A DNA stretch of 64,000 nt from Phytophthora sp. 'mugwort' (lineage: Eukaryota > Oomycota > Peronosporomycetes > Peronosporales > Peronosporaceae), in the NCBI GenBank assembly GCA_033558025.1, contig JAUCEF010000016.1, forward strand, positions 2,790,001 through 2,854,000. Direction: 5' to 3'. Below are positions 1 through 64,000 of the stretch, piece by piece. Within the stretch, counting starts at the first letter, position 1; every line of letters starts with the position of its first letter. Position numbers and translations under genes: made by a program. The notes below the pieces were generated by a model. That model saw nothing but the letters and a program-made list of their open reading frames with translations, searched no databases and had not been told where the DNA came from.

Positions 1-249
1 CATCGCCGAACTCGACAATAGAATCTCGTCCAGCTCCAAAAGAGCGTCTGCAGTGGGCATAGCCTCGAGACTGATGTCGCCATCGACTTCCCCTGCCACT
101 CCGTTGACGAGTGTATATAGCTGTTCGATATCCCCAGGAGTCTCTTCACTCGTCATGCTAGACGCATCAGATGCCCTGCCTTTCATGACTGACGCTCGGC
201 GTCGTAGCCTTCTCCCCTCTGAGACTTTTTGCCTCGGAGAGGTCCGAAC

Positions 250-700
250 CGTCACATCAGCTGCTCTCCATGTGCTTGCACCCTGTGCGTTTCACCCAAA
301 ACTGGTATGTTTTGACCGACCACCGTCGCAGAGCTGCGGTGCTCGCGGTCTCCACCCCGTGGATTACGTGCCACGTCACCTCCATCAGTGGCCTCTCGGC
401 CTTGATGGCCCGGCCCACGGCCGGCCACACCACGCATGGTGTGTAGCGACAACTCGTCGTCGTGATGAGTATCACTGTCGTGACCAATGTCACCATGACG
501 TCGGTCACCCAACGGATTGCCTGCCGCTCCACTTGCATCCTGAGGCTCGCGGCCACGATACCCCGGCATGCTGCCGGCCACGCCACGCATGGCGTGTAAC
601 GACACACCGTAATCATGACGAGTGTCATTGCGTGACACATGTCACCTGTGTCACCCAGCGGGTTTCCTGCCGCTCCAGTCAGCCCACGAGCTTTGCTCGG
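250..700 (-). repeat. Imperfect ~140-bp repeats in the protease-RT spacer
   Basis: Minus-strand translation of this spacer contains two similar stretches, SLHAMRGVAGSMPGYRGREP and SLHTMRGVAGRGPGHQGREA, each followed by a related A-x-NP-x-GD/G segment. A third related segment (AAGNPLGD) lies near 660. At DNA level the copies are spaced about 140-150 bases apart. This appears to be an internal tandem duplication in the linker between protease and the missing reverse transcriptase. No domain is recognised. Confidence 0.5.
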
Positions 701-1160
701 GACTCTTGTCCTCGACACCTTCAGTGTCTACAAGTTCGGATACTCCGATGTCCAGTACGTTGAACGACTCGGTCCAGAGCCCGCGCCAAAAGCGCTTTTG
801 CTTCCTAGCTGAGGTGGGTTCATGACTCACCAAAGCTCCACCAGGAGTAAAGCGCGTTGCGCCCAAGGTCTTCGACCTCCAATCAAACCATCGCTTATGG
901 CGTTCCAGCCATGCCATCCCCAGGATGAGGTCGTATCTCGAATCCAGGACCAGACAGCGTTCCACGCTATCGAAGTCGAGAAACGTCACGCCAGGTTCAC
1001 AGGAACCTTAGGCACTGTGACACGGGTCCCCGTCGCTAGGCGAACAGTGGTGATGTCACTCCAGCGCTCCCTGAGCGCCTCAGCGTATTGCTGACTTCCT
1101 TCCATCGTGGAGCGTCGAGCGTAGTTGCCCGAAGCTCCGGAATCGATCAATATGATCCAT
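651..1160 (-). pseudogene. Gypsy aspartic protease region, frameshifted
   Basis: A retropepsin-type active site is readable on the minus strand near 1150-1130 as ILIDSGASGNYARR. The frame then breaks just before the ATG-initiated segment 989-651, which continues the fold with the second characteristic strand, YDLILGMAWLERH. Such proteases cut the Gag-Pol polyprotein. The break between the DSG motif and the LILGM strand means this copy is not functional. It lies directly downstream of gag, as expected. Confidence 0.75.
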
Positions 1161-1284
1161 GGCTTCTCAAAAAGCCCTTCACTGTCGCCTCAACGACGGG
1201 CAAGCCCGTCTTGCATACACGTTCCGTGTTAAAGAGATGGCTCTCTCTGAGGCTGGGCCCTGTTGCCCTCCACCTCCATGAGGC

Positions 1285-2272
1285 TCAACAGAACTCAGTT
1301 CTTCCCCAGCAGGGCGCCCCGCGCCTACTGAGTGTCGCCGTTTCCCTGCGACGACCGATGGCTTGGCTCGATGCAGAGCGAAGGCTCGTAGGAGCTTGAC
1401 GCGACCTGCGTGACGGGCAGGTTGCCCTTAAATGGGTGGTGCTTCGGCAGATGACGCACCGATGAGCACCCATACGCTGCTCGGCAGCATGAAGCTCAGC
1501 TTCCTCATCTTCAGCGTAGCTGAGGTCCATAGGGACCGGTCCGTCGGACGTAGTAGCGTTAGCAACGCCCCAGCCAAGTCGAGACGATTTGAAGTTGAAC
1601 TCGGCGTTCAACGCAACTCTCATGGCCTCTTCGAAAAAGGAAGGGTGAGTGCGGAAGACTTCCGTCCCGGCCACGCCAGTTCGTAGGCCCTCCATAAAAA
1701 CTGTCACAGTAACTGCTTCTGGCAGAGAGAGGATCGGCCGCCATGCCGGCGATTAGAGTCCGCAACTCCTGGACGAAGTCCGCCAAGTCCTTCTTACCCT
1801 GGCGGGTACTCAGAAAGCGTGACCTCACGCGGTACGCCTGATTAGGCGGAGCAAACGCTTGCAAAAGCTGGAGTTTCAGCTATTTCCAGCTTGAGAAGGC
1901 CGCGTCCACCGACGTGCCGCACGTGAGCGCCCATTCTCGTGCTCGCTCACCGAGCATCGAGATCGCTAGCGCGACGCGCTGCTGCTCAGTATGGAGCATG
2001 GCCGATCCCATCGCCATTTCGATCTCACGGATCCACAACATGAGGTTCTCCCCCTCCTTTCCTTCGAAAGTCTTGACGCTCACGATGAGCGGTTTAGGCC
2101 GGGAGGCCCCACCCTGCGATATCGTCGACGTTGGTGCAGATACCGACATCTTCTGCTGGAGGTGCTCCAACAGAGCATTCTCGTAGCTTGAGAACGCCTC
2201 CAGACGCGCGTTCACCGCGTTCGGTAGTTGCGAAGCAAGATGCGTTATGCCCTCAGGGCCGAGCAAAGACAT
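1285..2272 (-). pseudogene. Gypsy gag (capsid and zinc knuckle), frameshifted
   Basis: The frame opens with ATG at 2272 and gives a Retrotrans_gag-like capsid region ([20 protein letters not shown], then AREWAL) that stops at 1880. Matching gag sequence continues in another frame at about 1864-1720 (AFAPPNQAYRVRSRFLSTRQ, DFVQELRTLIAGMAADPLS) and then in a third at 1707-1285 (TVFMEGLRTGVAGTEVFR). The third segment ends in a CCHC-type knuckle, C-x2-C-x4-H-x4-C, in CVICRSTTHLRATCP. At least two frameshifts separate these pieces, so no full-length Gag can be made. The protein would normally form the virus-like particle that packages the element's RNA. Confidence 0.85.
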
Positions 2273-2449
2273 AAGCTTTTTCAGGGCGTCTGCTGGCTCT
2301 GGGACAGGTTAAAACGCTGTCTGCTCCATCCTCACCGAGGAATAGTCCTAAGACTCAGATGCGGGGTTGACTGCAAGTGCTACCAGGGGCAGCGGGGCTG
2401 CGTAGCGTAGTGCGTCAGAGGAAGACGTATGACTCCCCGAGTCTTAGCT

Positions 2450-2785
2450 GTGGTTATCCTAACCCCTGAGGTTCCGCAGAGGCTTAGATCACTCTAGTTA
2501 TACCACTAGAGACTCAAAGAGTCAGTATTCCTAAACCTAGGGCAATACTTTCTTTAATGCTAAAACTGAACTGTTATTTATTTTGCTTATCTGCGGCAAA
2601 GCCGCCTGTCCTGTAAATGTATGACTCTAACTATCTACCATAGTTAAACCTAGTCAAATGCATATCGAGTGGCCCTGTGGCCACGTACTGAAATCCCGAT
2701 AATCGACAGGGTACCAAGTACCACTTACTTCAAGGTGACACGTAGCACGGCTACACTCGTGTTACCTTCGCGTAACCCCGTTACA
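2450..2785 (-). repeat. Probable LTR of the gypsy element (5' LTR)
   Basis: Immediately upstream of gag lies a non-coding AT-richer stretch whose outer end on the minus strand begins TGTAACGGGGTTACG at 2785, a TG-type LTR start of the sort seen in oomycete gypsy elements. The inner boundary near 2450 is a guess, because no clear primer-binding site was recognised and the partner LTR is outside the window. Confidence 0.4.
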
Positions 2786-3142
2786 CCATTGGTCCGGGTA
2801 ATGTCTATATCAGACCCCCAGCGAATCTTTTACGCAGTAACCAATCGCTTTCTCCGCCAAACACCCGCGTCCCAATTTTCCCGAGAATCTTTATGTATTT
2901 TATTTTTGATCCTGATCGTTGGATCAAGCCATATATGCAAAATATTGATTCCTTGTATTCATATTCTGCTCCTTTCCATATTTTACTAACGAGAGCTTTT
3001 GAAGCAGAACATTTTAAAAACTGTGCTCGTCTATATATTTCACAATCGAGAGGTGCGATCAAAATTGACTCCTTTTCTTTAAATCATGGATTAAACGGGG
3101 TTTTAGTACATCCAGATGGATTATAAAAAACGGACCCGATTG
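2786..3142. other. AT-rich flank between gypsy LTR and MULE; no gene recognised
   Basis: About 350 bases with only short frames and no recognisable protein. It ends with CCCGATTG at 3135-3142, the left target-site duplication of the MULE. It is probably older sequence into which the MULE jumped, possibly another element remnant. Confidence 0.5.
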
Positions 3143-3234
3143 TGGAGCTTTTCCCAGAATGAGTAGCGATTTGCCTCAATCGTCTCAAAACAAGTAGCTG
3201 TCCCAAAACGAGTAGTTGAGGTACACCACACTGG
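3143..3234 (+). repeat. MULE left terminal inverted repeat
   Basis: About 92 bases that reappear inverted at 6225-6313. The best conserved part carries TTCCCAGAATGAGTAGCGAT and CCCAAAACGAGTAGTTG. The outer end starts at about 3143, just after the target duplication CCCGATTG. Confidence 0.9.
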
Positions 3235-3566
3235 CACACAGTTAGGGTTTACGACATTCATCGTTGCGTTTTTTATTTTTTTTAGGACGGAAGAGGTGCT
3301 AGAACCTCTTCGACAATGTCGGACTGCCGACACACAGCTCACAAGTAAACCCAGAGCATTCTTTATCAAGCCGTGACAGTATTCTTGCTTATGCAACTAA
3401 CACTCTACTTTCAGCTTTCAGTCTCTCTTGTGGACCTTGTCGGTGAATACGGCACGTCCAAGTTGACAATGGGCATGAGCTTCAGATCCGGTACAAATGT
3501 CACCTACTTCATGCAGGATTACACGTATAACGCCACACGCGCTGTCTAGTTAAGAGCAGTGGCATA

Positions 3567-5625
3567 ATGAAGAAGTACACTTGCAGTGACGCCGCCAGTG
3601 CCAAGGGCAAGAATGCTGTATCCAATAGCAGCGGGGGGAAAAGCGGTCCCAGTGCAGTGAGTTATGCTATTTGTATGCACAGCGCATGTGGTTGGGAGGT
3701 ACGAGTCTCGATTAAGAGAGACCGAGATGCCTCTAAACGGTTTTGGGTCTCGTTCATAAATGACGTGCATAGTGACTTGTGCACGTCTACTGCCAAACCT
3801 ACTCAGGGTCAGCTCACGAAGCTAGCTACTCTTCGCGCTGCTGTGTTGGGCGATCGCAATGTCAAGCGAAGGCTATGGTGGCTATGCTTCAGTCTCGCGA
3901 TGGTCTTAACTTGCTGCTTAGCAGATCTATGCTGTATCGAGCAAAAGACGACATAGTGGCCTCTGTTGACGGAGATTGGGAGGAGTCATTTCGTCGTCTT
4001 CCCTTTTATGCTGTCCAATATACGTGACTCAAACCCTGGAACAACAGTGCAATTGGATGTGGATCAACACCGACGGTTTCTTCCGGGATTTATTGCATTT
4101 GGCGTGAACGTACAGTGCTATTCAGGATTGCCGCCATTGTTAGGCTTTGATGGTGCTCACTCGAAGCACCCCAAGTACAGTGGAGTTGTGCTTTCGCTTC
4201 TTGGACGTGACGGCAACAACCAGAACATTACATTAGCTACGGCATTGGTAAATGCTGAAAGTGAAGCGAGCATTTTATGGTTTTTGGAGCGGTGTCATGG
4301 TGCTGGTATTCAGCTTGGTGATCGCGCATCCAAGGTGCTGAAATTCACGACAAATACTCAAAGGCTCTTTTAAAGATGAAATCGGATTTTGGTGATGCGG
4401 TCGTGGAGTATCTGCAGGAGATCGGCCCGATTGCTTGGGCTGTGCATGCCAACATACACTTCTTGCCCTAATGATATAGGAAGCAGTCACGATACTGCAG
4501 TGGTAGCTGTTACTGAAGCCGGACACACTGAAAATGCAGCACCCGGTGCAGATGGCGTTGAATGGCAGAATATTGGATGCACTGGTGATGCAAATGGAGT
4601 TGCCCTGTTGAATGCACCCGGCGTCTGGAGTGGTTCTTTCGACAACGACGAATTAGAATTGGAATCCAGTGAGGATGAGTGTGAGTGCTGCCAATTTGCT
4701 GCAAGGCTTGCTGCCCCTATGTTTAAATGGCGTCATCAAACTTCGTTGAAAGCGATAACAACGCATTGATACAGAATGGTGTTCGCAAATCGGATCCTTG
4801 TTGTGCCTTTTATAAGCTCACAGTCGAAGCAATGAACAAGCTCTGCGAGCGTCACACTACAGTCGATAAATGGCGGAATCAGGCAGCGATCTTACTCCTT
4901 ACGCGAAGAAGCTCTGGACAAAAGAGAAGGATCGCGTTGGTGAGTACTTGGTGGTAAAATCAAACAAGTACGTGTCGTACGTCTCTCACCCTGGTGATAC
5001 GACTCAAAGTAGAAAAGTGAATGTGGACTTGCCGTCTTGCACTTGCGCAACTTTCTACCAAATGCGAATGGCATGCCGCCACATTTTTGCTGCACTTCGC
5101 AATCGGGGGATGGAGAAGCAGTTTATCCGTGCGTTCCACCCTGCATATTTGGTCAAAACGTACGCTCCTTTGGCGACAAGAGTATAGCTATTCCAGTTCG
5201 CGACATACCTCCTGGATCGCCCGAAGTACGGCCATCACCGTTCTACAAACAAGCAGGCCGTCACGTTCCGCGCCGGATTGCAAGCTCAGGAGAAACTGGT
5301 GCAAAGTCAACCTACGTTTGCAAAACCTGCCGAGAAAATGGACAGAATCGACGGACCTGCCGGCGTCATGATAATGAATGCGATGAAGCAAATCCCGACC
5401 TCGTTTCTTGCAGCTTCGAGTTTCCTTCCATTCATAATTACTTTGAATCAAAGGCAACGGGAGAGATGCAGCTCCATCGCTACTCCTGATGCTGTTGTGT
5501 ATCGCGCTCCAGCTGAAGGACGAGAAGCAGAAGTGAACAGAGCGGTGCCTGCTGTCAGCCAGTGGAGCGCTCTTTGTGTTGGCAGAGTCGAATGTCAGTG
5601 CGCTTCTATTAGAATAAGAGGTTAG
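3567..5625 (+). pseudogene. MULE transposase (MURA/FAR1-like), multiply frameshifted
   Basis: Pieces of one transposase lie in order on the plus strand but in different frames. Near 3690-3850 is an N-terminal WVSFINDVHSDLC segment. Near 4040-4300 is the catalytic core, with acidic residues in QLDVDQHRRF, GFDGAHSKHPKYSG and the E of WFLERC, which fit the DDE triad. Near 4330-4470 the sequence continues in a second frame (YSKALLKMKSDFGDAVVEYL). Near 4727-4830 is a further piece (SSNFVESDNNAL). Near 5030-5095 is a SWIM zinc finger, CTC-x(n)-CRH, in SCTCATFYQMRMACRHIFAA. A C-terminal knuckle near 5320 (CKTCRENGQNRRTC) has Gln where the metal-binding His is expected. At least four frameshifts or stops separate the parts, so the gene is dead. 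Confidence 0.85.
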
Positions 5626-5779
5626 CACTGTATTCATGCATTATCGACACACATTACCCAAGAAGCACCATTTTCACTTGTGGTTGATAGTCTGTTAGTA
5701 TTAAAGTCGATAGCCTGGTAGTACGAGGTGACACAAGGGAGAACATATCGGTTAGTATGCAGTTGTGAGGAGAATTTCG

Positions 5780-6232
5780 AGCCTCTAACACACGTACATG
5801 GCGCCATTCGCCATGGCGACACGCGTGTTCGTACTCCAGTACTTCCGCCCACCTTCGTATCCAATGCACTCGACCTCGCTGGACACTTGAGCGGTACATG
5901 GACATGAGTGTGGCTCGCTTGTATATGCTACCGAATAGTGGCGGGTCCTTGCTGCTCTGCTCTTCTCGTCCACGAGGTATCTTAAAATCTCCTGTCCCGC
6001 TTGGCCTACGGCTGGCGCGTGCTTGACCCCTTTGTGTTGGCCAGCTAGACATGCGCCTTCGAACAAGTTAATCAGAGCGGTCAGACAGATTCAGCGACAA
6101 CAACAACAGTTAGATCAATAACAAGCCTTCTTACCTGACTCGAGTCTGAGGTATTCTTCCCTGCAACGACGTACGCCCATAGGCGGCCGCTCGCTTCGCT
6201 AGGGCTGCGTGCCAGTGCTCGGTCCCAGTGTG
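5780..6232 (-). pseudogene. Exon-like minus-strand frame inside the MULE, unknown product
   Basis: Opposite to the transposase, a frame from about 6232 to 6141 reads RSPSEASGRLWAYVVAGKNT and ends at a perfect donor, CAG|GTAAGA (intron side below about 6136). A second open stretch at about 6066-5785 begins LFEGACLAGQHKG, includes SEPHSCPCTAQVSSEVEC and ends at a stop codon. The look is that of two exons of a small gene with Cys/His-rich sequence. The family is not recognised. It could be a second MULE gene or a captured host gene fragment. The acceptor of the intron was not identified with certainty. Confidence 0.4.
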
Positions 6233-6313
6233 GTGTACCCCAACTACTCGTTTTGGGACAGCGCCTTGTTTTGAGACGATTGGGGCAAATCGCTACTCAT
6301 TCTGGGAAAACTC
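6225..6313 (-). repeat. MULE right terminal inverted repeat
   Basis: Inverted partner of 3143-3234, slightly shorter, differing at a few positions including a missing base near the outer end. It is followed directly by the second copy of CCCGATTG at 6314-6321. Confidence 0.9.
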
Positions 6314-6321
6314 CCCGATTG

Positions 6322-6435
6322 GGTGCTTTGACTCACTATTATTAATAACGTCGCTACCCGTTGTTGTCCATGGCCCGGTGATGCAAGGGCCTGATGACTA
6401 CCACTAGGCCGACACCCATATGCGCGCGATAGAGA
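6322..6435. other. Short spacer between MULE and hAT remnant
   Basis: About 110 bases with no recognised feature. It may be the 5' part of the degraded hAT element or its insertion target. Confidence 0.3.
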
Positions 6436-7517
6436 CCTTTTTTCGCCTTTTTTGTGGTAAGACCCTATCCCAGTGTGTGATCATTGTGGCCCACAATTCG
6501 TGGGTGACTGCGCTGTCAACAAGAGATTCGCCAATTTGATGGGAGTCCCTCTCCCTCTTGTTGACTGCGCAAGCCACCGCCTTAATCTGGCAGTGAAGAC
6601 GACTATCGTGCCGTATGAGGATAAGCTGGATGCGGTACAATCAGTGATGAAGAAACTGCGAGCGCTGAATGGGGCGGCCAAGCTAAGGTAAGCAAAACCT
6701 ATGGTATTTCTAAATTATAATATTCTAATGTTTATTTCTAATTGTGATCAAACTCGCTATGCCACTTCGGCCAGTGCTGCACCAGGCGACACGATGGGGG
6801 TCGACGTACGCAATGCTGGACCGTTTCTTCGCGCTGCGGGGATTTATCTCGCTCGAGATCGAAGAACTCGCCGAGGTCATGCTATCCCCTGCTTCTCAGC
6901 ACAAGCTGAAGGCTCTTGCCGAAGAGCTTGCGGACTTTCAATCCGTGATAATGGCACTGCAGGGTGCCGACATTGACCTGCTGGGCGCTCAAGGTTTGCT
7001 GGATGGTCTTATCGACAAGAAGTCCAGCATGAAGCTATACATCGGTACGTTAGTTTGCAGTTGTGTTTGTTGCATTTGACCAACTAATATGTTTTATATC
7101 TTATAATTTTGGTTCTCAGGACCGTCGGCCAATATCGTTCACTCCCCAGCCTTCGAAGCTGGATGTTGCAAGTCCTCGATGAGAGGGTGGATACACTGAC
7201 GCGCTCCGAGCGTCAAGCATTGCGCCCTCTCCTTCACAGCGGAGACCGGGTGGAGGATGGCCAAGGTGAAGATGCTGAAGTGGGGTTTGCTGAACGCATC
7301 TTAAAGCGCCGCAAGACAACAGTCCCGGTCCTGTCGTACCCGCTAGTCTGGGCCATACCACCGACCTCCAACATCGTTGAGCGGCTGTTCAGTATGGCCC
7401 GGGTGATACTGGGGCATGAAACGACAGGCACTCACACCACTGGCTGTGGAAATGATACTGTTTCTTAAGACCAACGAGTCTTACTGGGACGTACGTTTCG
7501 TTGACAGGTGCATTTAG
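6436..7517 (+). pseudogene. hAT transposase fragment with intron, frameshifted
   Basis: The reading starts at 6473 with a hAT core segment (CAVNKRFANLMG, then CASHRLNLAVKT) and runs to AKLR at 6691. It resumes near 6747 with LRPVLHQATRWGSTYAMLDR. A clean intron follows (GTACGT at 7045 to CTCAG at 7119), whose removal joins to GPSANIVHSPAFEAG. The frame then shifts by one near 7165-7175, continues with LDERVDTLTRSERQALRPLL and IPPTSNIVERLFSMARVILG (the C-terminal dimerisation domain), and shifts again near 7415 into RQALTPLAVEMILFLKTNES before a stop at 7515. The gap 6692-6746 starts like an intron but lacks an AG acceptor. The N-terminal BED finger is missing. It is an inactive remnant. Confidence 0.85.
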
Positions 7518-7601
7518 TACCAAACAGGGAATAGAACGATAACAACTGATGAGCATGTAGAACACACCGTGCATTTAGCGCCCTAATTTATTGCTTCATC
7601 G

Positions 7602-7996
7602 TTTACTAGGAAATAATGCATTGGCTTCTGGTACTGCACTCACTTCCCTACTTTTTTTATTCTGCTGCTTGGCAACTCGTTCTGAAATAATTATTTTCGG
7701 AACCCGTGGCTGATTCTCCAGCTTGAGTCGACGTTCCTGGACTGTGCGAGGCTGCTCACGTTCGCGGCTCAATTGGTTCAGATTGCTGATTGCATCTGCA
7801 GCCGCTCCCTTAAGGCTTTCACCACTCGTGTCGTCGGTACTCTATACTGAATCTGGTCGATCGCTACGGACTTAGAGTCCGAGTACCGATGAAAGCGAAG
7901 TATTTTTGGTGTCGAAGTCGAAGCTGAAAAAGAGAGCTTTCTCGTCGATGTCTTAGAAGCGTCCATTTGTTGGTGTGTTGGCGCGTGACGCATTAA
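7602..7996 (-). pseudogene. Possible small gene or exons, frame broken, unknown
   Basis: On the minus strand an ATG-started frame (7993, or an internal Met ten codons on, MDASKTSTRKLSFSASTS) runs to a TGA at about 7778. From about 7807 a second frame is open for roughly 65 codons (ADAISNLNQLSREREQPRTV, later RVPKIIISERVAKQQNKKSR) to a TGA at about 7602. The charged, low-hydrophobic composition of the second stretch looks coding. No standard intron of plausible size was found to join the two frames, so this is either a frameshifted pseudogene or a gene with an unrecognised splice. It is divergent from the WD40 gene at 8101. Confidence 0.3.
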
Positions 7997-8100
7997 TGAA
8001 AAGCCTTAATAACCTGTACCTCTTGACCCAAATTTTGTTGCCAGAAAGATCACTAATAAAGCGTCGTCTCTAAAGTTTGCGCGCCCCATTTTGTCTAAAC

Positions 8101-10494
8101 ATGCAGCGTTCTCGCCGCCGCGCCCCTAAAGTTCGTCCTGCTCCACTGAAGCCTCGTGACAAGCTCCAAGAAGCGGACAGCTACTGTATCTCATGCGGCA
8201 GCCGCAACGTCGTCGTCTTTCGACAGAGCAATAATGACAGCAACAGTCTCAGCAAGAGACTTATCAAGTGCCAAGGCTGTGGTCTCATCTCACCCGACTT
8301 TAGCCACTCCAAGCCGCGGTCAAACGTCCGTGAAGATTTCGTCCCACTGGACAAGGAACGCGCGCAGGGTAAGGACCCGCAACTACTGGTGTGCGTTAAC
8401 ATTGTCTAAAACTTGTGCGCGGCAGAGATGGCAGACCAGATACTGGACGCATTCACACACCAGCGGACAAAGCAAAATTTGCAACAAGTTCTTGCATCGG
8501 GTGAGAATTCAACGTTTTTTTTCGATACAAAACTTAATTAGCGACTAAATCGTTGCCATTTTCGAGCAGCTAAAGGAGATCTGGGGTTAATTTGCCACGT
8601 AAGTGTGTGTGGGTAAATTTTACTAGCATGCTGATCCTCGTTGTTCTATTCGTTGCTGTTACTTAAACTGCAGAAATATCTCCCTGTTGCACTTGAAGTT
8701 TTCGCCCACGTTGTTTCTCTCTTTGGATTCTCTAAAAGCATCGAAGGTGTGACAGAAAGTGTCCGAGTCATGCAAATGCACGCCAAAGAGGACGAAAAGT
8801 TCGTGGCAAAACTCATCAATATCCGGAAAGTACTCACACCTACTGGAAATTGGATCCAAGAAGACGACAATGCTGCAAAAGATGATGAACGTCGCAGAGA
8901 ATATGAACAAGAAGTGCAACTGCAAAAGAAGCAAGACGAACAGCACGAGGAATTGCTCGCACTGGAGAATGCGACCAAAACACGGCTGCGTGCGAAAAAA
9001 ATTGCCATGGGACTTGATCCGTCCACCGAACGCCCTCCTCTTCTCGTGGATGTGCCTCCGCCAGTTGTCGCAGCTACCGAGAATGCGACTCTGGAACTGC
9101 GTGTCAATGCCAAATACGTGCAAAAGTTTCAGTGGTTTTTCAATGGGCGTCCGATCGAGACGAAGAAATTCGTGTCCGGTTTTAATCGGTGCACACTCCT
9201 GATTGCTAAACTCACGAAACGTGTGACTGGTGAGTATTTTTGCACGTGCGAAAACGAAGAGGGCTTCGTTCGCACTCCAACCTGTCGTGTATCACTCGCA
9301 GCGCTGAAATTATATCATCTTGGACGAAAAACTCTTAATTCGCTGTCGACATCGCCACTGCATTCGTACGGGAAGAACTTGGTGATGACATGTGTCGACG
9401 GTCAAATCAACTTGTATGATGCCAAGTCTCTTGCTTTAATGAAAGCCTTTCCAGCTCTTCCAACAGTTATGGAAGCACTGACATGGGACCCACACACAAA
9501 ACTGGTCGCTGTACTCTCGGCTTCAATCCAGCAGGGCAAGCCGAAGGAAGTCACTCAGGTCTACTTTTATTCACCAGAACACTCCGCAGCAGATCCTAGC
9601 AACGCGATTTCTCCAACAGCAACAAATCGTCGACGCAATAACAGTAATTTGGGGATTTCTTCCAAGCCCAAGTTGCCATCCGTTAACAATTTGCTGAAAT
9701 TTCGCCTAGTGGATGTTCAATCTGTCGATGCAGTTACTCCAGTTCATGCAGCAGAATTCGTCGACAATGGGAAGCGACTGCTTGTGACGGATATGATGCA
9801 TCAAGTCGCGCTCTACGATCTCTCTCCGTCTTTTTCGTGTAGGAAATTGTTTTTCTTTGGCAACGGTGTGGTTTGTCATGTCGCAGTTAGTCCACAACCC
9901 CCGATGCTGTTCGCGCTGGCCTTCCGCAACAAGCCGTTCCTCAAACTTTACGGCAGCACAGCCGACAAGAAGACCACAAGCTCAGAACCATCAGAGTACC
10001 GTATCAACTTTAAGTTTCCCGTTCACCGAACATCTTTTGATTCATCGGGATTTTCCCTGGCTGTAGCGGAAACTGGGTTTATGAAGTCATGGATCACCAT
10101 TTTCAACGTGAATACACGAAATAAATCGAACAAGCGCTTCGTAGCACATGTAGGCCGAATCTCGGGGCTTCAGTGGACAACGACGTCATCTTTGCTCATC
10201 TCCAGTAGCCACGACGGGTATATCAAGGTGTGGGATCCGATGGCAATGTCGAATCTCTTAAGCATTCACATCGATACGTACGGGATTCATTCGATGCTGT
10301 TGATGGACGAGCTCGCTGTCCTGAACGTCTTGGGGTACAACGACTGCCGTCTCCAAAGTCATTCAGTGTTGCAATTGCAGGAGCTGGAGGCATTTCGTCT
10401 CGCTGAAATGAACAAACAAGCAGCAAACATTCAAAAGGTATGGAAAGGCAGGAAGACTCGCGAGCTAATAGCCAAGTACGTCAAAGGTCATTAG
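8101..10494 (+). CDS. Zinc-ribbon / Ig-like / WD40 / IQ protein, 4 exons
   Basis: Exons read as 8101-8368, 8426-8500, 8567-8598 (or from 8570) and 8674-10494, all with GT-AG junctions and conserved phase, giving about 731 residues. The start is the first ATG; the upstream frame has only non-ATG codons. In order the protein shows a small zinc ribbon (C29, C32, C57, C60), a charged coiled-coil stretch (YEQEVQLQKKQDEQHEELLA), a predicted immunoglobulin-like fold (FQWFFNGRPIETKKF to GEYFCTCENEEG), a WD40-type beta-propeller region (clearest repeat: HVGRISGLQWTTTS to SSHDGYIKVWDP), and a C-terminal IQ motif (NIQKVWKGRKTRELIAKY) that usually binds calmodulin. The combination suggests a scaffold protein, perhaps cytoskeletal or ciliary, but the family was not identified and function is inference. 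The next gene follows on the same strand after 100 bases. Confidence 0.8.
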
Positions 10495-10594
10495 TTTAGA
10501 CATTTCTGTTGCCATGAGGACTGCAAAAATAGACACTTTACCTGCATAACGCGAGCTTTACCAGTCAGTTCTTCTTTGTTTTCAATCACAAGTG

Positions 10595-11128
10595 ATGTCC
10601 GCCGAGCCTAAGCCATTGGCAGCGCTCTTGTCTCTCGCTGTGGCAAAAGTTAGCACGCCGGGTTCGTTCCGAGACAAAATCCACGCGCACCACACGAGTC
10701 AAGAAGAGCAGCAGACGCAGTCCATGTTGTACGCGGCGCGCATGACTTATCTCGACAATTCGGAGCAACAGGCACCTGATTCCATGTTCCTGACACGTAA
10801 ACAAGCTCAAAAGATGGCACAGCAACAACAAGAGAGTCTCAAAATGCCTCTCAAGAAGCTAGAGACAAGAAAAAACTACTGTACCACCAGCACAAACAGC
10901 AGCCCTATCATCATTAAAAAAGGGAAAGCAGCAATGGCGACACAAGAGAAGCGACAGACGTGGGAGCCACGATTCCAAGCGGGTTGCCATTTTTACGAAT
11001 GTGTTGAGACGGGCGCATGCCGAGTATTTCCGCAAGGCAATCCAGCTCCTAGAGACAATGACGATGAAGCTCAGAGCGACGACGATGACCCACCGTTTCC
11101 AGACAGCTTTGCATTTCTAAATGATTAG
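10595..11128 (+). CDS. Small hypothetical protein, 177 aa
   Basis: A single open frame with ATG at 10595 (an in-frame GTG just upstream is not a credible start). The product begins MSAEPKPLAALLSLAVAK, has a Gln-rich helix (RKQAQKMAQQQQESLKM), a basic middle, a conserved-looking aromatic/Cys segment (TWEPRFQAGCHFYECVETGA) and a very acidic tail (DDEAQSDDDDPPFPDSF). No signal peptide or membrane segment is seen. The family is not recognised. It lies 100 bases after the WD40 gene and converges with panB, whose stop codon is about 50 bases beyond its own. Confidence 0.65.
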   Translation: MSAEPKPLAALLSLAVAKVSTPGSFRDKIHAHHTSQEEQQTQSMLYAARMTYLDNSEQQAPDSMFLTRKQAQKMAQQQQESLKMPLKKLETRKNYCTTSTNSSPIIIKKGKAAMATQEKRQTWEPRFQAGCHFYECVETGACRVFPQGNPAPRDNDDEAQSDDDDPPFPDSFAFLND

Positions 11129-11179
11129 CACGAATAGGTAAACCGCTTACACACTCTCGATCCTTAAACAACCGGCCTC

Positions 11180-12726
11180 TTAGTAGACCTTCGTGACCTC
11201 TGAATGCGTCACGTTGTCGTCCTCGTCCTCGTCCTTCTGGCTGTACTCGTGACCCATCATATCGTGTAGCTTCTGGGTCTCCTCTTTCGACATCTGTAAG
11301 TGCCAGCAACTCGTTAGTTTCATACTCTACAGGATATACACATTAGGTAACAGCTACGTACTTTGTACGGCGAGTATGCCTCACTCGAGAAGCGACCGCT
11401 CTCCACATCATCACGGTAATTCTCAAGTCCGAGGCGAATCTGTTCGCCAACGTCAGCGTATCGTTTACAAAACTTGGGGACGAACTGCGCGTGATGCGGA
11501 TGCTGGAGCATGCCCAGCAGGTCATGGAAGACCAGCACTTGACCATCCGTCTCGGGACCAGCCCCAATACCAATGGTTGGAATCTTCAGCAGCTTCGTCA
11601 CAGCCTTGGCAACGGCTGATGGCACGCATTCCAACACAACAGCAAACGCACCCGCCTTCTGTACAGCCAAAGCGTCTTCAATGATCATTCGCGCTTGAGC
11701 AGCTATCGAAAAAGTAAAAAAAAAAACATATCGTGATGTTAGAGAATCGATCACCAGATACAACATCAACGCTTCTTAGAGTCAGCAAACATTACCCGTA
11801 CGGCCCTGAGCGCGGAATCCTCCTAGAACGCTAATGTGTTGTGGTCGAAGACCGACGTGGCCCATCACTGCAATGCCTCCATCGATAATGGTCTTGACTG
11901 TAGATCATACAATTCGGTTTAATGTCCCACCCTTCAAAAAACAGTAGCAACCTCCAATTAAAAGCATTTTCCGTACTCGTTTCAGCGCGTTCCTTGCCTC
12001 CTTCGATCTTGACGCAATCTGCGCCTCCTTCCTATTATAAACAATACAAAAAGCACCATCTAGAATCAATCTCCCCGTCCTCTTTGTTGTCCCTACAGCA
12101 TTCCCTGCCTTCATCAAACGTTGTGCGTTTTTTAACGCCTCAAATGGTGTCCCTTCACACGTGCCGAACGGCATGTCCGTGATCACGAGCGGGCGGTTGG
12201 CTCCCCTATCTCATTGACAGCAAATACCCTCGTCAGATTCAACTTTGAGCCAGTAATTCTTATCCATTGAATACCCACCGCTTGACTGCCTTCGTGTGAT
12301 GGATCATATCTTCCAGTGTCACTGGCAGCGTCGTGTCCATACCCTACAACAGCAAACAGCAGTACCAAGTCAACACATATGGCGTCTTTATGACTTCCAT
12401 CTCGTTATGACTCGTACCAGCTCCACCATACCCAGCGAGTCCCCCACCAGCAAAATATCGAAGCCGGCTAGATCCACGTGTACTGCAGACGGGTAGTCAT
12501 AGGCCGTGACCATAGTGATGGGTTTCTTTTTGCGCTTGAAGATGCCGATGTCGAGCGTCGAGACTTTGCGACGCTCCAGCAGCTTAAGAGTCCGCGCAGC
12601 CGCCTCGGCATTGTAGGAGGAAGAGGAGGGGGAAGAGGAGTCGCTGCTGAAGAGTCTGGAGGCGGATGAGACGGCGCGGCGATTGCGGCGCGAACGGCAA
12701 ACGGCGGCGGTCACGGAGCGCATCAT
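11180..12726 (-). CDS. panB: 3-methyl-2-oxobutanoate hydroxymethyltransferase (PanB)
   Basis: Seven exons on the minus strand: 12726-12418, 12343-12279, 12205-12097, 12031-11977, 11897-11796, 11702-11362, 11293-11180. All junctions are GT-AG and phases add up to 364 codons. The enzyme adds a hydroxymethyl group from methylene-THF to 2-oxoisovalerate, the first committed step to pantothenate and CoA. Family signatures are clear: [24 protein letters not shown] (metal-binding Asp), [75 protein letters not shown]. About 60 N-terminal residues rich in Arg and Ser ([20 protein letters not shown]) look like a mitochondrial presequence. The tail is extended and acidic (KDEDEDDN). The donor after LMKAGNA is the least certain junction. 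Confidence 0.93.
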
Positions 12727-13062
12727 TGTGGCAACTTGTTGACGAAAGGGAAATGAGAGGGATCACTTGTTGCAAACTTCCCACATAAGTACGAAAATGC
12801 TCGTAGACGGACGACCCGCGAGTAATCATGTGCATGACGCTTTTTGTCCAGCGACTTTTGCCACATCCTTGCCCCTCGCTCCTCTAACATTAAAGTCATC
12901 ATTTGTGCATCGTAAGTTATTTGGTCAAGCATCGCTTCAATCCGGTGTTGAAAGAGCATCTTTTTCCTAATAATACTTCGAAGTAGGAAAATTGCGAGAG
13001 AATCTTTCGAGGCGACGCTTGAATTGGCCACTTTGCAAGAAGACGCGCACTCGACATCAACG
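12727..13062. promoter_or_regulatory. Divergent intergenic region panB / STI1-domain gene
   Basis: 336 bases separate the two start codons, which point away from each other, so this must hold both promoters. No TATA box was seen. The panB-side initiator-like site is listed separately. No equally clear initiator was found on the other side. Confidence 0.5.
12744..12758 (-). promoter_or_regulatory. Oomycete initiator-like element upstream of panB
   Basis: On the minus strand CTCATTTCCCTTTCG sits about 20-35 bases before the panB ATG. It resembles the oomycete Inr consensus, TCATT followed by pyrimidines. The position fits a very short 5' UTR, which is usual in Phytophthora. Confidence 0.5.
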
Positions 13063-14332
13063 ATGAGTAGCGTCAACCACGAGGACTCGGGAGACGACGA
13101 GCCTCCGACGTTGGGAGAGGTCGAAGAAGACAACCAACTAGCGGAAGACGTGACAACAGCTCAAGATGTGAGTATCATGGACGAGATGCTGGCGGTTGCT
13201 CAGCGTGCGAAGGAAAACAAGCGGAAGCAGCAGGATAAAGAGCGCAACCGCAAATCATTTGGTCAGGGACTGAAGAAGGGGTTCTTCGCAACAGCCAAGA
13301 CAACAACGAGGAACAAAAAGGCGACAGTACTAGAACCAGCTCGACAGCAGGCGGTGCGCTTGCGTGACGTGAATCCCCATTCCGAACACAAACTAATGCG
13401 ATTTTTCTGTGAAATCTGCAGCGAAACGAACGTCTGGTGGTCGTGAAACAAAACAAAGCGGAGCCTGCGACAAACATCTCGACTTTCGTCTTCCCGGAGG
13501 TGCAGGACGCGATGAAAAGTATGAATCAACTCGACTCGAAAGGTTTGGCATAAACTTTTGCTCGTTTTACTTGGTGACAAGAGAATCATTCACCATATGC
13601 TATTTGCTGGTTTTGCAATGCGTAGAGTGGATGAATGAGCGGTTCTTTGAGAAACTTGCACGGAATCCGAAACTTGCCCTGGGTGAGTGGGTGCTTAAGT
13701 AGAGTTAAGTCACAGGTTTGTTCCTCGATTATAGAAGTCTAACGTCGGACTGTCTCTTCGCCATAGCGCTGCAAAATCCGTTGTTCTCGAAGGCAATCAG
13801 CGAGATGCAGCAAGACCCTCGAGCTGCCGTACTGAAGTACCAGAAAGATCCCGCCGTGTCTACGATGCTGCGAGAATTCATGGAGTTCCTTGGAAATCAC
13901 TTTGAGGAGGTACGTGGTGTTGGGGAATCTATTAGCCAGCCTGATGTAGATACTGACATGGCGTCGGTGCTTTTAATGTAGTTGGGTGCTTCTGCCAAGG
14001 CTGCATCGTCTCAAAAGAGTACCGAGCCACAGCAGCAAAACCTTCAGACTGAGCTTTCTTCCACTGCTCCGAAGGCGCCGGCGATTGTTGATTTAGATGA
14101 TACGAGACGTCAGGCAATTGCTGAGATGCAGCGTACGCCCGAAGAAGAGAAGCAAGTGCAACATATTTTGAAGAACCCTGAGCTGCTTGCTGCACTCTCG
14201 GACGGAAACCTCATGCAACGCCTTCATGCCTGTCAGGAGTCACCGGTAGAGTTGCAGCGCCTTGCACAGGATCCGGTGCTGGGACCCAAACTGCAGTTGC
14301 TAGTGCAGCACAATATGGTGCAGTTCGCGTAA
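13063..14332 (+). CDS. STI1-domain protein, Hsp70/Hsp90 co-chaperone-like
   Basis: Five exons fit GT-AG rules and phase: 13063-13368, 13422-13518, 13626-13682, 13767-13909 and 13982-14332, giving about 317 residues. The N-terminus is acidic (DSGDDEPPTLGEVEEDNQLA) and then basic. The C-terminal half carries two STI1/DP-like helical segments: NPLFSKAISEMQQDPRAAVL with LREFMEFLGNHFEE, and EEKQVQHILKNPELLAALSD with LQRLAQDPVLGPKLQLLVQH. STI1 modules occur in Hop, Hip and related adaptors, where DP motifs contact clients or chaperones. No TPR repeats are present, so this is not Hop itself and the exact partner is unknown. It is transcribed divergently from panB. Confidence 0.8.
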
Positions 14333-14933
14333 GACCGTAAGAACACAAGTTTTGGTTTTTCATTTTTCGAGCATACCACTAAAAAATATACATTTTGTTA
14401 AGAAAAATCTTAGAAAAATGTAAGCAATACACAACTGCAATCTTTGTCAGTCGTACTCAAAGATCGAAACACCGTATATGTACAGAAACACGTATTAGAG
14501 GCTTTAACCTGTCTGGAGACTGCCCCACCGAGTCTGCCTTTCAGCACACAGATGGTCGACTTTCGTATCTTGTAGCACAAGGGTGTTTCTCAAAATTGTA
14601 CTCGAAGGGAAACCCGTACTACGAAGTCTGCGCCTGGCTACAAGCAGCGCCTGCTTAAGACACGTTATGGATATTTGAAGCAAACTTCTGCCGCAGCGCT
14701 GTGGTGGATATAAAGGAGAGTAAAAGTGGGCAAGTCGTCTAACTTCTTGCACAATCGTAAGTTAAAATTTAGAAACCGCGAAACTCATCATAAATTACGG
14801 ATAACTTTCATTACCAAATTTAGATCCACTCTAAATATTTTGGATTTTAAGGAATTTGGTACGTGTTTTTACGACTCTTGTTTCAAAACAGACGTCATTG
14901 TCCAAAATTTAAATCCCGCGCCCGGCCAGTTCA
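14333..14933. other. Intergenic, AT-rich, no gene seen
   Basis: 600 bases between the STI1-domain gene and the coiled-coil gene. Short frames are present (for example 14395-14658), but none looks coding and no RNA gene was recognised. The last ~200 bases are AT-rich and presumably include the promoter of the coiled-coil gene. Confidence 0.5.
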
Positions 14934-16583
14934 ATGACGGAGCGCGGCGCCGGCTCCGGGCTGCGCTCGCAGCAGCAGGAGGCGGAGCTCATGGCGCGCG
15001 AGCTCATGGACATGAAGATCGAGACGGCGCATTTACGTGAGCGGCTGCGGTTGCGTGTAGGCGGCGACACGACGGCAGCGGAGCTGGAGGCCGAGGCCTT
15101 CGCGCTGCAGACGGCGCTGGGCGAGGCGCAGCAGGCGTTAAAGGCACGCGAGGCGGAGCTGCAGGCCCTGGATCAGAAGTACCGGAAGACCATGCGCAGT
15201 CTCATACGGCTGGACGAGGCCTGGAAACTCAGCAAGGCGCAGGCGAGGGAGGCGCAGGACGCGCAGCAGGCGGCGGAGCGACGCGCGACGGACCAAAAGC
15301 AGCGCGGCGACGAGCTGCAACACCAACTGGAGGCATCCAATGATCGAGAGACGACGCTGGCCAATAGAGTGGATGCGCTGATGCAGGAAAAGCAGCAGAT
15401 GCAGCAGCAGAGAGACGAGAGGGCGCAAGAGGCCAAGGACAGGGAGCTGCAGGTCCATGAACTCCGGGCACAGCTGGAGACGACGCGACAGAAGTTCGAG
15501 ACTCAGATGAAGGAGCAGGAAGGAGCGACCCGGGAAGACGTACGACGGCTACAAGAGCAATTACAGCAGACAGAGGAGCAGGCTGCGGCGCTACGAGGCG
15601 AGATCCATGCTCGACAGGAAGAGGCGGCTAAGGTGGAAGCGGAGTTGAGGGATACAAAGTCTGCGGAGGCGGCGACGAAGCAGCGACTGGTAAAGCTGAC
15701 GGAGGACCACGCTATGCTGCGTGTGCACTTGGAATCGGCCAAGTTAATAGCAGTGGAGAGTACACAGAGAGCGATTCAAGCCGAGACGGAGAATGAAACC
15801 ATGAAGACGGCGCTGGAGGAACGAGAGAGCGTGCTAATGGAGAAAGAGAAGATGATACGGTCGTTGGAGAAGGAACTGATTCAAAAGCAGAAGACGATAG
15901 AGAAAGAGATGGCTAAAAAGAGACAAGAAATGGAGGAAACAGAACGGAGACTGACGATGGAATCCCAGGAAATGCTTCAAGTTCAGGAAGAAGCGTGGGG
16001 GTGTCGGGAGAAGGTTTTGCAAGAAGAAAGTCAAAGTTACAAGCAGAAAGTGGCACAAATGCAGGTATTTCACGTCGAGTTGGTACAGTTGCTGCGACTC
16101 AAGGAAAGTGAGGACACAGTCGATGAGCAGATGGAGAGCGTGGAACCGGCCATGCTTAAGGCACTGATAGTGCAGGAGATGAACAAACGCGACATCCTCA
16201 CAACGACATTAGCGCAAGTCAAGCTGAAGCTTGGAGCAACCAAACGACAGCTTGTCTCACAGAAGCAACTGGAGGCGGAGAATACTAAACTGCGTGCTGA
16301 GTACGAGAAAGCAAAGCTGGCCATGGAGCGGATGGCAACACGAAAAGCCAAGAGTTTTTCTTCACTAATTTCTGTATCATCTCAACAAAGTATCCGTGAC
16401 AGCAGTAGGAGTAACTCATCAGAGAGGAATACGGGCAAGGAAAATCAGGGAACGATCGTCAAACGGCAGCTGGATGTGAATGAAGCGGAAACATTTGAGC
16501 TCAGGACGACACCGCGGAAGGCGCAACGCACTAAACATGTATATGTAGCTTCGCGGTATCTTGGTAGTGCTTCGAAGCGTTGA
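14934..16583 (+). CDS. Long coiled-coil protein, 549 aa
   Basis: A single exon from ATG 14934 to the stop at 16583. From about residue 15 to 460 the sequence is almost entirely heptad-like and rich in Glu, Gln, Lys, Arg, Ala and Leu (LRAQLETTRQKFETQMKEQE, EKMIRSLEKELIQKQKTIEK), so a long parallel coiled coil is predicted. The C-terminal ~90 residues are Ser/Arg-rich and basic (SLISVSSQQSIRDSSRSNSS). The 5' half is clearly GC-richer than the 3' half. No motor head or other catalytic domain is present. A structural or centrosomal/cytoskeletal role is plausible but not shown. It converges on the membrane-protein gene, 151 bases away. Confidence 0.75.
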   Translation: MTERGAGSGLRSQQQEAELMARELMDMKIETAHLRERLRLRVGGDTTAAELEAEAFALQTALGEAQQALKAREAELQALDQKYRKTMRSLIRLDEAWKLSKAQAREAQDAQQAAERRATDQKQRGDELQHQLEASNDRETTLANRVDALMQEKQQMQQQRDERAQEAKDRELQVHELRAQLETTRQKFETQMKEQEGATREDVRRLQEQLQQTEEQAAALRGEIHARQEEAAKVEAELRDTKSAEAATKQRLVKLTEDHAMLRVHLESAKLIAVESTQRAIQAETENETMKTALEERESVLMEKEKMIRSLEKELIQKQKTIEKEMAKKRQEMEETERRLTMESQEMLQVQEEAWGCREKVLQEESQSYKQKVAQMQVFHVELVQLLRLKESEDTVDEQMESVEPAMLKALIVQEMNKRDILTTTLAQVKLKLGATKRQLVSQKQLEAENTKLRAEYEKAKLAMERMATRKAKSFSSLISVSSQQSIRDSSRSNSSERNTGKENQGTIVKRQLDVNEAETFELRTTPRKAQRTKHVYVASRYLGSASKR

Positions 16584-16734
16584 TCTTTTACTAAGGAGAC
16601 TTTTTTTCCGTTTGGTATATTAGTTTTTTTCTTCACTTTTTTAAATCGGACAAAATGGAAACATACACAAGTCGTCGTCCTTAAATTGTTGACAAAGAAA
16701 CTAAAAAGACTAACTACTTCGCTGTCTTCTCAAG

Positions 16735-18084
16735 TCACAGCTCGTGCTTCTCCGTTGGAAAAGGTTCTTCCTCTTGCTGATGCTGATGCAGTGACCAACC
16801 TGGCACGCTCTTCTGGTCCTTGACACGCAGTCGGATGTTTTCAAAGCACTGGAAAACCTCCGACGGCTGGATCTCGCCGTCAATGAGCACTGCTGAAGCA
16901 GTTTCCTTTGCACTGAGATAGCACGGAACGTATTCGTTCACCTGCTCAAACGTAACGAGTACGCCACCATTGCTGAGCTGCTGCGGGAAGCGCTTGGGAC
17001 ACGATTGCGCCTGTTGCTGCTGCACTCCACCCCAATAGGGCGCCCAGGCCACAGAGCCGCCTTCTTCCAGATTCTGTCCATCAATAGCGACCTAATTCAA
17101 GTGACACATTTAATACATTAGCAACTTGTTGACAAATAGTTTTCCACTCCATATAGAAACACCTACAAAAATACTTTCGTTGACAAAGGCAAAGTGCGGG
17201 TCAACCGAGAAGATTTCAACTGCCGCACGTTGTTGCATCTTGATCTCAGTCAGCACATTAAACGCCACATAACTCGCACCAGTCAACAGCATTAACGTCT
17301 TGACCCACACACGGTGGAAACAAGTCAAAGTCAGCAGTGTACCAGTCACCAGTGCTGCCAGTTCGCGCACCACGGGGGTATCCAACCTCGAAACAAGCGT
17401 CCAGAAGTCGTCATCCAACCGTCTTAAAGGCCCGTTGAAACTCGATCCAATCGAAAGTGTCTCCATAAGCGCCTTAATAAATTCCCTACCGTCTTGTAGC
17501 ACTCTCTGTCCGCACTCGATAGGCGGCTCCACGTCAAATTGTCTCCAGTTCAAGACGTTGCTCTTCGTCAACGGCTCCAGACTACACGCGGCTCCGTACA
17601 GCGCCGTGCCCGCGACTGCCAGCGTCAGTAAGTTCAGCAGCACCTTGGATAGCGTCCCAGCGAGCCGAAAACTGCGCAGCGGCCACAGCTGCTGGTCGAC
17701 TCGAGGTAACGACATGTACAGCAGCATGGGGGCCACGCTTACGACTGCCAGCGTCCAGCCCACGTTCTGCAGCAAATTGCCGCCCGCCACCCACCGCTGG
17801 GCAAAGCTCAGCTCGGACGGCAGCCTCTGATACTGAGGACGTTCCAGCCAATCTTCCTCATTGTCCTCCGACTCGTCCGAGCTCGAGTGCCACGCGTCGT
17901 CGTCGCTGTCGTCGCTCGCAGCCTCCGAGTCCTCCTCCTCCAGTTCGTCCCATCCGCGCTGCGACGCGTCAGCTGCCAGCAAGGCGTCGATCTGCTCGTC
18001 CTTGGTCTGAATGTACGCGTCGTTCCACTTGTCATCAATGAAAACAGGCTGGTTGGATGCCCGGGAGCGCGACCGTGTCAGCAT
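16735..18084 (-). CDS. Multi-pass membrane protein, 424 aa, unknown
   Basis: Two exons, 18084-17167 and 17091-16735, joined by a GTAGGT...AG intron in phase. The start is the ATG at 18084; the frame is open further upstream but begins with a non-ATG codon. Residues 48-80 are extremely acidic (DSEAASDDSDDDAW). Hydrophobic segments lie at about 108-126 (GWTLAVVSVAPMLLYMSL), 147-166 (VLLNLLTLAVAGTALYGAA) and, as a possible hairpin, around 235-275. The C-terminal soluble part includes SVAWAPYWGG and a well-ordered 100-residue tail. No signal peptide is seen. The family was not recognised. It lies head to tail behind the helicase gene with 122 bases between. Confidence 0.75.
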
Positions 18085-18206
18085 CTTTAGCCGCTCCCTT
18101 CGTGCCTTTCGGTCGTTTGAATTTGTGTGCTTATATTTAAAATACCAGCATACAAAAAAACAAGTATACAAAATCTAAATGTAGCCACTTTTAGGGTCAC
18201 TAGACG

Positions 18207-21200
18207 TCAACGGAAGAAACTGTGCAGATCGTCGAGATTGAGGCGCTCGCTGCGCCGCTCGTCGTGCGTCTTGGCTACCACGAGCACGTGCTTGGCCAGC
18301 TTCTCCTTGCGCTGCTGCAGCTGTAGGATCATGTCCTCCACCGTGTCGTTGACCACGTAGCGCTTGACAATCACGTCTTGTGTCTGACCCAGACGGTGCA
18401 CACGGTCGACGGCTTGTTCCTCGACGCCTGGATTCCACCACGGATCCAACAGAATCACGACCGATGCACACGTGAGATTAAGCCCGACACCACCAGCTTT
18501 CAGACTGATTACGAGAACTTCCACATCCTGGTCCTTAGCGAACGTATTCAGTACGCGCTCCCGTGCCTCCTGGTTCAAACTCCCATTGAACATACAGTGA
18601 CTAAAGCCATGACGTGTGAGTAGCTGAGCCACCATTGAAAGCATGGACGTCCACTGGGAGAACACGACGACCTTGCGTTTCTGTTCTGGCGACTTGACGT
18701 TCGCATTCTCGAGTTTAATGGCCGTCAGATCCCGTAGTAGCTGCCGTAACTTAGCCGACTCAAAGCCCGTGCCGTCGTCGTCTGTCGTATCAGATTTAAT
18801 GTTGTCTACTGAGTCCTTGACGTTGATGTCCTCGTCCTGCGCCTTGGGAGCAATAGAAGGCGGCGGCAGCTTGAATACTTTCGTCTGATCGACTACAGTT
18901 CGACATACAGGACAGCCGTCGTCCGGGTCGTTGGCGAGACTGTCACGTAGGCATTGGGCGCACAAGACGTGAGCACACGGGGTCAGCACCGCGTCCTGTG
19001 GTGGATCCAAGCAGATCGGACACTCTTGCGAGTCTAAGCCGTCTTCGACCTGTGCGAGGACACTCTGAATATATGAAGCAGTCAAGCCGGAGCTCGCGAG
19101 GTCTTCTGAACCGGTCCCGGTCCTCACTAACTCTGTGCGGTTGCTCGTGTGCATGTCCTTTTGCAGTTGTGCTGCGATCCGCTGGTAATAAGCTTCCGAG
19201 CTCTCGTCTTGTTGAGGTTGGAAAGCTGACGTGGTGGCGTCGTCGTTCTTGTCGTCAGGCTTGGACATCTGCTCGAAATCTTTTCCTAATGCGAGCAACG
19301 GATGGTCGCAAGCTTGACGGAGACGCAGCAAGAGCGCGAAAATCGCGACGTAACTCGTTGTTGCTGCTCCAGTAGCCACAAACCCATTGAACTCGGCTCT
19401 GCTTTTATCAAAGACGGCCTGATAGAAGGCACGTTCAGCAGCAGAGAACTCGAGCTGGACCAACTCCATGTGCTTTGGCGGAAGTTGAACAATCCAATTG
19501 CCCTGTTTGTCTCGCGAGTGCTTGGTCCGACGAAGTAAAATGGGCGTGAGAATCGCCTTGAGCCGACCCAGCGCGTTCACGTCGTCGCCGTCTTCGTACG
19601 GCTTGGTGATGACTCGCTTCCACCAAGCAACCCGACTCCATGGCTCGTATTGAAGGAAACAGAGCAGCGAGAAGAGATCATCGAGGGTGTTCTGAAGAGG
19701 AGTCCCAGTCAGACACCAGCGATGCATCACTTTCAAGGCCGAACATGTCTTGAAGTAGCCCGTGGCCCGGTTCTTGATGCTGTGCGCTTCGTCAAGAATG
19801 ACGCGGGTCCATTCGATTGTCGTGAGAAGACCGTTCTTCCCAGTCTCGGCTGCTAACACGCCGTAAGTCGTGAGTACAAGGTCGCTCTTGGTAAATGACG
19901 TCGTAGAGAGAGCACTTCTCGTGTCCCGATCGTCGCCATAGTAGACATAAACACTGAGTGTGTTTGGAAGGAACCGTTCTTGTGCTTCATTCTTCCACTG
20001 GTGAAGTAAACTTAACGGACATATCACCAGAGTTTTGCCCACTGCTGTCCGTTCCCCGCGACCTGGTGAGTCGATTTTGTCATTGGGAACTTGCTCTCCG
20101 CCGACGTGTTTCTGGTAAGCAATTAGAGACAGCATCATCATTGTTTTCCCTGTGTACATTACATTACAGCAAAATGATTAGTGCTGGTTTCAATCCACCG
20201 TCATTTATACAATTTAACTTACCCATTCCCATATCGTCTGCCAAAATGCCACCAAGACAGGGAGCAGGAGGTTCAGGTCGCTTTAATGACGCGCTTTTCT
20301 CAAAGGGATTCACGTAGTACGTACTGTTGGAGCAAAAGTGACGCTCCTCCCACATCTGAACAATTGTCGAAATCTCGTTAGCAAAAAAAAACATCAAACA
20401 TTTCCTGCAAAAGACGTACCGGGTCGGTACTTTCTTGAGTCCTGACCCCATTCCGGAGCTGATTCTCTCGCCATAACATCCATTTCAGAGCTTGTTTCTG
20501 GTGATCTCGTAGCTCAATCGCCTTGAGATATGGCACAAGATGCTCCGAGGGATCCAGATCCAAACCATCAGTCAAATTGTACAGATCGTTCACTCCCACA
20601 CACTCGGAGAACAACGTATCGAGGTCCTCTGGGTTCACTGACGTCTCCTCCGCGTCAGACGTTGAGCGTGACACCACCACATCCAAAGAAGGTCCGTTGA
20701 TCATCTGCAATAAATTGTACAATTGATCCGAGAGGTGGAAGTTGACGTCGCCGTCTTTGAACACGTTAAACGCCTTCCTACTCACGTACACAACCACAGT
20801 TATCTGCCACCATATACAAGTCACAAATGAAGTAAGCAAAGCCCTGATGTACATACCTACACATACACGTACATTAAATGATGCGAACATATGCGTCGAC
20901 ACAGGTGGGACCTCGCACACGCCTCTGAGTCTCACAAGCCCGGTCTTCATCAATGGATGCAGTAACGTCTCCAAGTTCCTCTCCAGGCGTCCAATCTGAC
21001 AATGTGTTAACATCGCAATCCTCACAATACCCGAAGCCGTGGAGGTAGCCAGTCCTGGTCTCAGTCTCTTTTTGCCTGCGTTTTCTGCCTGTAACAGCAG
21101 TTCATCTCCCACTTGGAAAGTGACGCCCTGACGGTTCACCGAGGCCTGCATAGAAGTCTTGCCCAGTACGTAGAAGCTCTCGTCTTCTGTATCGACCTGC

Positions 21201-21640
21201 TCCAGCTTCTTCAGCGTCATTTCCAGCTTGCGAGTGGTTTCGTCGTCCGCTTGAGACGCGGCCACTGAGTCCTGTATGGCCAGACGTTCGAAGTACTCGG
21301 ACGCTGCCCCAGAAACACTGAAGCAGTTACGTTGCAATAGCGGCATCATCTCGTCGTCGGGTAGCTCGATACCGAGCTCTTTAAGTTGCTGCAGCTTCTT
21401 CTCGACGCGTCGCTGCTCCTTCTCCACGGAGCTGCCGACACTGAAGAGCAGCGACGGCGACTGCGCAGAATTGGGCGGTGTCGTCTTCACCTTCGCCTTC
21501 TTGTCGCTGCGACTGGCCACCGACGTCACTGACGTCTTCGAGGGCGTCACGACAGGCCGCGCGTCCAAACACATGGCGCATTGACGCAAGCGCGCCTCGT
21601 TCTCGAACGTGCAGCGCGCGCAGCTCCACGCCGTCGCCAT
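18207..21640 (-). CDS. RAD5/HLTF-like SNF2-family helicase with RING finger
   Basis: Exons 21640-20420, 20355-20223 and 20149-18207 join in phase to about 1,098 codons. A 69-base GTACGT...GGCAG stretch inside the first exon (after MFASFN) is probably also an intron, giving about 1,075. In order there is a RanBP2-type zinc finger (C7, C10, C21, C24), an N-terminal region with the NFHLSDQLYNLL segment, SNF2 motif I (DDMGMGKT), motif II DEAH (VILDEAHSIKN), LTGTPLQN, a C3HC4 RING inserted between the two helicase lobes (CPICLDPP to CPVCRTV), and helicase C motifs (LVISLKAGGVGLNLT, DRVHRLGQT). Proteins of this plan are DNA translocases and ubiquitin ligases that polyubiquitinate PCNA at stalled forks. 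No HIRAN domain was recognised. The start is the ATG; an upstream TTG is in frame. Confidence 0.92.
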
Positions 21641-21743
21641 TGCCGCCAAAAACTATTAAGTATTGGGAAAATGTGTAACCTTCAAACCGGGGTTACACTA
21701 TGGGTTACACTTATTGCTGGTCAAGACAATATCTCTCAAAACG
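21641..21743. promoter_or_regulatory. 103-bp bidirectional promoter with three GGTTACAC boxes
   Basis: Only 103 bases separate the divergent ATGs of the RAD5-like and MiaB-like genes. The octamer GGTTACAC occurs at 21691-21698 and 21703-21710 and inverted (GTGTAACC) at 21673-21680. The two direct copies are 12 bases apart, and the inverted copy can pair with either. They are candidate binding sites for one shared factor. Confidence 0.5.
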
Positions 21744-23624
21744 ATGCTGGCCGCTAGTCGCCGTGCCTTGGCTGTGCGCAGTTCGCGCGCTGTCGCTGTG
21801 CGCTTCGAGAGCAGCCACACACCAGCGAAGAAGGTGAAGGTCCACAGCTCGCGTCTGCCTGATGACGGTCCGGGCCTGGGTGACTTCTTGCGCGAGTCGC
21901 AGTCGCACGACCACCAGCGTACGGCTGAGACGGCGCGCGAGCCTAGCGAGATGAACTTCCCCATGGCGCCCAGTAGTGTGCGGTTACTGGAGGAATTAGA
22001 GGAGGAACAGACGCAACGCAGTCGCTCCTTCTTCATCGAGACGTATGGCTGCCAGATGAACTCGGCCGACTCAGAGATCGTCCGCGCCATCCTGCTGGAA
22101 GGCGGTTACACGCCGGCGGCCACGGCTGACGCCGCCGATGTCGTGCTCATCAACACATGCGCCGTACGTGATAACGCCGAGGCCAAGATCTGGAACAGAC
22201 TCGAGATGCTGCGCCAGATTAAGGCCAAACTCATACGCCAGAAGCAGAAGGACGTACAGACCGTCGGCGTGCTGGGCTGCATGGCCGAGCGACTCAAGCA
22301 GAAATTACTCGAGTCCGACAAGATGGTGGATCTAGTGGTGGGTCCCGACGCGTACCGTGACATCCCCAACTTGCTGCGTGTGGTGCACGGCAGTGGCGAA
22401 GCAGCAGTCAACGTGCAGCTCTCGCTGGACGAGACGTACGCGGACATTGCGCCTGTACGTGCAGACCCGCACAGCCCGTCGGCCTTTGTGTCCATCATGC
22501 GTGGATGCAACAACATGTGCGCTTACTGCATCGTGCCGTTCACGCGCGGACGCGAACGTAGTCGCGTCATGAACTCGATCGTGGACGAGGTGCGTGCACT
22601 GAGGGACCAGGGTGTCAAGGAGGTCGTGCTGCTCGGACAGAACGTCAATTCGTACCACGACAAGGAATCAGAGGGAGCCGCCGAGAAGGGACGTGGATAC
22701 GTCTCGTCCGCCGGCTTCAGCAACATGTTTCGCTCGCGTGATGCGCCTGGTTTCCGCTTCGCCGACCTACTGGACGAAGTTTCCCGAGTAGACCCGGAGA
22801 TGCGTCTGCGTTTCACGTCGCCGCACCCGAAGGACTTTCCAAATGAAGTACTGGATCTTGTGAACGAACGTCCTAACATTTGTAAACAGATTCACATGCC
22901 GGCTCAAAGTGGGAGCACTACGCTGCTGGAACGTATGCGTCGTGGCTACTCACGTGAGGCGTATCTCGCACTGGTAGACAACATGCGCGCTCGGATTCCT
23001 GGTGTAGCCATCTCGTCGGATTTCATCGCTGGCTTTTGTGGGGAAACGGAAGACGAACACGCCGACACGCTTTCGCTCATGCGTCGCGTGTGTTACGACC
23101 AGGCTTTCATGTTCGCCTACTCGGTTCGTGCCCGTACTCATGCTGCACATCGCATGGAAGATGACGTTTCTCAGGAGGACAAGCTACGTCGTCTGCGGGA
23201 GGTCATTGACACGTATAGCGACGTGGTTACGCGCAAGAATCACGTCGAGGACTCGGACCGCCTGCATCTCGTACTCGTCCAAGGCCCCAGTCGTCGCTCC
23301 ACGGACAAAGAACCGAAGCTCACGGGACTCACAGACACGAGCAAGCGCTGCGTGTTTCCCAACCAGGTAATGCCAGCTTCCCTGCGTGCCTTCACGCAAC
23401 AGGCAGGCGAGTTGGCTTCCGAGTTCCTGCCTCTGCCTAGTGTTATCTCAGAGAGTGTTCACGCAGCACCTGGCGACTATGTGCTCGTACGCGTTCGTGA
23501 GGCTGGTCGTCACACGCTCCACGCTACTCCTGTGGCACGTACGACTCTGCAGGAAGTCGCAGAGCTTATACCAGTCGAACTGCTCGGCGCCCGGCCCCAC
23601 TCGCTTGAAGCTCTGGAGCTATAG
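21744..23624 (+). CDS. miaB: MiaB-type tRNA methylthiotransferase, mitochondrial
   Basis: A single exon; ATG 21744 gives 626 residues (the upstream frame has no better start). This radical-SAM enzyme adds a methylthio group at C2 of N6-isopentenyladenosine-37 in tRNAs reading UNN codons. Three domains are visible. The N-terminal UPF0004 domain binds a second Fe-S cluster through C103 (YGCQMN), C139 (NTCAVR) and C179 (LGCMAE). The radical-SAM core has C255-x3-C259-x2-C262 (RGCNNMCAYCIVPF), followed by VVLLGQNVNSY, RFTSPHP and HMPAQSGS. The C-terminal TRAM domain is recognisable by DYVLVRV. The Arg/Ala-rich start (MLAASRRALAVRSSRAVAVR) looks like a mitochondrial presequence, as in CDK5RAP1. The insertion between LGQNVNSY and FADLL (about 35 residues) is longer than in bacterial MiaB. 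It converges on the prefoldin gene. Confidence 0.94.
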   Translation: MLAASRRALAVRSSRAVAVRFESSHTPAKKVKVHSSRLPDDGPGLGDFLRESQSHDHQRTAETAREPSEMNFPMAPSSVRLLEELEEEQTQRSRSFFIETYGCQMNSADSEIVRAILLEGGYTPAATADAADVVLINTCAVRDNAEAKIWNRLEMLRQIKAKLIRQKQKDVQTVGVLGCMAERLKQKLLESDKMVDLVVGPDAYRDIPNLLRVVHGSGEAAVNVQLSLDETYADIAPVRADPHSPSAFVSIMRGCNNMCAYCIVPFTRGRERSRVMNSIVDEVRALRDQGVKEVVLLGQNVNSYHDKESEGAAEKGRGYVSSAGFSNMFRSRDAPGFRFADLLDEVSRVDPEMRLRFTSPHPKDFPNEVLDLVNERPNICKQIHMPAQSGSTTLLERMRRGYSREAYLALVDNMRARIPGVAISSDFIAGFCGETEDEHADTLSLMRRVCYDQAFMFAYSVRARTHAAHRMEDDVSQEDKLRRLREVIDTYSDVVTRKNHVEDSDRLHLVLVQGPSRRSTDKEPKLTGLTDTSKRCVFPNQVMPASLRAFTQQAGELASEFLPLPSVISESVHAAPGDYVLVRVREAGRHTLHATPVARTTLQEVAELIPVELLGARPHSLEALEL

Positions 23625-23742
23625 ATCTTTAGACACGACATTGTTTACACCAAAGAGACGACAGCTGGACAGGCAGCAAAAAGAAGCACATTTGATCCCT
23701 TCATTATGACTGACGTTAAGTCTGGCACGTTCCATACGCCAG

Positions 23743-24260
23743 TTAATGAGCCGCGGCGGCGCCCTTGGCAGCCTCCGCCGCACGCTTCTGCATCTCCATT
23801 TGCGTGTTGGAGATCTACACAGCAGCAACATAACGTCAGCCTCATCTCCCGTCTCCCTACAGAGCCATTGTCACGCACATTGGTCCGGATACCGATGGCT
23901 TCCTTCTCCTTGGCCTCGATCTTGGTGTTCACTTTGCTCCTGTACAGTACCCACGTTAATGAGTCGGTTCATCCCCATCCACTCTCGTCCACTCGCTGCT
24001 TACAGTTCATTGTTAATGAACTCGAGACGTTTATTGACGTTCGTCTTGGCCTCGTCCACGTCCTGTTTGAGCAGCACGGGACCCACAAGTTTGTAGACCT
24101 TGGCCTCGTCGTCCAGTAGGTCCAACTCCTGCTTCACCATGTTGTTCTCGTTGGCCTGCTGCGCGTACGTCTGTCGCTGTGTCGCCAGCACTTGCACCTC
24201 GTCCTGTAGCGCCCGGTAGCGCGTCATCTCCGCCTCCACTTGGTCCTTGAGCTCCGCCAT
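23743..24260 (-). CDS. PFD6: Prefoldin subunit 6 (beta-type)
   Basis: Three exons, 24260-24004, 23939-23879 and 23814-23743, join in phase to 129 residues. Prefoldin is the hexameric jellyfish-shaped chaperone that hands nascent actin and tubulin to the CCT chaperonin; subunit 6 is a beta-class member. The sequence has the expected two helices (MAELKDQVEAEMTRYRALQD, then the C-terminal helix) around a central beta-hairpin region (NNMVKQELDLLDDEAKVYKL, GPVLLKQDVDEAK). The ATG at 24260 is preferred over an in-frame GTG two codons upstream. The tail is Ala-rich (MQKRAAEAAKGAAAAH). The gene lies 169 bases downstream of the giant gene on the same strand. Confidence 0.92.
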
Positions 24261-24429
24261 CTTCACGCGTTCTTAACTCCACCAATGGTCGTCAAGTGTT
24301 AAAGTATACGTGTATACACACCTTGCTTGTTAGAAAAGTCGATTGAAAAATGAAATGTGTATTTAGAATATGCAACAATCATCTTAAACTAGCTACGATA
24401 TGCACGTGCATGGCCCCGTACCTGACGCC

Positions 24430-27400
24430 TTAGGCGGCAGTGGTGCTGCTGAGGCCGCTGTTGGTGGACTGGCGCGTTGTCGACACTCGCTTGGTGCCGC
24501 GAGGGGACGTGATCTCGGTCGTAGTCACTGTAAAGTCGCCCTCGATTCTAATCTTGCGTGTCGTGGTTGAGCCTGCAGTGGCAGTCGACTGGGTTCTCAT
24601 AGGAGACGCGTAGGTCGTCGTCTTGCTCGTCTGGCTCGACGATGGGGACGCGTACGCCGTGATCTTCATACTCCTCGTTGCGTCATTGGACTGTGGCGAC
24701 GCGAAACCTGCAGCAGAGCTCATCGGTGATCCGAACGGCGACCTCGCTGGAGATCCCCGTGTAAAGCGGTGCTTCAGCTGACGTCGAAGAGGAGAATACG
24801 ATGTGCTCAGTCGGGCCGTCGAGCCGCTGTGCGCCGGGCTACCCACGGGGGTGCTCGTCCGCGACAGAGCGCCAGCACCGGGGCCACCCGTGACGAGTAC
24901 CATGTCGTCCGCAAACTTCATCAATCCGGAGAACATGCGACTACGGCGCAGTTGACGTTGGTTGTTAAAGCCTTGGATCATGGTGACCTGGTGGTGAATT
25001 TGCTGCTCTTCGGTCAAATTCAGCAAGTAATCGGACACGGTGACACCAGGAGCACAGACAAAGCCGAGCTCTTGGAAGTACGTGACCAGCGACTCTCCTG
25101 TGCCGTGGAACAGCACTTCGCCATTCTCCAGAATCAGAACATCTTCATAGTACGCACACTTCTTCGGCACAATCTGAAGCGCGGACACCACGAACTCCAC
25201 TTCCATCACTGAAGAACCGTCAGCGCCATTGCGGGTGCGGCACACTTCGTCAATCAGCAGCGTTCGCTGGTACTTTCCAACGCCAAGACCCAACTGCTGA
25301 ACTGCAACGCCGGGGTAGTGAAAGGACAGGGAGCGCGCAATTGTCCACGTGGCTCGCTTTTCTTCGTACGTGCCCGTGTTGAAGAATCCATCCTCAAAGC
25401 TCACGAAGTTTTGGTCGCAGAAGTCACGGGCAAAGTTGAGTAGTTCCTTTCGGGGCATGGCCTTTGACAGGCTACGGCCGCGACGCTGCACGTACGACAC
25501 GAACTGAGGAAGCCATGTCTTGACAAGACGGCGTCGCTTCATGTTCCACCAGGCAGAACCCTTGTCAGTACGCTGGACCGTCGTCACTGCTAATTTCTCT
25601 TCCCAACCCAACTCCGCGGCCGTGCGCTTCGAGCCGTCAATGCCAACAACAGATGTAACACTGATGACACCTAACGCATCTTCATCATTCTCCTCGCGGG
25701 TCTCCGTCTCCACCGTCGTATTCGTCTCGCCCGCCACAGTCTTCGTCACCGTCGTCGTCTCCACCTCGATCATACGCTTCACCGCGCCGCTGGACGTAGT
25801 CACCTTGCGGATCGTCGTGCGAACCGTCTTAGTAATGACATTTCCGTTCGCGCCCGTTGTGCGGAACACCTCGGTCTTCACCGTGGCGCCCGCAGAACCG
25901 TCCTCATCTGTCTCCTGCATGGTCGACGAGCTAATCAGAGTCGCTTCCGACGCGGACGTGCTGCTTGTGGTCGCGCTCGTGACACTGCTGTCATCGACCT
26001 CCTCGCGGGTCTCCGTCTCCATCGTCGTATTCGTCTCGCCCGCCACAGTCTTCGTCACCGTCGTCGTCTCCACCTCGATCATACGCTTCACCGCGCCGCT
26101 GGACGTAGTCACCTTGCGGATCGTCGTGCGAACCGTCTTAGTAATGACATTTCCGTTCGCGCCCGTTGTGCGGAACACCTCGGTCTTCACCGTGGCGCCC
26201 GCAGAACCGTCCTCATCTGTCTCCTGCATGGTCGACGAGCTAATCAGAGTCGCTTCCGACGCGGACGTGCTGCTTGTGGTCGCGCTCGTGACACTGCTGT
26301 CATCGACCTCCTCGCGGGTCTCCGTCTCCACCGTCGTATTCGTCTCGCCCGCCACAGTCTTCGTCACCGTCGTCGTCTCCACCTCGATCATACGCTTCAC
26401 CGCGCCGCTGGACGTAGTCACCTTGCGGATCGTCGTGCGAACCGTCTTAGTAATGACATTTCCGTTCGCGCCCGTTGTGCGGAACACCTCGGTCTTCACC
26501 GTGGCGCCCGCAGAACCGTCCTCATCCGTCTCCTGCATGGTCGACGAGCTAATCAGAGTCGCTTCCGACGCGGACGTGCTGCTTGTGGTCGCGCTCGTGA
26601 CACTGCTGTCATCGACCTCCTCGCGGGTCTCCGTCTCCACCGTCGTATTCGTCTCGCCCGCCACAGTCTTCGTCACCGTCGTCGTCTCCACCTCGATCAT
26701 ACGCTTCACCGCGCCGCTGGACGTAGTCACCTTGCGGATCGTCGTGCGAACCGTCTTAGTAATGACATTTCCGTTCGCGCCCGTTGTGCGGAACACCTCG
26801 GTCTTCACCGTGGCGCCCGCAGAACCGTCCTCATCTGTCTCCTGCATGGTCGACGAGCTAATCAGAGTCGCTTCCGACGCGGACGTGCTGCTTGTGGTCG
26901 CGCTCGTGACACTGCTGTCATCGACCTCCTCGCGGGTCTCCGTCTCCACCGTCGTATTCGTCTCGCCCGCCACAGTCTTCGTCACCGTCGTCGTCTCCAC
27001 CTCGATCATACGCTTCACCGCGCCGCTGGACATAGTCACCTTGCGGATCGTCGTGCAAACCGTCTTAGTAATGACATTTCCGTTCGCGCCCATTGTGCGG
27101 AACACCTCGGTCTTCACCGTGGCGCCCGCAGAACCGTCCTCATCCGTCTCCTGCATGGTCGACGAGCTAATCAGAGTCGCTTCCGACGCGGACGTGCTGC
27201 TTGTGGTCGCGCTCGTGACACTGCTGTCATCGACCTCCTCGCGGGTCTCCGTCTCCACCGTCGTATTCGTCTCGCCCGCCACAGTCTTCGTCACCGTCGT
27301 CGTCTCCACCTCGATCATACGCTTCACCGCGCCGCTGGACGTAGTCACCTTGCGGATCGTCGTGCGAACCGTCTTAGTAATGACATTTCCGTTCGCGCCC

Positions 27401-30400
27401 GTTGTGCGGAACACCTCGGTCTTCACCGTGGCGCCCGCAGAACCGTCCTCATCTGTCTCCTGCATGGTCGACGAGCTAATCAGAGTCGCTTCCGACGCGG
27501 ACGTGCTGCTTGTGGTCGCGCTCGTGACACTGCTGTCATCGACCTCCTCGCGGGTCTCCGTCTCCACCGTCGTATTCGTCTCGCCCGCCACAGTCTTCGT
27601 CACCGTCGTCGTCTCCACCTCGATCATACGCTTCACCGCGCCGCTGGACATAGTCACCTTGCGGATCGTCGTGCAAACCGTCTTAGTAATGACATTTCCG
27701 TTCGCGCCCATTGTGCGGAACACCTCGGTCTTCACCGTGGCGCCCGCAGAACCGTCCTCATCCGTCTCCTGCATGGTCGACGAGCTAATCAGAGTCGCTT
27801 CCGACGCGGACGTGCTGCTTGTGGTCGCGCTCGTGACACTGCTGTCATCGACCTCCTCGCGGGTCTCCGTCTCCACCGTCGTATTCGTCTCGCCCGCCAC
27901 AGTCTTCGTCACCGTCGTCGTCTCCACCTCGATCATACGCTTCACCGCGCCGCTGGACGTAGTCACCTTGCGGATCGTCGTGCGAACCGTCTTAGTAATG
28001 ACATTTCCGTTCGCGCCCGTTGTGCGGAACACCTCGGTCTTCACCGTGGCGCCCGCAGAACCGTCCTCATCTGTCTCCTGCATGGTCGACGAGCTAATCA
28101 GAGTCGCTTCCGACGCGGACGTGCTGCTTGTGGTCGCGCTCGTGACACTGCTGTCATCGACCTCCTCGCGGGTCTCCGTCTCCACCGTCGTATTCGTCTC
28201 GCCCGCCACAGTCTTCGTCACCGTCGTCGTCTCCACCTCGATCATACGCTTCACCGCGCCGCTGGACGTAGTCACCTTGCGGATCGTCGTGCGAACCGTC
28301 TTAGTAATGACATTTCCGTTCGCGCCCGTTGTGCGGAACACCTCGGTCTTCACCGTGGCGCCCGCAGAACCGTCCTCATCTGTCTCCTGCATGGTCGACG
28401 AGCTAATCAGAGTCGCTTCCGACGCGGACGTGCTGCTTGTGGTCGCGCTCGTGACACTGCTGTCATCGACCTCCTCGCGGGTCTCCGTCTCCACCGTCGT
28501 ATTCGTCTCGCCCGCCACAGTCTTCGTCACCGTCGTCGTCTCCACCTCGATCATACGCTTCACCGCGCCGCTGGACGTAGTCACCTTGCGGATCGTCGTG
28601 CGAACCGTCTTAGTAATGACATTTCCGTTCGCGCCCGTTGTGCGGAACACCTCGGTCTTCACCGTGGCGCCCGCAGAACCGTCCTCATCTGTCTCCTGCA
28701 TGGTCGACGAGCTAATCAGAGTCGCTTCCGACGCGGACGTGCTGCTTGTGGTCGCGCTCGTGACACTGCTGTCATCGACCTCCTCGCGGGTCTCCGTCTC
28801 CACCGTCGTATTCGTCTCGCCCGCCACAGTCTTCGTCACCGTCGTCGTCTCCACCTCGATCATACGCTTCACCGCGCCGCTGGACGTAGTCACCTTGCGG
28901 ATCGTCGTGCGAACCGTCTTAGTAATGACATTTCCGTTCGCGCCCGTTGTGCGGAACACCTCGGTCTTCACCGTGGCGCCCGCAGAACCGTCCTCATCCG
29001 TCTCCTGCATGGTCGACGAGCTAATCAGAGTCGCTTCCGACGCGGACGTGCTGCTTGTGGTCGCGCTCGTGACACTGCTGTCATCGACCTCCTCGCGGGT
29101 CTCCGTCTCCACCGTCGTATTCGTCTCGCCCGCCACAGTCTTCGTCACCGTCGTCGTCTCCACCTCGATCATACGCTTCACCGCGCCGCTGGACGTAGTC
29201 ACCTTGCGGATCGTCGTGCAAACCGTCTTAGTAATGACATTTCCGTTCGCGCCCATTGTGCGGAACACCTCGGTCTTCACCGTGGCGCCCGCAGAACCGT
29301 CCTCGTCCGTCTCCTGCGTGGTCGACGAGCTCTTCGCAATTGCTTCCACCGCCTCCTTAGTCTTAAAGTTGGACGTCTCCGTGGTCTCCTCCTCGGTCGT
29401 GCCGGTGGTCGGCTTGCGCTTCGGCTTGCGGTGCTTCTTCGACTTGGGCTTCTTGCCCTCCGTCACGTCCGTCTCCTCCACGGTCTCCTCCACGATCTCG
29501 GTCGTCTCCGTCGTTTCGACCGTCACCTCGCTCGTAGACGGCACCTCCTCGGTCGTCTCAGTGGTGGTCACCTCCGTCACTTCCGTCACTTCCGTCGTCT
29601 CCTCAGGCTTCACGTCGGTCTTCTCGACCGTCTCGGTGGTCTCTTCCGTCACCTCGGTGGTCTCCTCCTCGGTCGTGCCGGCGGTCGGCTTGCGCTTCGG
29701 CTTGCGGTGCTTCTTCGACTTGGGCTTCTTGTCCTCCGTCACGTCCGTCTCCTCCACGGTCTCCTCCACGATCTCGGTCGTCTCCGTCGTTTCGACCGTC
29801 ACCTCGCTCGTAGACGGCACCTCCTCGGTCGTCTCAGTGGTGGTCACCTCCGTCACCTCCGTCACTTCCGTCGTCTCCTCAGGCTTCACGTCGGTCGTCT
29901 CGACCGTCTCGGTGGTCTCTTCCGTCACCTCGGTGGTCTCCTCCTCGGTCGTGCCGGCGGTCGGCTTGCGCTTCGGCTTGCGGTGCTTCTTCGACTTGGG
30001 CTTCTTGCCCTCCGTCACGTCCGTCTCCTCCACGGTCTCCTCCACGATCTCGGTCGTCTCCGTCGTTTCGACCGTCACCTCGCTCGTAGACGGCACCTCC
30101 TCGGTCGTCTCAGTGGTGGTCACCTCCGTCACTTCCGTCACTTCCGTCGTCTCCTCAGGCTTCACGTCGGTCGTCTCGACCGTCTCGGTGGTCTCTTCCG
30201 TCACCTCGGTGGTCTCCTCCTCGGTCGTGCCGGCGGTCGGCTTGCGCTTCGGCTTGCGGTGCTTCTTCGACTTGGGCTTCTTGCCCTCCGTCACGTCCGT
30301 CTCCTCCACGGTCTCCTCCACGATCTCGGTCGTCTCCGTCGTTTCGACCGTCACCTCGCTCGTAGACGGCACCTCCTCGGTCGTCTCAGTGGTGGTCACC

Positions 30401-33400
30401 TCCGTCACTTCCGTCACTTCCGTCGTCTCCTCAGGCTTCACGTCGGTCGTCTCGACCGTCTCGGTGGTCTCTTCCGTCACCTCGGTGGTCTCCTCCTCGG
30501 TCGTGCCGGCGGTCGGCTTGCGCTTCGGCTTGCGGTGCTTCTTCGACTTGGGCTTCTTGCCCTCCGTCACGTCCGTCTCCTCCACGGTCTCCTCCACGAT
30601 CTCGGTCGTCTCCGTCGTTTCGACCGTCACCTCGCTCGTGGACGGCACCTCCGCGGTCGTCTCAGTGGTGGTCACCTCCGTCACTTCCGTCGTCTCCTCA
30701 GGCTTCACGTCGGTCGTCTCGACCGTCTCGGTGGTCTCTTCCGTCACCTCGGTGGTCTCCTCCTCGGTCGTGCCGGCGGTCGGCTTGCGCTTCGGCTTGC
30801 GGTGCTTCTTCGACTTGGGCTTCTTGTCCTCCGTCACGTCCGTCTCCTCCACGGTCTCCTCCACGATCTCGGTCGTCTCCGTCGTTTCGACCGTCACCTC
30901 GCTCGTAGACGGCACCTCCTCGGTCGTCTCAGTGGTGGTCACCTCCGTCACTTCCGTCGTCTCCTCAGGCTTCACGTCGGTCGTCTCGACCGTCTCGGTG
31001 GTCTCTTCCGTCACCTCGGTGGTCTCCTCCTCGGTCGTGCCGGCGGTCGGCTTGCGCTTCGGCTTGCGGTGCTTCTTCGACTTGGGCTTCTTGCCCTCCG
31101 TCACGTCCGTCTCCTCCACGGTCTCCTCCACGATCTCGGTCGTCTCCGTCGTTTCGACCGTCACCTCGCTCGTAGACGGCACCTCCTCGGTCGTCTCAGT
31201 GGTGGTCACCTCCGTCACTTCCGTCGTCTCCTCAGGCTTCACGTCGGTCGTCTCGACCGTCTCGGTGGTCTCTTCCGTCACCTCGGTGGTCTCCTCCTCG
31301 GTCGTGCCGGCGGTCGGCTTGCGCTTCGGCTTGCGGTGCTTCTTCGACTTGGGCTTCTTGCCCTCCGTCACGTCCGTCTCCTCCACGGTCTCCTCCACGA
31401 TCTCGGTCGTCTCCGTCGTTTCGACCGTCACCTCGCTCGTAGACGGCACCTCCTCGGTCGTCTCAGTGGTGGTCACCTCCGTCACTTCCGTCACTTCCGT
31501 CGTCTCCTCAGGCTTCACGTCGGTCGTCTCGACCGTCTCGGTGGTCTCTTCCGTCACCTCGGTGGTCTCCTCCTCGGTCGTGCCGGCGGTCGGCTTGCGC
31601 TTCGGCTTGCGGTGCTTCTTCGACTTGGGCTTCTTGCCCTCCGTCACGTCCGTCTCCTCCACGGTCTCCTCCACGATCTCGGTCGTCTCCGTCGTTTCGA
31701 CCGTCACCTCGCTCGTGGACGGCACCTCCTCGGTCGTCTCAGTGGTGGTCACCTCCGTCACTTCCGTCACTTCCGTCGTCTCCTCAGGCTTCACGTCGGT
31801 CGTCTCGACCGTCTCGGTAGTCTCTTCCGTCACCTCGGTGGTCTCCTCCTCGGTCGTGCCGGCGGTCGGCTTGCGCTTCGGCTTGCGGTGCTTCTTCGAC
31901 TTGGGCTTCTTGCCCTCCGTCACGTCCGTCTCCTCCACGGTCTCCTCCACGATCTCGGTCGTCTCCGTCGTTTCGACCGTCACCTCGCTCGTGGACGGCA
32001 CCTCCTCGGTCGTCTCAGTGGTGGTCACCTCCGTCACCTCCGTCACTTCCGTCGTCTCCTCAGGCTTCACGTCGGTCGTCTCGACCGTCTCGGTGGTCTC
32101 TTCCGTCACCTCGGTGGTCTCCTCCTCGGTCGTGCCGGCGGTCGGCTTGCGCTTCGGCTTGCGGTGCTTCTTCGACTTGGGCTTCTTGCCCTCCGTCACG
32201 TCCGTCTCCTCCACGGTCTCCTCCACGATCTCGGTCGTCTCCGTCGTTTCGACCGTCACCTCGCTCGTAGACGGCACCTCCTCGGTCGTCTCAGTGGTGG
32301 TCACCTCCGTCACCTCCGTCACTTCCGTCGTCTCCTCAGGCTTCACGTCGGTCGTCTCGACCGTCTCGGTGGTCTCTTCCGTCACCTCGGTGGTCTCCTC
32401 CTCGGTCGTGCCGGCGGTCGGCTTGCGCTTCGGCTTGCGGTGCTTCTTCGACTTGGGCTTCTTGTCCTCCGTCACGTCCGTCTCCTCCACGGTCTCCTCC
32501 ACGATCTCGGTTGTCTCCGTCGTTTCGACCGTCACCTCGCTCGTAGACGGCACCTCCTCGGTCGTCTCAGTGGTGGTCACCTCCGTCACTTCCGTCGTCT
32601 CCTCAGGCTTCACGTCGGTCGTCTCGACCGTCTCGGTGGTCTCTTCCGTCACCTCGGTGGTCTCCTCCTCGGTCGTGCCGGCGGTCGGCTTGCGCTTCGG
32701 CTTGCGGTGCTTCTTCGACTTGGGCTTCTTGCCCTCCGTCACGTCCGTCTCCTCCACGGTCTCCTCCACGATCTCGGTCGTCTCCGTCGTTTCGACCGTC
32801 ACCTCGCTCGTAGACGGCACCTCCTCGGTCGTCTCAGTGGTGGTCACCTCCGTCACCTCCGTCACTTCCGTCGTCTCCTCAGGCTTCACGTCGGTCGTCT
32901 CGACCGTCTCGGTGGTCTCTTCCGTCACCTCGGTGGTCTCCTCCTCGGTCGTGCCGGCGGTCGGCTTGCGCTTCGGCTTGCGGTGCTTCTTCGACTTGGG
33001 CTTCTTGCCCTCCGTCACGTCCGTCTCCTCCACGGTCTCCTCCACGATCTCGGTTGTCTCCGTCGTTTCGACCGTCACCTCGCTCGTGGACGGCACCTCC
33101 TCGGTCGTCTCAGTGGTGGTCACCTCCGTCACCTCCGTCACTTCCGTCGTCTCCTCAGGCTTCACGTCGGTCGTCTCGACCGTCTCGGTGGTCTCTTCCG
33201 TCACCTCGGTGGTCTCCTCCTCGGTCGTGCCGGCGGTCGGCTTGCGCTTCGGCTTGCGGTGCTTCTTCGACTTGGGCTTCTTGTCCTCCGTCACGTCCGT
33301 CTCCTCCACGGTCTCCTCCACGATCTCGGTTGTCTCCGTCGTTTCGACCGTCACCTCGCTCGTAGACGGCACCTCCTCGGTCGTCTCAGTGGTGGTCACC

Positions 33401-36400
33401 TCCGTCACCTCCGTCACTTCCGTCGTCTCCTCAGGCTTCACGTCGGTCTTCTCGACCGTCTCGGTGGTCTCTTCCGTCACCTCGGTGGTCTCCTCCTCGG
33501 TCGTGCCGGCGGTCGGCTTGCGCTTCGGCTTGCGGTGCTTCTTCGACTTGGGCTTCTTGCCCTCCGTCACGTCCGTCTCCTCCACGGTCTCCTCCACGAT
33601 CTCGGTTGTCTCCGTCGTTTCGACCGTCACCTCGCTCGTAGACGGCACCTCCTCGGTCGTCTCAGTGGTGGTCACCTCCGTCACCTCCGTCACTTCCGTC
33701 GTCTCCTCAGGCTTCACGTCGGTCGTCTCGACCGTCTCGGTGGTCTCTTCCGTCACCTCGGTGGTCTCCTCCTCGGTCGTGCCGGCGGTCGGCTTGCGCT
33801 TCGGCTTGCGGTGCTTCTTCGACTTGGGCTTCTTGCCCTCCGTCACGTCCGTCTCCTCCACGGTCTCCTCCACGATCTCGGTCGTCTCCGTCGTTTCGAC
33901 CGTCACCTCGCTCGTGGACGGCACCTCCTCGGTCGTCTCAGTGGTGGTCACCTCCGTCACCTCCGTCACTTCCGTCGTCTCCTCAGGCTTCACGTCGGTC
34001 GTCTCGACCGTCTCGGTGGTCCCTTCCGTCACCTCGGTGGTCTCCTCCTCGGTCGTGCCGGCGGTCGGCTTGCGCTTCGGCTTGCGGTGCTTCTTCGACT
34101 TGGGCTTCTTGTCCTCCGTCACGTCCGTCTCCTCCACGGTCTCCTCCACGATCTCGGTTGTCTCCGTCGTTTCGACCGTCACCTCGCTCGTAGACGGCAC
34201 CTCCTCGGTCGTCTCAGTGGTGGTCACCTCCGTCACTTCCGTCGTCTCCTCAGGCTTCACGTCGGTCGTCTCGACCGTCTCGGTGGTCTCTTCCGTCACC
34301 TCGGTGGTCTCCTCCTCGGTCGTGCCGGCGGTCGGCTTGCGCTTCGGCTTGCGGTGCTTCTTCGACTTGGGCTTCTTGCCCTCCGTCACGTCCGTCTCCT
34401 CCACGGTCTCCTCCACGATCTCGGTCGTCTCCGTCGTTTCGACCGTCACCTCGCTCGTAGACGGCACCTCCTCGGTCGTCTCAGTGGTGGTCACCTCCGT
34501 CACTTCCGTCACTTCCGTCGTCTCCTCAGGCTTCACGTCGGTCTTCTCGACCGTCTCGGTGGTCTCTTCCGTCACCTCGGTGGTCTCCTCCTCGGTCGTG
34601 CCGGCGGTCGGCTTGCGCTTCGGCTTGCGGTGCTTCTTCGACTTGGGCTTCTTGCCCTCCGTCACGTCCGTCTCCTCCACGGTCTCCTCCACGATCTCGG
34701 TTGTCTCCGTCGTTTCGACCGTCACCTCGCTCGTGGACGGCACCTCCTCGGTCGTCTCAGTGGTGGTCACCTCCGTCACCTCCGTCACTTCCGTCGTCTC
34801 CTCAGGCTTCACGTCGGTCGTCTCGACCGTCTCGGTGGTCCCTTCCGTCACCTCGGTGGTCTCCTCCTCGGTCGTGCCGGCGGTCGGCTTGCGCTTCGGC
34901 TTGCGGTGCTTCTTCGACTTGGGCTTCTTGTCCTCCGTCACGTCCGTCTCCTCCACGGTCTCCTCCACGATCTCGGTCGTCTCCGTCGTTTCGACCGTCA
35001 CCTCGCTCGTAGACGGCACCTCCTCGGTCGTCTCAGTGGTGGTCACCTCCGTCACTTCCGTCACTTCCGTCGTCTCCTCAGGCTTCACGTCGGTCGTCTC
35101 GACCGTCTCGGTGGTCTCTTCCGTCACCTCGGTGGTCTCCTCCTCGGTCGTGCCGGCGGTCGGCTTGCGCTTCGGCTTGCGGTGCTTCTTCGACTTGGGC
35201 TTCTTGTCCTCCGTCACGTCCGTCTCCTCCACGGTCTCCTCCACGATCTCGGTTGTCTCCGTCGTTTCGACCGTCACCTCGCTCGTAGACGGCACCTCCT
35301 CGGTCGTCTCAGTGGTGGTCACCTCCGTCACCTCCGTCACTTCCGTCGTCTCCTCAGGCTTCACGTCGGTCGTCTCGACCGTCTCGGTGGTCTCTTCCGT
35401 CACCTCGGTGGTCTCCTCCTCGGTCGTGCCGGCGGTCGGCTTGCGCTTCGGCTTGCGGTGCTTCTTCGACTTGGGCTTCTTGCCCTCCGTCACGTCCGTC
35501 TCCTCCACGGTCTCCTCCACGATCTCGGTCGTCTCCGTCGTTTCGACCGTCACCTCGCTCGTAGACGGCACCTCCTCGGTCGTCTCAGTGGTGGTCACCT
35601 CCGTCACCTCCGTCACTTCCGTCGTCTCCTCAGGCTTCACGTCGGTCGTCTCGACCGTCTCGGTGGTCTCTTCCGTCACCTCGGTGGTCTCCTCCTCGGT
35701 CGTGCCGGCGGTCGGCTTGCGCTTCGGCTTGCGGTGCTTCTTCGACTTGGGCTTCTTGCCCTCCGTCACGTCCGTCTCCTCCACGGTCTCCTCCACGATC
35801 TCGGTTGTCTCCGTCGTTTCGACCGTCACCTCGCTCGTGGACGGCACCTCCTCGGTCGTCTCAGTGGTGGTCACCTCCGTCACCTCCGTCACTTCCGTCG
35901 TCTCCTCAGGCTTCACGTCGGTCGTCTCGACCGTCTCGGTGGTCCCTTCCGTCACCTCGGTGGTCTCCTCCTCGGTCGTGCCGGCGGTCGGCTTGCGCTT
36001 CGGCTTGCGGTGCTTCTTCGACTTGGGCTTCTTGTCCTCCGTCACGTCCGTCTCCTCCACGGTCTCCTCCACGATCTCGGTCGTCTCCGTCGTTTCGACC
36101 GTCACCTCGCTCGTAGACGGCACCTCCTCGGTCGTCTCAGTGGTGGTCACCTCCGTCACCTCCGTCACTTCCGTCGTCTCCTCAGGCTTCACGTCGGTCT
36201 TCTCGACCGTCTCGGTGGTCTCTTCCGTCACCTCGGTGGTCTCCTCCTCGGTCGTGCCGGCGGTCGGCTTGCGCTTCGGCTTGCGGTGCTTCTTCGACTT
36301 GGGCTTCTTGCCCTCCGTCACGTCCGTCTCCTCCACGGTCTCCTCCACGATCTCGGTTGTCTCCGTCGTTTCGACCGTCACCTCGCTCGTGGACGGCACC

Positions 36401-39400
36401 TCCTCGGTCGTCTCAGTGGTGGTCACCTCCGTCACTTCCGTCGTCTCCTCAGGCTTCACGTCGGTCGTCTCGACCGTCTCGGTGGTCTCTTCCGTCACCT
36501 CGGTGGTCTCCTCCTCGGTCGTGCCGGCGGTCGGCTTGCGCTTCGGCTTGCGGTGCTTCTTCGACTTGGGCTTCTTGCCCTCCGTCACGTCCGTCTCCTC
36601 CACGGTCTCCTCCACGATCTCGGTTGTCTCCGTCGTTTCGACCGTCACCTCGCTCGTGGACGGCACCTCCTCGGTCGTCTCAGTGGTGGTCACCTCCGTC
36701 ACTTCCGTCGTCTCCTCAGGCTTCAGGTCGGTCTTCTCGACCGTCTCGGTGGTCTCTTCCGTCACCTCGGTGGTCTCCTCCTCGGTCGTGCCGGCGGTCG
36801 GCTTGCGCTTCGGCTTGCGGTGCTTCTTCGACTTGGGCTTCTTGCCCTCCGTCACGTCCGTCTCCTCCACGGTCTCCTCCACGATCTCGGTCGTCTCCGT
36901 CGTTTCGACCGTCACCTCGCTCGTAGACGGCACCTCCTCGGTCGTCTCAGTGGTGGTCACCTCCGTCACCTCCGTCACTTCCGTCGTCTCCTCAGGCTTC
37001 ACGTCGGTCGTCTCGACCGTCTCGGTGGTCTCTTCCGTCACCTCGGTGGTCTCCTCCTCGGTCGTGCCGGCGGTCGGCTTGCGCTTCGGCTTGCGGTGCT
37101 TCTTCGACTTGGGCTTCTTGCCCTCCGTCACGTCCGTCTCCTCCACGGTCTCCTCCACGATCTCGGTCGTCTCCGTCGTTTCGACCGTCACCTCGCTCGT
37201 AGACGGCACCTCCTCGGTCGTCTCAGTGGTGGTCACCTCCGTCACCTCCGTCACTTCCGTCGTCTCCTCAGGCTTCACGTCGGTCGTCTCGACCGTCTCG
37301 GTGGTCTCTTCCGTCACCTCGGTGGTCTCCTCCTCGGTCGTGCCGGCGGTCGGCTTGCGCTTCGGCTTGCGGTGCTTCTTCGACTTGGGCTTCTTGCCCT
37401 CCGTCACGTCCGTCTCCTCCACGGTCTCCTCCACGATCTCGGTCGTCTCCGTCGTTTCGACCGTCACCTCGCTCGTGGACGGCACCTCCTCGGTCGTCTC
37501 AGTGGTGGTCACCTCCGTCACTTCCGTCGTCTCCTCAGGCTTCACGTCGGTCGTCTCGACCGTCTCGGTGGTCTCTTCCGTCACCTCGGTGGTCTCCTCC
37601 TCGGTCGTGCCGGCGGTCGGCTTGCGCTTCGGCTTGCGGTGCTTCTTCGACTTGGGCTTCTTGTCCTCCGTCACGTCCGTCTCCTCCACGGTCTCCTCCA
37701 CGATCTCGGTTGTCTCCGTCGTTTCGACCGTCACCTCGCTCGTAGACGGCACCTCCTCGGTCGTCTCAGTGGTGGTCACCTCCGTCACCTCCGTCACTTC
37801 CGTCGTCTCCTCAGGCTTCACGTCGGTCGTCTCGACCGTCTCGGTGGTCTCTTCCGTCACCTCGGTGGTCTCCTCCTCGGTCGTGCCGGCGGTCGGCTTG
37901 CGCTTCGGCTTGCGGTGCTTCTTCGACTTGGGCTTCTTGTCCTCCGTCACGTCCGTCTCCTCCACGGTCTCCTCCACGATCTCGGTTGTCTCCGTCGTTT
38001 CGACCGTCACCTCGCTCGTAGACGGCACCTCCTCGGTCGTCTCAGTGGTGGTCACCTCCGTCACTTCCGTCGTCTCCTCAGGCTTCACGTCGGTCGTCTC
38101 GACCGTCTCGGTGGTCTCTTCCGTCACCTCGGTGGTCTCCTCCTCGGTCGTGCCGGCGGTCGGCTTGCGCTTCGGCTTGCGGTGCTTCTTCGACTTGGGC
38201 TTCTTGCCCTCCGTCACGTCCGTCTCCTCCACGATCTCGGTTGTCTCCGTCGTTTCGACCGTCACCTCGCTCGTGGACGGCACCTCCTCGGTCGTCTCAG
38301 TGGTGGTCACCTCCGTCACTTCCGTCGTCTCCTCAGGCTTCACGTCGGTCGTCTCGACCGTCTCGGTGGTCTCTTCCGTCACCTCGGTGGTCTCCTCCTC
38401 GGTCGTGCCGGCGGTCGGCTTGCGCTTCGGCTTGCGGTGCTTCTTCGACTTGGGCTTCTTGTCCTCCGTCACGTCCGTCTCCTCCACGGTCTCCTCCACG
38501 ATCTCGGTTGTCTCCGTCGTTTCGACCGTCACCTCGCTCGTAGACGGCACCTCCTCGGTCGTCTCAGTGGTGGTCACCTCCGTCACCTCCGTCACTTCCG
38601 TCGTCTCCTCAGGCTTCACGTCGGTCTTCTCGACCGTCTCGGTGGTCTCTTCCGTCACCTCGGTGGTCTCCTCCTCGGTCGTGCCGGCGGTCGGCTTGCG
38701 CTTCGGCTTGCGGTGCTTCTTCGACTTGGGCTTCTTGCCCTCCGTCACGTCCGTCTCCTCCACGGTCTCCTCCACGATCTCGGTCGTCTCCGTCGTTTCG
38801 ACCGTCACCTCGCTCGTGGACGGCACCTCCTCGGTCGTCTCAGTGGTGGTCACCTCCGTCACTTCCGTCGTCTCCTCAGGCTTCACGTCGGTCGTCTCGA
38901 CCGTCTCGGTGGTCTCTTCCGTCACCTCGGTGGTCTCCTCCTCGGTCGTGCCGGCGGTCGGCTTGCGCTTCGGCTTGCGGTGCTTCTTCGACTTGGGCTT
39001 CTTGCCCTCCGTCACGTCCGTCTCCTCCACGGTCTCCTCCACGATCTCGGTTGTCTCCGTCGTTTCGACCGTCACCTCGCTCGTGGACGGCACCTCCTCG
39101 GTCGTCTCAGTGGTGGTCACCTCCGTCACTTCCGTCGTCTCCTCAGGCTTCACGTCGGTCGTCTCGACCGTCTCGGTGGTCTCTTCCGTCACCTCGGTGG
39201 TCTCCTCCTCGGTCGTGCCGGCGGTCGGCTTGCGCTTCGGCTTGCGGTGCTTCTTCGACTTGGGCTTCTTGCCCTCCGTCACGTCCGTCTCCTCCACGGT
39301 CTCCTCCACGATCTCGGTCGTCTCCGTCGTTTCGACCGTCACCTCGCTCGTGGACGGCACCTCCTCGGTCGTCTCAGTGGTGGTCACCTCCGTCACTTCC

Positions 39401-42400
39401 GTCGTCTCCTCAGGCTTCACGTCGGTCGTCTCGACCGTCTCGGTGGTCTCTTCCGTCACCTCGGTGGTCTCCTCCTCGGTCGTGCCGGCGGTCGGCTTGC
39501 GCTTCGGCTTGCGGTGCTTCTTCGACTTGGGCTTCTTGTCCTCCGTCACGTCCGTCTCCTCCACGGTCTCCTCCACGATCTCGGTCGTCTCCGTCGTTTC
39601 GACCGTCACCTCGCTCGTAGACGGCACCTCCTCGGTCGTCTCAGTGGTGGTCACCTCCGTCACTTCCGTCACTTCCGTCGTCTCCTCAGGCTTCACGTCG
39701 GTCGTCTCGACCGTCTCGGTGGTCTCTTCCGTCACCTCGGTGGTCTCCTCCTCGGTCGTGCCGGCGGTCGGCTTGCGCTTCGGCTTGCGGTGCTTCTTCG
39801 ACTTGGGCTTCTTGTCCTCCGTCACGTCCGTCTCCTCCACGGTCTCCTCCACGATCTCGGTTGTCTCCGTCGTTTCGACCGTCACCTCGCTCGTAGACGG
39901 CACCTCCTCGGTCGTCTCAGTGGTGGTCACCTCCGTCACCTCCGTCACTTCCGTCGTCTCCTCAGGCTTCACGTCGGTCTTCTCGACCGTCTCGGTGGTC
40001 TCTTCCGTCACCTCGGTGGTCTCCTCCTCGGTCGTGCCGGCGGTCGGCTTGCGCTTCGGCTTGCGGTGCTTCTTCGACTTGGGCTTCTTGTCCTCCGTCA
40101 CGTCCGTCTCCTCCACGGTCTCCTCCACGATCTCGGTTGTCTCCGTCGTTTCGACCGTCACCTCGCTCGTAGACGGCACCTCCTCGGTCGTCTCAGTGGT
40201 GGTCACCTCCGTCACCTCCGTCACTTCCGTCGTCTCCTCAGGTTTCACGTCGGTCGTCTCGACCGTCTCGGTGGTCTCTTCCGTCACCTCGGTGGTCTCC
40301 TCCTCGGTCGTGCCGGCGGTCGGCTTGCGGTGCTTCTTCGACTTGGGCTTCTTGTCCTCCGTCACGTCCGTCTCCTCCACGGTCTCCTCCACGATCTCGG
40401 TTGTCTCCGTCGTTTCGACCGTCACCTCGCTCGTAGACGGCACCTCCTCGGTCGTCTCAGTGGTGGTCACCTCCGTCACTTCCGTCGTCTCCTCAGGCTT
40501 CACGTCGGTCTTCTCGACCGTCTCGGTGGTCTCTTCCGTCACCTCGGTGGTCTCCTCCTCGGTCGTGCCGGCGGTCGGCTTGCGCTTCGGCTTGCGGTGC
40601 TTCTTCGACTTGGGCTTCTTGCCCTCCGTCACGTCCGTCTCCTCCACGGTCTCCTCCACGATCTCGGTCGTCTCCGTCGTTTCGACCGTCACCTCGCTCG
40701 TAGACGGCACCTCCTCGGTCGTCTCAGTGGTGGTCACCTCCGTCACCTCCGTCACTTCCGTCGTCTCCTCAGGCTTCACGTCGGTCGTCTCGACCGTCTC
40801 GGTGGTCTCTTCCGTCACCTCGGTGGTCTCCTCCTCGGTCGTGCCGGCGGTCGGCTTGCGCTTCGGCTTGCGGTGCTTCTTCGACTTGGGCTTCTTGCCC
40901 TCCGTCACGTCCGTCTCCTCCACGGTCTCCTCCACGATCTCGGTCGTCTCCGTCGTTTCGACCGTCACCTCGCTCGTAGACGGCACCTCCTCGGTCGTCT
41001 CAGTGGTGGTCACCTCCGTCACTTCCGTCGTCTCCTCAGGCTTCAGGTCGGTCTTCTCGACCGTCTCGGTGGTCTCTTCCGTCACCTCGGTGGTCTCCTC
41101 CTCGGTCGTGCCGGCGGTCGGCTTGCGCTTCGGCTTGCGGTGCTTCTTCGACTTGGGCTTCTTGCCCTCCGTCACGTCCGTCTCCTCCACGGTCTCCTCC
41201 ACGATCTCGGTCGTCTCCGTCGTTTCGACCGTCACCTCGCTCGTAGACGGCACCTCCTCGGTCGTCTCAGTGGTGGTCACCTCCGTCACCTCCGTCACTT
41301 CCGTCGTCTCCTCAGGCTTCACGTCGGTCTTCTCGACCGTCTCGGTGGTCTCTTCCGTCACCTCGGTGGTCTCCTCCTCGGTCGTGCCGGCGGTCGGCTT
41401 GCGCTTCGGCTTGCGGTGCTTCTTCGACTTGGGCTTCTTGCCCTCCGTCACGTCCGTCTCCTCCACGGTCTCCTCCACGATCTCGGTCGTCTCCGTCGTT
41501 TCGACCGTCACCTCGCTCGTAGACGGCACCTCCTCGGTCGTCTCAGTGGTGGTCACCTCCGTCACCTCCGTCACTTCCGTCGTCTCCTCAGGCTTCACGT
41601 CGGTCGTCTCGACCGTCTCGGTGGTCTCTTCCGTCACCTCGGTGGTCTCCTCCTCGGTCGTGCCGGCGGTCGGCTTGCGCTTCGGCTTGCGGTGCTTCTT
41701 CGACTTGGGCTTCTTGCCCTCCGTCACGTCCGTCTCCTCCACGGTCTCCTCCACGATCTCGGTTGTCTCCGTCGTTTCGACCGTCACCTCGCTCGTGGAC
41801 GGCACCTCCTCGGTCGTCTCAGTGGTGGTCACCTCCGTCACTTCCGTCGTCTCCTCAGGCTTCAGGTCGGTCTTCTCGACCGTCTCGGTGGTCTCTTCCG
41901 TCACCTCGGTGGTCTCCTCCTCGGTCGTGCCGGCGGTCGGCTTGCGCTTCGGCTTGCGGTGCTTCTTCGACTTGGGCTTCTTGCCCTCCGTCACGTCCGT
42001 CTCCTCCACGGTCTCCTCCACGATCTCGGTCGTCTCCGTCGTTTCGACCGTCACCTCGCTCGTAGACGGCACCTCCTCGGTCGTCTCAGTGGTGGTCACC
42101 TCCGTCACCTCCGTCACTTCCGTCGTCTCCTCAGGCTTCACGTCGGTCGTCTCGACCGTCTCGGTAGTCTCTTCCGTCACCTCGGTGGTCTCCTCCTCGG
42201 TCGTGCCGGCGGTCGGCTTGCGCTTCGGCTTGCGGTGCTTCTTCGACTTGGGCTTCTTGCCCTCCGTCACGTCCGTCTCCTCCACGGTCTCCTCCACGAT
42301 CTCGGTCGTCTCCGTCGTTTCGACCGTCACCTCGCTCGTAGACGGCACCTCCTCGGTCGTCTCAGTGGTGGTCACCTCCGTCACCTCCGTCACTTCCGTC

Positions 42401-45400
42401 GTCTCCTCAGGCTTCACGTCGGTCTTCTCGACCGTCTCGGTGGTCTCTTCCGTCACCTCGGTGGTCTCCTCCTCGGTCGTGCCGGCGGTCGGCTTGCGCT
42501 TCGGCTTGCGGTGCTTCTTCGACTTGGGCTTCTTGCCCTCCGTCACGTCCGTCTCCTCCACGGTCTCCTCCACGATCTCGGTTGTCTCCGTCGTTTCGAC
42601 CGTCACCTCGCTCGTGGACGGCACCTCCTCGGTCGTCTCAGTGGTGGTCACCTCCGTCACTTCCGTCGTCTCCTCAGGCTTCACGTCGGTCTTCTCGACC
42701 GTCTCGGTGGTCTCTTCCGTCACCTCGGTGGTCTCCTCCTCGGTCGTGCCGGCGGTCGGCTTGCGCTTCGGCTTGCGGTGCTTCTTCGACTTGGGCTTCT
42801 TGCCCTCCGTCACGTCCGTCTCCTCCACGGTCTCCTCCACGATCTCGGTCGTCTCCGTCGTTTCGACCGTCACCTCGCTCGTAGACGGCACCTCCTCGGT
42901 CGTCTCAGTGGTGGTCACCTCCGTCACCTCCGTCACTTCCGTCGTCTCCTCAGGCTTCACGTCGGTCGTCTCGACCGTCTCGGTGGTCTCTTCCGTCACC
43001 TCGGTGGTCTCCTCCTCGGTCGTGCCGGCGGTCGGCTTGCGCTTCGGCTTGCGGTGCTTCTTCGACTTGGGCTTCTTGCCCTCCGTCACGTCCGTCTCCT
43101 CCACGGTCTCCTCCACGATCTCGGTTGTCTCCGTCGTTTCGACCGTCACCTCGCTCGTGGACGGCACCTCCTCGGTCGTCTCAGTGGTGGTCACCTCCGT
43201 CACTTCCGTCGTCTCCTCAGGCTTCAGGTCGGTCTTCTCGACCGTCTCGGTGGTCTCTTCCGTCACCTCGGTGGTCTCCTCCTCGGTCGTGCCGGCGGTC
43301 GGCTTGCGCTTCGGCTTGCGGTGCTTCTTCGACTTGGGCTTCTTGCCCTCCGTCACGTCCGTCTCCTCCACGGTCTCCTCCACGATCTCGGTCGTCTCCG
43401 TCGTTTCGACCGTCACCTCGCTCGTAGACGGCACCTCCTCGGTCGTCTCAGTGGTGGTCACCTCCGTCACCTCCGTCACTTCCGTCGTCTCCTCAGGCTT
43501 CACGTCGGTCGTCTCGACCGTCTCGGTGGTCTCTTCCGTCACCTCGGTGGTCTCCTCCTCGGTCGTGCCGGCGGTCGGCTTGCGCTTCGGCTTGCGGTGC
43601 TTCTTCGACTTGGGCTTCTTGCCCTCCGTCACGTCCGTCTCCTCCACGGTCTCCTCCACGATCTCGGTCGTCTCCGTCGTTTCGACCGTCACCTCGCTCG
43701 TAGACGGCACCTCCTCGGTCGTCTCAGTGGTGGTCACCTCCGTCACCTCCGTCACTTCCGTCGTCTCCTCAGGCTTCACGTCGGTCGTCTCGACCGTCTC
43801 GGTAGTCTCTTCCGTCACCTCGGTGGTCTCCTCCTCGGTCGTGCCGGCGGTCGGCTTGCGCTTCGGCTTGCGGTGCTTCTTCGACTTGGGCTTCTTGCCC
43901 TCCGTCACGTCCGTCTCCTCCACGGTCTCCTCCACGATCTCGGTCGTCTCCGTCGTTTCGACCGTCACCTCGCTCGTAGACGGCACCTCCTCGGTCGTCT
44001 CAGTGGTGGTCACCTCCGTCACCTCCGTCACTTCCGTCGTCTCCTCAGGCTTCACGTCGGTCTTCTCGACCGTCTCGGTGGTCTCTTCCGTCACCTCGGT
44101 GGTCTCCTCCTCGGTCGTGCCGGCGGTCGGCTTGCGCTTCGGCTTGCGGTGCTTCTTCGACTTGGGCTTCTTGCCCTCCGTCACGTCCGTCTCCTCCACG
44201 GTCTCCTCCACGATCTCGGTCGTCTCCGTCGTTTCGACCGTCACCTCGCTCGTAGACGGCACCTCCTCGGTCGTCTCAGTGGTGGTCACCTCCGTCACCT
44301 CCGTCACTTCCGTCGTCTCCTCAGGCTTCACGTCGGTCGTCTCGACCGTCTCGGTGGTCTCTTCCGTCACCTCGGTGGTCTCCTCCTCGGTCGTGCCGGC
44401 GGTCGGCTTGCGCTTCGGCTTGCGGTGCTTCTTCGACTTGGGCTTCTTGCCCTCCGTCACGTCCGTCTCCTCCACGGTCTCCTCCACGATCTCGGTCGTC
44501 TCCGTCGTTTCGACCGTCACCTCGCTCGTAGACGGCACCTCCTCGGTCGTCTCAGTGGTGGTCACCTCCGTCACTTCCGTCGTCTCCTCAGGCTTCAGGT
44601 CGGTCTTCTCGACCGTCTCGGTGGTCTCTTCCGTCACCTCGGTGGTCTCCTCCTCGGTCGTGCCGGCGGTCGGCTTGCGCTTCGGCTTGCGGTGCTTCTT
44701 CGACTTGGGCTTCTTGCCCTCCGTCACGTCCGTCTCCTCCACGGTCTCCTCCACGATCTCGGTCGTCTCCGTCGTTTCGACCGTCACCTCGCTCGTAGAC
44801 GGCACCTCCTCGGTCGTCTCAGTGGTGGTCACCTCCGTCACCTCCGTCACTTCCGTCGTCTCCTCAGGCTTCACGTCGGTCTTCTCGACCGTCTCGGTGG
44901 TCTCTTCCGTCACCTCGGTGGTCTCCTCCTCGGTCGTGCCGGCGGTCGGCTTGCGCTTCGGCTTGCGGTGCTTCTTCGACTTGGGCTTCTTGCCCTCCGT
45001 CACGTCCGTCTCCTCCACGGTCTCCTCCACGATCTCGGTCGTCTCCGTCGTTTCGACCGTCACCTCGCTCGTAGACGGCACCTCCTCGGTCGTCTCAGTG
45101 GTGGTCACCTCCGTCACTTCCGTCGTCTCCTCAGGCTTCAGGTCGGTCTTCTCGACCGTCTCGGTGGTCTCTTCCGTCACCTCGGTGGTCTCCTCCTCGG
45201 TCGTGCCGGCGGTCGGCTTGCGCTTCGGCTTGCGGTGCTTCTTCGACTTGGGCTTCTTGCCCTCCGTCACGTCCGTCTCCTCCACGGTCTCCTCCACGAT
45301 CTCGGTCGTCTCCGTCGTTTCGACCGTCACCTCGCTCGTAGACGGCACCTCCTCGGTCGTCTCAGTGGTGGTCACCTCCGTCACCTCCGTCACTTCCGTC

Positions 45401-48400
45401 GTCTCCTCAGGCTTCACGTCGGTCTTCTCGACCGTCTCGGTGGTCTCTTCCGTCACCTCGGTGGTCTCCTCCTCGGTCGTGCCGGCGGTCGGCTTGCGCT
45501 TCGGCTTGCGGTGCTTCTTCGACTTGGGCTTCTTGCCCTCCGTCACGTCCGTCTCCTCCACGGTCTCCTCCACGATCTCGGTCGTCTCCGTCGTTTCGAC
45601 CGTCACCTCGCTCGTGGACGGCACCTCCTCGGTCGTCTCAGTGGTGGTCACCTCCGTCACTTCCGTCGTCTCCTCAGGCTTCACGTCGGTCTTCTCGACC
45701 GTCTCGGTGGTCTCTTCCGTCACCTCGGTGGTCTCCTCCTCGGTCGTGCCGGCGGTCGGCTTGCGCTTCGGCTTGCGGTGCTTCTTCGACTTGGGCTTCT
45801 TGCCCTCCGTCACGTCCGTCTCCTCCACGGTCTCCTCCACGATCTCGGTCGTCTCCGTCGTTTCGACCGTCACCTCGCTCGTAGACGGCACCTCCTCGGT
45901 CGTCTCAGTGGTGGTCACCTCCGTCACCTCCGTCACTTCCGTCGTCTCCTCAGGCTTCACGTCGGTCTTCTCGACCGTCTCGGTGGTCTCTTCCGTCACC
46001 TCGGTGGTCTCCTCCTCGGTCGTGCCGGCGGTCGGCTTGCGCTTCGGCTTGCGGTGCTTCTTCGACTTGGGCTTCTTGCCCTCCGTCACGTCCGTCTCCT
46101 CCACGGTCTCCTCCACGATCTCGGTCGTCTCCGTCGTTTCGACCGTCACCTCGCTCGTGGACGGCACCTCCTCGGTCGTCTCAGTGGTGGTCACCTCCGT
46201 CACCTCCGTCACTTCCGTCGTCTCCTCAGGCTTCACGTCGGTCTTCTCGACCGTCTCGGTGGTCTCTTCCGTCACCTCGGTGGTCTCCTCCTCGGTCGTG
46301 CCGGCGGTCGGCTTGCGCTTCGGCTTGCGGTGCTTCTTCGACTTGGGCTTCTTGCCCTCCGTCACGTCCGTCTCCTCCACGGTCTCCTCCACGATCTCGG
46401 TCGTCTCCGTCGTTTCGACCGTCACCTCGCTCGTAGACGGCACCTCCTCGGTCGTCTCAGTGGTGGTCACCTCCGTCACTTCCGTCGTCTCCTCAGGCTT
46501 CAGGTCGGTCTTCTCGACCGTCTCGGTGGTCTCTTCCGTCACCTCGGTGGTCTCCTCCTCGGTCGTGCCGGCGGTCGGCTTGCGCTTCGGCTTGCGGTGC
46601 TTCTTCGACTTGGGCTTCTTGCCCTCCGTCACGTCCGTCTCCTCCACGGTCTCCTCCACGATCTCGGTCGTCTCCGTCGTTTCGACCGTCACCTCGCTCG
46701 TAGACGGCACCTCCTCGGTCGTCTCAGTGGTGGTCACCTCCGTCACCTCCGTCACTTCCGTCGTCTCCTCAGGCTTCACGTCGGTCTTCTCGACCGTCTC
46801 GGTGGTCTCTTCCGTCACCTCGGTGGTCTCCTCCTCGGTCGTGCCGGCGGTCGGCTTGCGCTTCGGCTTGCGGTGCTTCTTCGACTTGGGCTTCTTGTCC
46901 TCCGTCACGTCCGTCTCCTCCACGGTCTCCTCCACGATCTCGGTCGTCTCCGTCGTTTCGACCGTCACCTCGCTCGTGGACGGCACCTCCTCGGTCGTCT
47001 CAGTGGTGGTCACCTCCGTCACTTCCGTCGTCTCCTCAGGCTTCACGTCGGTCTTCTCGACCGTCTCGGTGGTCTCTTCCGTCACCTCGGTGGTCTCCTC
47101 CTCGGTCGTGCCGGCGGTCGGCTTGCGCTTCGGCTTGCGGTGCTTCTTCGACTTGGGCTTCTTGCCCTCCGTCACGTCCGTCTCCTCCACGGTCTCCTCC
47201 ACGATCTCGGTCGTCTCCGTCGTTTCGACCGTCACCTCGCTCGTGGACGGCACCTCCTCGGTCGTCTCAGTGGTGGTCACCTCCGTCACTTCCGTCGTCT
47301 CCTCAGGCTTCACGTCGGTCTTCTCGACCGTCTCGGTGGTCTCTTCCGTCACCTCGGTGGTCTCCTCCTCGGTCGTGCCGGCGGTCGGCTTGCGCTTCGG
47401 CTTGCGGTGCTTCTTCGACTTGGGCTTCTTGCCCTCCGTCACGTCCGTCTCCTCCACGGTCTCCTCCACGATCTCGGTCGTCTCCGTCGTTTCGACCGTC
47501 ACCTCGCTCGTAGACGGCACCTCCTCGGTCGTCTCAGTGGTGGTCACCTCCGTCACCTCCGTCACTTCCGTCGTCTCCTCAGGCTTCACGTCGGTCTTCT
47601 CGACCGTCTCGGTGGTCTCTTCCGTCACCTCGGTGGTCTCCTCCTCGGTCGTGCCGGCGGTCGGCTTGCGCTTCGGCTTGCGGTGCTTCTTCGACTTGGG
47701 CTTCTTGCCCTCCGTCACGTCCGTCTCCTCCACGGTCTCCTCCACGATCTCGGTCGTCTCCGTCGTTTCGACCGTCACCTCGCTCGTAGACGGCACCTCC
47801 TCGGTCGTCTCAGTGGTGGTCACCTCCGTCACCTCCGTCACTTCCGTCGTCTCCTCAGGCTTCACGTCGGTCGTCTCGACCGTCTCGGTGGTCTCTTCCG
47901 TCACCTCGGTGGTCTCCTCCTCGGTCGTGCCGGCGGTCGGCTTGCGCTTCGGCTTGCGGTGCTTCTTCGACTTGGGCTTCTTGCCCTCCGTCACGTCCGT
48001 CTCCTCCACGGTCTCCTCCACGATCTCGGTCGTCTCCGTCGTTTCGACCGTCACCTCGCTCGTAGACGGCACCTCCTCGGTCGTCTCAGTGGTGGTCACC
48101 TCCGTCACCTCCGTCACTTCCGTCGTCTCCTCAGGCTTCACGTCGGTCTTCTCGACCGTCTCGGTGGTCTCTTCCGTCACCTCGGTGGTCTCCTCCTCGG
48201 TCGTGCCGGCGGTCGGCTTGCGCTTCGGCTTGCGGTGCTTCTTCGACTTGGGCTTCTTGCCCTCCGTCACGTCCGTCTCCTCCACGGTCTCCTCCACGAT
48301 CTCGGTCGTCTCCGTCGTTTCGACCGTCACCTCGCTCGTGGACGGCACCTCCTCGGTCGTCTCAGTGGTGGTCACCTCCGTCACCTCCGTCACTTCCGTC

Positions 48401-51400
48401 GTCTCCTCAGGCTTCACGTCGGTCTTCTCGACCGTCTCGGTGGTCTCTTCCGTCACCTCGGTGGTCTCCTCCTCGGTCGTGCCGGCGGTCGGCTTGCGCT
48501 TCGGCTTGCGGTGCTTCTTCGACTTGGGCTTCTTGCCCTCCGTCACGTCCGTCTCCTCCACGGTCTCCTCCACGATCTCGGTTGTCTCCGTCGTTTCGAC
48601 CGTCACCTCGCTCGTAGACGGCACCTCCTCGGTCGTCTCAGTGGTGGTCACCTCCGTCACCTCCGTCACTTCCGTCGTCTCCTCAGGCTTCACGTCGGTC
48701 GTCTCGACCGTCTCGGTGGTCTCTTCCGTCACCTCGGTGGTCTCCTCCTCGGTCGTGCCGGCGGTCGGCTTGCGCTTCGGCTTGCGGTGCTTCTTCGACT
48801 TGGGCTTCTTGCCCTCCGTCACGTCCGTCTCCTCCACGGTCTCCTCCACGATCTCGGTCGTCTCCGTCGTTTCGACCGTCACCTCGCTCGTGGACGGCAC
48901 CTCCGCGGTCGTCTCAGTGGTTGTCACCTCCGTCACTTCCGTCGTCTCCTCAGGCTTCACGTCGGTCGTCTCGACCGTCTCGGTGGTCTCTTCCGTCACC
49001 TCGGTGGTCTCCTCCTCGGTCGTGCCGGCGGTCGGCTTGCGCTTCGGCTTGCGGTGCTTCTTCGACTTGGGCTTCTTGCCCTCCGTCACGTCCGTCTCCT
49101 CCACGGTCTCCTCCACGATCTCGGTCGTCTCCGTCGTTTCGACCGTCACCTCGCTCGTGGACGGCACCTCCTCGGTCGTCTCAGTGGTGGTCACCTCCGT
49201 CACTTCCGTCACTTCCGTCGTCTCCTCAGGCTTCACGTCGGTCGTCTCGACCGTCTCGGTGGTCTCTTCCGTCACCTCGGTGGTCTCCTCCTCGGTCGTG
49301 CCGGCGGTCGGCTTGCGCTTCGGCTTGCGGTGCTTCTTCGACTTGGGCTTCTTGCCCTCCGTCACGTCCGTCTCCTCCACGGTCTCCTCCACGATCTCGG
49401 TCGTCTCCGTCGTTTCGACCGTCACCTCGCTCGTAGACGGCACCTCCTCGGTCGTCTCAGTGGTGGTCACCTCCGTCACTTCCGTCACTTCCGTCGTCTC
49501 CTCAGGCTTCACGTCGGTCTTCTCGACCGTCTCGGTGGTCTCTTCCGTCACCTCGGTGGTCTCCTCCTCGGTCGTGCCGGCGGTCGGCTTGCGCTTCGGC
49601 TTGCGGTGCTTCTTCGACTTGGGCTTCTTGCCCTCCGTCACGTCCGTCTCCTCCACGGTCTCCTCCACGATCTCGGTCGTCTCCGTCGTTTCGACCGTCA
49701 CCTCGCTCGTGGACGGCACCTCCTCGGTCGTCTCAGTGGTGGTCACCTCCGTCACCTCCGTCACTTCCGTCGTCTCCTCAGGCTTCACGTCGGTCTTCTC
49801 GACCGTCTCGGTGGTCTCTTCCGTCACCTCGGTGGTCTCCTCCTCGGTCGTGCCGGCGGTCGGCTTGCGCTTCGGCTTGCGGTGCTTCTTCGACTTGGGC
49901 TTCTTGCCCTCCGTCACGTCCGTCTCCTCCACGGTCTCCTCCACGATCTCGGTCGTCTCCGTCGTTTCGACCGTCACCTCGCTCGTAGACGGCACTTCCT
50001 CGGTCGTCTCAGTGGTGGTCACATATGTCACTTCCGTCGTCTCCTCAGGCTTGACGTCGGTCGTCTCGACCGTCACTTCCGTCGTCTCGTCGATTTGTTG
50101 TGCGGAATGCTTTGTTGTGGCGTCGGCCGCTTCGAATATTATTGGTGTTTCTTGTTTGGTCATGGCTGGTTTTGTTTCGACGATCTTGACAATGGTCGAG
50201 TTTTCAACTGCTTTGTGCACACAACTGGGCTTCTCTTCAATCGGTTTTGGCGTCTCGGCTTCTTTTGACTTGAAAAGAGACATAAACCAGTTAGGCTCGT
50301 CTTCCGAAGTTAATCTAGCACTTAGTTCCACAGGTACTTCCGTCTCGGTCGTCGTCTCCACCTCGATCGTCGTCACGAGCTCGCCGGCAGGGGACGTCTC
50401 CGTGCGCGTGGTCGTGCGCACCGTCTTGGTCACGATGCTGCCGTCGGCTTCCTCTGAGCGGAACACCTCCGTCTTCACCGTCTCGCCGGGCGCAGCGCCA
50501 GCCTCCTCAGTCGAGCTGATCGCAGTCATGCCCGCGGTCGAAGCAATTGTCGCAGCCGTCTCGGTGGCGGTCTCCGTCGTGGTCTCCGTCTCCACCGTCG
50601 TGCTCTTGGCACCGTCCTGGGTCTCCGTCTCGGTCGTCGTCTCCACCTCGACCGTCGTCACGAGCTCGCCTGCAGGGGACGTCTCCGTGCGCGTGGTCGT
50701 GCGCACCGTCTTGGTCACGATGCTGCCGTCGGCTTCCTCTGAGCGGAACACCTCCGTCTTCACCGTCTCGCCGGGCGCAGCGCCAGCCTCCTCAGTCGAG
50801 CTGATCGCAGTCATGCCCGCGGTCGAAGCAATTGTCGCAGCCGTCTCGGTGGCGGTCTCCGTCGTGGTCTCCGTCTCCAGCGTCGTGCTCTTGGCACCGT
50901 CCTGGGTCTCCGTCTCGGTCGTCGTCTCCACCTCGACCGTCGTCACGAGCTCGCCTGCAGGGGACGTCTCCGTGCGCGTGGTCGTGCGCACCGTCCTGGT
51001 CACGATGCTGCCGTCGGCTTCCTCTGAGCGGAACACTTCCGTCTTCACCGTCTCGCCGGGCGCAGCGCCAGCCTCCTCAGTCGAGCTGATCGCAGTCATG
51101 CCCGCGGTCGAAGCAATTGTCGCAGCCGTCTCGGTGGCGGTCTCCGTCGTGGTCTCCGTCTCCAGCGTCGTGCTCTTGGCACCGTCCTGGGTCTCCGTCT
51201 CGGTCGTCGTCTCCACCTCGACCGTCGTCACGAGCTCGCCGGCAGGGGACGTCTCCGTGCGCGTGGTCGTGCGCACCGTCTTGGTCACGATGCTGCCGTC
51301 GGCTTCCTCTGAGCGGAACACTTCCGTCTTCACCGTCTCGCCGGGCGCAGCGCCAGCCTCCTCAGTCGAGCTGATCGCAGTCATGCCCGCGGTCGAAGCA

Positions 51401-54400
51401 ATTGTCGCAGCCGTCTCGGTGGCGGTCTCCGTCGTGGTCTCCGTCTCCACCGTCGTGCTCTTGGCACCGTCCTGGGTCTCCGTCTCGGTCGTCGTCTCCA
51501 CCTCGACCGTCGTCACGAGCTCGCCTGCAGGGGACGTCTCCGTGCGCGTGGTCGTGCGCACCGTCTTGGTCACGATGCTGCCGTCGGCTTCCTCTGAGCG
51601 GAACACTTCCGTCTTCACCGTCTCGCCGGGCGCAGCGCCAGCCTCCTCAGTCGAGCTGATCGCAGTCATGCCCGCGGTCGAAGCAATTGTCGCAGCCGTC
51701 TCGGTGGCGGTCTCCGTCGTGGTCTCCGTCTCCACCGTCGTGCTCTTGGCACCGTCCTGGGTCTCCGTCTCGGTCGTCGTCTCCACCTCGACCGTCGTCA
51801 CGAGCTCGCCTGCAGGGGACGTCTCCGTGCGCGTGGTCGTGCGCACCGTCTTGGTCACGATGCTGCCGTCGGCTTCCTCTGAGCGGAACACCTCCGTCTT
51901 CACCGTCTCGCCGGGCGCAGCGCCAGCCTCCTCAGTCGAGCTGATCGCAGTCATGCCCGCGGTCGAAGCAATTGTCGCAGCCGTCTCGGTGGCGGTCTCC
52001 GTCGTGGTCTCCGTCTCCAGCGTCGTGCTCTTGGCACCGTCCTGGGTCTCCGTCTCGGTCGTCGTCTCCACCTCGACCGTCGTCACGAGCTCGCCGGCAG
52101 GGGACGTCTCCGTGCGCGTGGTCGTGCGCACCGTCTTGGTCACGATGCTGCCGTCGGCTTCCTCTGAGCGGAACACTTCCGTCTTCACCGTCTCGCCGGG
52201 CGCAGCGCCAGCCTCCTCAGTCGAGCTGATCGCAGTCATGCCCGCGGTCGAAGCAATTGTCGCAGCCGTCTCGGTGGCGGTCTCCGTCGTGGTCTCCGTC
52301 TCCACCGTCGTGCTCTTGGCACCGTCCTGGGTCTCCGTCTCGGTCGTCGTCTCCACCTCGACCGTCGTCACGAGCTCGCCTGCAGGGGACGTCTCCGTGC
52401 GCGTGGTCGTGCGCACCGTCTTGGTCACGATGCTGCCGTCGGCTTCCTCTGAGCGGAACACTTCCGTCTTCACCGTCTCGCCGGGCGCAGCGCCAGCCTC
52501 CTCAGTCGAGCTGATCGCAGTCATGCCCGCGGTCGAAGCAATTGTCGCAGCCGTCTCGGTGGCGGTCTCCGTCGTGGTCTCCGTCTCCACCGTCGTGCTC
52601 TTGGCACCGTCCTGGGTCTCCGTCTCGGTCGTCGTCTCCACCTCGACCGTCGTCACGAGCTCGCCTGCAGGGGACGTCTCCGTGCGCGTGGTCGTGCGCA
52701 CCGTCTTGGTCACGATGCTGCCGTCGGCTTCCTCTGAGCGGAACACCTCCGTCTTCACCGTCTCGCCGGGCGCAGCGCCAGCCTCCTCAGTCGAGCTGAT
52801 CGCAGTCATGCCCGCGGTCGAAGCAATTGTCGCAGCCGTCTCGGTGGCGGTCTCCGTCGTGGTCTCCGTCTCCATCGTCGTGCTCTTGGCACCGTCCTGG
52901 GTCTCCGTCTCGGTCGTCGTCTCCACCTCGATCGTCGTCACGAGCTCGCCGGCAGGGGACGTCTCCGTGCGCGTGGTCGTGCGCACCGTCTTGGTCACGA
53001 TGCTGCCGTCGGCTTCCTCTGAGCGGAACACCTCCGTCTTCACCGTCTCGCCGGGCGCAGCGCCAGCCTCCTCAGTCGAGCTGATCGCAGTCATGCCCGC
53101 GGTCGAAGCAATTGTCGCAGCCGTCTCGGTGGCGGTCTCCGTCGTGGTCTCCGTCTCCACCGTCGTGCTCTTGGCACCGTCCTGGGTCTCCGTCTCGGTC
53201 GTCGTCTCCACCTCGATCGTCGTCACGAGCTCGCCGGCAGGGGACGTCTCCGTGCGCGTGGTCGTGCGCACCGTCTTGGTCACGATGCTGCCGTCGGCTT
53301 CCTCTGAGCGGATCACTTCCGTCTTCACCGTCTCGCCGGGCGCAGCGCCAGCCTCCTCAGTCGAGCTGATCGCAGTCATGCCCGCGGTCGAAGCAATTGT
53401 CGCAGCCGTCTCGGTGGCGGTCTCCGTCGTGGTCTCCGTCTCCACCGTCGTGCTCTTGGCACCGTCCTGGGTCTCCGTCTCGGTCGTCGTCTCCACCTCG
53501 ACCGTCGTCACGAGCTCGCCTGCAGGGGACGTCTCCGTGCGCGTGGTCGTGCGCACCGTCTTGGTCACGATGCTGCCGTCGGCTTCCTCTGAGCGGAACA
53601 CCTCCGTCTTCACCGTCTCGCCGGGCGCAGCGCCAGCCTCCTCAGTCGAGCTGATCGCAGTCATGCCCGCGGTCGAAGCAATTGTCGCAGCCGTCTCGGT
53701 GGCGGTCTCCGTCGTGGTCTCCGTCTCCAGCGTCGTGCTCTTGGCACCGTCCTGGGTCTCCGTCTCGGTCGTCGTCTCCACCTCGACCGTCGTCACGAGC
53801 TCGCCGGCAGGGGACGTCTCCGTGCGCGTGGTCGTGCGCACCGTCTTGGTCACGATGCTGCCGTCGGCTTCCTCTGAGCGGAACACTTCCGTCTTCACCG
53901 TCTCGCCGGGCGCAGCGCCAGCCTCCTCAGTCGAGCTGATCGCAGTCATGCCCGCGGTCGAAGCAATTGTCGCAGCCGTCTCGGTGGCGGTCTCCGTCGT
54001 GGTCTCCGTCTCCACCGTCGTGCTCTTGGCACCGTCCTGGGTCTCCGTCTCGGTCGTCGTCTCCACCTCGACCGTCGTCACGAGCTCGCCTGCAGGGGAC
54101 GTCTCCGTGCGCGTGGTCGTGCGCACCGTCTTGGTCACGATGCTGCCGTCGGCTTCCTCTGAGCGGAACACTTCCGTCTTCACCGTCTCGCCGGGCGCAG
54201 CGCCAGCCTCCTCAGTCGAGCTGATCGCAGTCATGCCCGCGGTCGAAGCAATTGTCGCAGCCGTCTCGGTGGCGGTCTCCGTCGTGGTCTCCGTCTCCAC
54301 CGTCGTGCTCTTGGCACCGTCCTGGGTCTCCGTCTCGGTCGTCGTCTCCACCTCGACCGTCGTCACGAGCTCGCCTGCAGGGGACGTCTCCGTGCGCGTG

Positions 54401-57400
54401 GTCGTGCGCACCGTCTTGGTCACGATGCTGCCGTCGGCTTCCTCTGAGCGGAACACCTCCGTCTTCACCGTCTCGCCGGGCGCAGCGCCAGCCTCCTCAG
54501 TCGAGCTGATCGCAGTCATGCCCGCGGTCGAAGCAATTGTCGCAGCCGTCTCGGTGGCGGTCTCCGTCGTGGTCTCCGTCTCCACCGTCGTGCTCTTGGC
54601 ACCGTCCTGGGTCTCCGTCTCGGTCGTCGTCTCCACCTCGATCGTCGTCACGAGCTCGCCTGCAGGGGACGTCTCCGTGCGCGTGGTCGTGCGCACCGTC
54701 TTGGTCACGATGCTGCCGTCGGCTTCCTCTGAGCGGAACACTTCCGTCTTCACCGTCTCGCCGGGCGCAGCGCCAGCCTCCTCAGTCGAGCTGATCGCAG
54801 TCATGCCCGCGGTCGAAGCAATTGTCGCAGCCGTCTCGGTGGCGGTCTCCGTCGTGGTCTCCGTCTCCACCGTCGTGCTCTTGGCACCGTCCTGGGTCTC
54901 CGTCTCGGTCGTCGTCTCCACCTCGACCGTCGTCACGAGCTCGCCTGCAGGGGACGTCTCCGTGCGCGTGGTCGTGCGCACCGTCTTGGTCACGATGCTG
55001 CCGTCGGCTTCCTCTGAGCGGAACACCTCCGTCTTCACCGTCTCGCCGGGCGCAGCGCCAGCCTCCTCAGTCGAGCTGATCGCAGTCATGCCCGCGGTCG
55101 AAGCAATTGTCGCAGCCGTCTCGGTGGCGGTCTCCGTCGTGGTCTCCGTCTCCACCGTCGTGCTCTTGGCACCGTCCTGGGTCTCCGTCTCGGTCGTCGT
55201 CTCCACCTCGACCGTCGTCACGAGCTCGCCTGCAGGGGACGTCTCCGTGCGCGTGGTCGTGCGCACCGTCTTGGTCACGATGCTGCCGTCGGCTTCCTCT
55301 GAGCGGAACACTTCCGTCTTCACCGTCTCGCCGGGCGCAGCGCCAGCCTCCTCAGTCGAGCTGATCGCAGTCATGCCCGCGGTCGAAGCAATTGTCGCAG
55401 CCGTCTCGGTGGCGGTCTCCGTCGTGGTCTCCGTCTCCACCGTCGTGCTCTTGGCACCGTCCTGGGTCTCCGTCTCGGTCGTCGTCTCCACCTCGACCGT
55501 CGTCACGAGCTCGCCTGCAGGGGACGTCTCCGTGCGCGTGGTCGTGCGCACCGTCTTGGTCACGATGCTGCCGTCGGCTTCCTCTGAGCGGAACACCTCC
55601 GTCTTCACCGTCTCGCCGGGCGCAGCGCCAGCCTCCTCAGTCGAGCTGATCGCAGTCATGCCCGCGGTCGAAGCAATTGTCGCAGCCGTCTCGGTGGCGG
55701 TCTCCGTCGTGGTCTCCGTCTCCATCGTCGTGCTCTTGGCACCGTCCTGGGTCTCCGTCTCGGTCGTCGTCTCCACCTCGATCGTCGTCACGAGCTCGCC
55801 GGCAGGGGACGTCTCCGTGCGCGTGGTCGTGCGCACCGTCTTGGTCACGATGCTGCCGTCGGCTTCCTCTGAGCGGAACACCTCCGTCTTCATCGTCTCG
55901 CCGGGCGCAGCGCCAGCCTCCTCAGTCGAGCTGATCGCAGTCATGCCCGCGGTCGAAGCAATTGTCGCAGCCGTCTCGGTGGCGGTCTCCGTCGTGGTCT
56001 CCGTCTCCACCGTCGTGCTCTTGGCACCGTCCTGGGTCTCCGTCTCGGTCGTCGTCTCCACCTCGATCGTCGTCACGAGCTCGCCGGCAGGGGACGTCTC
56101 CGTGCGCGTGGTCGTGCGCACCGTCTTGGTCACGATGCTGCCGTCGGCTTCCTCTGAGCGGAACACTTCCGTCTTCACCGTCTCGCCGGGCGCAGCGCCA
56201 GCCTCCTCAGTCGAGCTGATCGCAGTCATGCCCGCGGTCGAAGCAATTGTCGCAGCCGTCTCGGTGGCGGTCTCCGTCGTGGTCTCCGTCTCCACCGTCG
56301 TGCTCTTGGCACCGTCCTGGGTCTCCGTCTCGGTCGTCGTCTCCACCTCGACCGTCGTCACGAGCTCGCCGGCAGGGGACGTCTCCGTGCGCGTGGTCGT
56401 GCGCACCGTCTTGGTCACGATGCTGCCGTCGGCTTCCTCTGAGCGGAACACCTCCGTCTTCACCGTCTCGCCGGGCGCAGCGCCAGCCTCCTCAGTCGAG
56501 CTGATCGCAGTCATGCCCGCGGTCGAAGCAATTGTCGCAGCCGTCTCGGTGGCGGTCTCCGTCGTGGTCTCCGTCTCCACCGTCGTGCTCTTGGCACCGT
56601 CCTGGGTCTCCGTCTCGGTCGTCGTCTCCACCTCGACCGTCGTCACGAGCTCGCCTGCAGGGGACGTCTCCGTGCGCGTGGTCGTGCGCACCGTCTTGGT
56701 CACGATGCTGCCGTCGGCTTCCTCTGAGCGGAACACCTCCGTCTTCACCGTCTCGCCGGGCGCAGCGCCAGCCTCCTCAGTCGAGCTGATCGCAGTCATG
56801 CCCGCGGTCGAAGCAATTGTCGCAGCCGTCTCGGTGGCGGTCTCCGTCGTGGTCTCCGTCTCCACCGTCGTGCTCTTGGCACCGTCCTGGGTCTCCGTCT
56901 CGGTCGTCGTCTCCACCTCGACCGTCGTCACGAGCTCGCCTGCAGGGGACGTCTCCGTGCGCGTGGTCGTGCGCACCGTCTTGGTCACGATGCTGCCGTC
57001 GGCTTCCTCTGAGCGGAACACCTCCGTCTTCACCGTCTCGCCGGGCGCAGCGCCAGCCTCCTCAGTCGAGCTGATCGCAGTCATGCCCGCGGTCGAAGCA
57101 ATTGTCGCAGCCGTCTCGGTGGCGGTCTCCGTCGTGGTCTCCGTCTCCACCGTCGTGCTCTTGGCACCGTCCTGGGTCTCCGTCTCGGTCGTCGTCTCCA
57201 CCTCGATCGTCGTCACGAGCTCGCCGGCAGGGGACGTCTCCGTGCGCGGGGTCGTGCGCACCGTCTTGGTCACGATGCTGCCATCGGGTTTCTCTGATCG
57301 GAACACCTCTCTTTTAACACTCTCATGTGGTGCTGAAGCCTTTTGATGTTTTGTTGCTGTCCAGTGTGCGACAAGTTTACGAGCAGCGGCTTTCGTCGTG

Positions 57401-58902
57401 AGCGGTGGACTGTGTGTTTTTTGCTGGAACCACGACATGAGCCAGTCTCCAGCATCAAAGCCTTCTTCGTCGTCACTATCAGAGAAACTACCTTCTGAGT
57501 TTAAATCGTAGATGAAAGCACCAGGTATTGGTTTGACGGAGGCTTCTTCTTGCTTTAACGACGACACAGCTTGCATCTTGCTAAAGTTGCCGATGTTCAC
57601 GAGATACCTATCACTCTCCGTTGAAGCTTCGACAATAGGTGACCCAGCGAGCAAAACAACCTCATCGGCAAGTCTAAAGATCGTCGTTGACTTTGTCGTT
57701 GCTTGTTGCTGGTCAAAAAGCGCCGCTGTCGCATTCTTGTCGCCCAAACACATAGCCACATCCTTCTGTGATGGGCATTGAACACCTAGTTCTTGCACGT
57801 AATTGATGACTTCGTCCCACGAACCGCTACGCACAACCTCTCCATCATGAAGCACAATAACATTTTTTGCGCGTGTGCAGTCCTCGGACGGGTCGCGCAA
57901 CAGCGAAATCACGATCACTTTATGCAACCACTTAGACAAACGACGAGTAATCGAGATGAACTCAAATGAGGATTCGTTCTCCAGTTGAGCCTGGTCCATG
58001 AGCACCGCATTCGTCTTGCTAAAGCGCAGGCCACAGCGGTGGATCGGGAACTGGGGGTAGTAGAGCGTGAAGGCGCGGGCGAGCTCCCACGCCACCTTGC
58101 GCTCCTTGGAGCGGCGACTCGCCACAGCCAGCGCACGCTCCGCCAGACTTTTTTGTTTTTCTTGGTCCACTTGATACTTCAACACACGGAAACGGCAAAA
58201 TGCACGCGCAAAAATAAACAACTCGACGGCGGTCACCGTCTCGAAGTGGCGACCGTGGCTCGTTACATACGTCAAGAAGGCAGGCAGCAACTTCTTAAAA
58301 TCCTCCTTCTTCCACTCCCCACCTGCCTCAAGACTGGCCACGTCGGCATGCGCGCCGCCCTGAGGCGCAACGACGGTGCTGGTGAAGAGTACGCCCGAGT
58401 TTTGACTCAGGGCGCGCAGCGTCTCCGCCGTCGTTTCCTTAACGCCCATGGCGGCAGCCGTGGCGCTGGCGCTCCACGCGTGCCAGGCGAGCTCCGCGAG
58501 GCTCTGCGCGGTCTTCTTCTCCTCGCTCACGCTCTCAAAGTCGGCTACAGCACGGGCCGCTGCAGCTGCCGTAGGGCTCGCGCCCTGCTGTTGCTTCGTC
58601 TCGTCGAGCTCCGTCTCCGTGGTGGTGACGATCTCAGTCGTCGTCTCGCTCGAGCCGTCGGGTCTGGTCACCACGGTGGTGACGGTGCAGCCGTCGGCGC
58701 TGGTCGTGACCGCCGTCGTGGTGCCGTCAGCGACCTTGGAGACGGCGGTCGTGGAGCCGTCCTTGGCTGTCGTGACTGTGTCACGCTGCTTGGTCTCAGG
58801 CTTTTTGTCCTGCTGCTGCTGGGCCGGTGGGCTGCGGGTCACCGTGGGGTGCTTCAGACGCGCGTCGTCCTTGGCCACCTCGTTGGACTCGGTGCCGCCC
58901 AT
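24430..58902 (-). CDS. Giant tandem-repeat protein, 11,490 aa, ABCG-like ends
   Basis: One ATG-to-stop frame of 34,473 bases without an in-frame stop. Order: unique N-terminus (residues 1-527), array A (95-residue units), a linker with WFMSLFK, array B (89/92-residue Thr/Glu units with Lys/Arg clusters), array C (103-residue units homologous to A), and a unique C-terminus of about 420 residues ending in a Ser/Thr-rich tail. The N- and C-terminal unique domains resemble each other and the Walker-B-to-D-loop half of oomycete ABCG/PDR nucleotide-binding domains, but no Walker A is present. There is no signal peptide or membrane segment. The start MGGTES fits an N-myristoylation motif. The frame staying open through well over a hundred repeats argues strongly that it is translated. 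The family was not recognised. A structural, membrane-tethered or phosphorylation-rich scaffold role is only inference. Copy numbers depend on assembly accuracy. Confidence 0.85.
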   Translation of the reverse strand: MGGTESNEVAKDDARLKHPTVTRSPPAQQQQDKKPETKQRDTVTTAKDGSTTAVSKVADGTTTAVTTSADGCTVTTVVTRPDGSSETTTEIVTTTETELDETKQQQGASPTAAAAARAVADFESVSEEKKTAQSLAELAWHAWSASATAAAMGVKETTAETLRALSQNSGVLFTSTVVAPQGGAHADVASLEAGGEWKKEDFKKLLPAFLTYVTSHGRHFETVTAVELFIFARAFCRFRVLKYQVDQEKQKSLAERALAVASRRSKERKVAWELARAFTLYYPQFPIHRCGLRFSKTNAVLMDQAQLENESSFEFISITRRLSKWLHKVIVISLLRDPSEDCTRAKNVIVLHDGEVVRSGSWDEVINYVQELGVQCPSQKDVAMCLGDKNATAALFDQQQATTKSTTIFRLADEVVLLAGSPIVEASTESDRYLVNIGNFSKMQAVSSLKQEEASVKPIPGAFIYDLNSEGSFSDSDDEEGFDAGDWLMSWFQQKTHSPPLTTKAAARKLVAHWTATKHQKASAPHESVKREVFRSEKPDGSIVTKTVRTTPRTETSPAGELVTTIEVETTTETETQDGAKSTTVETETTTETATETAATIASTAGMTAISSTEEAGAAPGETVKTEVFRSEEADGSIVTKTVRTTTRTETSPAGELVTTVEVETTTETETQDGAKSTTVETETTTETATETAATIASTAGMTAISSTEEAGAAPGETVKTEVFRSEEADGSIVTKTVRTTTRTETSPAGELVTTVEVETTTETETQDGAKSTTVETETTTETATETAATIASTAGMTAISSTEEAGAAPGETVKTEVFRSEEADGSIVTKTVRTTTRTETSPAGELVTTVEVETTTETETQDGAKSTTVETETTTETATETAATIASTAGMTAISSTEEAGAAPGETVKTEVFRSEEADGSIVTKTVRTTTRTETSPAGELVTTIEVETTTETETQDGAKSTTVETETTTETATETAATIASTAGMTAISSTEEAGAAPGETMKTEVFRSEEADGSIVTKTVRTTTRTETSPAGELVTTIEVETTTETETQDGAKSTTMETETTTETATETAATIASTAGMTAISSTEEAGAAPGETVKTEVFRSEEADGSIVTKTVRTTTRTETSPAGELVTTVEVETTTETETQDGAKSTTVETETTTETATETAATIASTAGMTAISSTEEAGAAPGETVKTEVFRSEEADGSIVTKTVRTTTRTETSPAGELVTTVEVETTTETETQDGAKSTTVETETTTETATETAATIASTAGMTAISSTEEAGAAPGETVKTEVFRSEEADGSIVTKTVRTTTRTETSPAGELVTTVEVETTTETETQDGAKSTTVETETTTETATETAATIASTAGMTAISSTEEAGAAPGETVKTEVFRSEEADGSIVTKTVRTTTRTETSPAGELVTTIEVETTTETETQDGAKSTTVETETTTETATETAATIASTAGMTAISSTEEAGAAPGETVKTEVFRSEEADGSIVTKTVRTTTRTETSPAGELVTTVEVETTTETETQDGAKSTTVETETTTETATETAATIASTAGMTAISSTEEAGAAPGETVKTEVFRSEEADGSIVTKTVRTTTRTETSPAGELVTTVEVETTTETETQDGAKSTTVETETTTETATETAATIASTAGMTAISSTEEAGAAPGETVKTEVFRSEEADGSIVTKTVRTTTRTETSPAGELVTTVEVETTTETETQDGAKSTTLETETTTETATETAATIASTAGMTAISSTEEAGAAPGETVKTEVFRSEEADGSIVTKTVRTTTRTETSPAGELVTTVEVETTTETETQDGAKSTTVETETTTETATETAATIASTAGMTAISSTEEAGAAPGETVKTEVIRSEEADGSIVTKTVRTTTRTETSPAGELVTTIEVETTTETETQDGAKSTTVETETTTETATETAATIASTAGMTAISSTEEAGAAPGETVKTEVFRSEEADGSIVTKTVRTTTRTETSPAGELVTTIEVETTTETETQDGAKSTTMETETTTETATETAATIASTAGMTAISSTEEAGAAPGETVKTEVFRSEEADGSIVTKTVRTTTRTETSPAGELVTTVEVETTTETETQDGAKSTTVETETTTETATETAATIASTAGMTAISSTEEAGAAPGETVKTEVFRSEEADGSIVTKTVRTTTRTETSPAGELVTTVEVETTTETETQDGAKSTTVETETTTETATETAATIASTAGMTAISSTEEAGAAPGETVKTEVFRSEEADGSIVTKTVRTTTRTETSPAGELVTTVEVETTTETETQDGAKSTTLETETTTETATETAATIASTAGMTAISSTEEAGAAPGETVKTEVFRSEEADGSIVTKTVRTTTRTETSPAGELVTTVEVETTTETETQDGAKSTTVETETTTETATETAATIASTAGMTAISSTEEAGAAPGETVKTEVFRSEEADGSIVTKTVRTTTRTETSPAGELVTTVEVETTTETETQDGAKSTTVETETTTETATETAATIASTAGMTAISSTEEAGAAPGETVKTEVFRSEEADGSIVTKTVRTTTRTETSPAGELVTTVEVETTTETETQDGAKSTTLETETTTETATETAATIASTAGMTAISSTEEAGAAPGETVKTEVFRSEEADGSIVTRTVRTTTRTETSPAGELVTTVEVETTTETETQDGAKSTTLETETTTETATETAATIASTAGMTAISSTEEAGAAPGETVKTEVFRSEEADGSIVTKTVRTTTRTETSPAGELVTTVEVETTTETETQDGAKSTTVETETTTETATETAATIASTAGMTAISSTEEAGAAPGETVKTEVFRSEEADGSIVTKTVRTTTRTETSPAGELVTTIEVETTTETEVPVELSARLTSEDEPNWFMSLFKSKEAETPKPIEEKPSCVHKAVENSTIVKIVETKPAMTKQETPIIFEAADATTKHSAQQIDETTEVTVETTDVKPEETTEVTYVTTTETTEEVPSTSEVTVETTETTEIVEETVEETDVTEGKKPKSKKHRKPKRKPTAGTTEEETTEVTEETTETVEKTDVKPEETTEVTEVTEVTTTETTEEVPSTSEVTVETTETTEIVEETVEETDVTEGKKPKSKKHRKPKRKPTAGTTEEETTEVTEETTETVEKTDVKPEETTEVTEVTEVTTTETTEEVPSTSEVTVETTETTEIVEETVEETDVTEGKKPKSKKHRKPKRKPTAGTTEEETTEVTEETTETVETTDVKPEETTEVTEVTEVTTTETTEEVPSTSEVTVETTETTEIVEETVEETDVTEGKKPKSKKHRKPKRKPTAGTTEEETTEVTEETTETVETTDVKPEETTEVTEVTTTETTAEVPSTSEVTVETTETTEIVEETVEETDVTEGKKPKSKKHRKPKRKPTAGTTEEETTEVTEETTETVETTDVKPEETTEVTEVTEVTTTETTEEVPSTSEVTVETTETTEIVEETVEETDVTEGKKPKSKKHRKPKRKPTAGTTEEETTEVTEETTETVEKTDVKPEETTEVTEVTEVTTTETTEEVPSTSEVTVETTETTEIVEETVEETDVTEGKKPKSKKHRKPKRKPTAGTTEEETTEVTEETTETVEKTDVKPEETTEVTEVTEVTTTETTEEVPSTSEVTVETTETTEIVEETVEETDVTEGKKPKSKKHRKPKRKPTAGTTEEETTEVTEETTETVETTDVKPEETTEVTEVTEVTTTETTEEVPSTSEVTVETTETTEIVEETVEETDVTEGKKPKSKKHRKPKRKPTAGTTEEETTEVTEETTETVEKTDVKPEETTEVTEVTEVTTTETTEEVPSTSEVTVETTETTEIVEETVEETDVTEGKKPKSKKHRKPKRKPTAGTTEEETTEVTEETTETVEKTDVKPEETTEVTEVTTTETTEEVPSTSEVTVETTETTEIVEETVEETDVTEGKKPKSKKHRKPKRKPTAGTTEEETTEVTEETTETVEKTDVKPEETTEVTEVTTTETTEEVPSTSEVTVETTETTEIVEETVEETDVTEDKKPKSKKHRKPKRKPTAGTTEEETTEVTEETTETVEKTDVKPEETTEVTEVTEVTTTETTEEVPSTSEVTVETTETTEIVEETVEETDVTEGKKPKSKKHRKPKRKPTAGTTEEETTEVTEETTETVEKTDLKPEETTEVTEVTTTETTEEVPSTSEVTVETTETTEIVEETVEETDVTEGKKPKSKKHRKPKRKPTAGTTEEETTEVTEETTETVEKTDVKPEETTEVTEVTEVTTTETTEEVPSTSEVTVETTETTEIVEETVEETDVTEGKKPKSKKHRKPKRKPTAGTTEEETTEVTEETTETVEKTDVKPEETTEVTEVTEVTTTETTEEVPSTSEVTVETTETTEIVEETVEETDVTEGKKPKSKKHRKPKRKPTAGTTEEETTEVTEETTETVEKTDVKPEETTEVTEVTTTETTEEVPSTSEVTVETTETTEIVEETVEETDVTEGKKPKSKKHRKPKRKPTAGTTEEETTEVTEETTETVEKTDVKPEETTEVTEVTEVTTTETTEEVPSTSEVTVETTETTEIVEETVEETDVTEGKKPKSKKHRKPKRKPTAGTTEEETTEVTEETTETVEKTDLKPEETTEVTEVTTTETTEEVPSTSEVTVETTETTEIVEETVEETDVTEGKKPKSKKHRKPKRKPTAGTTEEETTEVTEETTETVEKTDVKPEETTEVTEVTEVTTTETTEEVPSTSEVTVETTETTEIVEETVEETDVTEGKKPKSKKHRKPKRKPTAGTTEEETTEVTEETTETVEKTDLKPEETTEVTEVTTTETTEEVPSTSEVTVETTETTEIVEETVEETDVTEGKKPKSKKHRKPKRKPTAGTTEEETTEVTEETTETVETTDVKPEETTEVTEVTEVTTTETTEEVPSTSEVTVETTETTEIVEETVEETDVTEGKKPKSKKHRKPKRKPTAGTTEEETTEVTEETTETVEKTDVKPEETTEVTEVTEVTTTETTEEVPSTSEVTVETTETTEIVEETVEETDVTEGKKPKSKKHRKPKRKPTAGTTEEETTEVTEETTETVETTDVKPEETTEVTEVTEVTTTETTEEVPSTSEVTVETTETTEIVEETVEETDVTEGKKPKSKKHRKPKRKPTAGTTEEETTEVTEETTETVETTDVKPEETTEVTEVTEVTTTETTEEVPSTSEVTVETTETTEIVEETVEETDVTEGKKPKSKKHRKPKRKPTAGTTEEETTEVTEETTETVEKTDLKPEETTEVTEVTTTETTEEVPSTSEVTVETTETTEIVEETVEETDVTEGKKPKSKKHRKPKRKPTAGTTEEETTEVTEETTETVETTDVKPEETTEVTEVTEVTTTETTEEVPSTSEVTVETTETTEIVEETVEETDVTEGKKPKSKKHRKPKRKPTAGTTEEETTEVTEETTETVEKTDVKPEETTEVTEVTTTETTEEVPSTSEVTVETTETTEIVEETVEETDVTEGKKPKSKKHRKPKRKPTAGTTEEETTEVTEETTETVEKTDVKPEETTEVTEVTEVTTTETTEEVPSTSEVTVETTETTEIVEETVEETDVTEGKKPKSKKHRKPKRKPTAGTTEEETTEVTEETTETVETTDVKPEETTEVTEVTEVTTTETTEEVPSTSEVTVETTETTEIVEETVEETDVTEGKKPKSKKHRKPKRKPTAGTTEEETTEVTEETTETVEKTDLKPEETTEVTEVTTTETTEEVPSTSEVTVETTETTEIVEETVEETDVTEGKKPKSKKHRKPKRKPTAGTTEEETTEVTEETTETVETTDVKPEETTEVTEVTEVTTTETTEEVPSTSEVTVETTETTEIVEETVEETDVTEGKKPKSKKHRKPKRKPTAGTTEEETTEVTEETTETVEKTDVKPEETTEVTEVTEVTTTETTEEVPSTSEVTVETTETTEIVEETVEETDVTEGKKPKSKKHRKPKRKPTAGTTEEETTEVTEETTETVEKTDLKPEETTEVTEVTTTETTEEVPSTSEVTVETTETTEIVEETVEETDVTEGKKPKSKKHRKPKRKPTAGTTEEETTEVTEETTETVETTDVKPEETTEVTEVTEVTTTETTEEVPSTSEVTVETTETTEIVEETVEETDVTEGKKPKSKKHRKPKRKPTAGTTEEETTEVTEETTETVEKTDVKPEETTEVTEVTTTETTEEVPSTSEVTVETTETTEIVEETVEETDVTEDKKPKSKKHRKPTAGTTEEETTEVTEETTETVETTDVKPEETTEVTEVTEVTTTETTEEVPSTSEVTVETTETTEIVEETVEETDVTEDKKPKSKKHRKPKRKPTAGTTEEETTEVTEETTETVEKTDVKPEETTEVTEVTEVTTTETTEEVPSTSEVTVETTETTEIVEETVEETDVTEDKKPKSKKHRKPKRKPTAGTTEEETTEVTEETTETVETTDVKPEETTEVTEVTEVTTTETTEEVPSTSEVTVETTETTEIVEETVEETDVTEDKKPKSKKHRKPKRKPTAGTTEEETTEVTEETTETVETTDVKPEETTEVTEVTTTETTEEVPSTSEVTVETTETTEIVEETVEETDVTEGKKPKSKKHRKPKRKPTAGTTEEETTEVTEETTETVETTDVKPEETTEVTEVTTTETTEEVPSTSEVTVETTETTEIVEETVEETDVTEGKKPKSKKHRKPKRKPTAGTTEEETTEVTEETTETVETTDVKPEETTEVTEVTTTETTEEVPSTSEVTVETTETTEIVEETVEETDVTEGKKPKSKKHRKPKRKPTAGTTEEETTEVTEETTETVEKTDVKPEETTEVTEVTEVTTTETTEEVPSTSEVTVETTETTEIVEETVEETDVTEDKKPKSKKHRKPKRKPTAGTTEEETTEVTEETTETVETTDVKPEETTEVTEVTTTETTEEVPSTSEVTVETTETTEIVEETDVTEGKKPKSKKHRKPKRKPTAGTTEEETTEVTEETTETVETTDVKPEETTEVTEVTTTETTEEVPSTSEVTVETTETTEIVEETVEETDVTEDKKPKSKKHRKPKRKPTAGTTEEETTEVTEETTETVETTDVKPEETTEVTEVTEVTTTETTEEVPSTSEVTVETTETTEIVEETVEETDVTEDKKPKSKKHRKPKRKPTAGTTEEETTEVTEETTETVETTDVKPEETTEVTEVTTTETTEEVPSTSEVTVETTETTEIVEETVEETDVTEGKKPKSKKHRKPKRKPTAGTTEEETTEVTEETTETVETTDVKPEETTEVTEVTEVTTTETTEEVPSTSEVTVETTETTEIVEETVEETDVTEGKKPKSKKHRKPKRKPTAGTTEEETTEVTEETTETVETTDVKPEETTEVTEVTEVTTTETTEEVPSTSEVTVETTETTEIVEETVEETDVTEGKKPKSKKHRKPKRKPTAGTTEEETTEVTEETTETVEKTDLKPEETTEVTEVTTTETTEEVPSTSEVTVETTETTEIVEETVEETDVTEGKKPKSKKHRKPKRKPTAGTTEEETTEVTEETTETVETTDVKPEETTEVTEVTTTETTEEVPSTSEVTVETTETTEIVEETVEETDVTEGKKPKSKKHRKPKRKPTAGTTEEETTEVTEETTETVEKTDVKPEETTEVTEVTEVTTTETTEEVPSTSEVTVETTETTEIVEETVEETDVTEDKKPKSKKHRKPKRKPTAGTTEEETTEVTEGTTETVETTDVKPEETTEVTEVTEVTTTETTEEVPSTSEVTVETTETTEIVEETVEETDVTEGKKPKSKKHRKPKRKPTAGTTEEETTEVTEETTETVETTDVKPEETTEVTEVTEVTTTETTEEVPSTSEVTVETTETTEIVEETVEETDVTEGKKPKSKKHRKPKRKPTAGTTEEETTEVTEETTETVETTDVKPEETTEVTEVTEVTTTETTEEVPSTSEVTVETTETTEIVEETVEETDVTEDKKPKSKKHRKPKRKPTAGTTEEETTEVTEETTETVETTDVKPEETTEVTEVTEVTTTETTEEVPSTSEVTVETTETTEIVEETVEETDVTEDKKPKSKKHRKPKRKPTAGTTEEETTEVTEGTTETVETTDVKPEETTEVTEVTEVTTTETTEEVPSTSEVTVETTETTEIVEETVEETDVTEGKKPKSKKHRKPKRKPTAGTTEEETTEVTEETTETVEKTDVKPEETTEVTEVTEVTTTETTEEVPSTSEVTVETTETTEIVEETVEETDVTEGKKPKSKKHRKPKRKPTAGTTEEETTEVTEETTETVETTDVKPEETTEVTEVTTTETTEEVPSTSEVTVETTETTEIVEETVEETDVTEDKKPKSKKHRKPKRKPTAGTTEEETTEVTEGTTETVETTDVKPEETTEVTEVTEVTTTETTEEVPSTSEVTVETTETTEIVEETVEETDVTEGKKPKSKKHRKPKRKPTAGTTEEETTEVTEETTETVETTDVKPEETTEVTEVTEVTTTETTEEVPSTSEVTVETTETTEIVEETVEETDVTEGKKPKSKKHRKPKRKPTAGTTEEETTEVTEETTETVEKTDVKPEETTEVTEVTEVTTTETTEEVPSTSEVTVETTETTEIVEETVEETDVTEDKKPKSKKHRKPKRKPTAGTTEEETTEVTEETTETVETTDVKPEETTEVTEVTEVTTTETTEEVPSTSEVTVETTETTEIVEETVEETDVTEGKKPKSKKHRKPKRKPTAGTTEEETTEVTEETTETVETTDVKPEETTEVTEVTEVTTTETTEEVPSTSEVTVETTETTEIVEETVEETDVTEGKKPKSKKHRKPKRKPTAGTTEEETTEVTEETTETVETTDVKPEETTEVTEVTTTETTEEVPSTSEVTVETTETTEIVEETVEETDVTEDKKPKSKKHRKPKRKPTAGTTEEETTEVTEETTETVETTDVKPEETTEVTEVTEVTTTETTEEVPSTSEVTVETTETTEIVEETVEETDVTEGKKPKSKKHRKPKRKPTAGTTEEETTEVTEETTETVETTDVKPEETTEVTEVTEVTTTETTEEVPSTSEVTVETTETTEIVEETVEETDVTEGKKPKSKKHRKPKRKPTAGTTEEETTEVTEETTETVETTDVKPEETTEVTEVTEVTTTETTEEVPSTSEVTVETTETTEIVEETVEETDVTEGKKPKSKKHRKPKRKPTAGTTEEETTEVTEETTETVETTDVKPEETTEVTEVTEVTTTETTEEVPSTSEVTVETTETTEIVEETVEETDVTEGKKPKSKKHRKPKRKPTAGTTEEETTEVTEETTETVETTDVKPEETTEVTEVTTTETTEEVPSTSEVTVETTETTEIVEETVEETDVTEGKKPKSKKHRKPKRKPTAGTTEEETTEVTEETTETVETTDVKPEETTEVTEVTTTETTEEVPSTSEVTVETTETTEIVEETVEETDVTEDKKPKSKKHRKPKRKPTAGTTEEETTEVTEETTETVETTDVKPEETTEVTEVTTTETTAEVPSTSEVTVETTETTEIVEETVEETDVTEGKKPKSKKHRKPKRKPTAGTTEEETTEVTEETTETVETTDVKPEETTEVTEVTEVTTTETTEEVPSTSEVTVETTETTEIVEETVEETDVTEGKKPKSKKHRKPKRKPTAGTTEEETTEVTEETTETVETTDVKPEETTEVTEVTEVTTTETTEEVPSTSEVTVETTETTEIVEETVEETDVTEGKKPKSKKHRKPKRKPTAGTTEEETTEVTEETTETVETTDVKPEETTEVTEVTEVTTTETTEEVPSTSEVTVETTETTEIVEETVEETDVTEDKKPKSKKHRKPKRKPTAGTTEEETTEVTEETTETVEKTDVKPEETTEVTEVTEVTTTETTEEVPSTSEVTVETTETTEIVEETVEETDVTEGKKPKSKKHRKPKRKPTTGTTEEETTETSNFKTKEAVEAIAKSSSTTQETDEDGSAGATVKTEVFRTMGANGNVITKTVCTTIRKVTTSSGAVKRMIEVETTTVTKTVAGETNTTVETETREEVDDSSVTSATTSSTSASEATLISSSTMQETDEDGSAGATVKTEVFRTTGANGNVITKTVRTTIRKVTTSSGAVKRMIEVETTTVTKTVAGETNTTVETETREEVDDSSVTSATTSSTSASEATLISSSTMQETDEDGSAGATVKTEVFRTTGANGNVITKTVRTTIRKVTTSSGAVKRMIEVETTTVTKTVAGETNTTVETETREEVDDSSVTSATTSSTSASEATLISSSTMQETDEDGSAGATVKTEVFRTTGANGNVITKTVRTTIRKVTTSSGAVKRMIEVETTTVTKTVAGETNTTVETETREEVDDSSVTSATTSSTSASEATLISSSTMQETDEDGSAGATVKTEVFRTTGANGNVITKTVRTTIRKVTTSSGAVKRMIEVETTTVTKTVAGETNTTVETETREEVDDSSVTSATTSSTSASEATLISSSTMQETDEDGSAGATVKTEVFRTMGANGNVITKTVCTTIRKVTMSSGAVKRMIEVETTTVTKTVAGETNTTVETETREEVDDSSVTSATTSSTSASEATLISSSTMQETDEDGSAGATVKTEVFRTTGANGNVITKTVRTTIRKVTTSSGAVKRMIEVETTTVTKTVAGETNTTVETETREEVDDSSVTSATTSSTSASEATLISSSTMQETDEDGSAGATVKTEVFRTMGANGNVITKTVCTTIRKVTMSSGAVKRMIEVETTTVTKTVAGETNTTVETETREEVDDSSVTSATTSSTSASEATLISSSTMQETDEDGSAGATVKTEVFRTTGANGNVITKTVRTTIRKVTTSSGAVKRMIEVETTTVTKTVAGETNTTVETETREEVDDSSVTSATTSSTSASEATLISSSTMQETDEDGSAGATVKTEVFRTTGANGNVITKTVRTTIRKVTTSSGAVKRMIEVETTTVTKTVAGETNTTVETETREEVDDSSVTSATTSSTSASEATLISSSTMQETDEDGSAGATVKTEVFRTTGANGNVITKTVRTTIRKVTTSSGAVKRMIEVETTTVTKTVAGETNTTMETETREEVDDSSVTSATTSSTSASEATLISSSTMQETDEDGSAGATVKTEVFRTTGANGNVITKTVRTTIRKVTTSSGAVKRMIEVETTTVTKTVAGETNTTVETETREENDEDALGVISVTSVVGIDGSKRTAAELGWEEKLAVTTVQRTDKGSAWWNMKRRRLVKTWLPQFVSYVQRRGRSLSKAMPRKELLNFARDFCDQNFVSFEDGFFNTGTYEEKRATWTIARSLSFHYPGVAVQQLGLGVGKYQRTLLIDEVCRTRNGADGSSVMEVEFVVSALQIVPKKCAYYEDVLILENGEVLFHGTGESLVTYFQELGFVCAPGVTVSDYLLNLTEEQQIHHQVTMIQGFNNQRQLRRSRMFSGLMKFADDMVLVTGGPGAGALSRTSTPVGSPAHSGSTARLSTSYSPLRRQLKHRFTRGSPARSPFGSPMSSAAGFASPQSNDATRSMKITAYASPSSSQTSKTTTYASPMRTQSTATAGSTTTRKIRIEGDFTVTTTEITSPRGTKRVSTTRQSTNSGLSSTTAA
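24900..25560 (-). other. C-terminal ABCG/PDR-like degenerate domain
   Basis: This is the paralogue of the N-terminal domain. It starts with LVKTWLPQFVSYVQRRGRSL and ELLNFARDFC, continues with WTIARSLSFHYP and TLLIDEVCRTRNGADGSSVM, and ends in YYEDVLILENGEVLFHGTGE and VTYFQELGFVCAPGVTVSDY. It is closer to real PDR proteins than the N-terminal copy and keeps a DE pair at the Walker-B position (LLIDEV). No Walker A precedes it. A glycine-rich GGPGAGALS follows further on but lacks the required Lys. Confidence 0.75.
25690..29340 (-). repeat. Array C: 12 copies of a 309-bp (103-aa) repeat
   Basis: The unit encodes TVKTEVFRTTGANGNVITKT, VRTTIRKVTTSSGAVKRMIE, VETTTVTKTVAGETNTTVET, ETREEVDDSSVTSATTSSTS and ASEATLISSSTMQETDEDGS. 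Spacing is a constant 309 bases. Rare variants (FRTMGANG with VCTTIRKVTM) recur in alternate units, showing block duplication. The unit is homologous to that of array A (shared TVKTEVFR, TKTVRTT, EVETTT, TVETET). Confidence 0.97.
29353..50080 (-). repeat. Array B: ~76 copies of a 267/276-bp (89/92-aa) repeat
   Basis: Each unit encodes a basic cluster (KKPKSKKHRKPKRKP) followed by about 75 residues of Thr, Glu and Val (TTEEETTEVTEETTETVE, then DVKPEETTEVTEVT). The length difference is one EVT triplet more or less. The first and last copies of GTGCTTCTTCGACTTGGG on the plus strand are 20,451 bases apart. With one unit lacking KPKR and one lacking VEET (12 bases each), the arithmetic gives 75 intervals, about 50 long and 25 short. 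Marker variants are VEKTD/VETTD, DVKPE/DLKPE and EGKKP/EDKKP, plus silent changes. Confidence 0.95.
50337..57321 (-). repeat. Array A: ~24.5 copies of a 285-bp (95-aa) repeat
   Basis: The unit encodes TVKTEVFRSEEADGSIVTKT, then RTETSPAGELVTT, EVETTTETETQDGAKS, TVETETTTETATETAATIA and STAGMTAISSTEEAGAAPGE. Landmarks recur exactly every 285 bases from 50547 to 57102, so no unit has changed length. The first unit (nearest the N-terminus) is the most diverged (SVKREVFRSEKPDG); the last is cut short at EVETTTETEVPVEL. Variants are nearly all single-base (for example STTV, STTL or STTM before ETETTTE). Confidence 0.97.
57627..58320 (-). other. N-terminal ABCG/PDR-like degenerate domain (residues ~195-425)
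   Basis: Residues 195-280 contain a helical segment (FKKLLPAFLTYVTSHGRHFE, ELFIFARAFC). Residues 298-392 then follow the PDR pattern: VLMDQAQLEN where a normal domain has a Walker B and D-loop, WLHKVIVISLLRDPSEDC matching the conserved switch strand, NVIVLHDGEVVRSG matching the strand after it, and VINYVQELGVQCPSQKDVAM matching the YFESLGFxCPPxxDVADYL pattern. The Walker-B glutamate and the usual STGLDS stretch are lost. No Walker A or signature motif is present, so ATP hydrolysis is unlikely. Confidence 0.7.
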
Positions 58903-58910
58903 ACTTTGCT

Positions 58911-58933
58911 TTTTTCCTCTCTCTCTCTCTTTT
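58911..58933 (-). promoter_or_regulatory. Purine-rich (GA)n leader before the giant gene's ATG
   Basis: On the minus strand a GAGAGAGAGAGAG run followed by GGAAAAAAGC ends about 10 bases before the start codon. It is a microsatellite and probably part of a short 5' UTR. No clear oomycete initiator was identified. Confidence 0.4.
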
Positions 58934-58942
58934 GCACTCGCT

Positions 58943-60304
58943 CTCAGTATACTGCTGATCCACTTGATGCCTGTGGAGCAAAAGCGGTTGTGAGAGGGAA
59001 GATCGGAAGCTAATCACGCGCGGCTCGCAATGCGAATCGCATAGCCGGGACAAAAGATACGTTTTGCGCGCTGAAGCCACCTAGACTGGGGTTTAGTATG
59101 GAATGAAAACCGCACTTAGGGGATACTGTACCTTAGCAACCACAGTATTGTACATGTAATGCTTGTGCTGCGGCTCCATCCTTCGACGAGAAATCAGTTG
59201 AAGGTTCCTCAAATGGGTGGTCGGCGCGGTGGCCATGCGTCGACAGCAGGGTAAGCTCGCTTTTGTAAGCACGTGACCTTTTTTGGTCAGACAGAGCGCG
59301 AAGGCATCACTGTCAGTGATTCACTGACGGGTGTCCTCAGTGAAGACTTTCACCCACCATATGCACAACAGTTTGGACGCTGCGATCGTACGCTGAAATC
59401 CGATCTATTGAAAGACACTTTCCCGTCCGTCGACAGCACTGAGCTCCAAAACTAATGGACTAGCACGCGGCATTATAGTGGTGATGCCATCCTCCACTCT
59501 ACATACTGGCATCATGCGGGCCTGCAGGCTGCAGTGCAGCGGGGGTCGAGCCTGGGCACCTTGGACCCGGAACAGTGCGCGAACAATACGCACTCTATAG
59601 TTGTACCACTGTCCACAGCTGTTTCCTTAACATAGTCTTTTATATGGTCCATACTTTCTGAAAAAGAAAAGATATGCTTGATTTCAGTATGGCTCATGTT
59701 GAAGTGACGGATCGGCCAATCATTGCGGTTAAATTTAATGATCGGGGATCCGATACGAATGGGTAGTACCGATACGACCGATTCGGTACGCGGCTGGGGC
59801 GAACCGTTAAGGATTTAAGACCTTTCAGCACTAAGAGATGCTGTCTATTGTTTTGCAACATGTCCGGCAACATTGCGCTTATTTGCCCAACATTCCTTCC
59901 GGCAACCAATGCCGCCTATCCATTGGTTTATCTGTTCACGGCGGAGTATGGGCATCTCCAAGAACCAGCCAACGCGCTACTTCTACGGAATTCACTTGTT
60001 TTCTTCACTCGTTTCTTACTATTCTTTCTCTGTTTCGAAATCGTACTTCATAATATTGAAGGGAAGAGGATTGAAAAAAAAAAAAAACGATGAGCGTCTA
60101 ACGAGAGCGAACTTAATCAAGTTGTGCAGTATATTGTAATAACGTATATCGTTTACAGCATTTATCGGAACTCATTCCCTCTATACAAACTCTATCCGCT
60201 CTTAGAGGTTCTTAACGAGTCTTCTCCCTCCTCCCGCCAGTTAGACCGCCACCACGTCGGCTACGAGTTGAATAGGTAGGGCAAGTTGAAGCCGAAAGAC
60301 AACC
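58943..60304. other. Intergenic 1.36 kb, probable degraded repeat
   Basis: Only short frames on either strand. Around 59700-59830 there is locally repetitive sequence (CCGATACGAATGGGTAGTACCG, in part) whose minus strand reads YRYYPFVSDPRSLNLTAMIG, possibly a fossil of a mobile element. A poly-A stretch lies at about 60075-60088. No gene can be supported. The final ~200 bases must hold the promoter of the BED-finger gene. Confidence 0.4.
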
Positions 60305-63300
60305 ATGGGGCGGGGCTGCACGATGGACGAATGGGTGCACTTCCAGAAGCTGCCCGAGGAGGGCCGCGTCCCCAACTCGTCCTACTGGTACGTGCTATGC
60401 CGCCACTGCGTGGCCGGCTACGAGCAGAAGCAGCTCTTCAACGCACCTGCCAGGCTCACGGGCCGGCGCTCAGCCATGCGCGCGCACCTCAAGATTTGCC
60501 CCATGTATGCCACGCAGTACAAGATGGAGCAGCAGGAGGCCGCCGCCAAAGCTGAGGAAGTGCAGACGGACGCCTCGGCGCCCACGACCACGATCGTCAC
60601 AGCGGCATCGACGTCGGCGGGCGAGAAACGCAAGCGCAGAGCTGACAGTGATAACGGGGGGTCCCGCGGCGGCCGCGGCAAGCACTGCATGATGGAGGAG
60701 TGGGAGCACTTCACACGTCTGCAGGATGAAGGCTATATTGGCAAGTCTAACTTCTTCCATGCTGTGTGCAAACACTGCCAGCGCGCATACGACGAGGCAG
60801 TGGAGGACCAGAAGCCGCTGCTTGTGCCGGAGAAGCTCGTGGGCAGGCGCGAGAAGATGCGCAAGCACCTCTCACTGTGTCCGCATTTCAAAGGAGACCT
60901 GCCGCCTCTGGGGAGCAAGCTACACCAGCGCGGCAACGGCCTGCCACCCAATAACGTGTTCAGCGCGTTGGCTGCGGGGGCTGCGGCTGGCCTGGGGGCG
61001 ACGGTTGTTGACTCTACTGCTACTGCTACGGCAACGAGGATGGACGTGTCATCTTCTGGATCTGCTGCAGTCCTTGCGACTGCGATCACCCCCGCCGCCA
61101 TCAACGGCTCGTCGCGACTGGCGCTAGACGAGTGGCACTACTTCACGCGCCTTGAGCGCAAGAAGGACAGTGCGTACTATTACGCGCGTTGCAATTTCTG
61201 TCAGCAGGCGTACGAAAGCGCTCCCGACAACCTGAAGGCGTCAATGGAGCCGGTTATTGTCATGGGTCGCAAGAGCAACATGCAGACGCACTTGTCCAAG
61301 TGCCTTCACGTGCCCAAGGACGCGTCCGCTATGGCGAAGATTTACGCAGCCGGCTACCATACAAATCTTGGTGGCGTTGCTGGTGCTGCACTACTGGCTG
61401 GAAGTGTGCCGTTCGAGCCCAAGCGTCCGAGGTTGGAGCTGTCCAGTCCGACGCCGGCACAATCACCTGATAGCAATTCTGTGCACCGCGCACTGATACG
61501 AGTCCTCATTGAGCATCACTTGCCTTTTGAATGGGTGGGAAGTGACAGCGCCAAGCAGTTGTTCCGCGCACTGGTTCCTACGTCTGTCGCCCCCACGGAC
61601 AACCTCATACCGAGCACGACAGACTTGCGCACGTGCATCCTGGATAAAATCCACAGCGCGACGCTTCTCAGCGAGCTCACGAAGTTACAAGAACTCATTC
61701 CACTTGAAGTAGGTGCGTCTGCTTTCGCTGCCGATGCCGGCGATACGCTGTCTGTCGCGCCTGTGGGGTCGTGGCCAGTCATGATGCACTGTAACCTAAC
61801 GTCCAGCCACCAAATTGGTGATGTACAGATGCCAGTAATCGACGGTATCGTAACCAACCGAAAGGCTATCGTGTCGCTTTCATTTGTTCGAGCTCAGCAA
61901 CCGGAAGCTGTCGTGGACGCTGCTCTGACTCACACCCACGGGCTCGAGATCGCTCGTTTGTTGGATGAGCATTTGCGACTCTGCGTTGACGCGACGAAGT
62001 TGGCTCTTGCGGTGGTACTACTACCGTACAATACGATGACCCAACGTGCTGTAGGAATTCTGCGCTCACCCGCACGCTGGCCTCAAGTTGTATTTCTATC
62101 TGACGTGGAGGATATGCTGCAGTTTCCGCTGTTAAAGCTGCTGGCGACCGCGGAAATGTTTACTATTGTATCCTCGCTTATTGAAGTCTGGCAACTGGAG
62201 TCCATTCGATCGTGTGTGATGGATAGACTATTGGAAATGGACGGAGGCGCCCACATTAGCCCTTTTCGCGATTGGGAGTCGTGCGCCACGCTTATCCAAG
62301 TGTTACTCGACGAGAAGACATTCGAAGCGAGTACGAAACGAGGAGCAGCGAATGCCAAAAGATTGGTAGAGAATGCGCTGAATCGCTCGTTGTTGGAGCG
62401 TGTATACAATCTACTTCACGCCTTCACGAACGCATTCTCTAGCTGTCGAGCTGGTCTGGAGCTTTCAGAGACAATGGTCCAGTTGGGAGCATTGTTCACT
62501 GCCGCGGAAGGATTTATCACTGTGCAACTCGCGTTGGAGGTGGTTTGGGAGCAGATGGAGCAGCCACTCTTCGTCGTGGCTCATGCACTGAACCCGCGCC
62601 TGCGGCTACGCGACCTCAACAGCACAGAGGTTACCAAGCTGAGCACTTTAAGTGATTTCAGTGTCTCGTACTTTCGATCACTCTTTGGGCGCAAACCAAA
62701 CTCTCTGCGAGGTGAGGTGACGGCATATCTGCACACGTCACATCGAGTGTTCATGAGTGAGTTTGTTGCCGAGTTTCGTATCCTGGACGATTATTTCCGC
62801 TACTTGAGCGACGATTATCCGTCGCTGTCACTGTTAATGCAAGTGCTGCACTCCTTCTCGTCAATAACTCTGAGCCACTCCTCCCAATCAAGGAAGAAGA
62901 AGAGCGTCGACAATATTTACAGTAACGACGAGCAGCAAAAGCTCGACTTCCTGCGTGATCGATGGGGTATTGTGTCTGGTGCGTCGTCGTCGGAATCTCA
63001 GGACGAGACAAAAAGCCGAATTGCTGCGCACAACGATCGTAGTGGGGCTGCCCTGCTGAATGCTGGCGTCGTCGTGGACGAGTGGAAGGAGGCTCTGGAA
63101 TCGAAGCTGCATGTGCGAGGTGTGGACTTTTCTCTTCTGGACGATAAGTTTGATGACGTTGAAGATGTGGAAATTGCAGTAGTTACTATGGAGCAAGGCG
63201 AGAACGGTGCACCAGTAGTGGCTGAGCAAACTATCGCGCACGGTCTCCGATTACCGTCGCTGGAACTTGACGACGAGCTGGCATATCCGTCGGCTTCTTT

Positions 63301-63367
63301 GCGCGCCGAGTTCTCAATGAAAGTGCCACTGAAGGACCTATTCAAAACGGCCGAGGCTACGATTTAG
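60305..63367 (+). CDS. Triple BED zinc-finger protein, possible domesticated hAT
   Basis: An intronless frame of 1,020 residues; the ATG at 60305 has a good context (CAACCATGG). Three BED-type fingers occur in the first 350 residues, each with a W-x2-F aromatic start, a C-x2-C pair, and a closing H-x4-C: VHFQKL to CRHC to HLKICP; EHFTRL to CKHC to HLSLCP; HYFTRL to CNFC to HLSKCL. Between the first two is a basic stretch (GEKRKRRADSDNGGSRGGRG), a likely nuclear signal. The remaining ~650 residues resemble the helical and RNase-H-like body of hAT transposases (for example WPVMMHCNLTSSHQIGDVQM, LLHAFTNAFSSCRAGLE, VAHALNPRLRLRDL), but no clear C-terminal dimerisation motif or complete DDE triad was seen. 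It is probably a DNA-binding protein; an active transposase is unlikely. No terminal inverted repeats were noticed next to it. Confidence 0.8.
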   Translation: MGRGCTMDEWVHFQKLPEEGRVPNSSYWYVLCRHCVAGYEQKQLFNAPARLTGRRSAMRAHLKICPMYATQYKMEQQEAAAKAEEVQTDASAPTTTIVTAASTSAGEKRKRRADSDNGGSRGGRGKHCMMEEWEHFTRLQDEGYIGKSNFFHAVCKHCQRAYDEAVEDQKPLLVPEKLVGRREKMRKHLSLCPHFKGDLPPLGSKLHQRGNGLPPNNVFSALAAGAAAGLGATVVDSTATATATRMDVSSSGSAAVLATAITPAAINGSSRLALDEWHYFTRLERKKDSAYYYARCNFCQQAYESAPDNLKASMEPVIVMGRKSNMQTHLSKCLHVPKDASAMAKIYAAGYHTNLGGVAGAALLAGSVPFEPKRPRLELSSPTPAQSPDSNSVHRALIRVLIEHHLPFEWVGSDSAKQLFRALVPTSVAPTDNLIPSTTDLRTCILDKIHSATLLSELTKLQELIPLEVGASAFAADAGDTLSVAPVGSWPVMMHCNLTSSHQIGDVQMPVIDGIVTNRKAIVSLSFVRAQQPEAVVDAALTHTHGLEIARLLDEHLRLCVDATKLALAVVLLPYNTMTQRAVGILRSPARWPQVVFLSDVEDMLQFPLLKLLATAEMFTIVSSLIEVWQLESIRSCVMDRLLEMDGGAHISPFRDWESCATLIQVLLDEKTFEASTKRGAANAKRLVENALNRSLLERVYNLLHAFTNAFSSCRAGLELSETMVQLGALFTAAEGFITVQLALEVVWEQMEQPLFVVAHALNPRLRLRDLNSTEVTKLSTLSDFSVSYFRSLFGRKPNSLRGEVTAYLHTSHRVFMSEFVAEFRILDDYFRYLSDDYPSLSLLMQVLHSFSSITLSHSSQSRKKKSVDNIYSNDEQQKLDFLRDRWGIVSGASSSESQDETKSRIAAHNDRSGAALLNAGVVVDEWKEALESKLHVRGVDFSLLDDKFDDVEDVEIAVVTMEQGENGAPVVAEQTIAHGLRLPSLELDDELAYPSASLRAEFSMKVPLKDLFKTAEATI

Positions 63368-63485
63368 AGAGGAAGCAGTCACAATGCGTACAATTGATGT
63401 GAGGTTGTGTGCGGCATAAGGTTTACTTCATGGCGCTACTAATACCTGCAAGCAATATCGGCTAATGGTGGTGGCTCGAATCATT

Positions 63486-64000
63486 TCACTGACGTGTCGG
63501 CAGAATCTTGCCCTCGCATGGTCCAAAGCCTATCCTGTAGCCGTCTCCCTCGCAGAATCCGTTGATCGTCACGGTGTCGCCATCCTGCAGGAACTTGCGC
63601 GTGATGCCACTGTCTCCGAGAACAATATCACGAGACCCCTGCCAGCTCAGCTCCAACATCGAGCCCAAGCTGTCGTCCGTACTGCCACTGATAGTGCCAC
63701 TGCCCAGTAGATCTCCTGGCTGCATGTTGCACCCCGTGACTGTGTGGTGCACAAGCTGTTGCTTCATATTCCAGTACATGTTGCGGAAGTTGCTCTTCGT
63801 AATGGCGTAGGCTTGATCAGAACCCTCCGGCTTCACCGAGACCTACACAAAATCACAAGCGGCAACTGTCAGCAGACTTTAAATATCACACAGTTTCCTT
63901 CTGCAACTTACGTTCAGCTTGATGTCGTAGGTATCACGAGCGTAGTTCGGGTCTGTAATGTACGGGAGTGGCGTTGGGTTCTTCTGGGTCGGCCCAAAGC
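63486..64000 (-). CDS. FAH: Fumarylacetoacetase, 3' part, runs off right edge
   Basis: The last exon (63842-63486) and part of the previous one (from 63912 to the window edge) are present, joined by a GTAAGT...GTGTAG intron in phase. The enzyme hydrolyses fumarylacetoacetate to fumarate and acetoacetate, the final step of tyrosine breakdown. The family signature is clear: [77 protein letters not shown] and the C-terminal [16 protein letters not shown]. The N-terminal SH3-like domain and most metal-binding residues lie outside the window. The last 116 codons are intact. Confidence 0.93.

What the first reader, a model, noticed from the sequence alone, without database searches (positions are those of the whole stretch)
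24430..58902. A single 34.5-kb reading frame encodes an 11,490-residue repeat protein
The frame runs from a credible ATG to TAA through well over one hundred tandem repeats without a stop or frameshift. Every repeat length (267, 276, 285, 309 bases) and both 12-base deletions are multiples of three. Random decay would break such a frame quickly, so selection for a translated product is the simplest reading. Proteins of this size are rare in oomycetes and I do not recognise this architecture.
Basis: partly seen in the sequence, partly recalled or inferred. Interest (0 to 1): 0.92.

Follow-up and report, generated by a model that had tools for sequence, protein, structure and literature searches.

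The report
Giant repeat protein with dead ABC-ATPase caps
A water mould of the Phytophthora group carries what looks like a real gene for a protein of about 11,500 amino acids, built from over a hundred repeats between worn-down pieces of a drug-pump motor; it is probably a very long molecular spacer or tether held at a membrane, and I found no description of it.

Summary
The frame is real: minus strand, 58902 to 24430, ATG to TAA, 11,490 codons, no stop, about 1.25 MDa. Better evidence supports a translated gene: relatives in five other Peronosporaceae species, two of them (Peronosclerospora sorghi, Phytophthora boehmeriae) with the same two ends; unique parts open at chance about 10^-15.6; dN/dS 0.33 in the true frame against a repeat unit of an 8,287-residue paralogue about 333 kb away. 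Both ends carry a domain derived from the first ATPase domain of PDR/ABCG pumps without canonical Walker A or signature motif. Array A is predicted as five-stranded beta-meanders; array B is a Thr/Glu/Val/Lys-rich chain with 76 basic patches. Both giants start MGG[T/A]ES, a myristoylation-type start; the paralogue ends in five annexin blocks. Best reading: a cytoplasmic, membrane-anchored, very long spacer or tether with dead ABC-ATPase caps. The gene family is well supported; the mechanism is inference; full length as one polypeptide is untested.

The parts
24430..58902 (-). Whole reading frame, 11,490 aa, ATG at 58900-58902, TAA at 24430-24432
58885..58902 (-). N-terminus MGGTES: N-myristoylation-type start (Gly2, Ser6; consensus recalled), kept in the P. 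sorghi and P. boehmeriae models and as MGGAES in the paralogue
   Evidence: two N-myristoyltransferase loci in the genome
58603..58788 (-). Short T-rich stretch with DG/PDG turns like those of the array units, aa 39-100 (judged by eye; not modelled)
57637..58317 (-). N-terminal pseudo-NBD (aa 196-422), PDR/ABCG NBD1-derived, no canonical Walker A, no SGGE signature block
50338..57315 (-). Array A, 25 units of 95 aa (the last one cut short); predicted five-stranded beta-meander per unit
49906..50337 (-). Linker between arrays A and B; the first ~100 aa are non-repetitive and fade into B-like sequence
29410..49905 (-). Array B, 92/89-aa units, T/E/V/K-rich, a KKPKSKKHRKPKRKP-type basic patch per unit (76, one shortened)
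29278..29409 (-). Transition from array B to array C
25696..29277 (-). Array C, 12 units of 103 aa, homologous to the array A unit
24433..25695 (-). Unique C-terminus, 421 aa, 56-80% identical in five other Peronosporaceae species
24883..25539 (-). C-terminal pseudo-NBD (aa 11122-11340), no canonical Walker A, signature block missing
24568..24882 (-). Basic Ser/Pro-rich tail
24433..24567 (-). C-terminal three-stranded beta element, the part of that model with the highest pLDDT (70-78 in ten-residue means)
25520..57346 (+). Antisense open frame of 10,608 codons across the arrays; taken as a by-product of composition, not a gene

Best explanation
A protein-coding gene of a family found here only in Peronosporaceae. 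It would make a soluble, cytoplasmic protein of about 1.25 MDa with no signal-peptide-like start and no transmembrane-like segment. Inferred working: the myristoylated N-terminus holds one end at a membrane; two dead ATPase domains, taken over from a PDR/ABCG pump and without the ATP-binding and signature motifs, serve as binding modules near either end; in between, beta-meander arrays (A and C) flank a 6,800-residue charged Thr/Glu-rich chain (B) that acts as a very long flexible spacer or entropic spring with 76 regularly spaced basic docking patches. The protein would tether or space structures over long distances. The paralogue, with five annexin blocks at its C-terminus, would be the Ca2+-switched membrane-to-membrane version. 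Shown: frame, relatives with the same ends, paralogue, origin of the caps, loss of the motifs, annexins in the paralogue. Predicted: beta fold of array A. Inferred: myristoylation, tethering, elasticity, binding partners.
For: C-terminus alike in P. fragariae (75%), P. cactorum (80%), Peronosclerospora sorghi (71%), Nothophytophthora (65%), P. boehmeriae (56% over the query; 69% over the 354 residues its model keeps); the other end in P. sorghi and P. boehmeriae at 61-62%. Unique parts open at about 10^-15.6. dN/dS 0.33 in frame for the A unit against the paralogue unit, bootstrap pS-pN 0.15 to 0.37. Caps: phmmer of the window's C and N caps against 17 own-genome PDR NBD1 pieces gives best E 8e-29 and 5e-23, 0 hits among 340 shuffled decoys; no canonical Walker A (GxxxxGK[S/T]) and no SGG[E/Q] anywhere in the window protein, the paralogue or P0001-P0005; the signature block is a gap in 7 of 7 pseudo-NBDs aligned and 9 of 9. 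One branch separates 10 pseudo from 17 PDR rows. No splice-donor GTRNGT in arrays or linker (0). No hydrophobic stretch: best 19-residue Kyte-Doolittle mean 1.37; first 60 residues at most -0.14. Beta strands in array A, 167 of 285 residues at pLDDT 70 or more. Paralogue with 11 and 10 Pfam annexin stretches in the two pieces scanned and five copies of the annexin block.
Against: No transcript, peptide or long-read evidence was available. Relatives in the database are short models (832-1,435 aa) with only 1-4 core hairpin motifs and 0-2 basic patches; nothing was returned at 5,115-16,275 aa (509 candidates scored) or 1,650-5,250 aa (973 scored). So great length may be peculiar to this lineage and not needed for function, or collapsed elsewhere; three of the five are partial models. 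A-C and C-paralogue dN/dS are weaker (0.63, 0.59). The pseudo-NBD model was poor (pLDDT 37.7), so retention of an ABC fold is untested. Elasticity, partners and localisation are inference.
Confidence: 0.5

Rival explanations
1. The gene and its ends are real, but the arrays are passive passengers: the ancestral protein is a short pseudo-ABC protein of about 1,000-1,500 residues, and in-frame units expand by unequal exchange and are merely tolerated. Copy number in this assembly may also be inflated or polymorphic.
For: P. sorghi model with both ends has 4 core hairpins and no basic patch; P. boehmeriae 1 and 2. Near-identical units in scrambled order, 32 distinct among 74 B intervals. Within-array variants are not strongly constrained: nonsynonymous 9 of 14 (A), 4 of 5 (C), 3 of 7 (B 276-bp units), 4 of 9 (paralogue).
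Against: The A unit has dN/dS 0.33 against the paralogue unit; core hairpins recur in all five relatives and in a second giant gene of 8,287 codons; the basic patch is present in four of five relatives.
Confidence: 0.25
2. The pseudo-NBDs are regulators or decoys that pair with live PDR/ABCG pumps, and the arrays only space or cluster pumps at the membrane.
For: Caps derive from PDR NBD1; many PDR genes in this genome; predicted membrane anchor.
Against: No interaction evidence; long branches to all PDR rows; the ABC dimer interface includes the missing motifs (recalled).
Confidence: 0.13
3. A secreted, mucin-like or vesicle-stored cell-surface protein, like the Thr-rich Car proteins (recalled) or the Lpv glycoproteins of Phytophthora.
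For: Thr 28.5%, Glu 21.4%; a glycoprotein Lpv over 400 kDa is known in zoospore vesicles (passages of PMC3869178).
Against: No hydrophobic N-terminus; ends derive from a cytosolic ATPase domain.
Confidence: 0.06
4. A non-coding satellite whose frame is open by composition and homogenisation.
For: Antisense strand open for 10,608 codons; single-unit open-frame chance near 0.1.
Against: Conserved protein ends in other genera, 10^-15.6 for the unique parts, frame-specific dN/dS.
Confidence: 0.02

Closest known systems
PDR-type ABCG transporters of oomycetes (first nucleotide-binding domain)
   Same: Both caps align over the NBD1 region downstream of Walker A to the own-genome PDR transporters (best E 8e-29; aligned ranges)
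   Different: No canonical Walker A and no SGGE signature block; no transmembrane-like segment; the domain sits near either end of a giant repeat protein
Titin, PEVK segment (recalled)
   Same: Works-like only: a giant chain; the B unit is a charged E/V/K/P-containing polyampholyte with acidic and basic stretches
   Different: 29 of 92 residues of the B unit are Thr; no Ig or FnIII domains in the pieces scanned; no sequence kinship shown
Annexins
   Same: The paralogue carries five annexin blocks with a KGxG[T/S]...E type site in all five
   Different: The window protein has none in the pieces scanned
Phytophthora Lpv proteins of large peripheral vesicles
   Same: Very large proteins in a Phytophthora species (over 400 kDa, PMC3869178 passages; repeats recalled)
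   Different: Lpv is a vesicle glycoprotein; this one has no signal-peptide-like start; sequences not compared
Single-layer beta-sheet proteins such as OspA
   Different: No significant Foldseek match (0 of 571 at E 0.001); no sequence kinship

Membership tests
PDR/ABCG transporter | Sequence homology to NBD1 | tested here: met
   phmmer 8e-29 (C cap), 5e-23 (N cap), 2.5e-17 (paralogue) against 17 own-genome PDR pieces; 0 of 340 decoys hit
PDR/ABCG transporter | Walker A motif | tested here: not met
   No GxxxxGK[S/T] in the window protein, the paralogue or P0001-P0005. A VVGIDGSKR-like stretch aligns to the P-loop position in C caps; it may be a remnant. The PDR pieces were chosen for having the motif, 17 of the 21 loci tried
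PDR/ABCG transporter | ABC signature (SGGE) block | tested here: not met
   Gap in 7 of 7 and 9 of 9 pseudo-NBDs; no SGG[E/Q] in any of the seven proteins scanned
PDR/ABCG transporter | Walker B | tested here: inconclusive
   LLIDE-like in the C cap, VLMDQ/VLMDE in the N cap
PDR/ABCG transporter | Transmembrane domains | tested here: not met
   Best 19-residue Kyte-Doolittle mean 1.37 in 11,490 aa; a hydropathy test only
Annexin (window protein) | PF00191 repeats | tested here: not met
   No annexin hit in the pieces scanned: N-term 534 aa, C-term 421 aa and 1,624 aa, 439 aa of A, 500 aa of B; the rest is mostly more of the same arrays
Annexin (paralogue) | PF00191 repeats | tested here: met
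   E 4.6e-121 with 11 stretches and 7.6e-92 with 10 stretches in the two pieces scanned
Secreted mucin-like Car / Lpv proteins | Signal peptide | tested here: not met
   Hydropathy of the first 60 residues peaks at -0.14; a hydropathy test only
Secreted mucin-like Car / Lpv proteins | Sequence similarity of the repeats | not tested
   No Car or Lpv sequence was fetched
Titin-like | Ig/FnIII domains | tested here: not met
   No such Pfam hit in the pieces scanned
N-myristoylated proteins | MGxxxS/T start | tested here: met
   MGGTES in the window, P0003 and P0005; MGGAES in the paralogue; consensus recalled
N-myristoylated proteins | The lipid itself | not testable with these tools
   Needs mass spectrometry or labelling
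OspA-type single-layer beta sheet | Fold match | tested here: inconclusive

The most novel reading that the evidence does not exclude
A Peronosporaceae-specific class of giant cytoplasmic membrane tethers: a lost drug-pump ATPase was turned into a docking cap near both ends of a micrometre-scale beta/polyampholyte cable, one version anchored by myristate alone, its chromosomal neighbour adding five annexin blocks as a Ca2+-operated second membrane anchor. Such a pair could hold and release cortical vesicles or membranes during the Ca2+-driven transitions of the oomycete life cycle.
Probability: 0.22. Interest if true: 0.88.

Novelty: new variant of a known kind. Interest (0 to 1): 0.7.

Why it matters
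At 11,490 residues this is a very long predicted protein, and it is a clear case of a transporter ATPase domain that lost its catalytic motifs and was reused as a structural cap. The relatives found here are all in Peronosporaceae (family of Nothophytophthora and Peronosclerospora checked), the window's genome has a second giant member with annexins, and none of ten paper searches turned the family up (of these 9, 19, 20, 41, 56, 64 and 65 bear on it; listings and a few passages only). It also shows that long homogenised arrays with an open frame prove little by themselves: the antisense strand is open as well.

Tried and rejected

Within-array polymorphism as a test of selection: too few variants (35; 0 stops). 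My first check of Walker A used caps cut close to the match, so it could not have shown the motif; one search repeated it on whole proteins.

Full report
Observation. The frame exists as described but lies on the minus strand: ATG at 58902, TAA at 24430, 11,490 residues, no stop; calculated mass about 1,249 kDa. Thr is 28.5% and Glu 21.4% of it. The window is bases 2,790,001-2,854,000 of contig C16 of an 86.26-Mb assembly in 154 contigs. That it is a Phytophthora or close kin is inferred from the relatives found; the species is not known to me.

Anatomy. From N to C: a unique start of 529 residues, 25 A units (95 aa; earlier patterns missed one variant), a linker, array B (92- or 89-residue units; 75 intact basic patches and one shortened), 12 C units (103 aa), and a unique 421-residue C-terminus. 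A and C units are homologous and also resemble the paralogue's unit.

Is the open frame evidence? Less than it looks. Ten of the 24 A units counted, 32 of 74 B intervals and 5 of 11 C intervals are distinct, so the arrays repeat a handful of sequences. A random unit of that dinucleotide make-up is open in one given frame with probability 0.11, 0.11 and 0.04. The opposite strand is open for 10,608 codons, from just inside the unique N-terminus to inside the unique C-terminus. In the N-terminal 560 and C-terminal 430 codons every frame but the sense one has 7 to 28 stops, and the chance that the unique parts are all open in one frame is about 10^-15.6. There are no GTRNGT splice donors in the arrays or linker, three in the N-terminal and three in the C-terminal part, so splicing around the whole array is not excluded.

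Selection. Comparing the A consensus unit with the paralogue's unit gives dS 0.75, dN 0.25, ratio 0.33 in the coding frame; the other five frames give 1.63, 1.66, 1.42, 0.52 and 1.81 (the 0.52 is the open antisense frame). A versus C gives 0.63 and C versus paralogue 0.59, with bootstrap intervals of pS-pN of -0.008 to 0.238 and 0.023 to 0.271. Within arrays variants are too few to tell.

Relatives in other species. A search with the C-terminus (825-2,625 aa; the 7,984 candidates sharing most words were scored) found five proteins: P. fragariae 832 aa (75%), P. cactorum 875 aa (80%), Peronosclerospora sorghi 1,345 aa (71%), Nothophytophthora 1,435 aa (65%), P. boehmeriae 1,106 aa (56%; 69% over 354 residues). 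P. sorghi and P. boehmeriae also carry the N-terminus (61% and 62%), beginning MGGTES. All five hold core array hairpins (1 to 4) and four of five hold basic patches. Nothing was returned at 5,115-16,275 aa with the N-terminal region or 1,650-5,250 aa with the C-terminal region. The short models may be true or collapsed: the P. sorghi authors say that long-read assemblies would help to complete centromeres and telomeres (passage), and three of the five are labelled partial.

Paralogue. At C16:3181672-3206538, minus strand, about 333 kb from the window gene, an open frame of 8,289 codons gives an 8,287-residue protein from its first ATG. It starts MGGAES, has 24 hairpin units of mostly 101 aa, a second array with 24 copies of its marker motif, one pseudo-NBD and five annexin blocks at the C-terminus. 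Its antisense strand is open for 5,890 codons, too. Beside it, C16:3208001-3211500 (+) holds a decayed relic with cap and A-unit remnants and stops in all three frames.

The caps. Both window ends and the paralogue match the first ATPase domain of PDR transporters of the same genome: best E 8e-29, 5e-23 and 2.5e-17 against 17 fetched PDR pieces, with none of 340 shuffled decoys hit. Those 17 of 21 loci tried were chosen for holding Walker A and SGGE, so their having both is by construction. No canonical Walker A and no SGG[E/Q] occurs anywhere in the window protein, the paralogue or the five relatives. The segment with the signature is a gap in every pseudo-NBD aligned (7, 9); a Walker-B-like strand remains, and in the C caps a VVGIDGSKR-like stretch sits at the P-loop position, perhaps a remnant. 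In a tree of 27 rows one branch parts the 10 pseudo rows from the 17 PDR rows (100/99), with a long-branch warning. The tree is unrooted, so a single takeover is compatible with it, not proved. Pfam does not recognise the caps; a PDB profile search gives ABCG25 at E 0.013 only.

Fold of the repeats. AlphaFold2 on three A units gave mean pLDDT 68.4 (pTM 0.36) with five antiparallel strands per unit; 167 of 285 residues are at 70 or more, the spacers between units drop to about 28-55. Structure searches found nothing significant. Two of the five alignment rows were window sequences and three were relatives. The C-terminus model failed except for a three-stranded end.

Mechanism. Inferred: N-myristoyl anchor (motif recalled; two NMT loci), dead caps as binding modules, arrays as spacer. 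B is a polyampholyte, 27 acidic and 11 basic residues per 92, with basic patches at a fixed spacing that could dock on an acidic partner. The annexin ends of the paralogue suggest a membrane-related job for the family. I give about 0.95 to 'real coding gene', about 0.75 to 'arrays translated in one polypeptide', and about 0.45 to the tether or spacer mechanism; these are judgements.

Novelty. Giant repeat proteins as such are known; the abstract of PMC11573180 (listing, passages) counts more than 41,000 proteins over 5,000 residues. I found no description of this family in the ten paper searches listed under Why it matters; subscription papers are not covered. I therefore call it a new variant of a known kind (giant structural repeat protein) with a cap that I have not seen described.

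Noticed in passing
G000 C16:3181672-3206538 (L029-L031): Second giant gene, 8,287 aa, same kind of hairpin units plus a second array, one pseudo-NBD and five annexin blocks.
   Followed up: yes
G000 C16:3208001-3211500 (L031, L032): Decayed relic of a family member in the opposite orientation next to the paralogue, with stops in all three frames read.
   Followed up: partly
G000 C11:1654216-1655642, C12:620013-620536, C5:6467788-6473207, C14:1409808-1409906: Scattered short fragments similar to the paralogue's annexin block or second array, or to the window protein's S/P-rich tail (C14), several with frame changes.
   Followed up: partly
window 14934-16583 (+): Coiled-coil-like ORF (by eye) of 549 aa with no Pfam hit; 47% identical to the C-terminal extension of the Nothophytophthora model P0004, so that model probably fuses two genes or the locus is rearranged there.
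   Followed up: partly
window 24000-24266 (-): Prefoldin subunit (PF01920, 1.1e-19) directly downstream of the giant gene on the same strand.
   Followed up: yes
window 60305-63367 (+): 1,020-aa ORF with a weak BED zinc finger (3.3e-4), upstream and divergent.
   Followed up: no
window 17110-21649 (-): SNF2-type helicase with RING finger (18207-20159) next to an ORF (20378-21649) with a HIRAN match below its cut-off, perhaps one gene split by an intron.
   Followed up: no
window 8641-10494 (+): ORF matching protein C10, Ig-like and WD40 models in one frame: an odd mix.
   Followed up: no
G000 C16:3214327-3219987 (L032): Three near-identical copies of a sugar-kinase-like frame (name from recall) in both orientations near the paralogue.
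   Followed up: no
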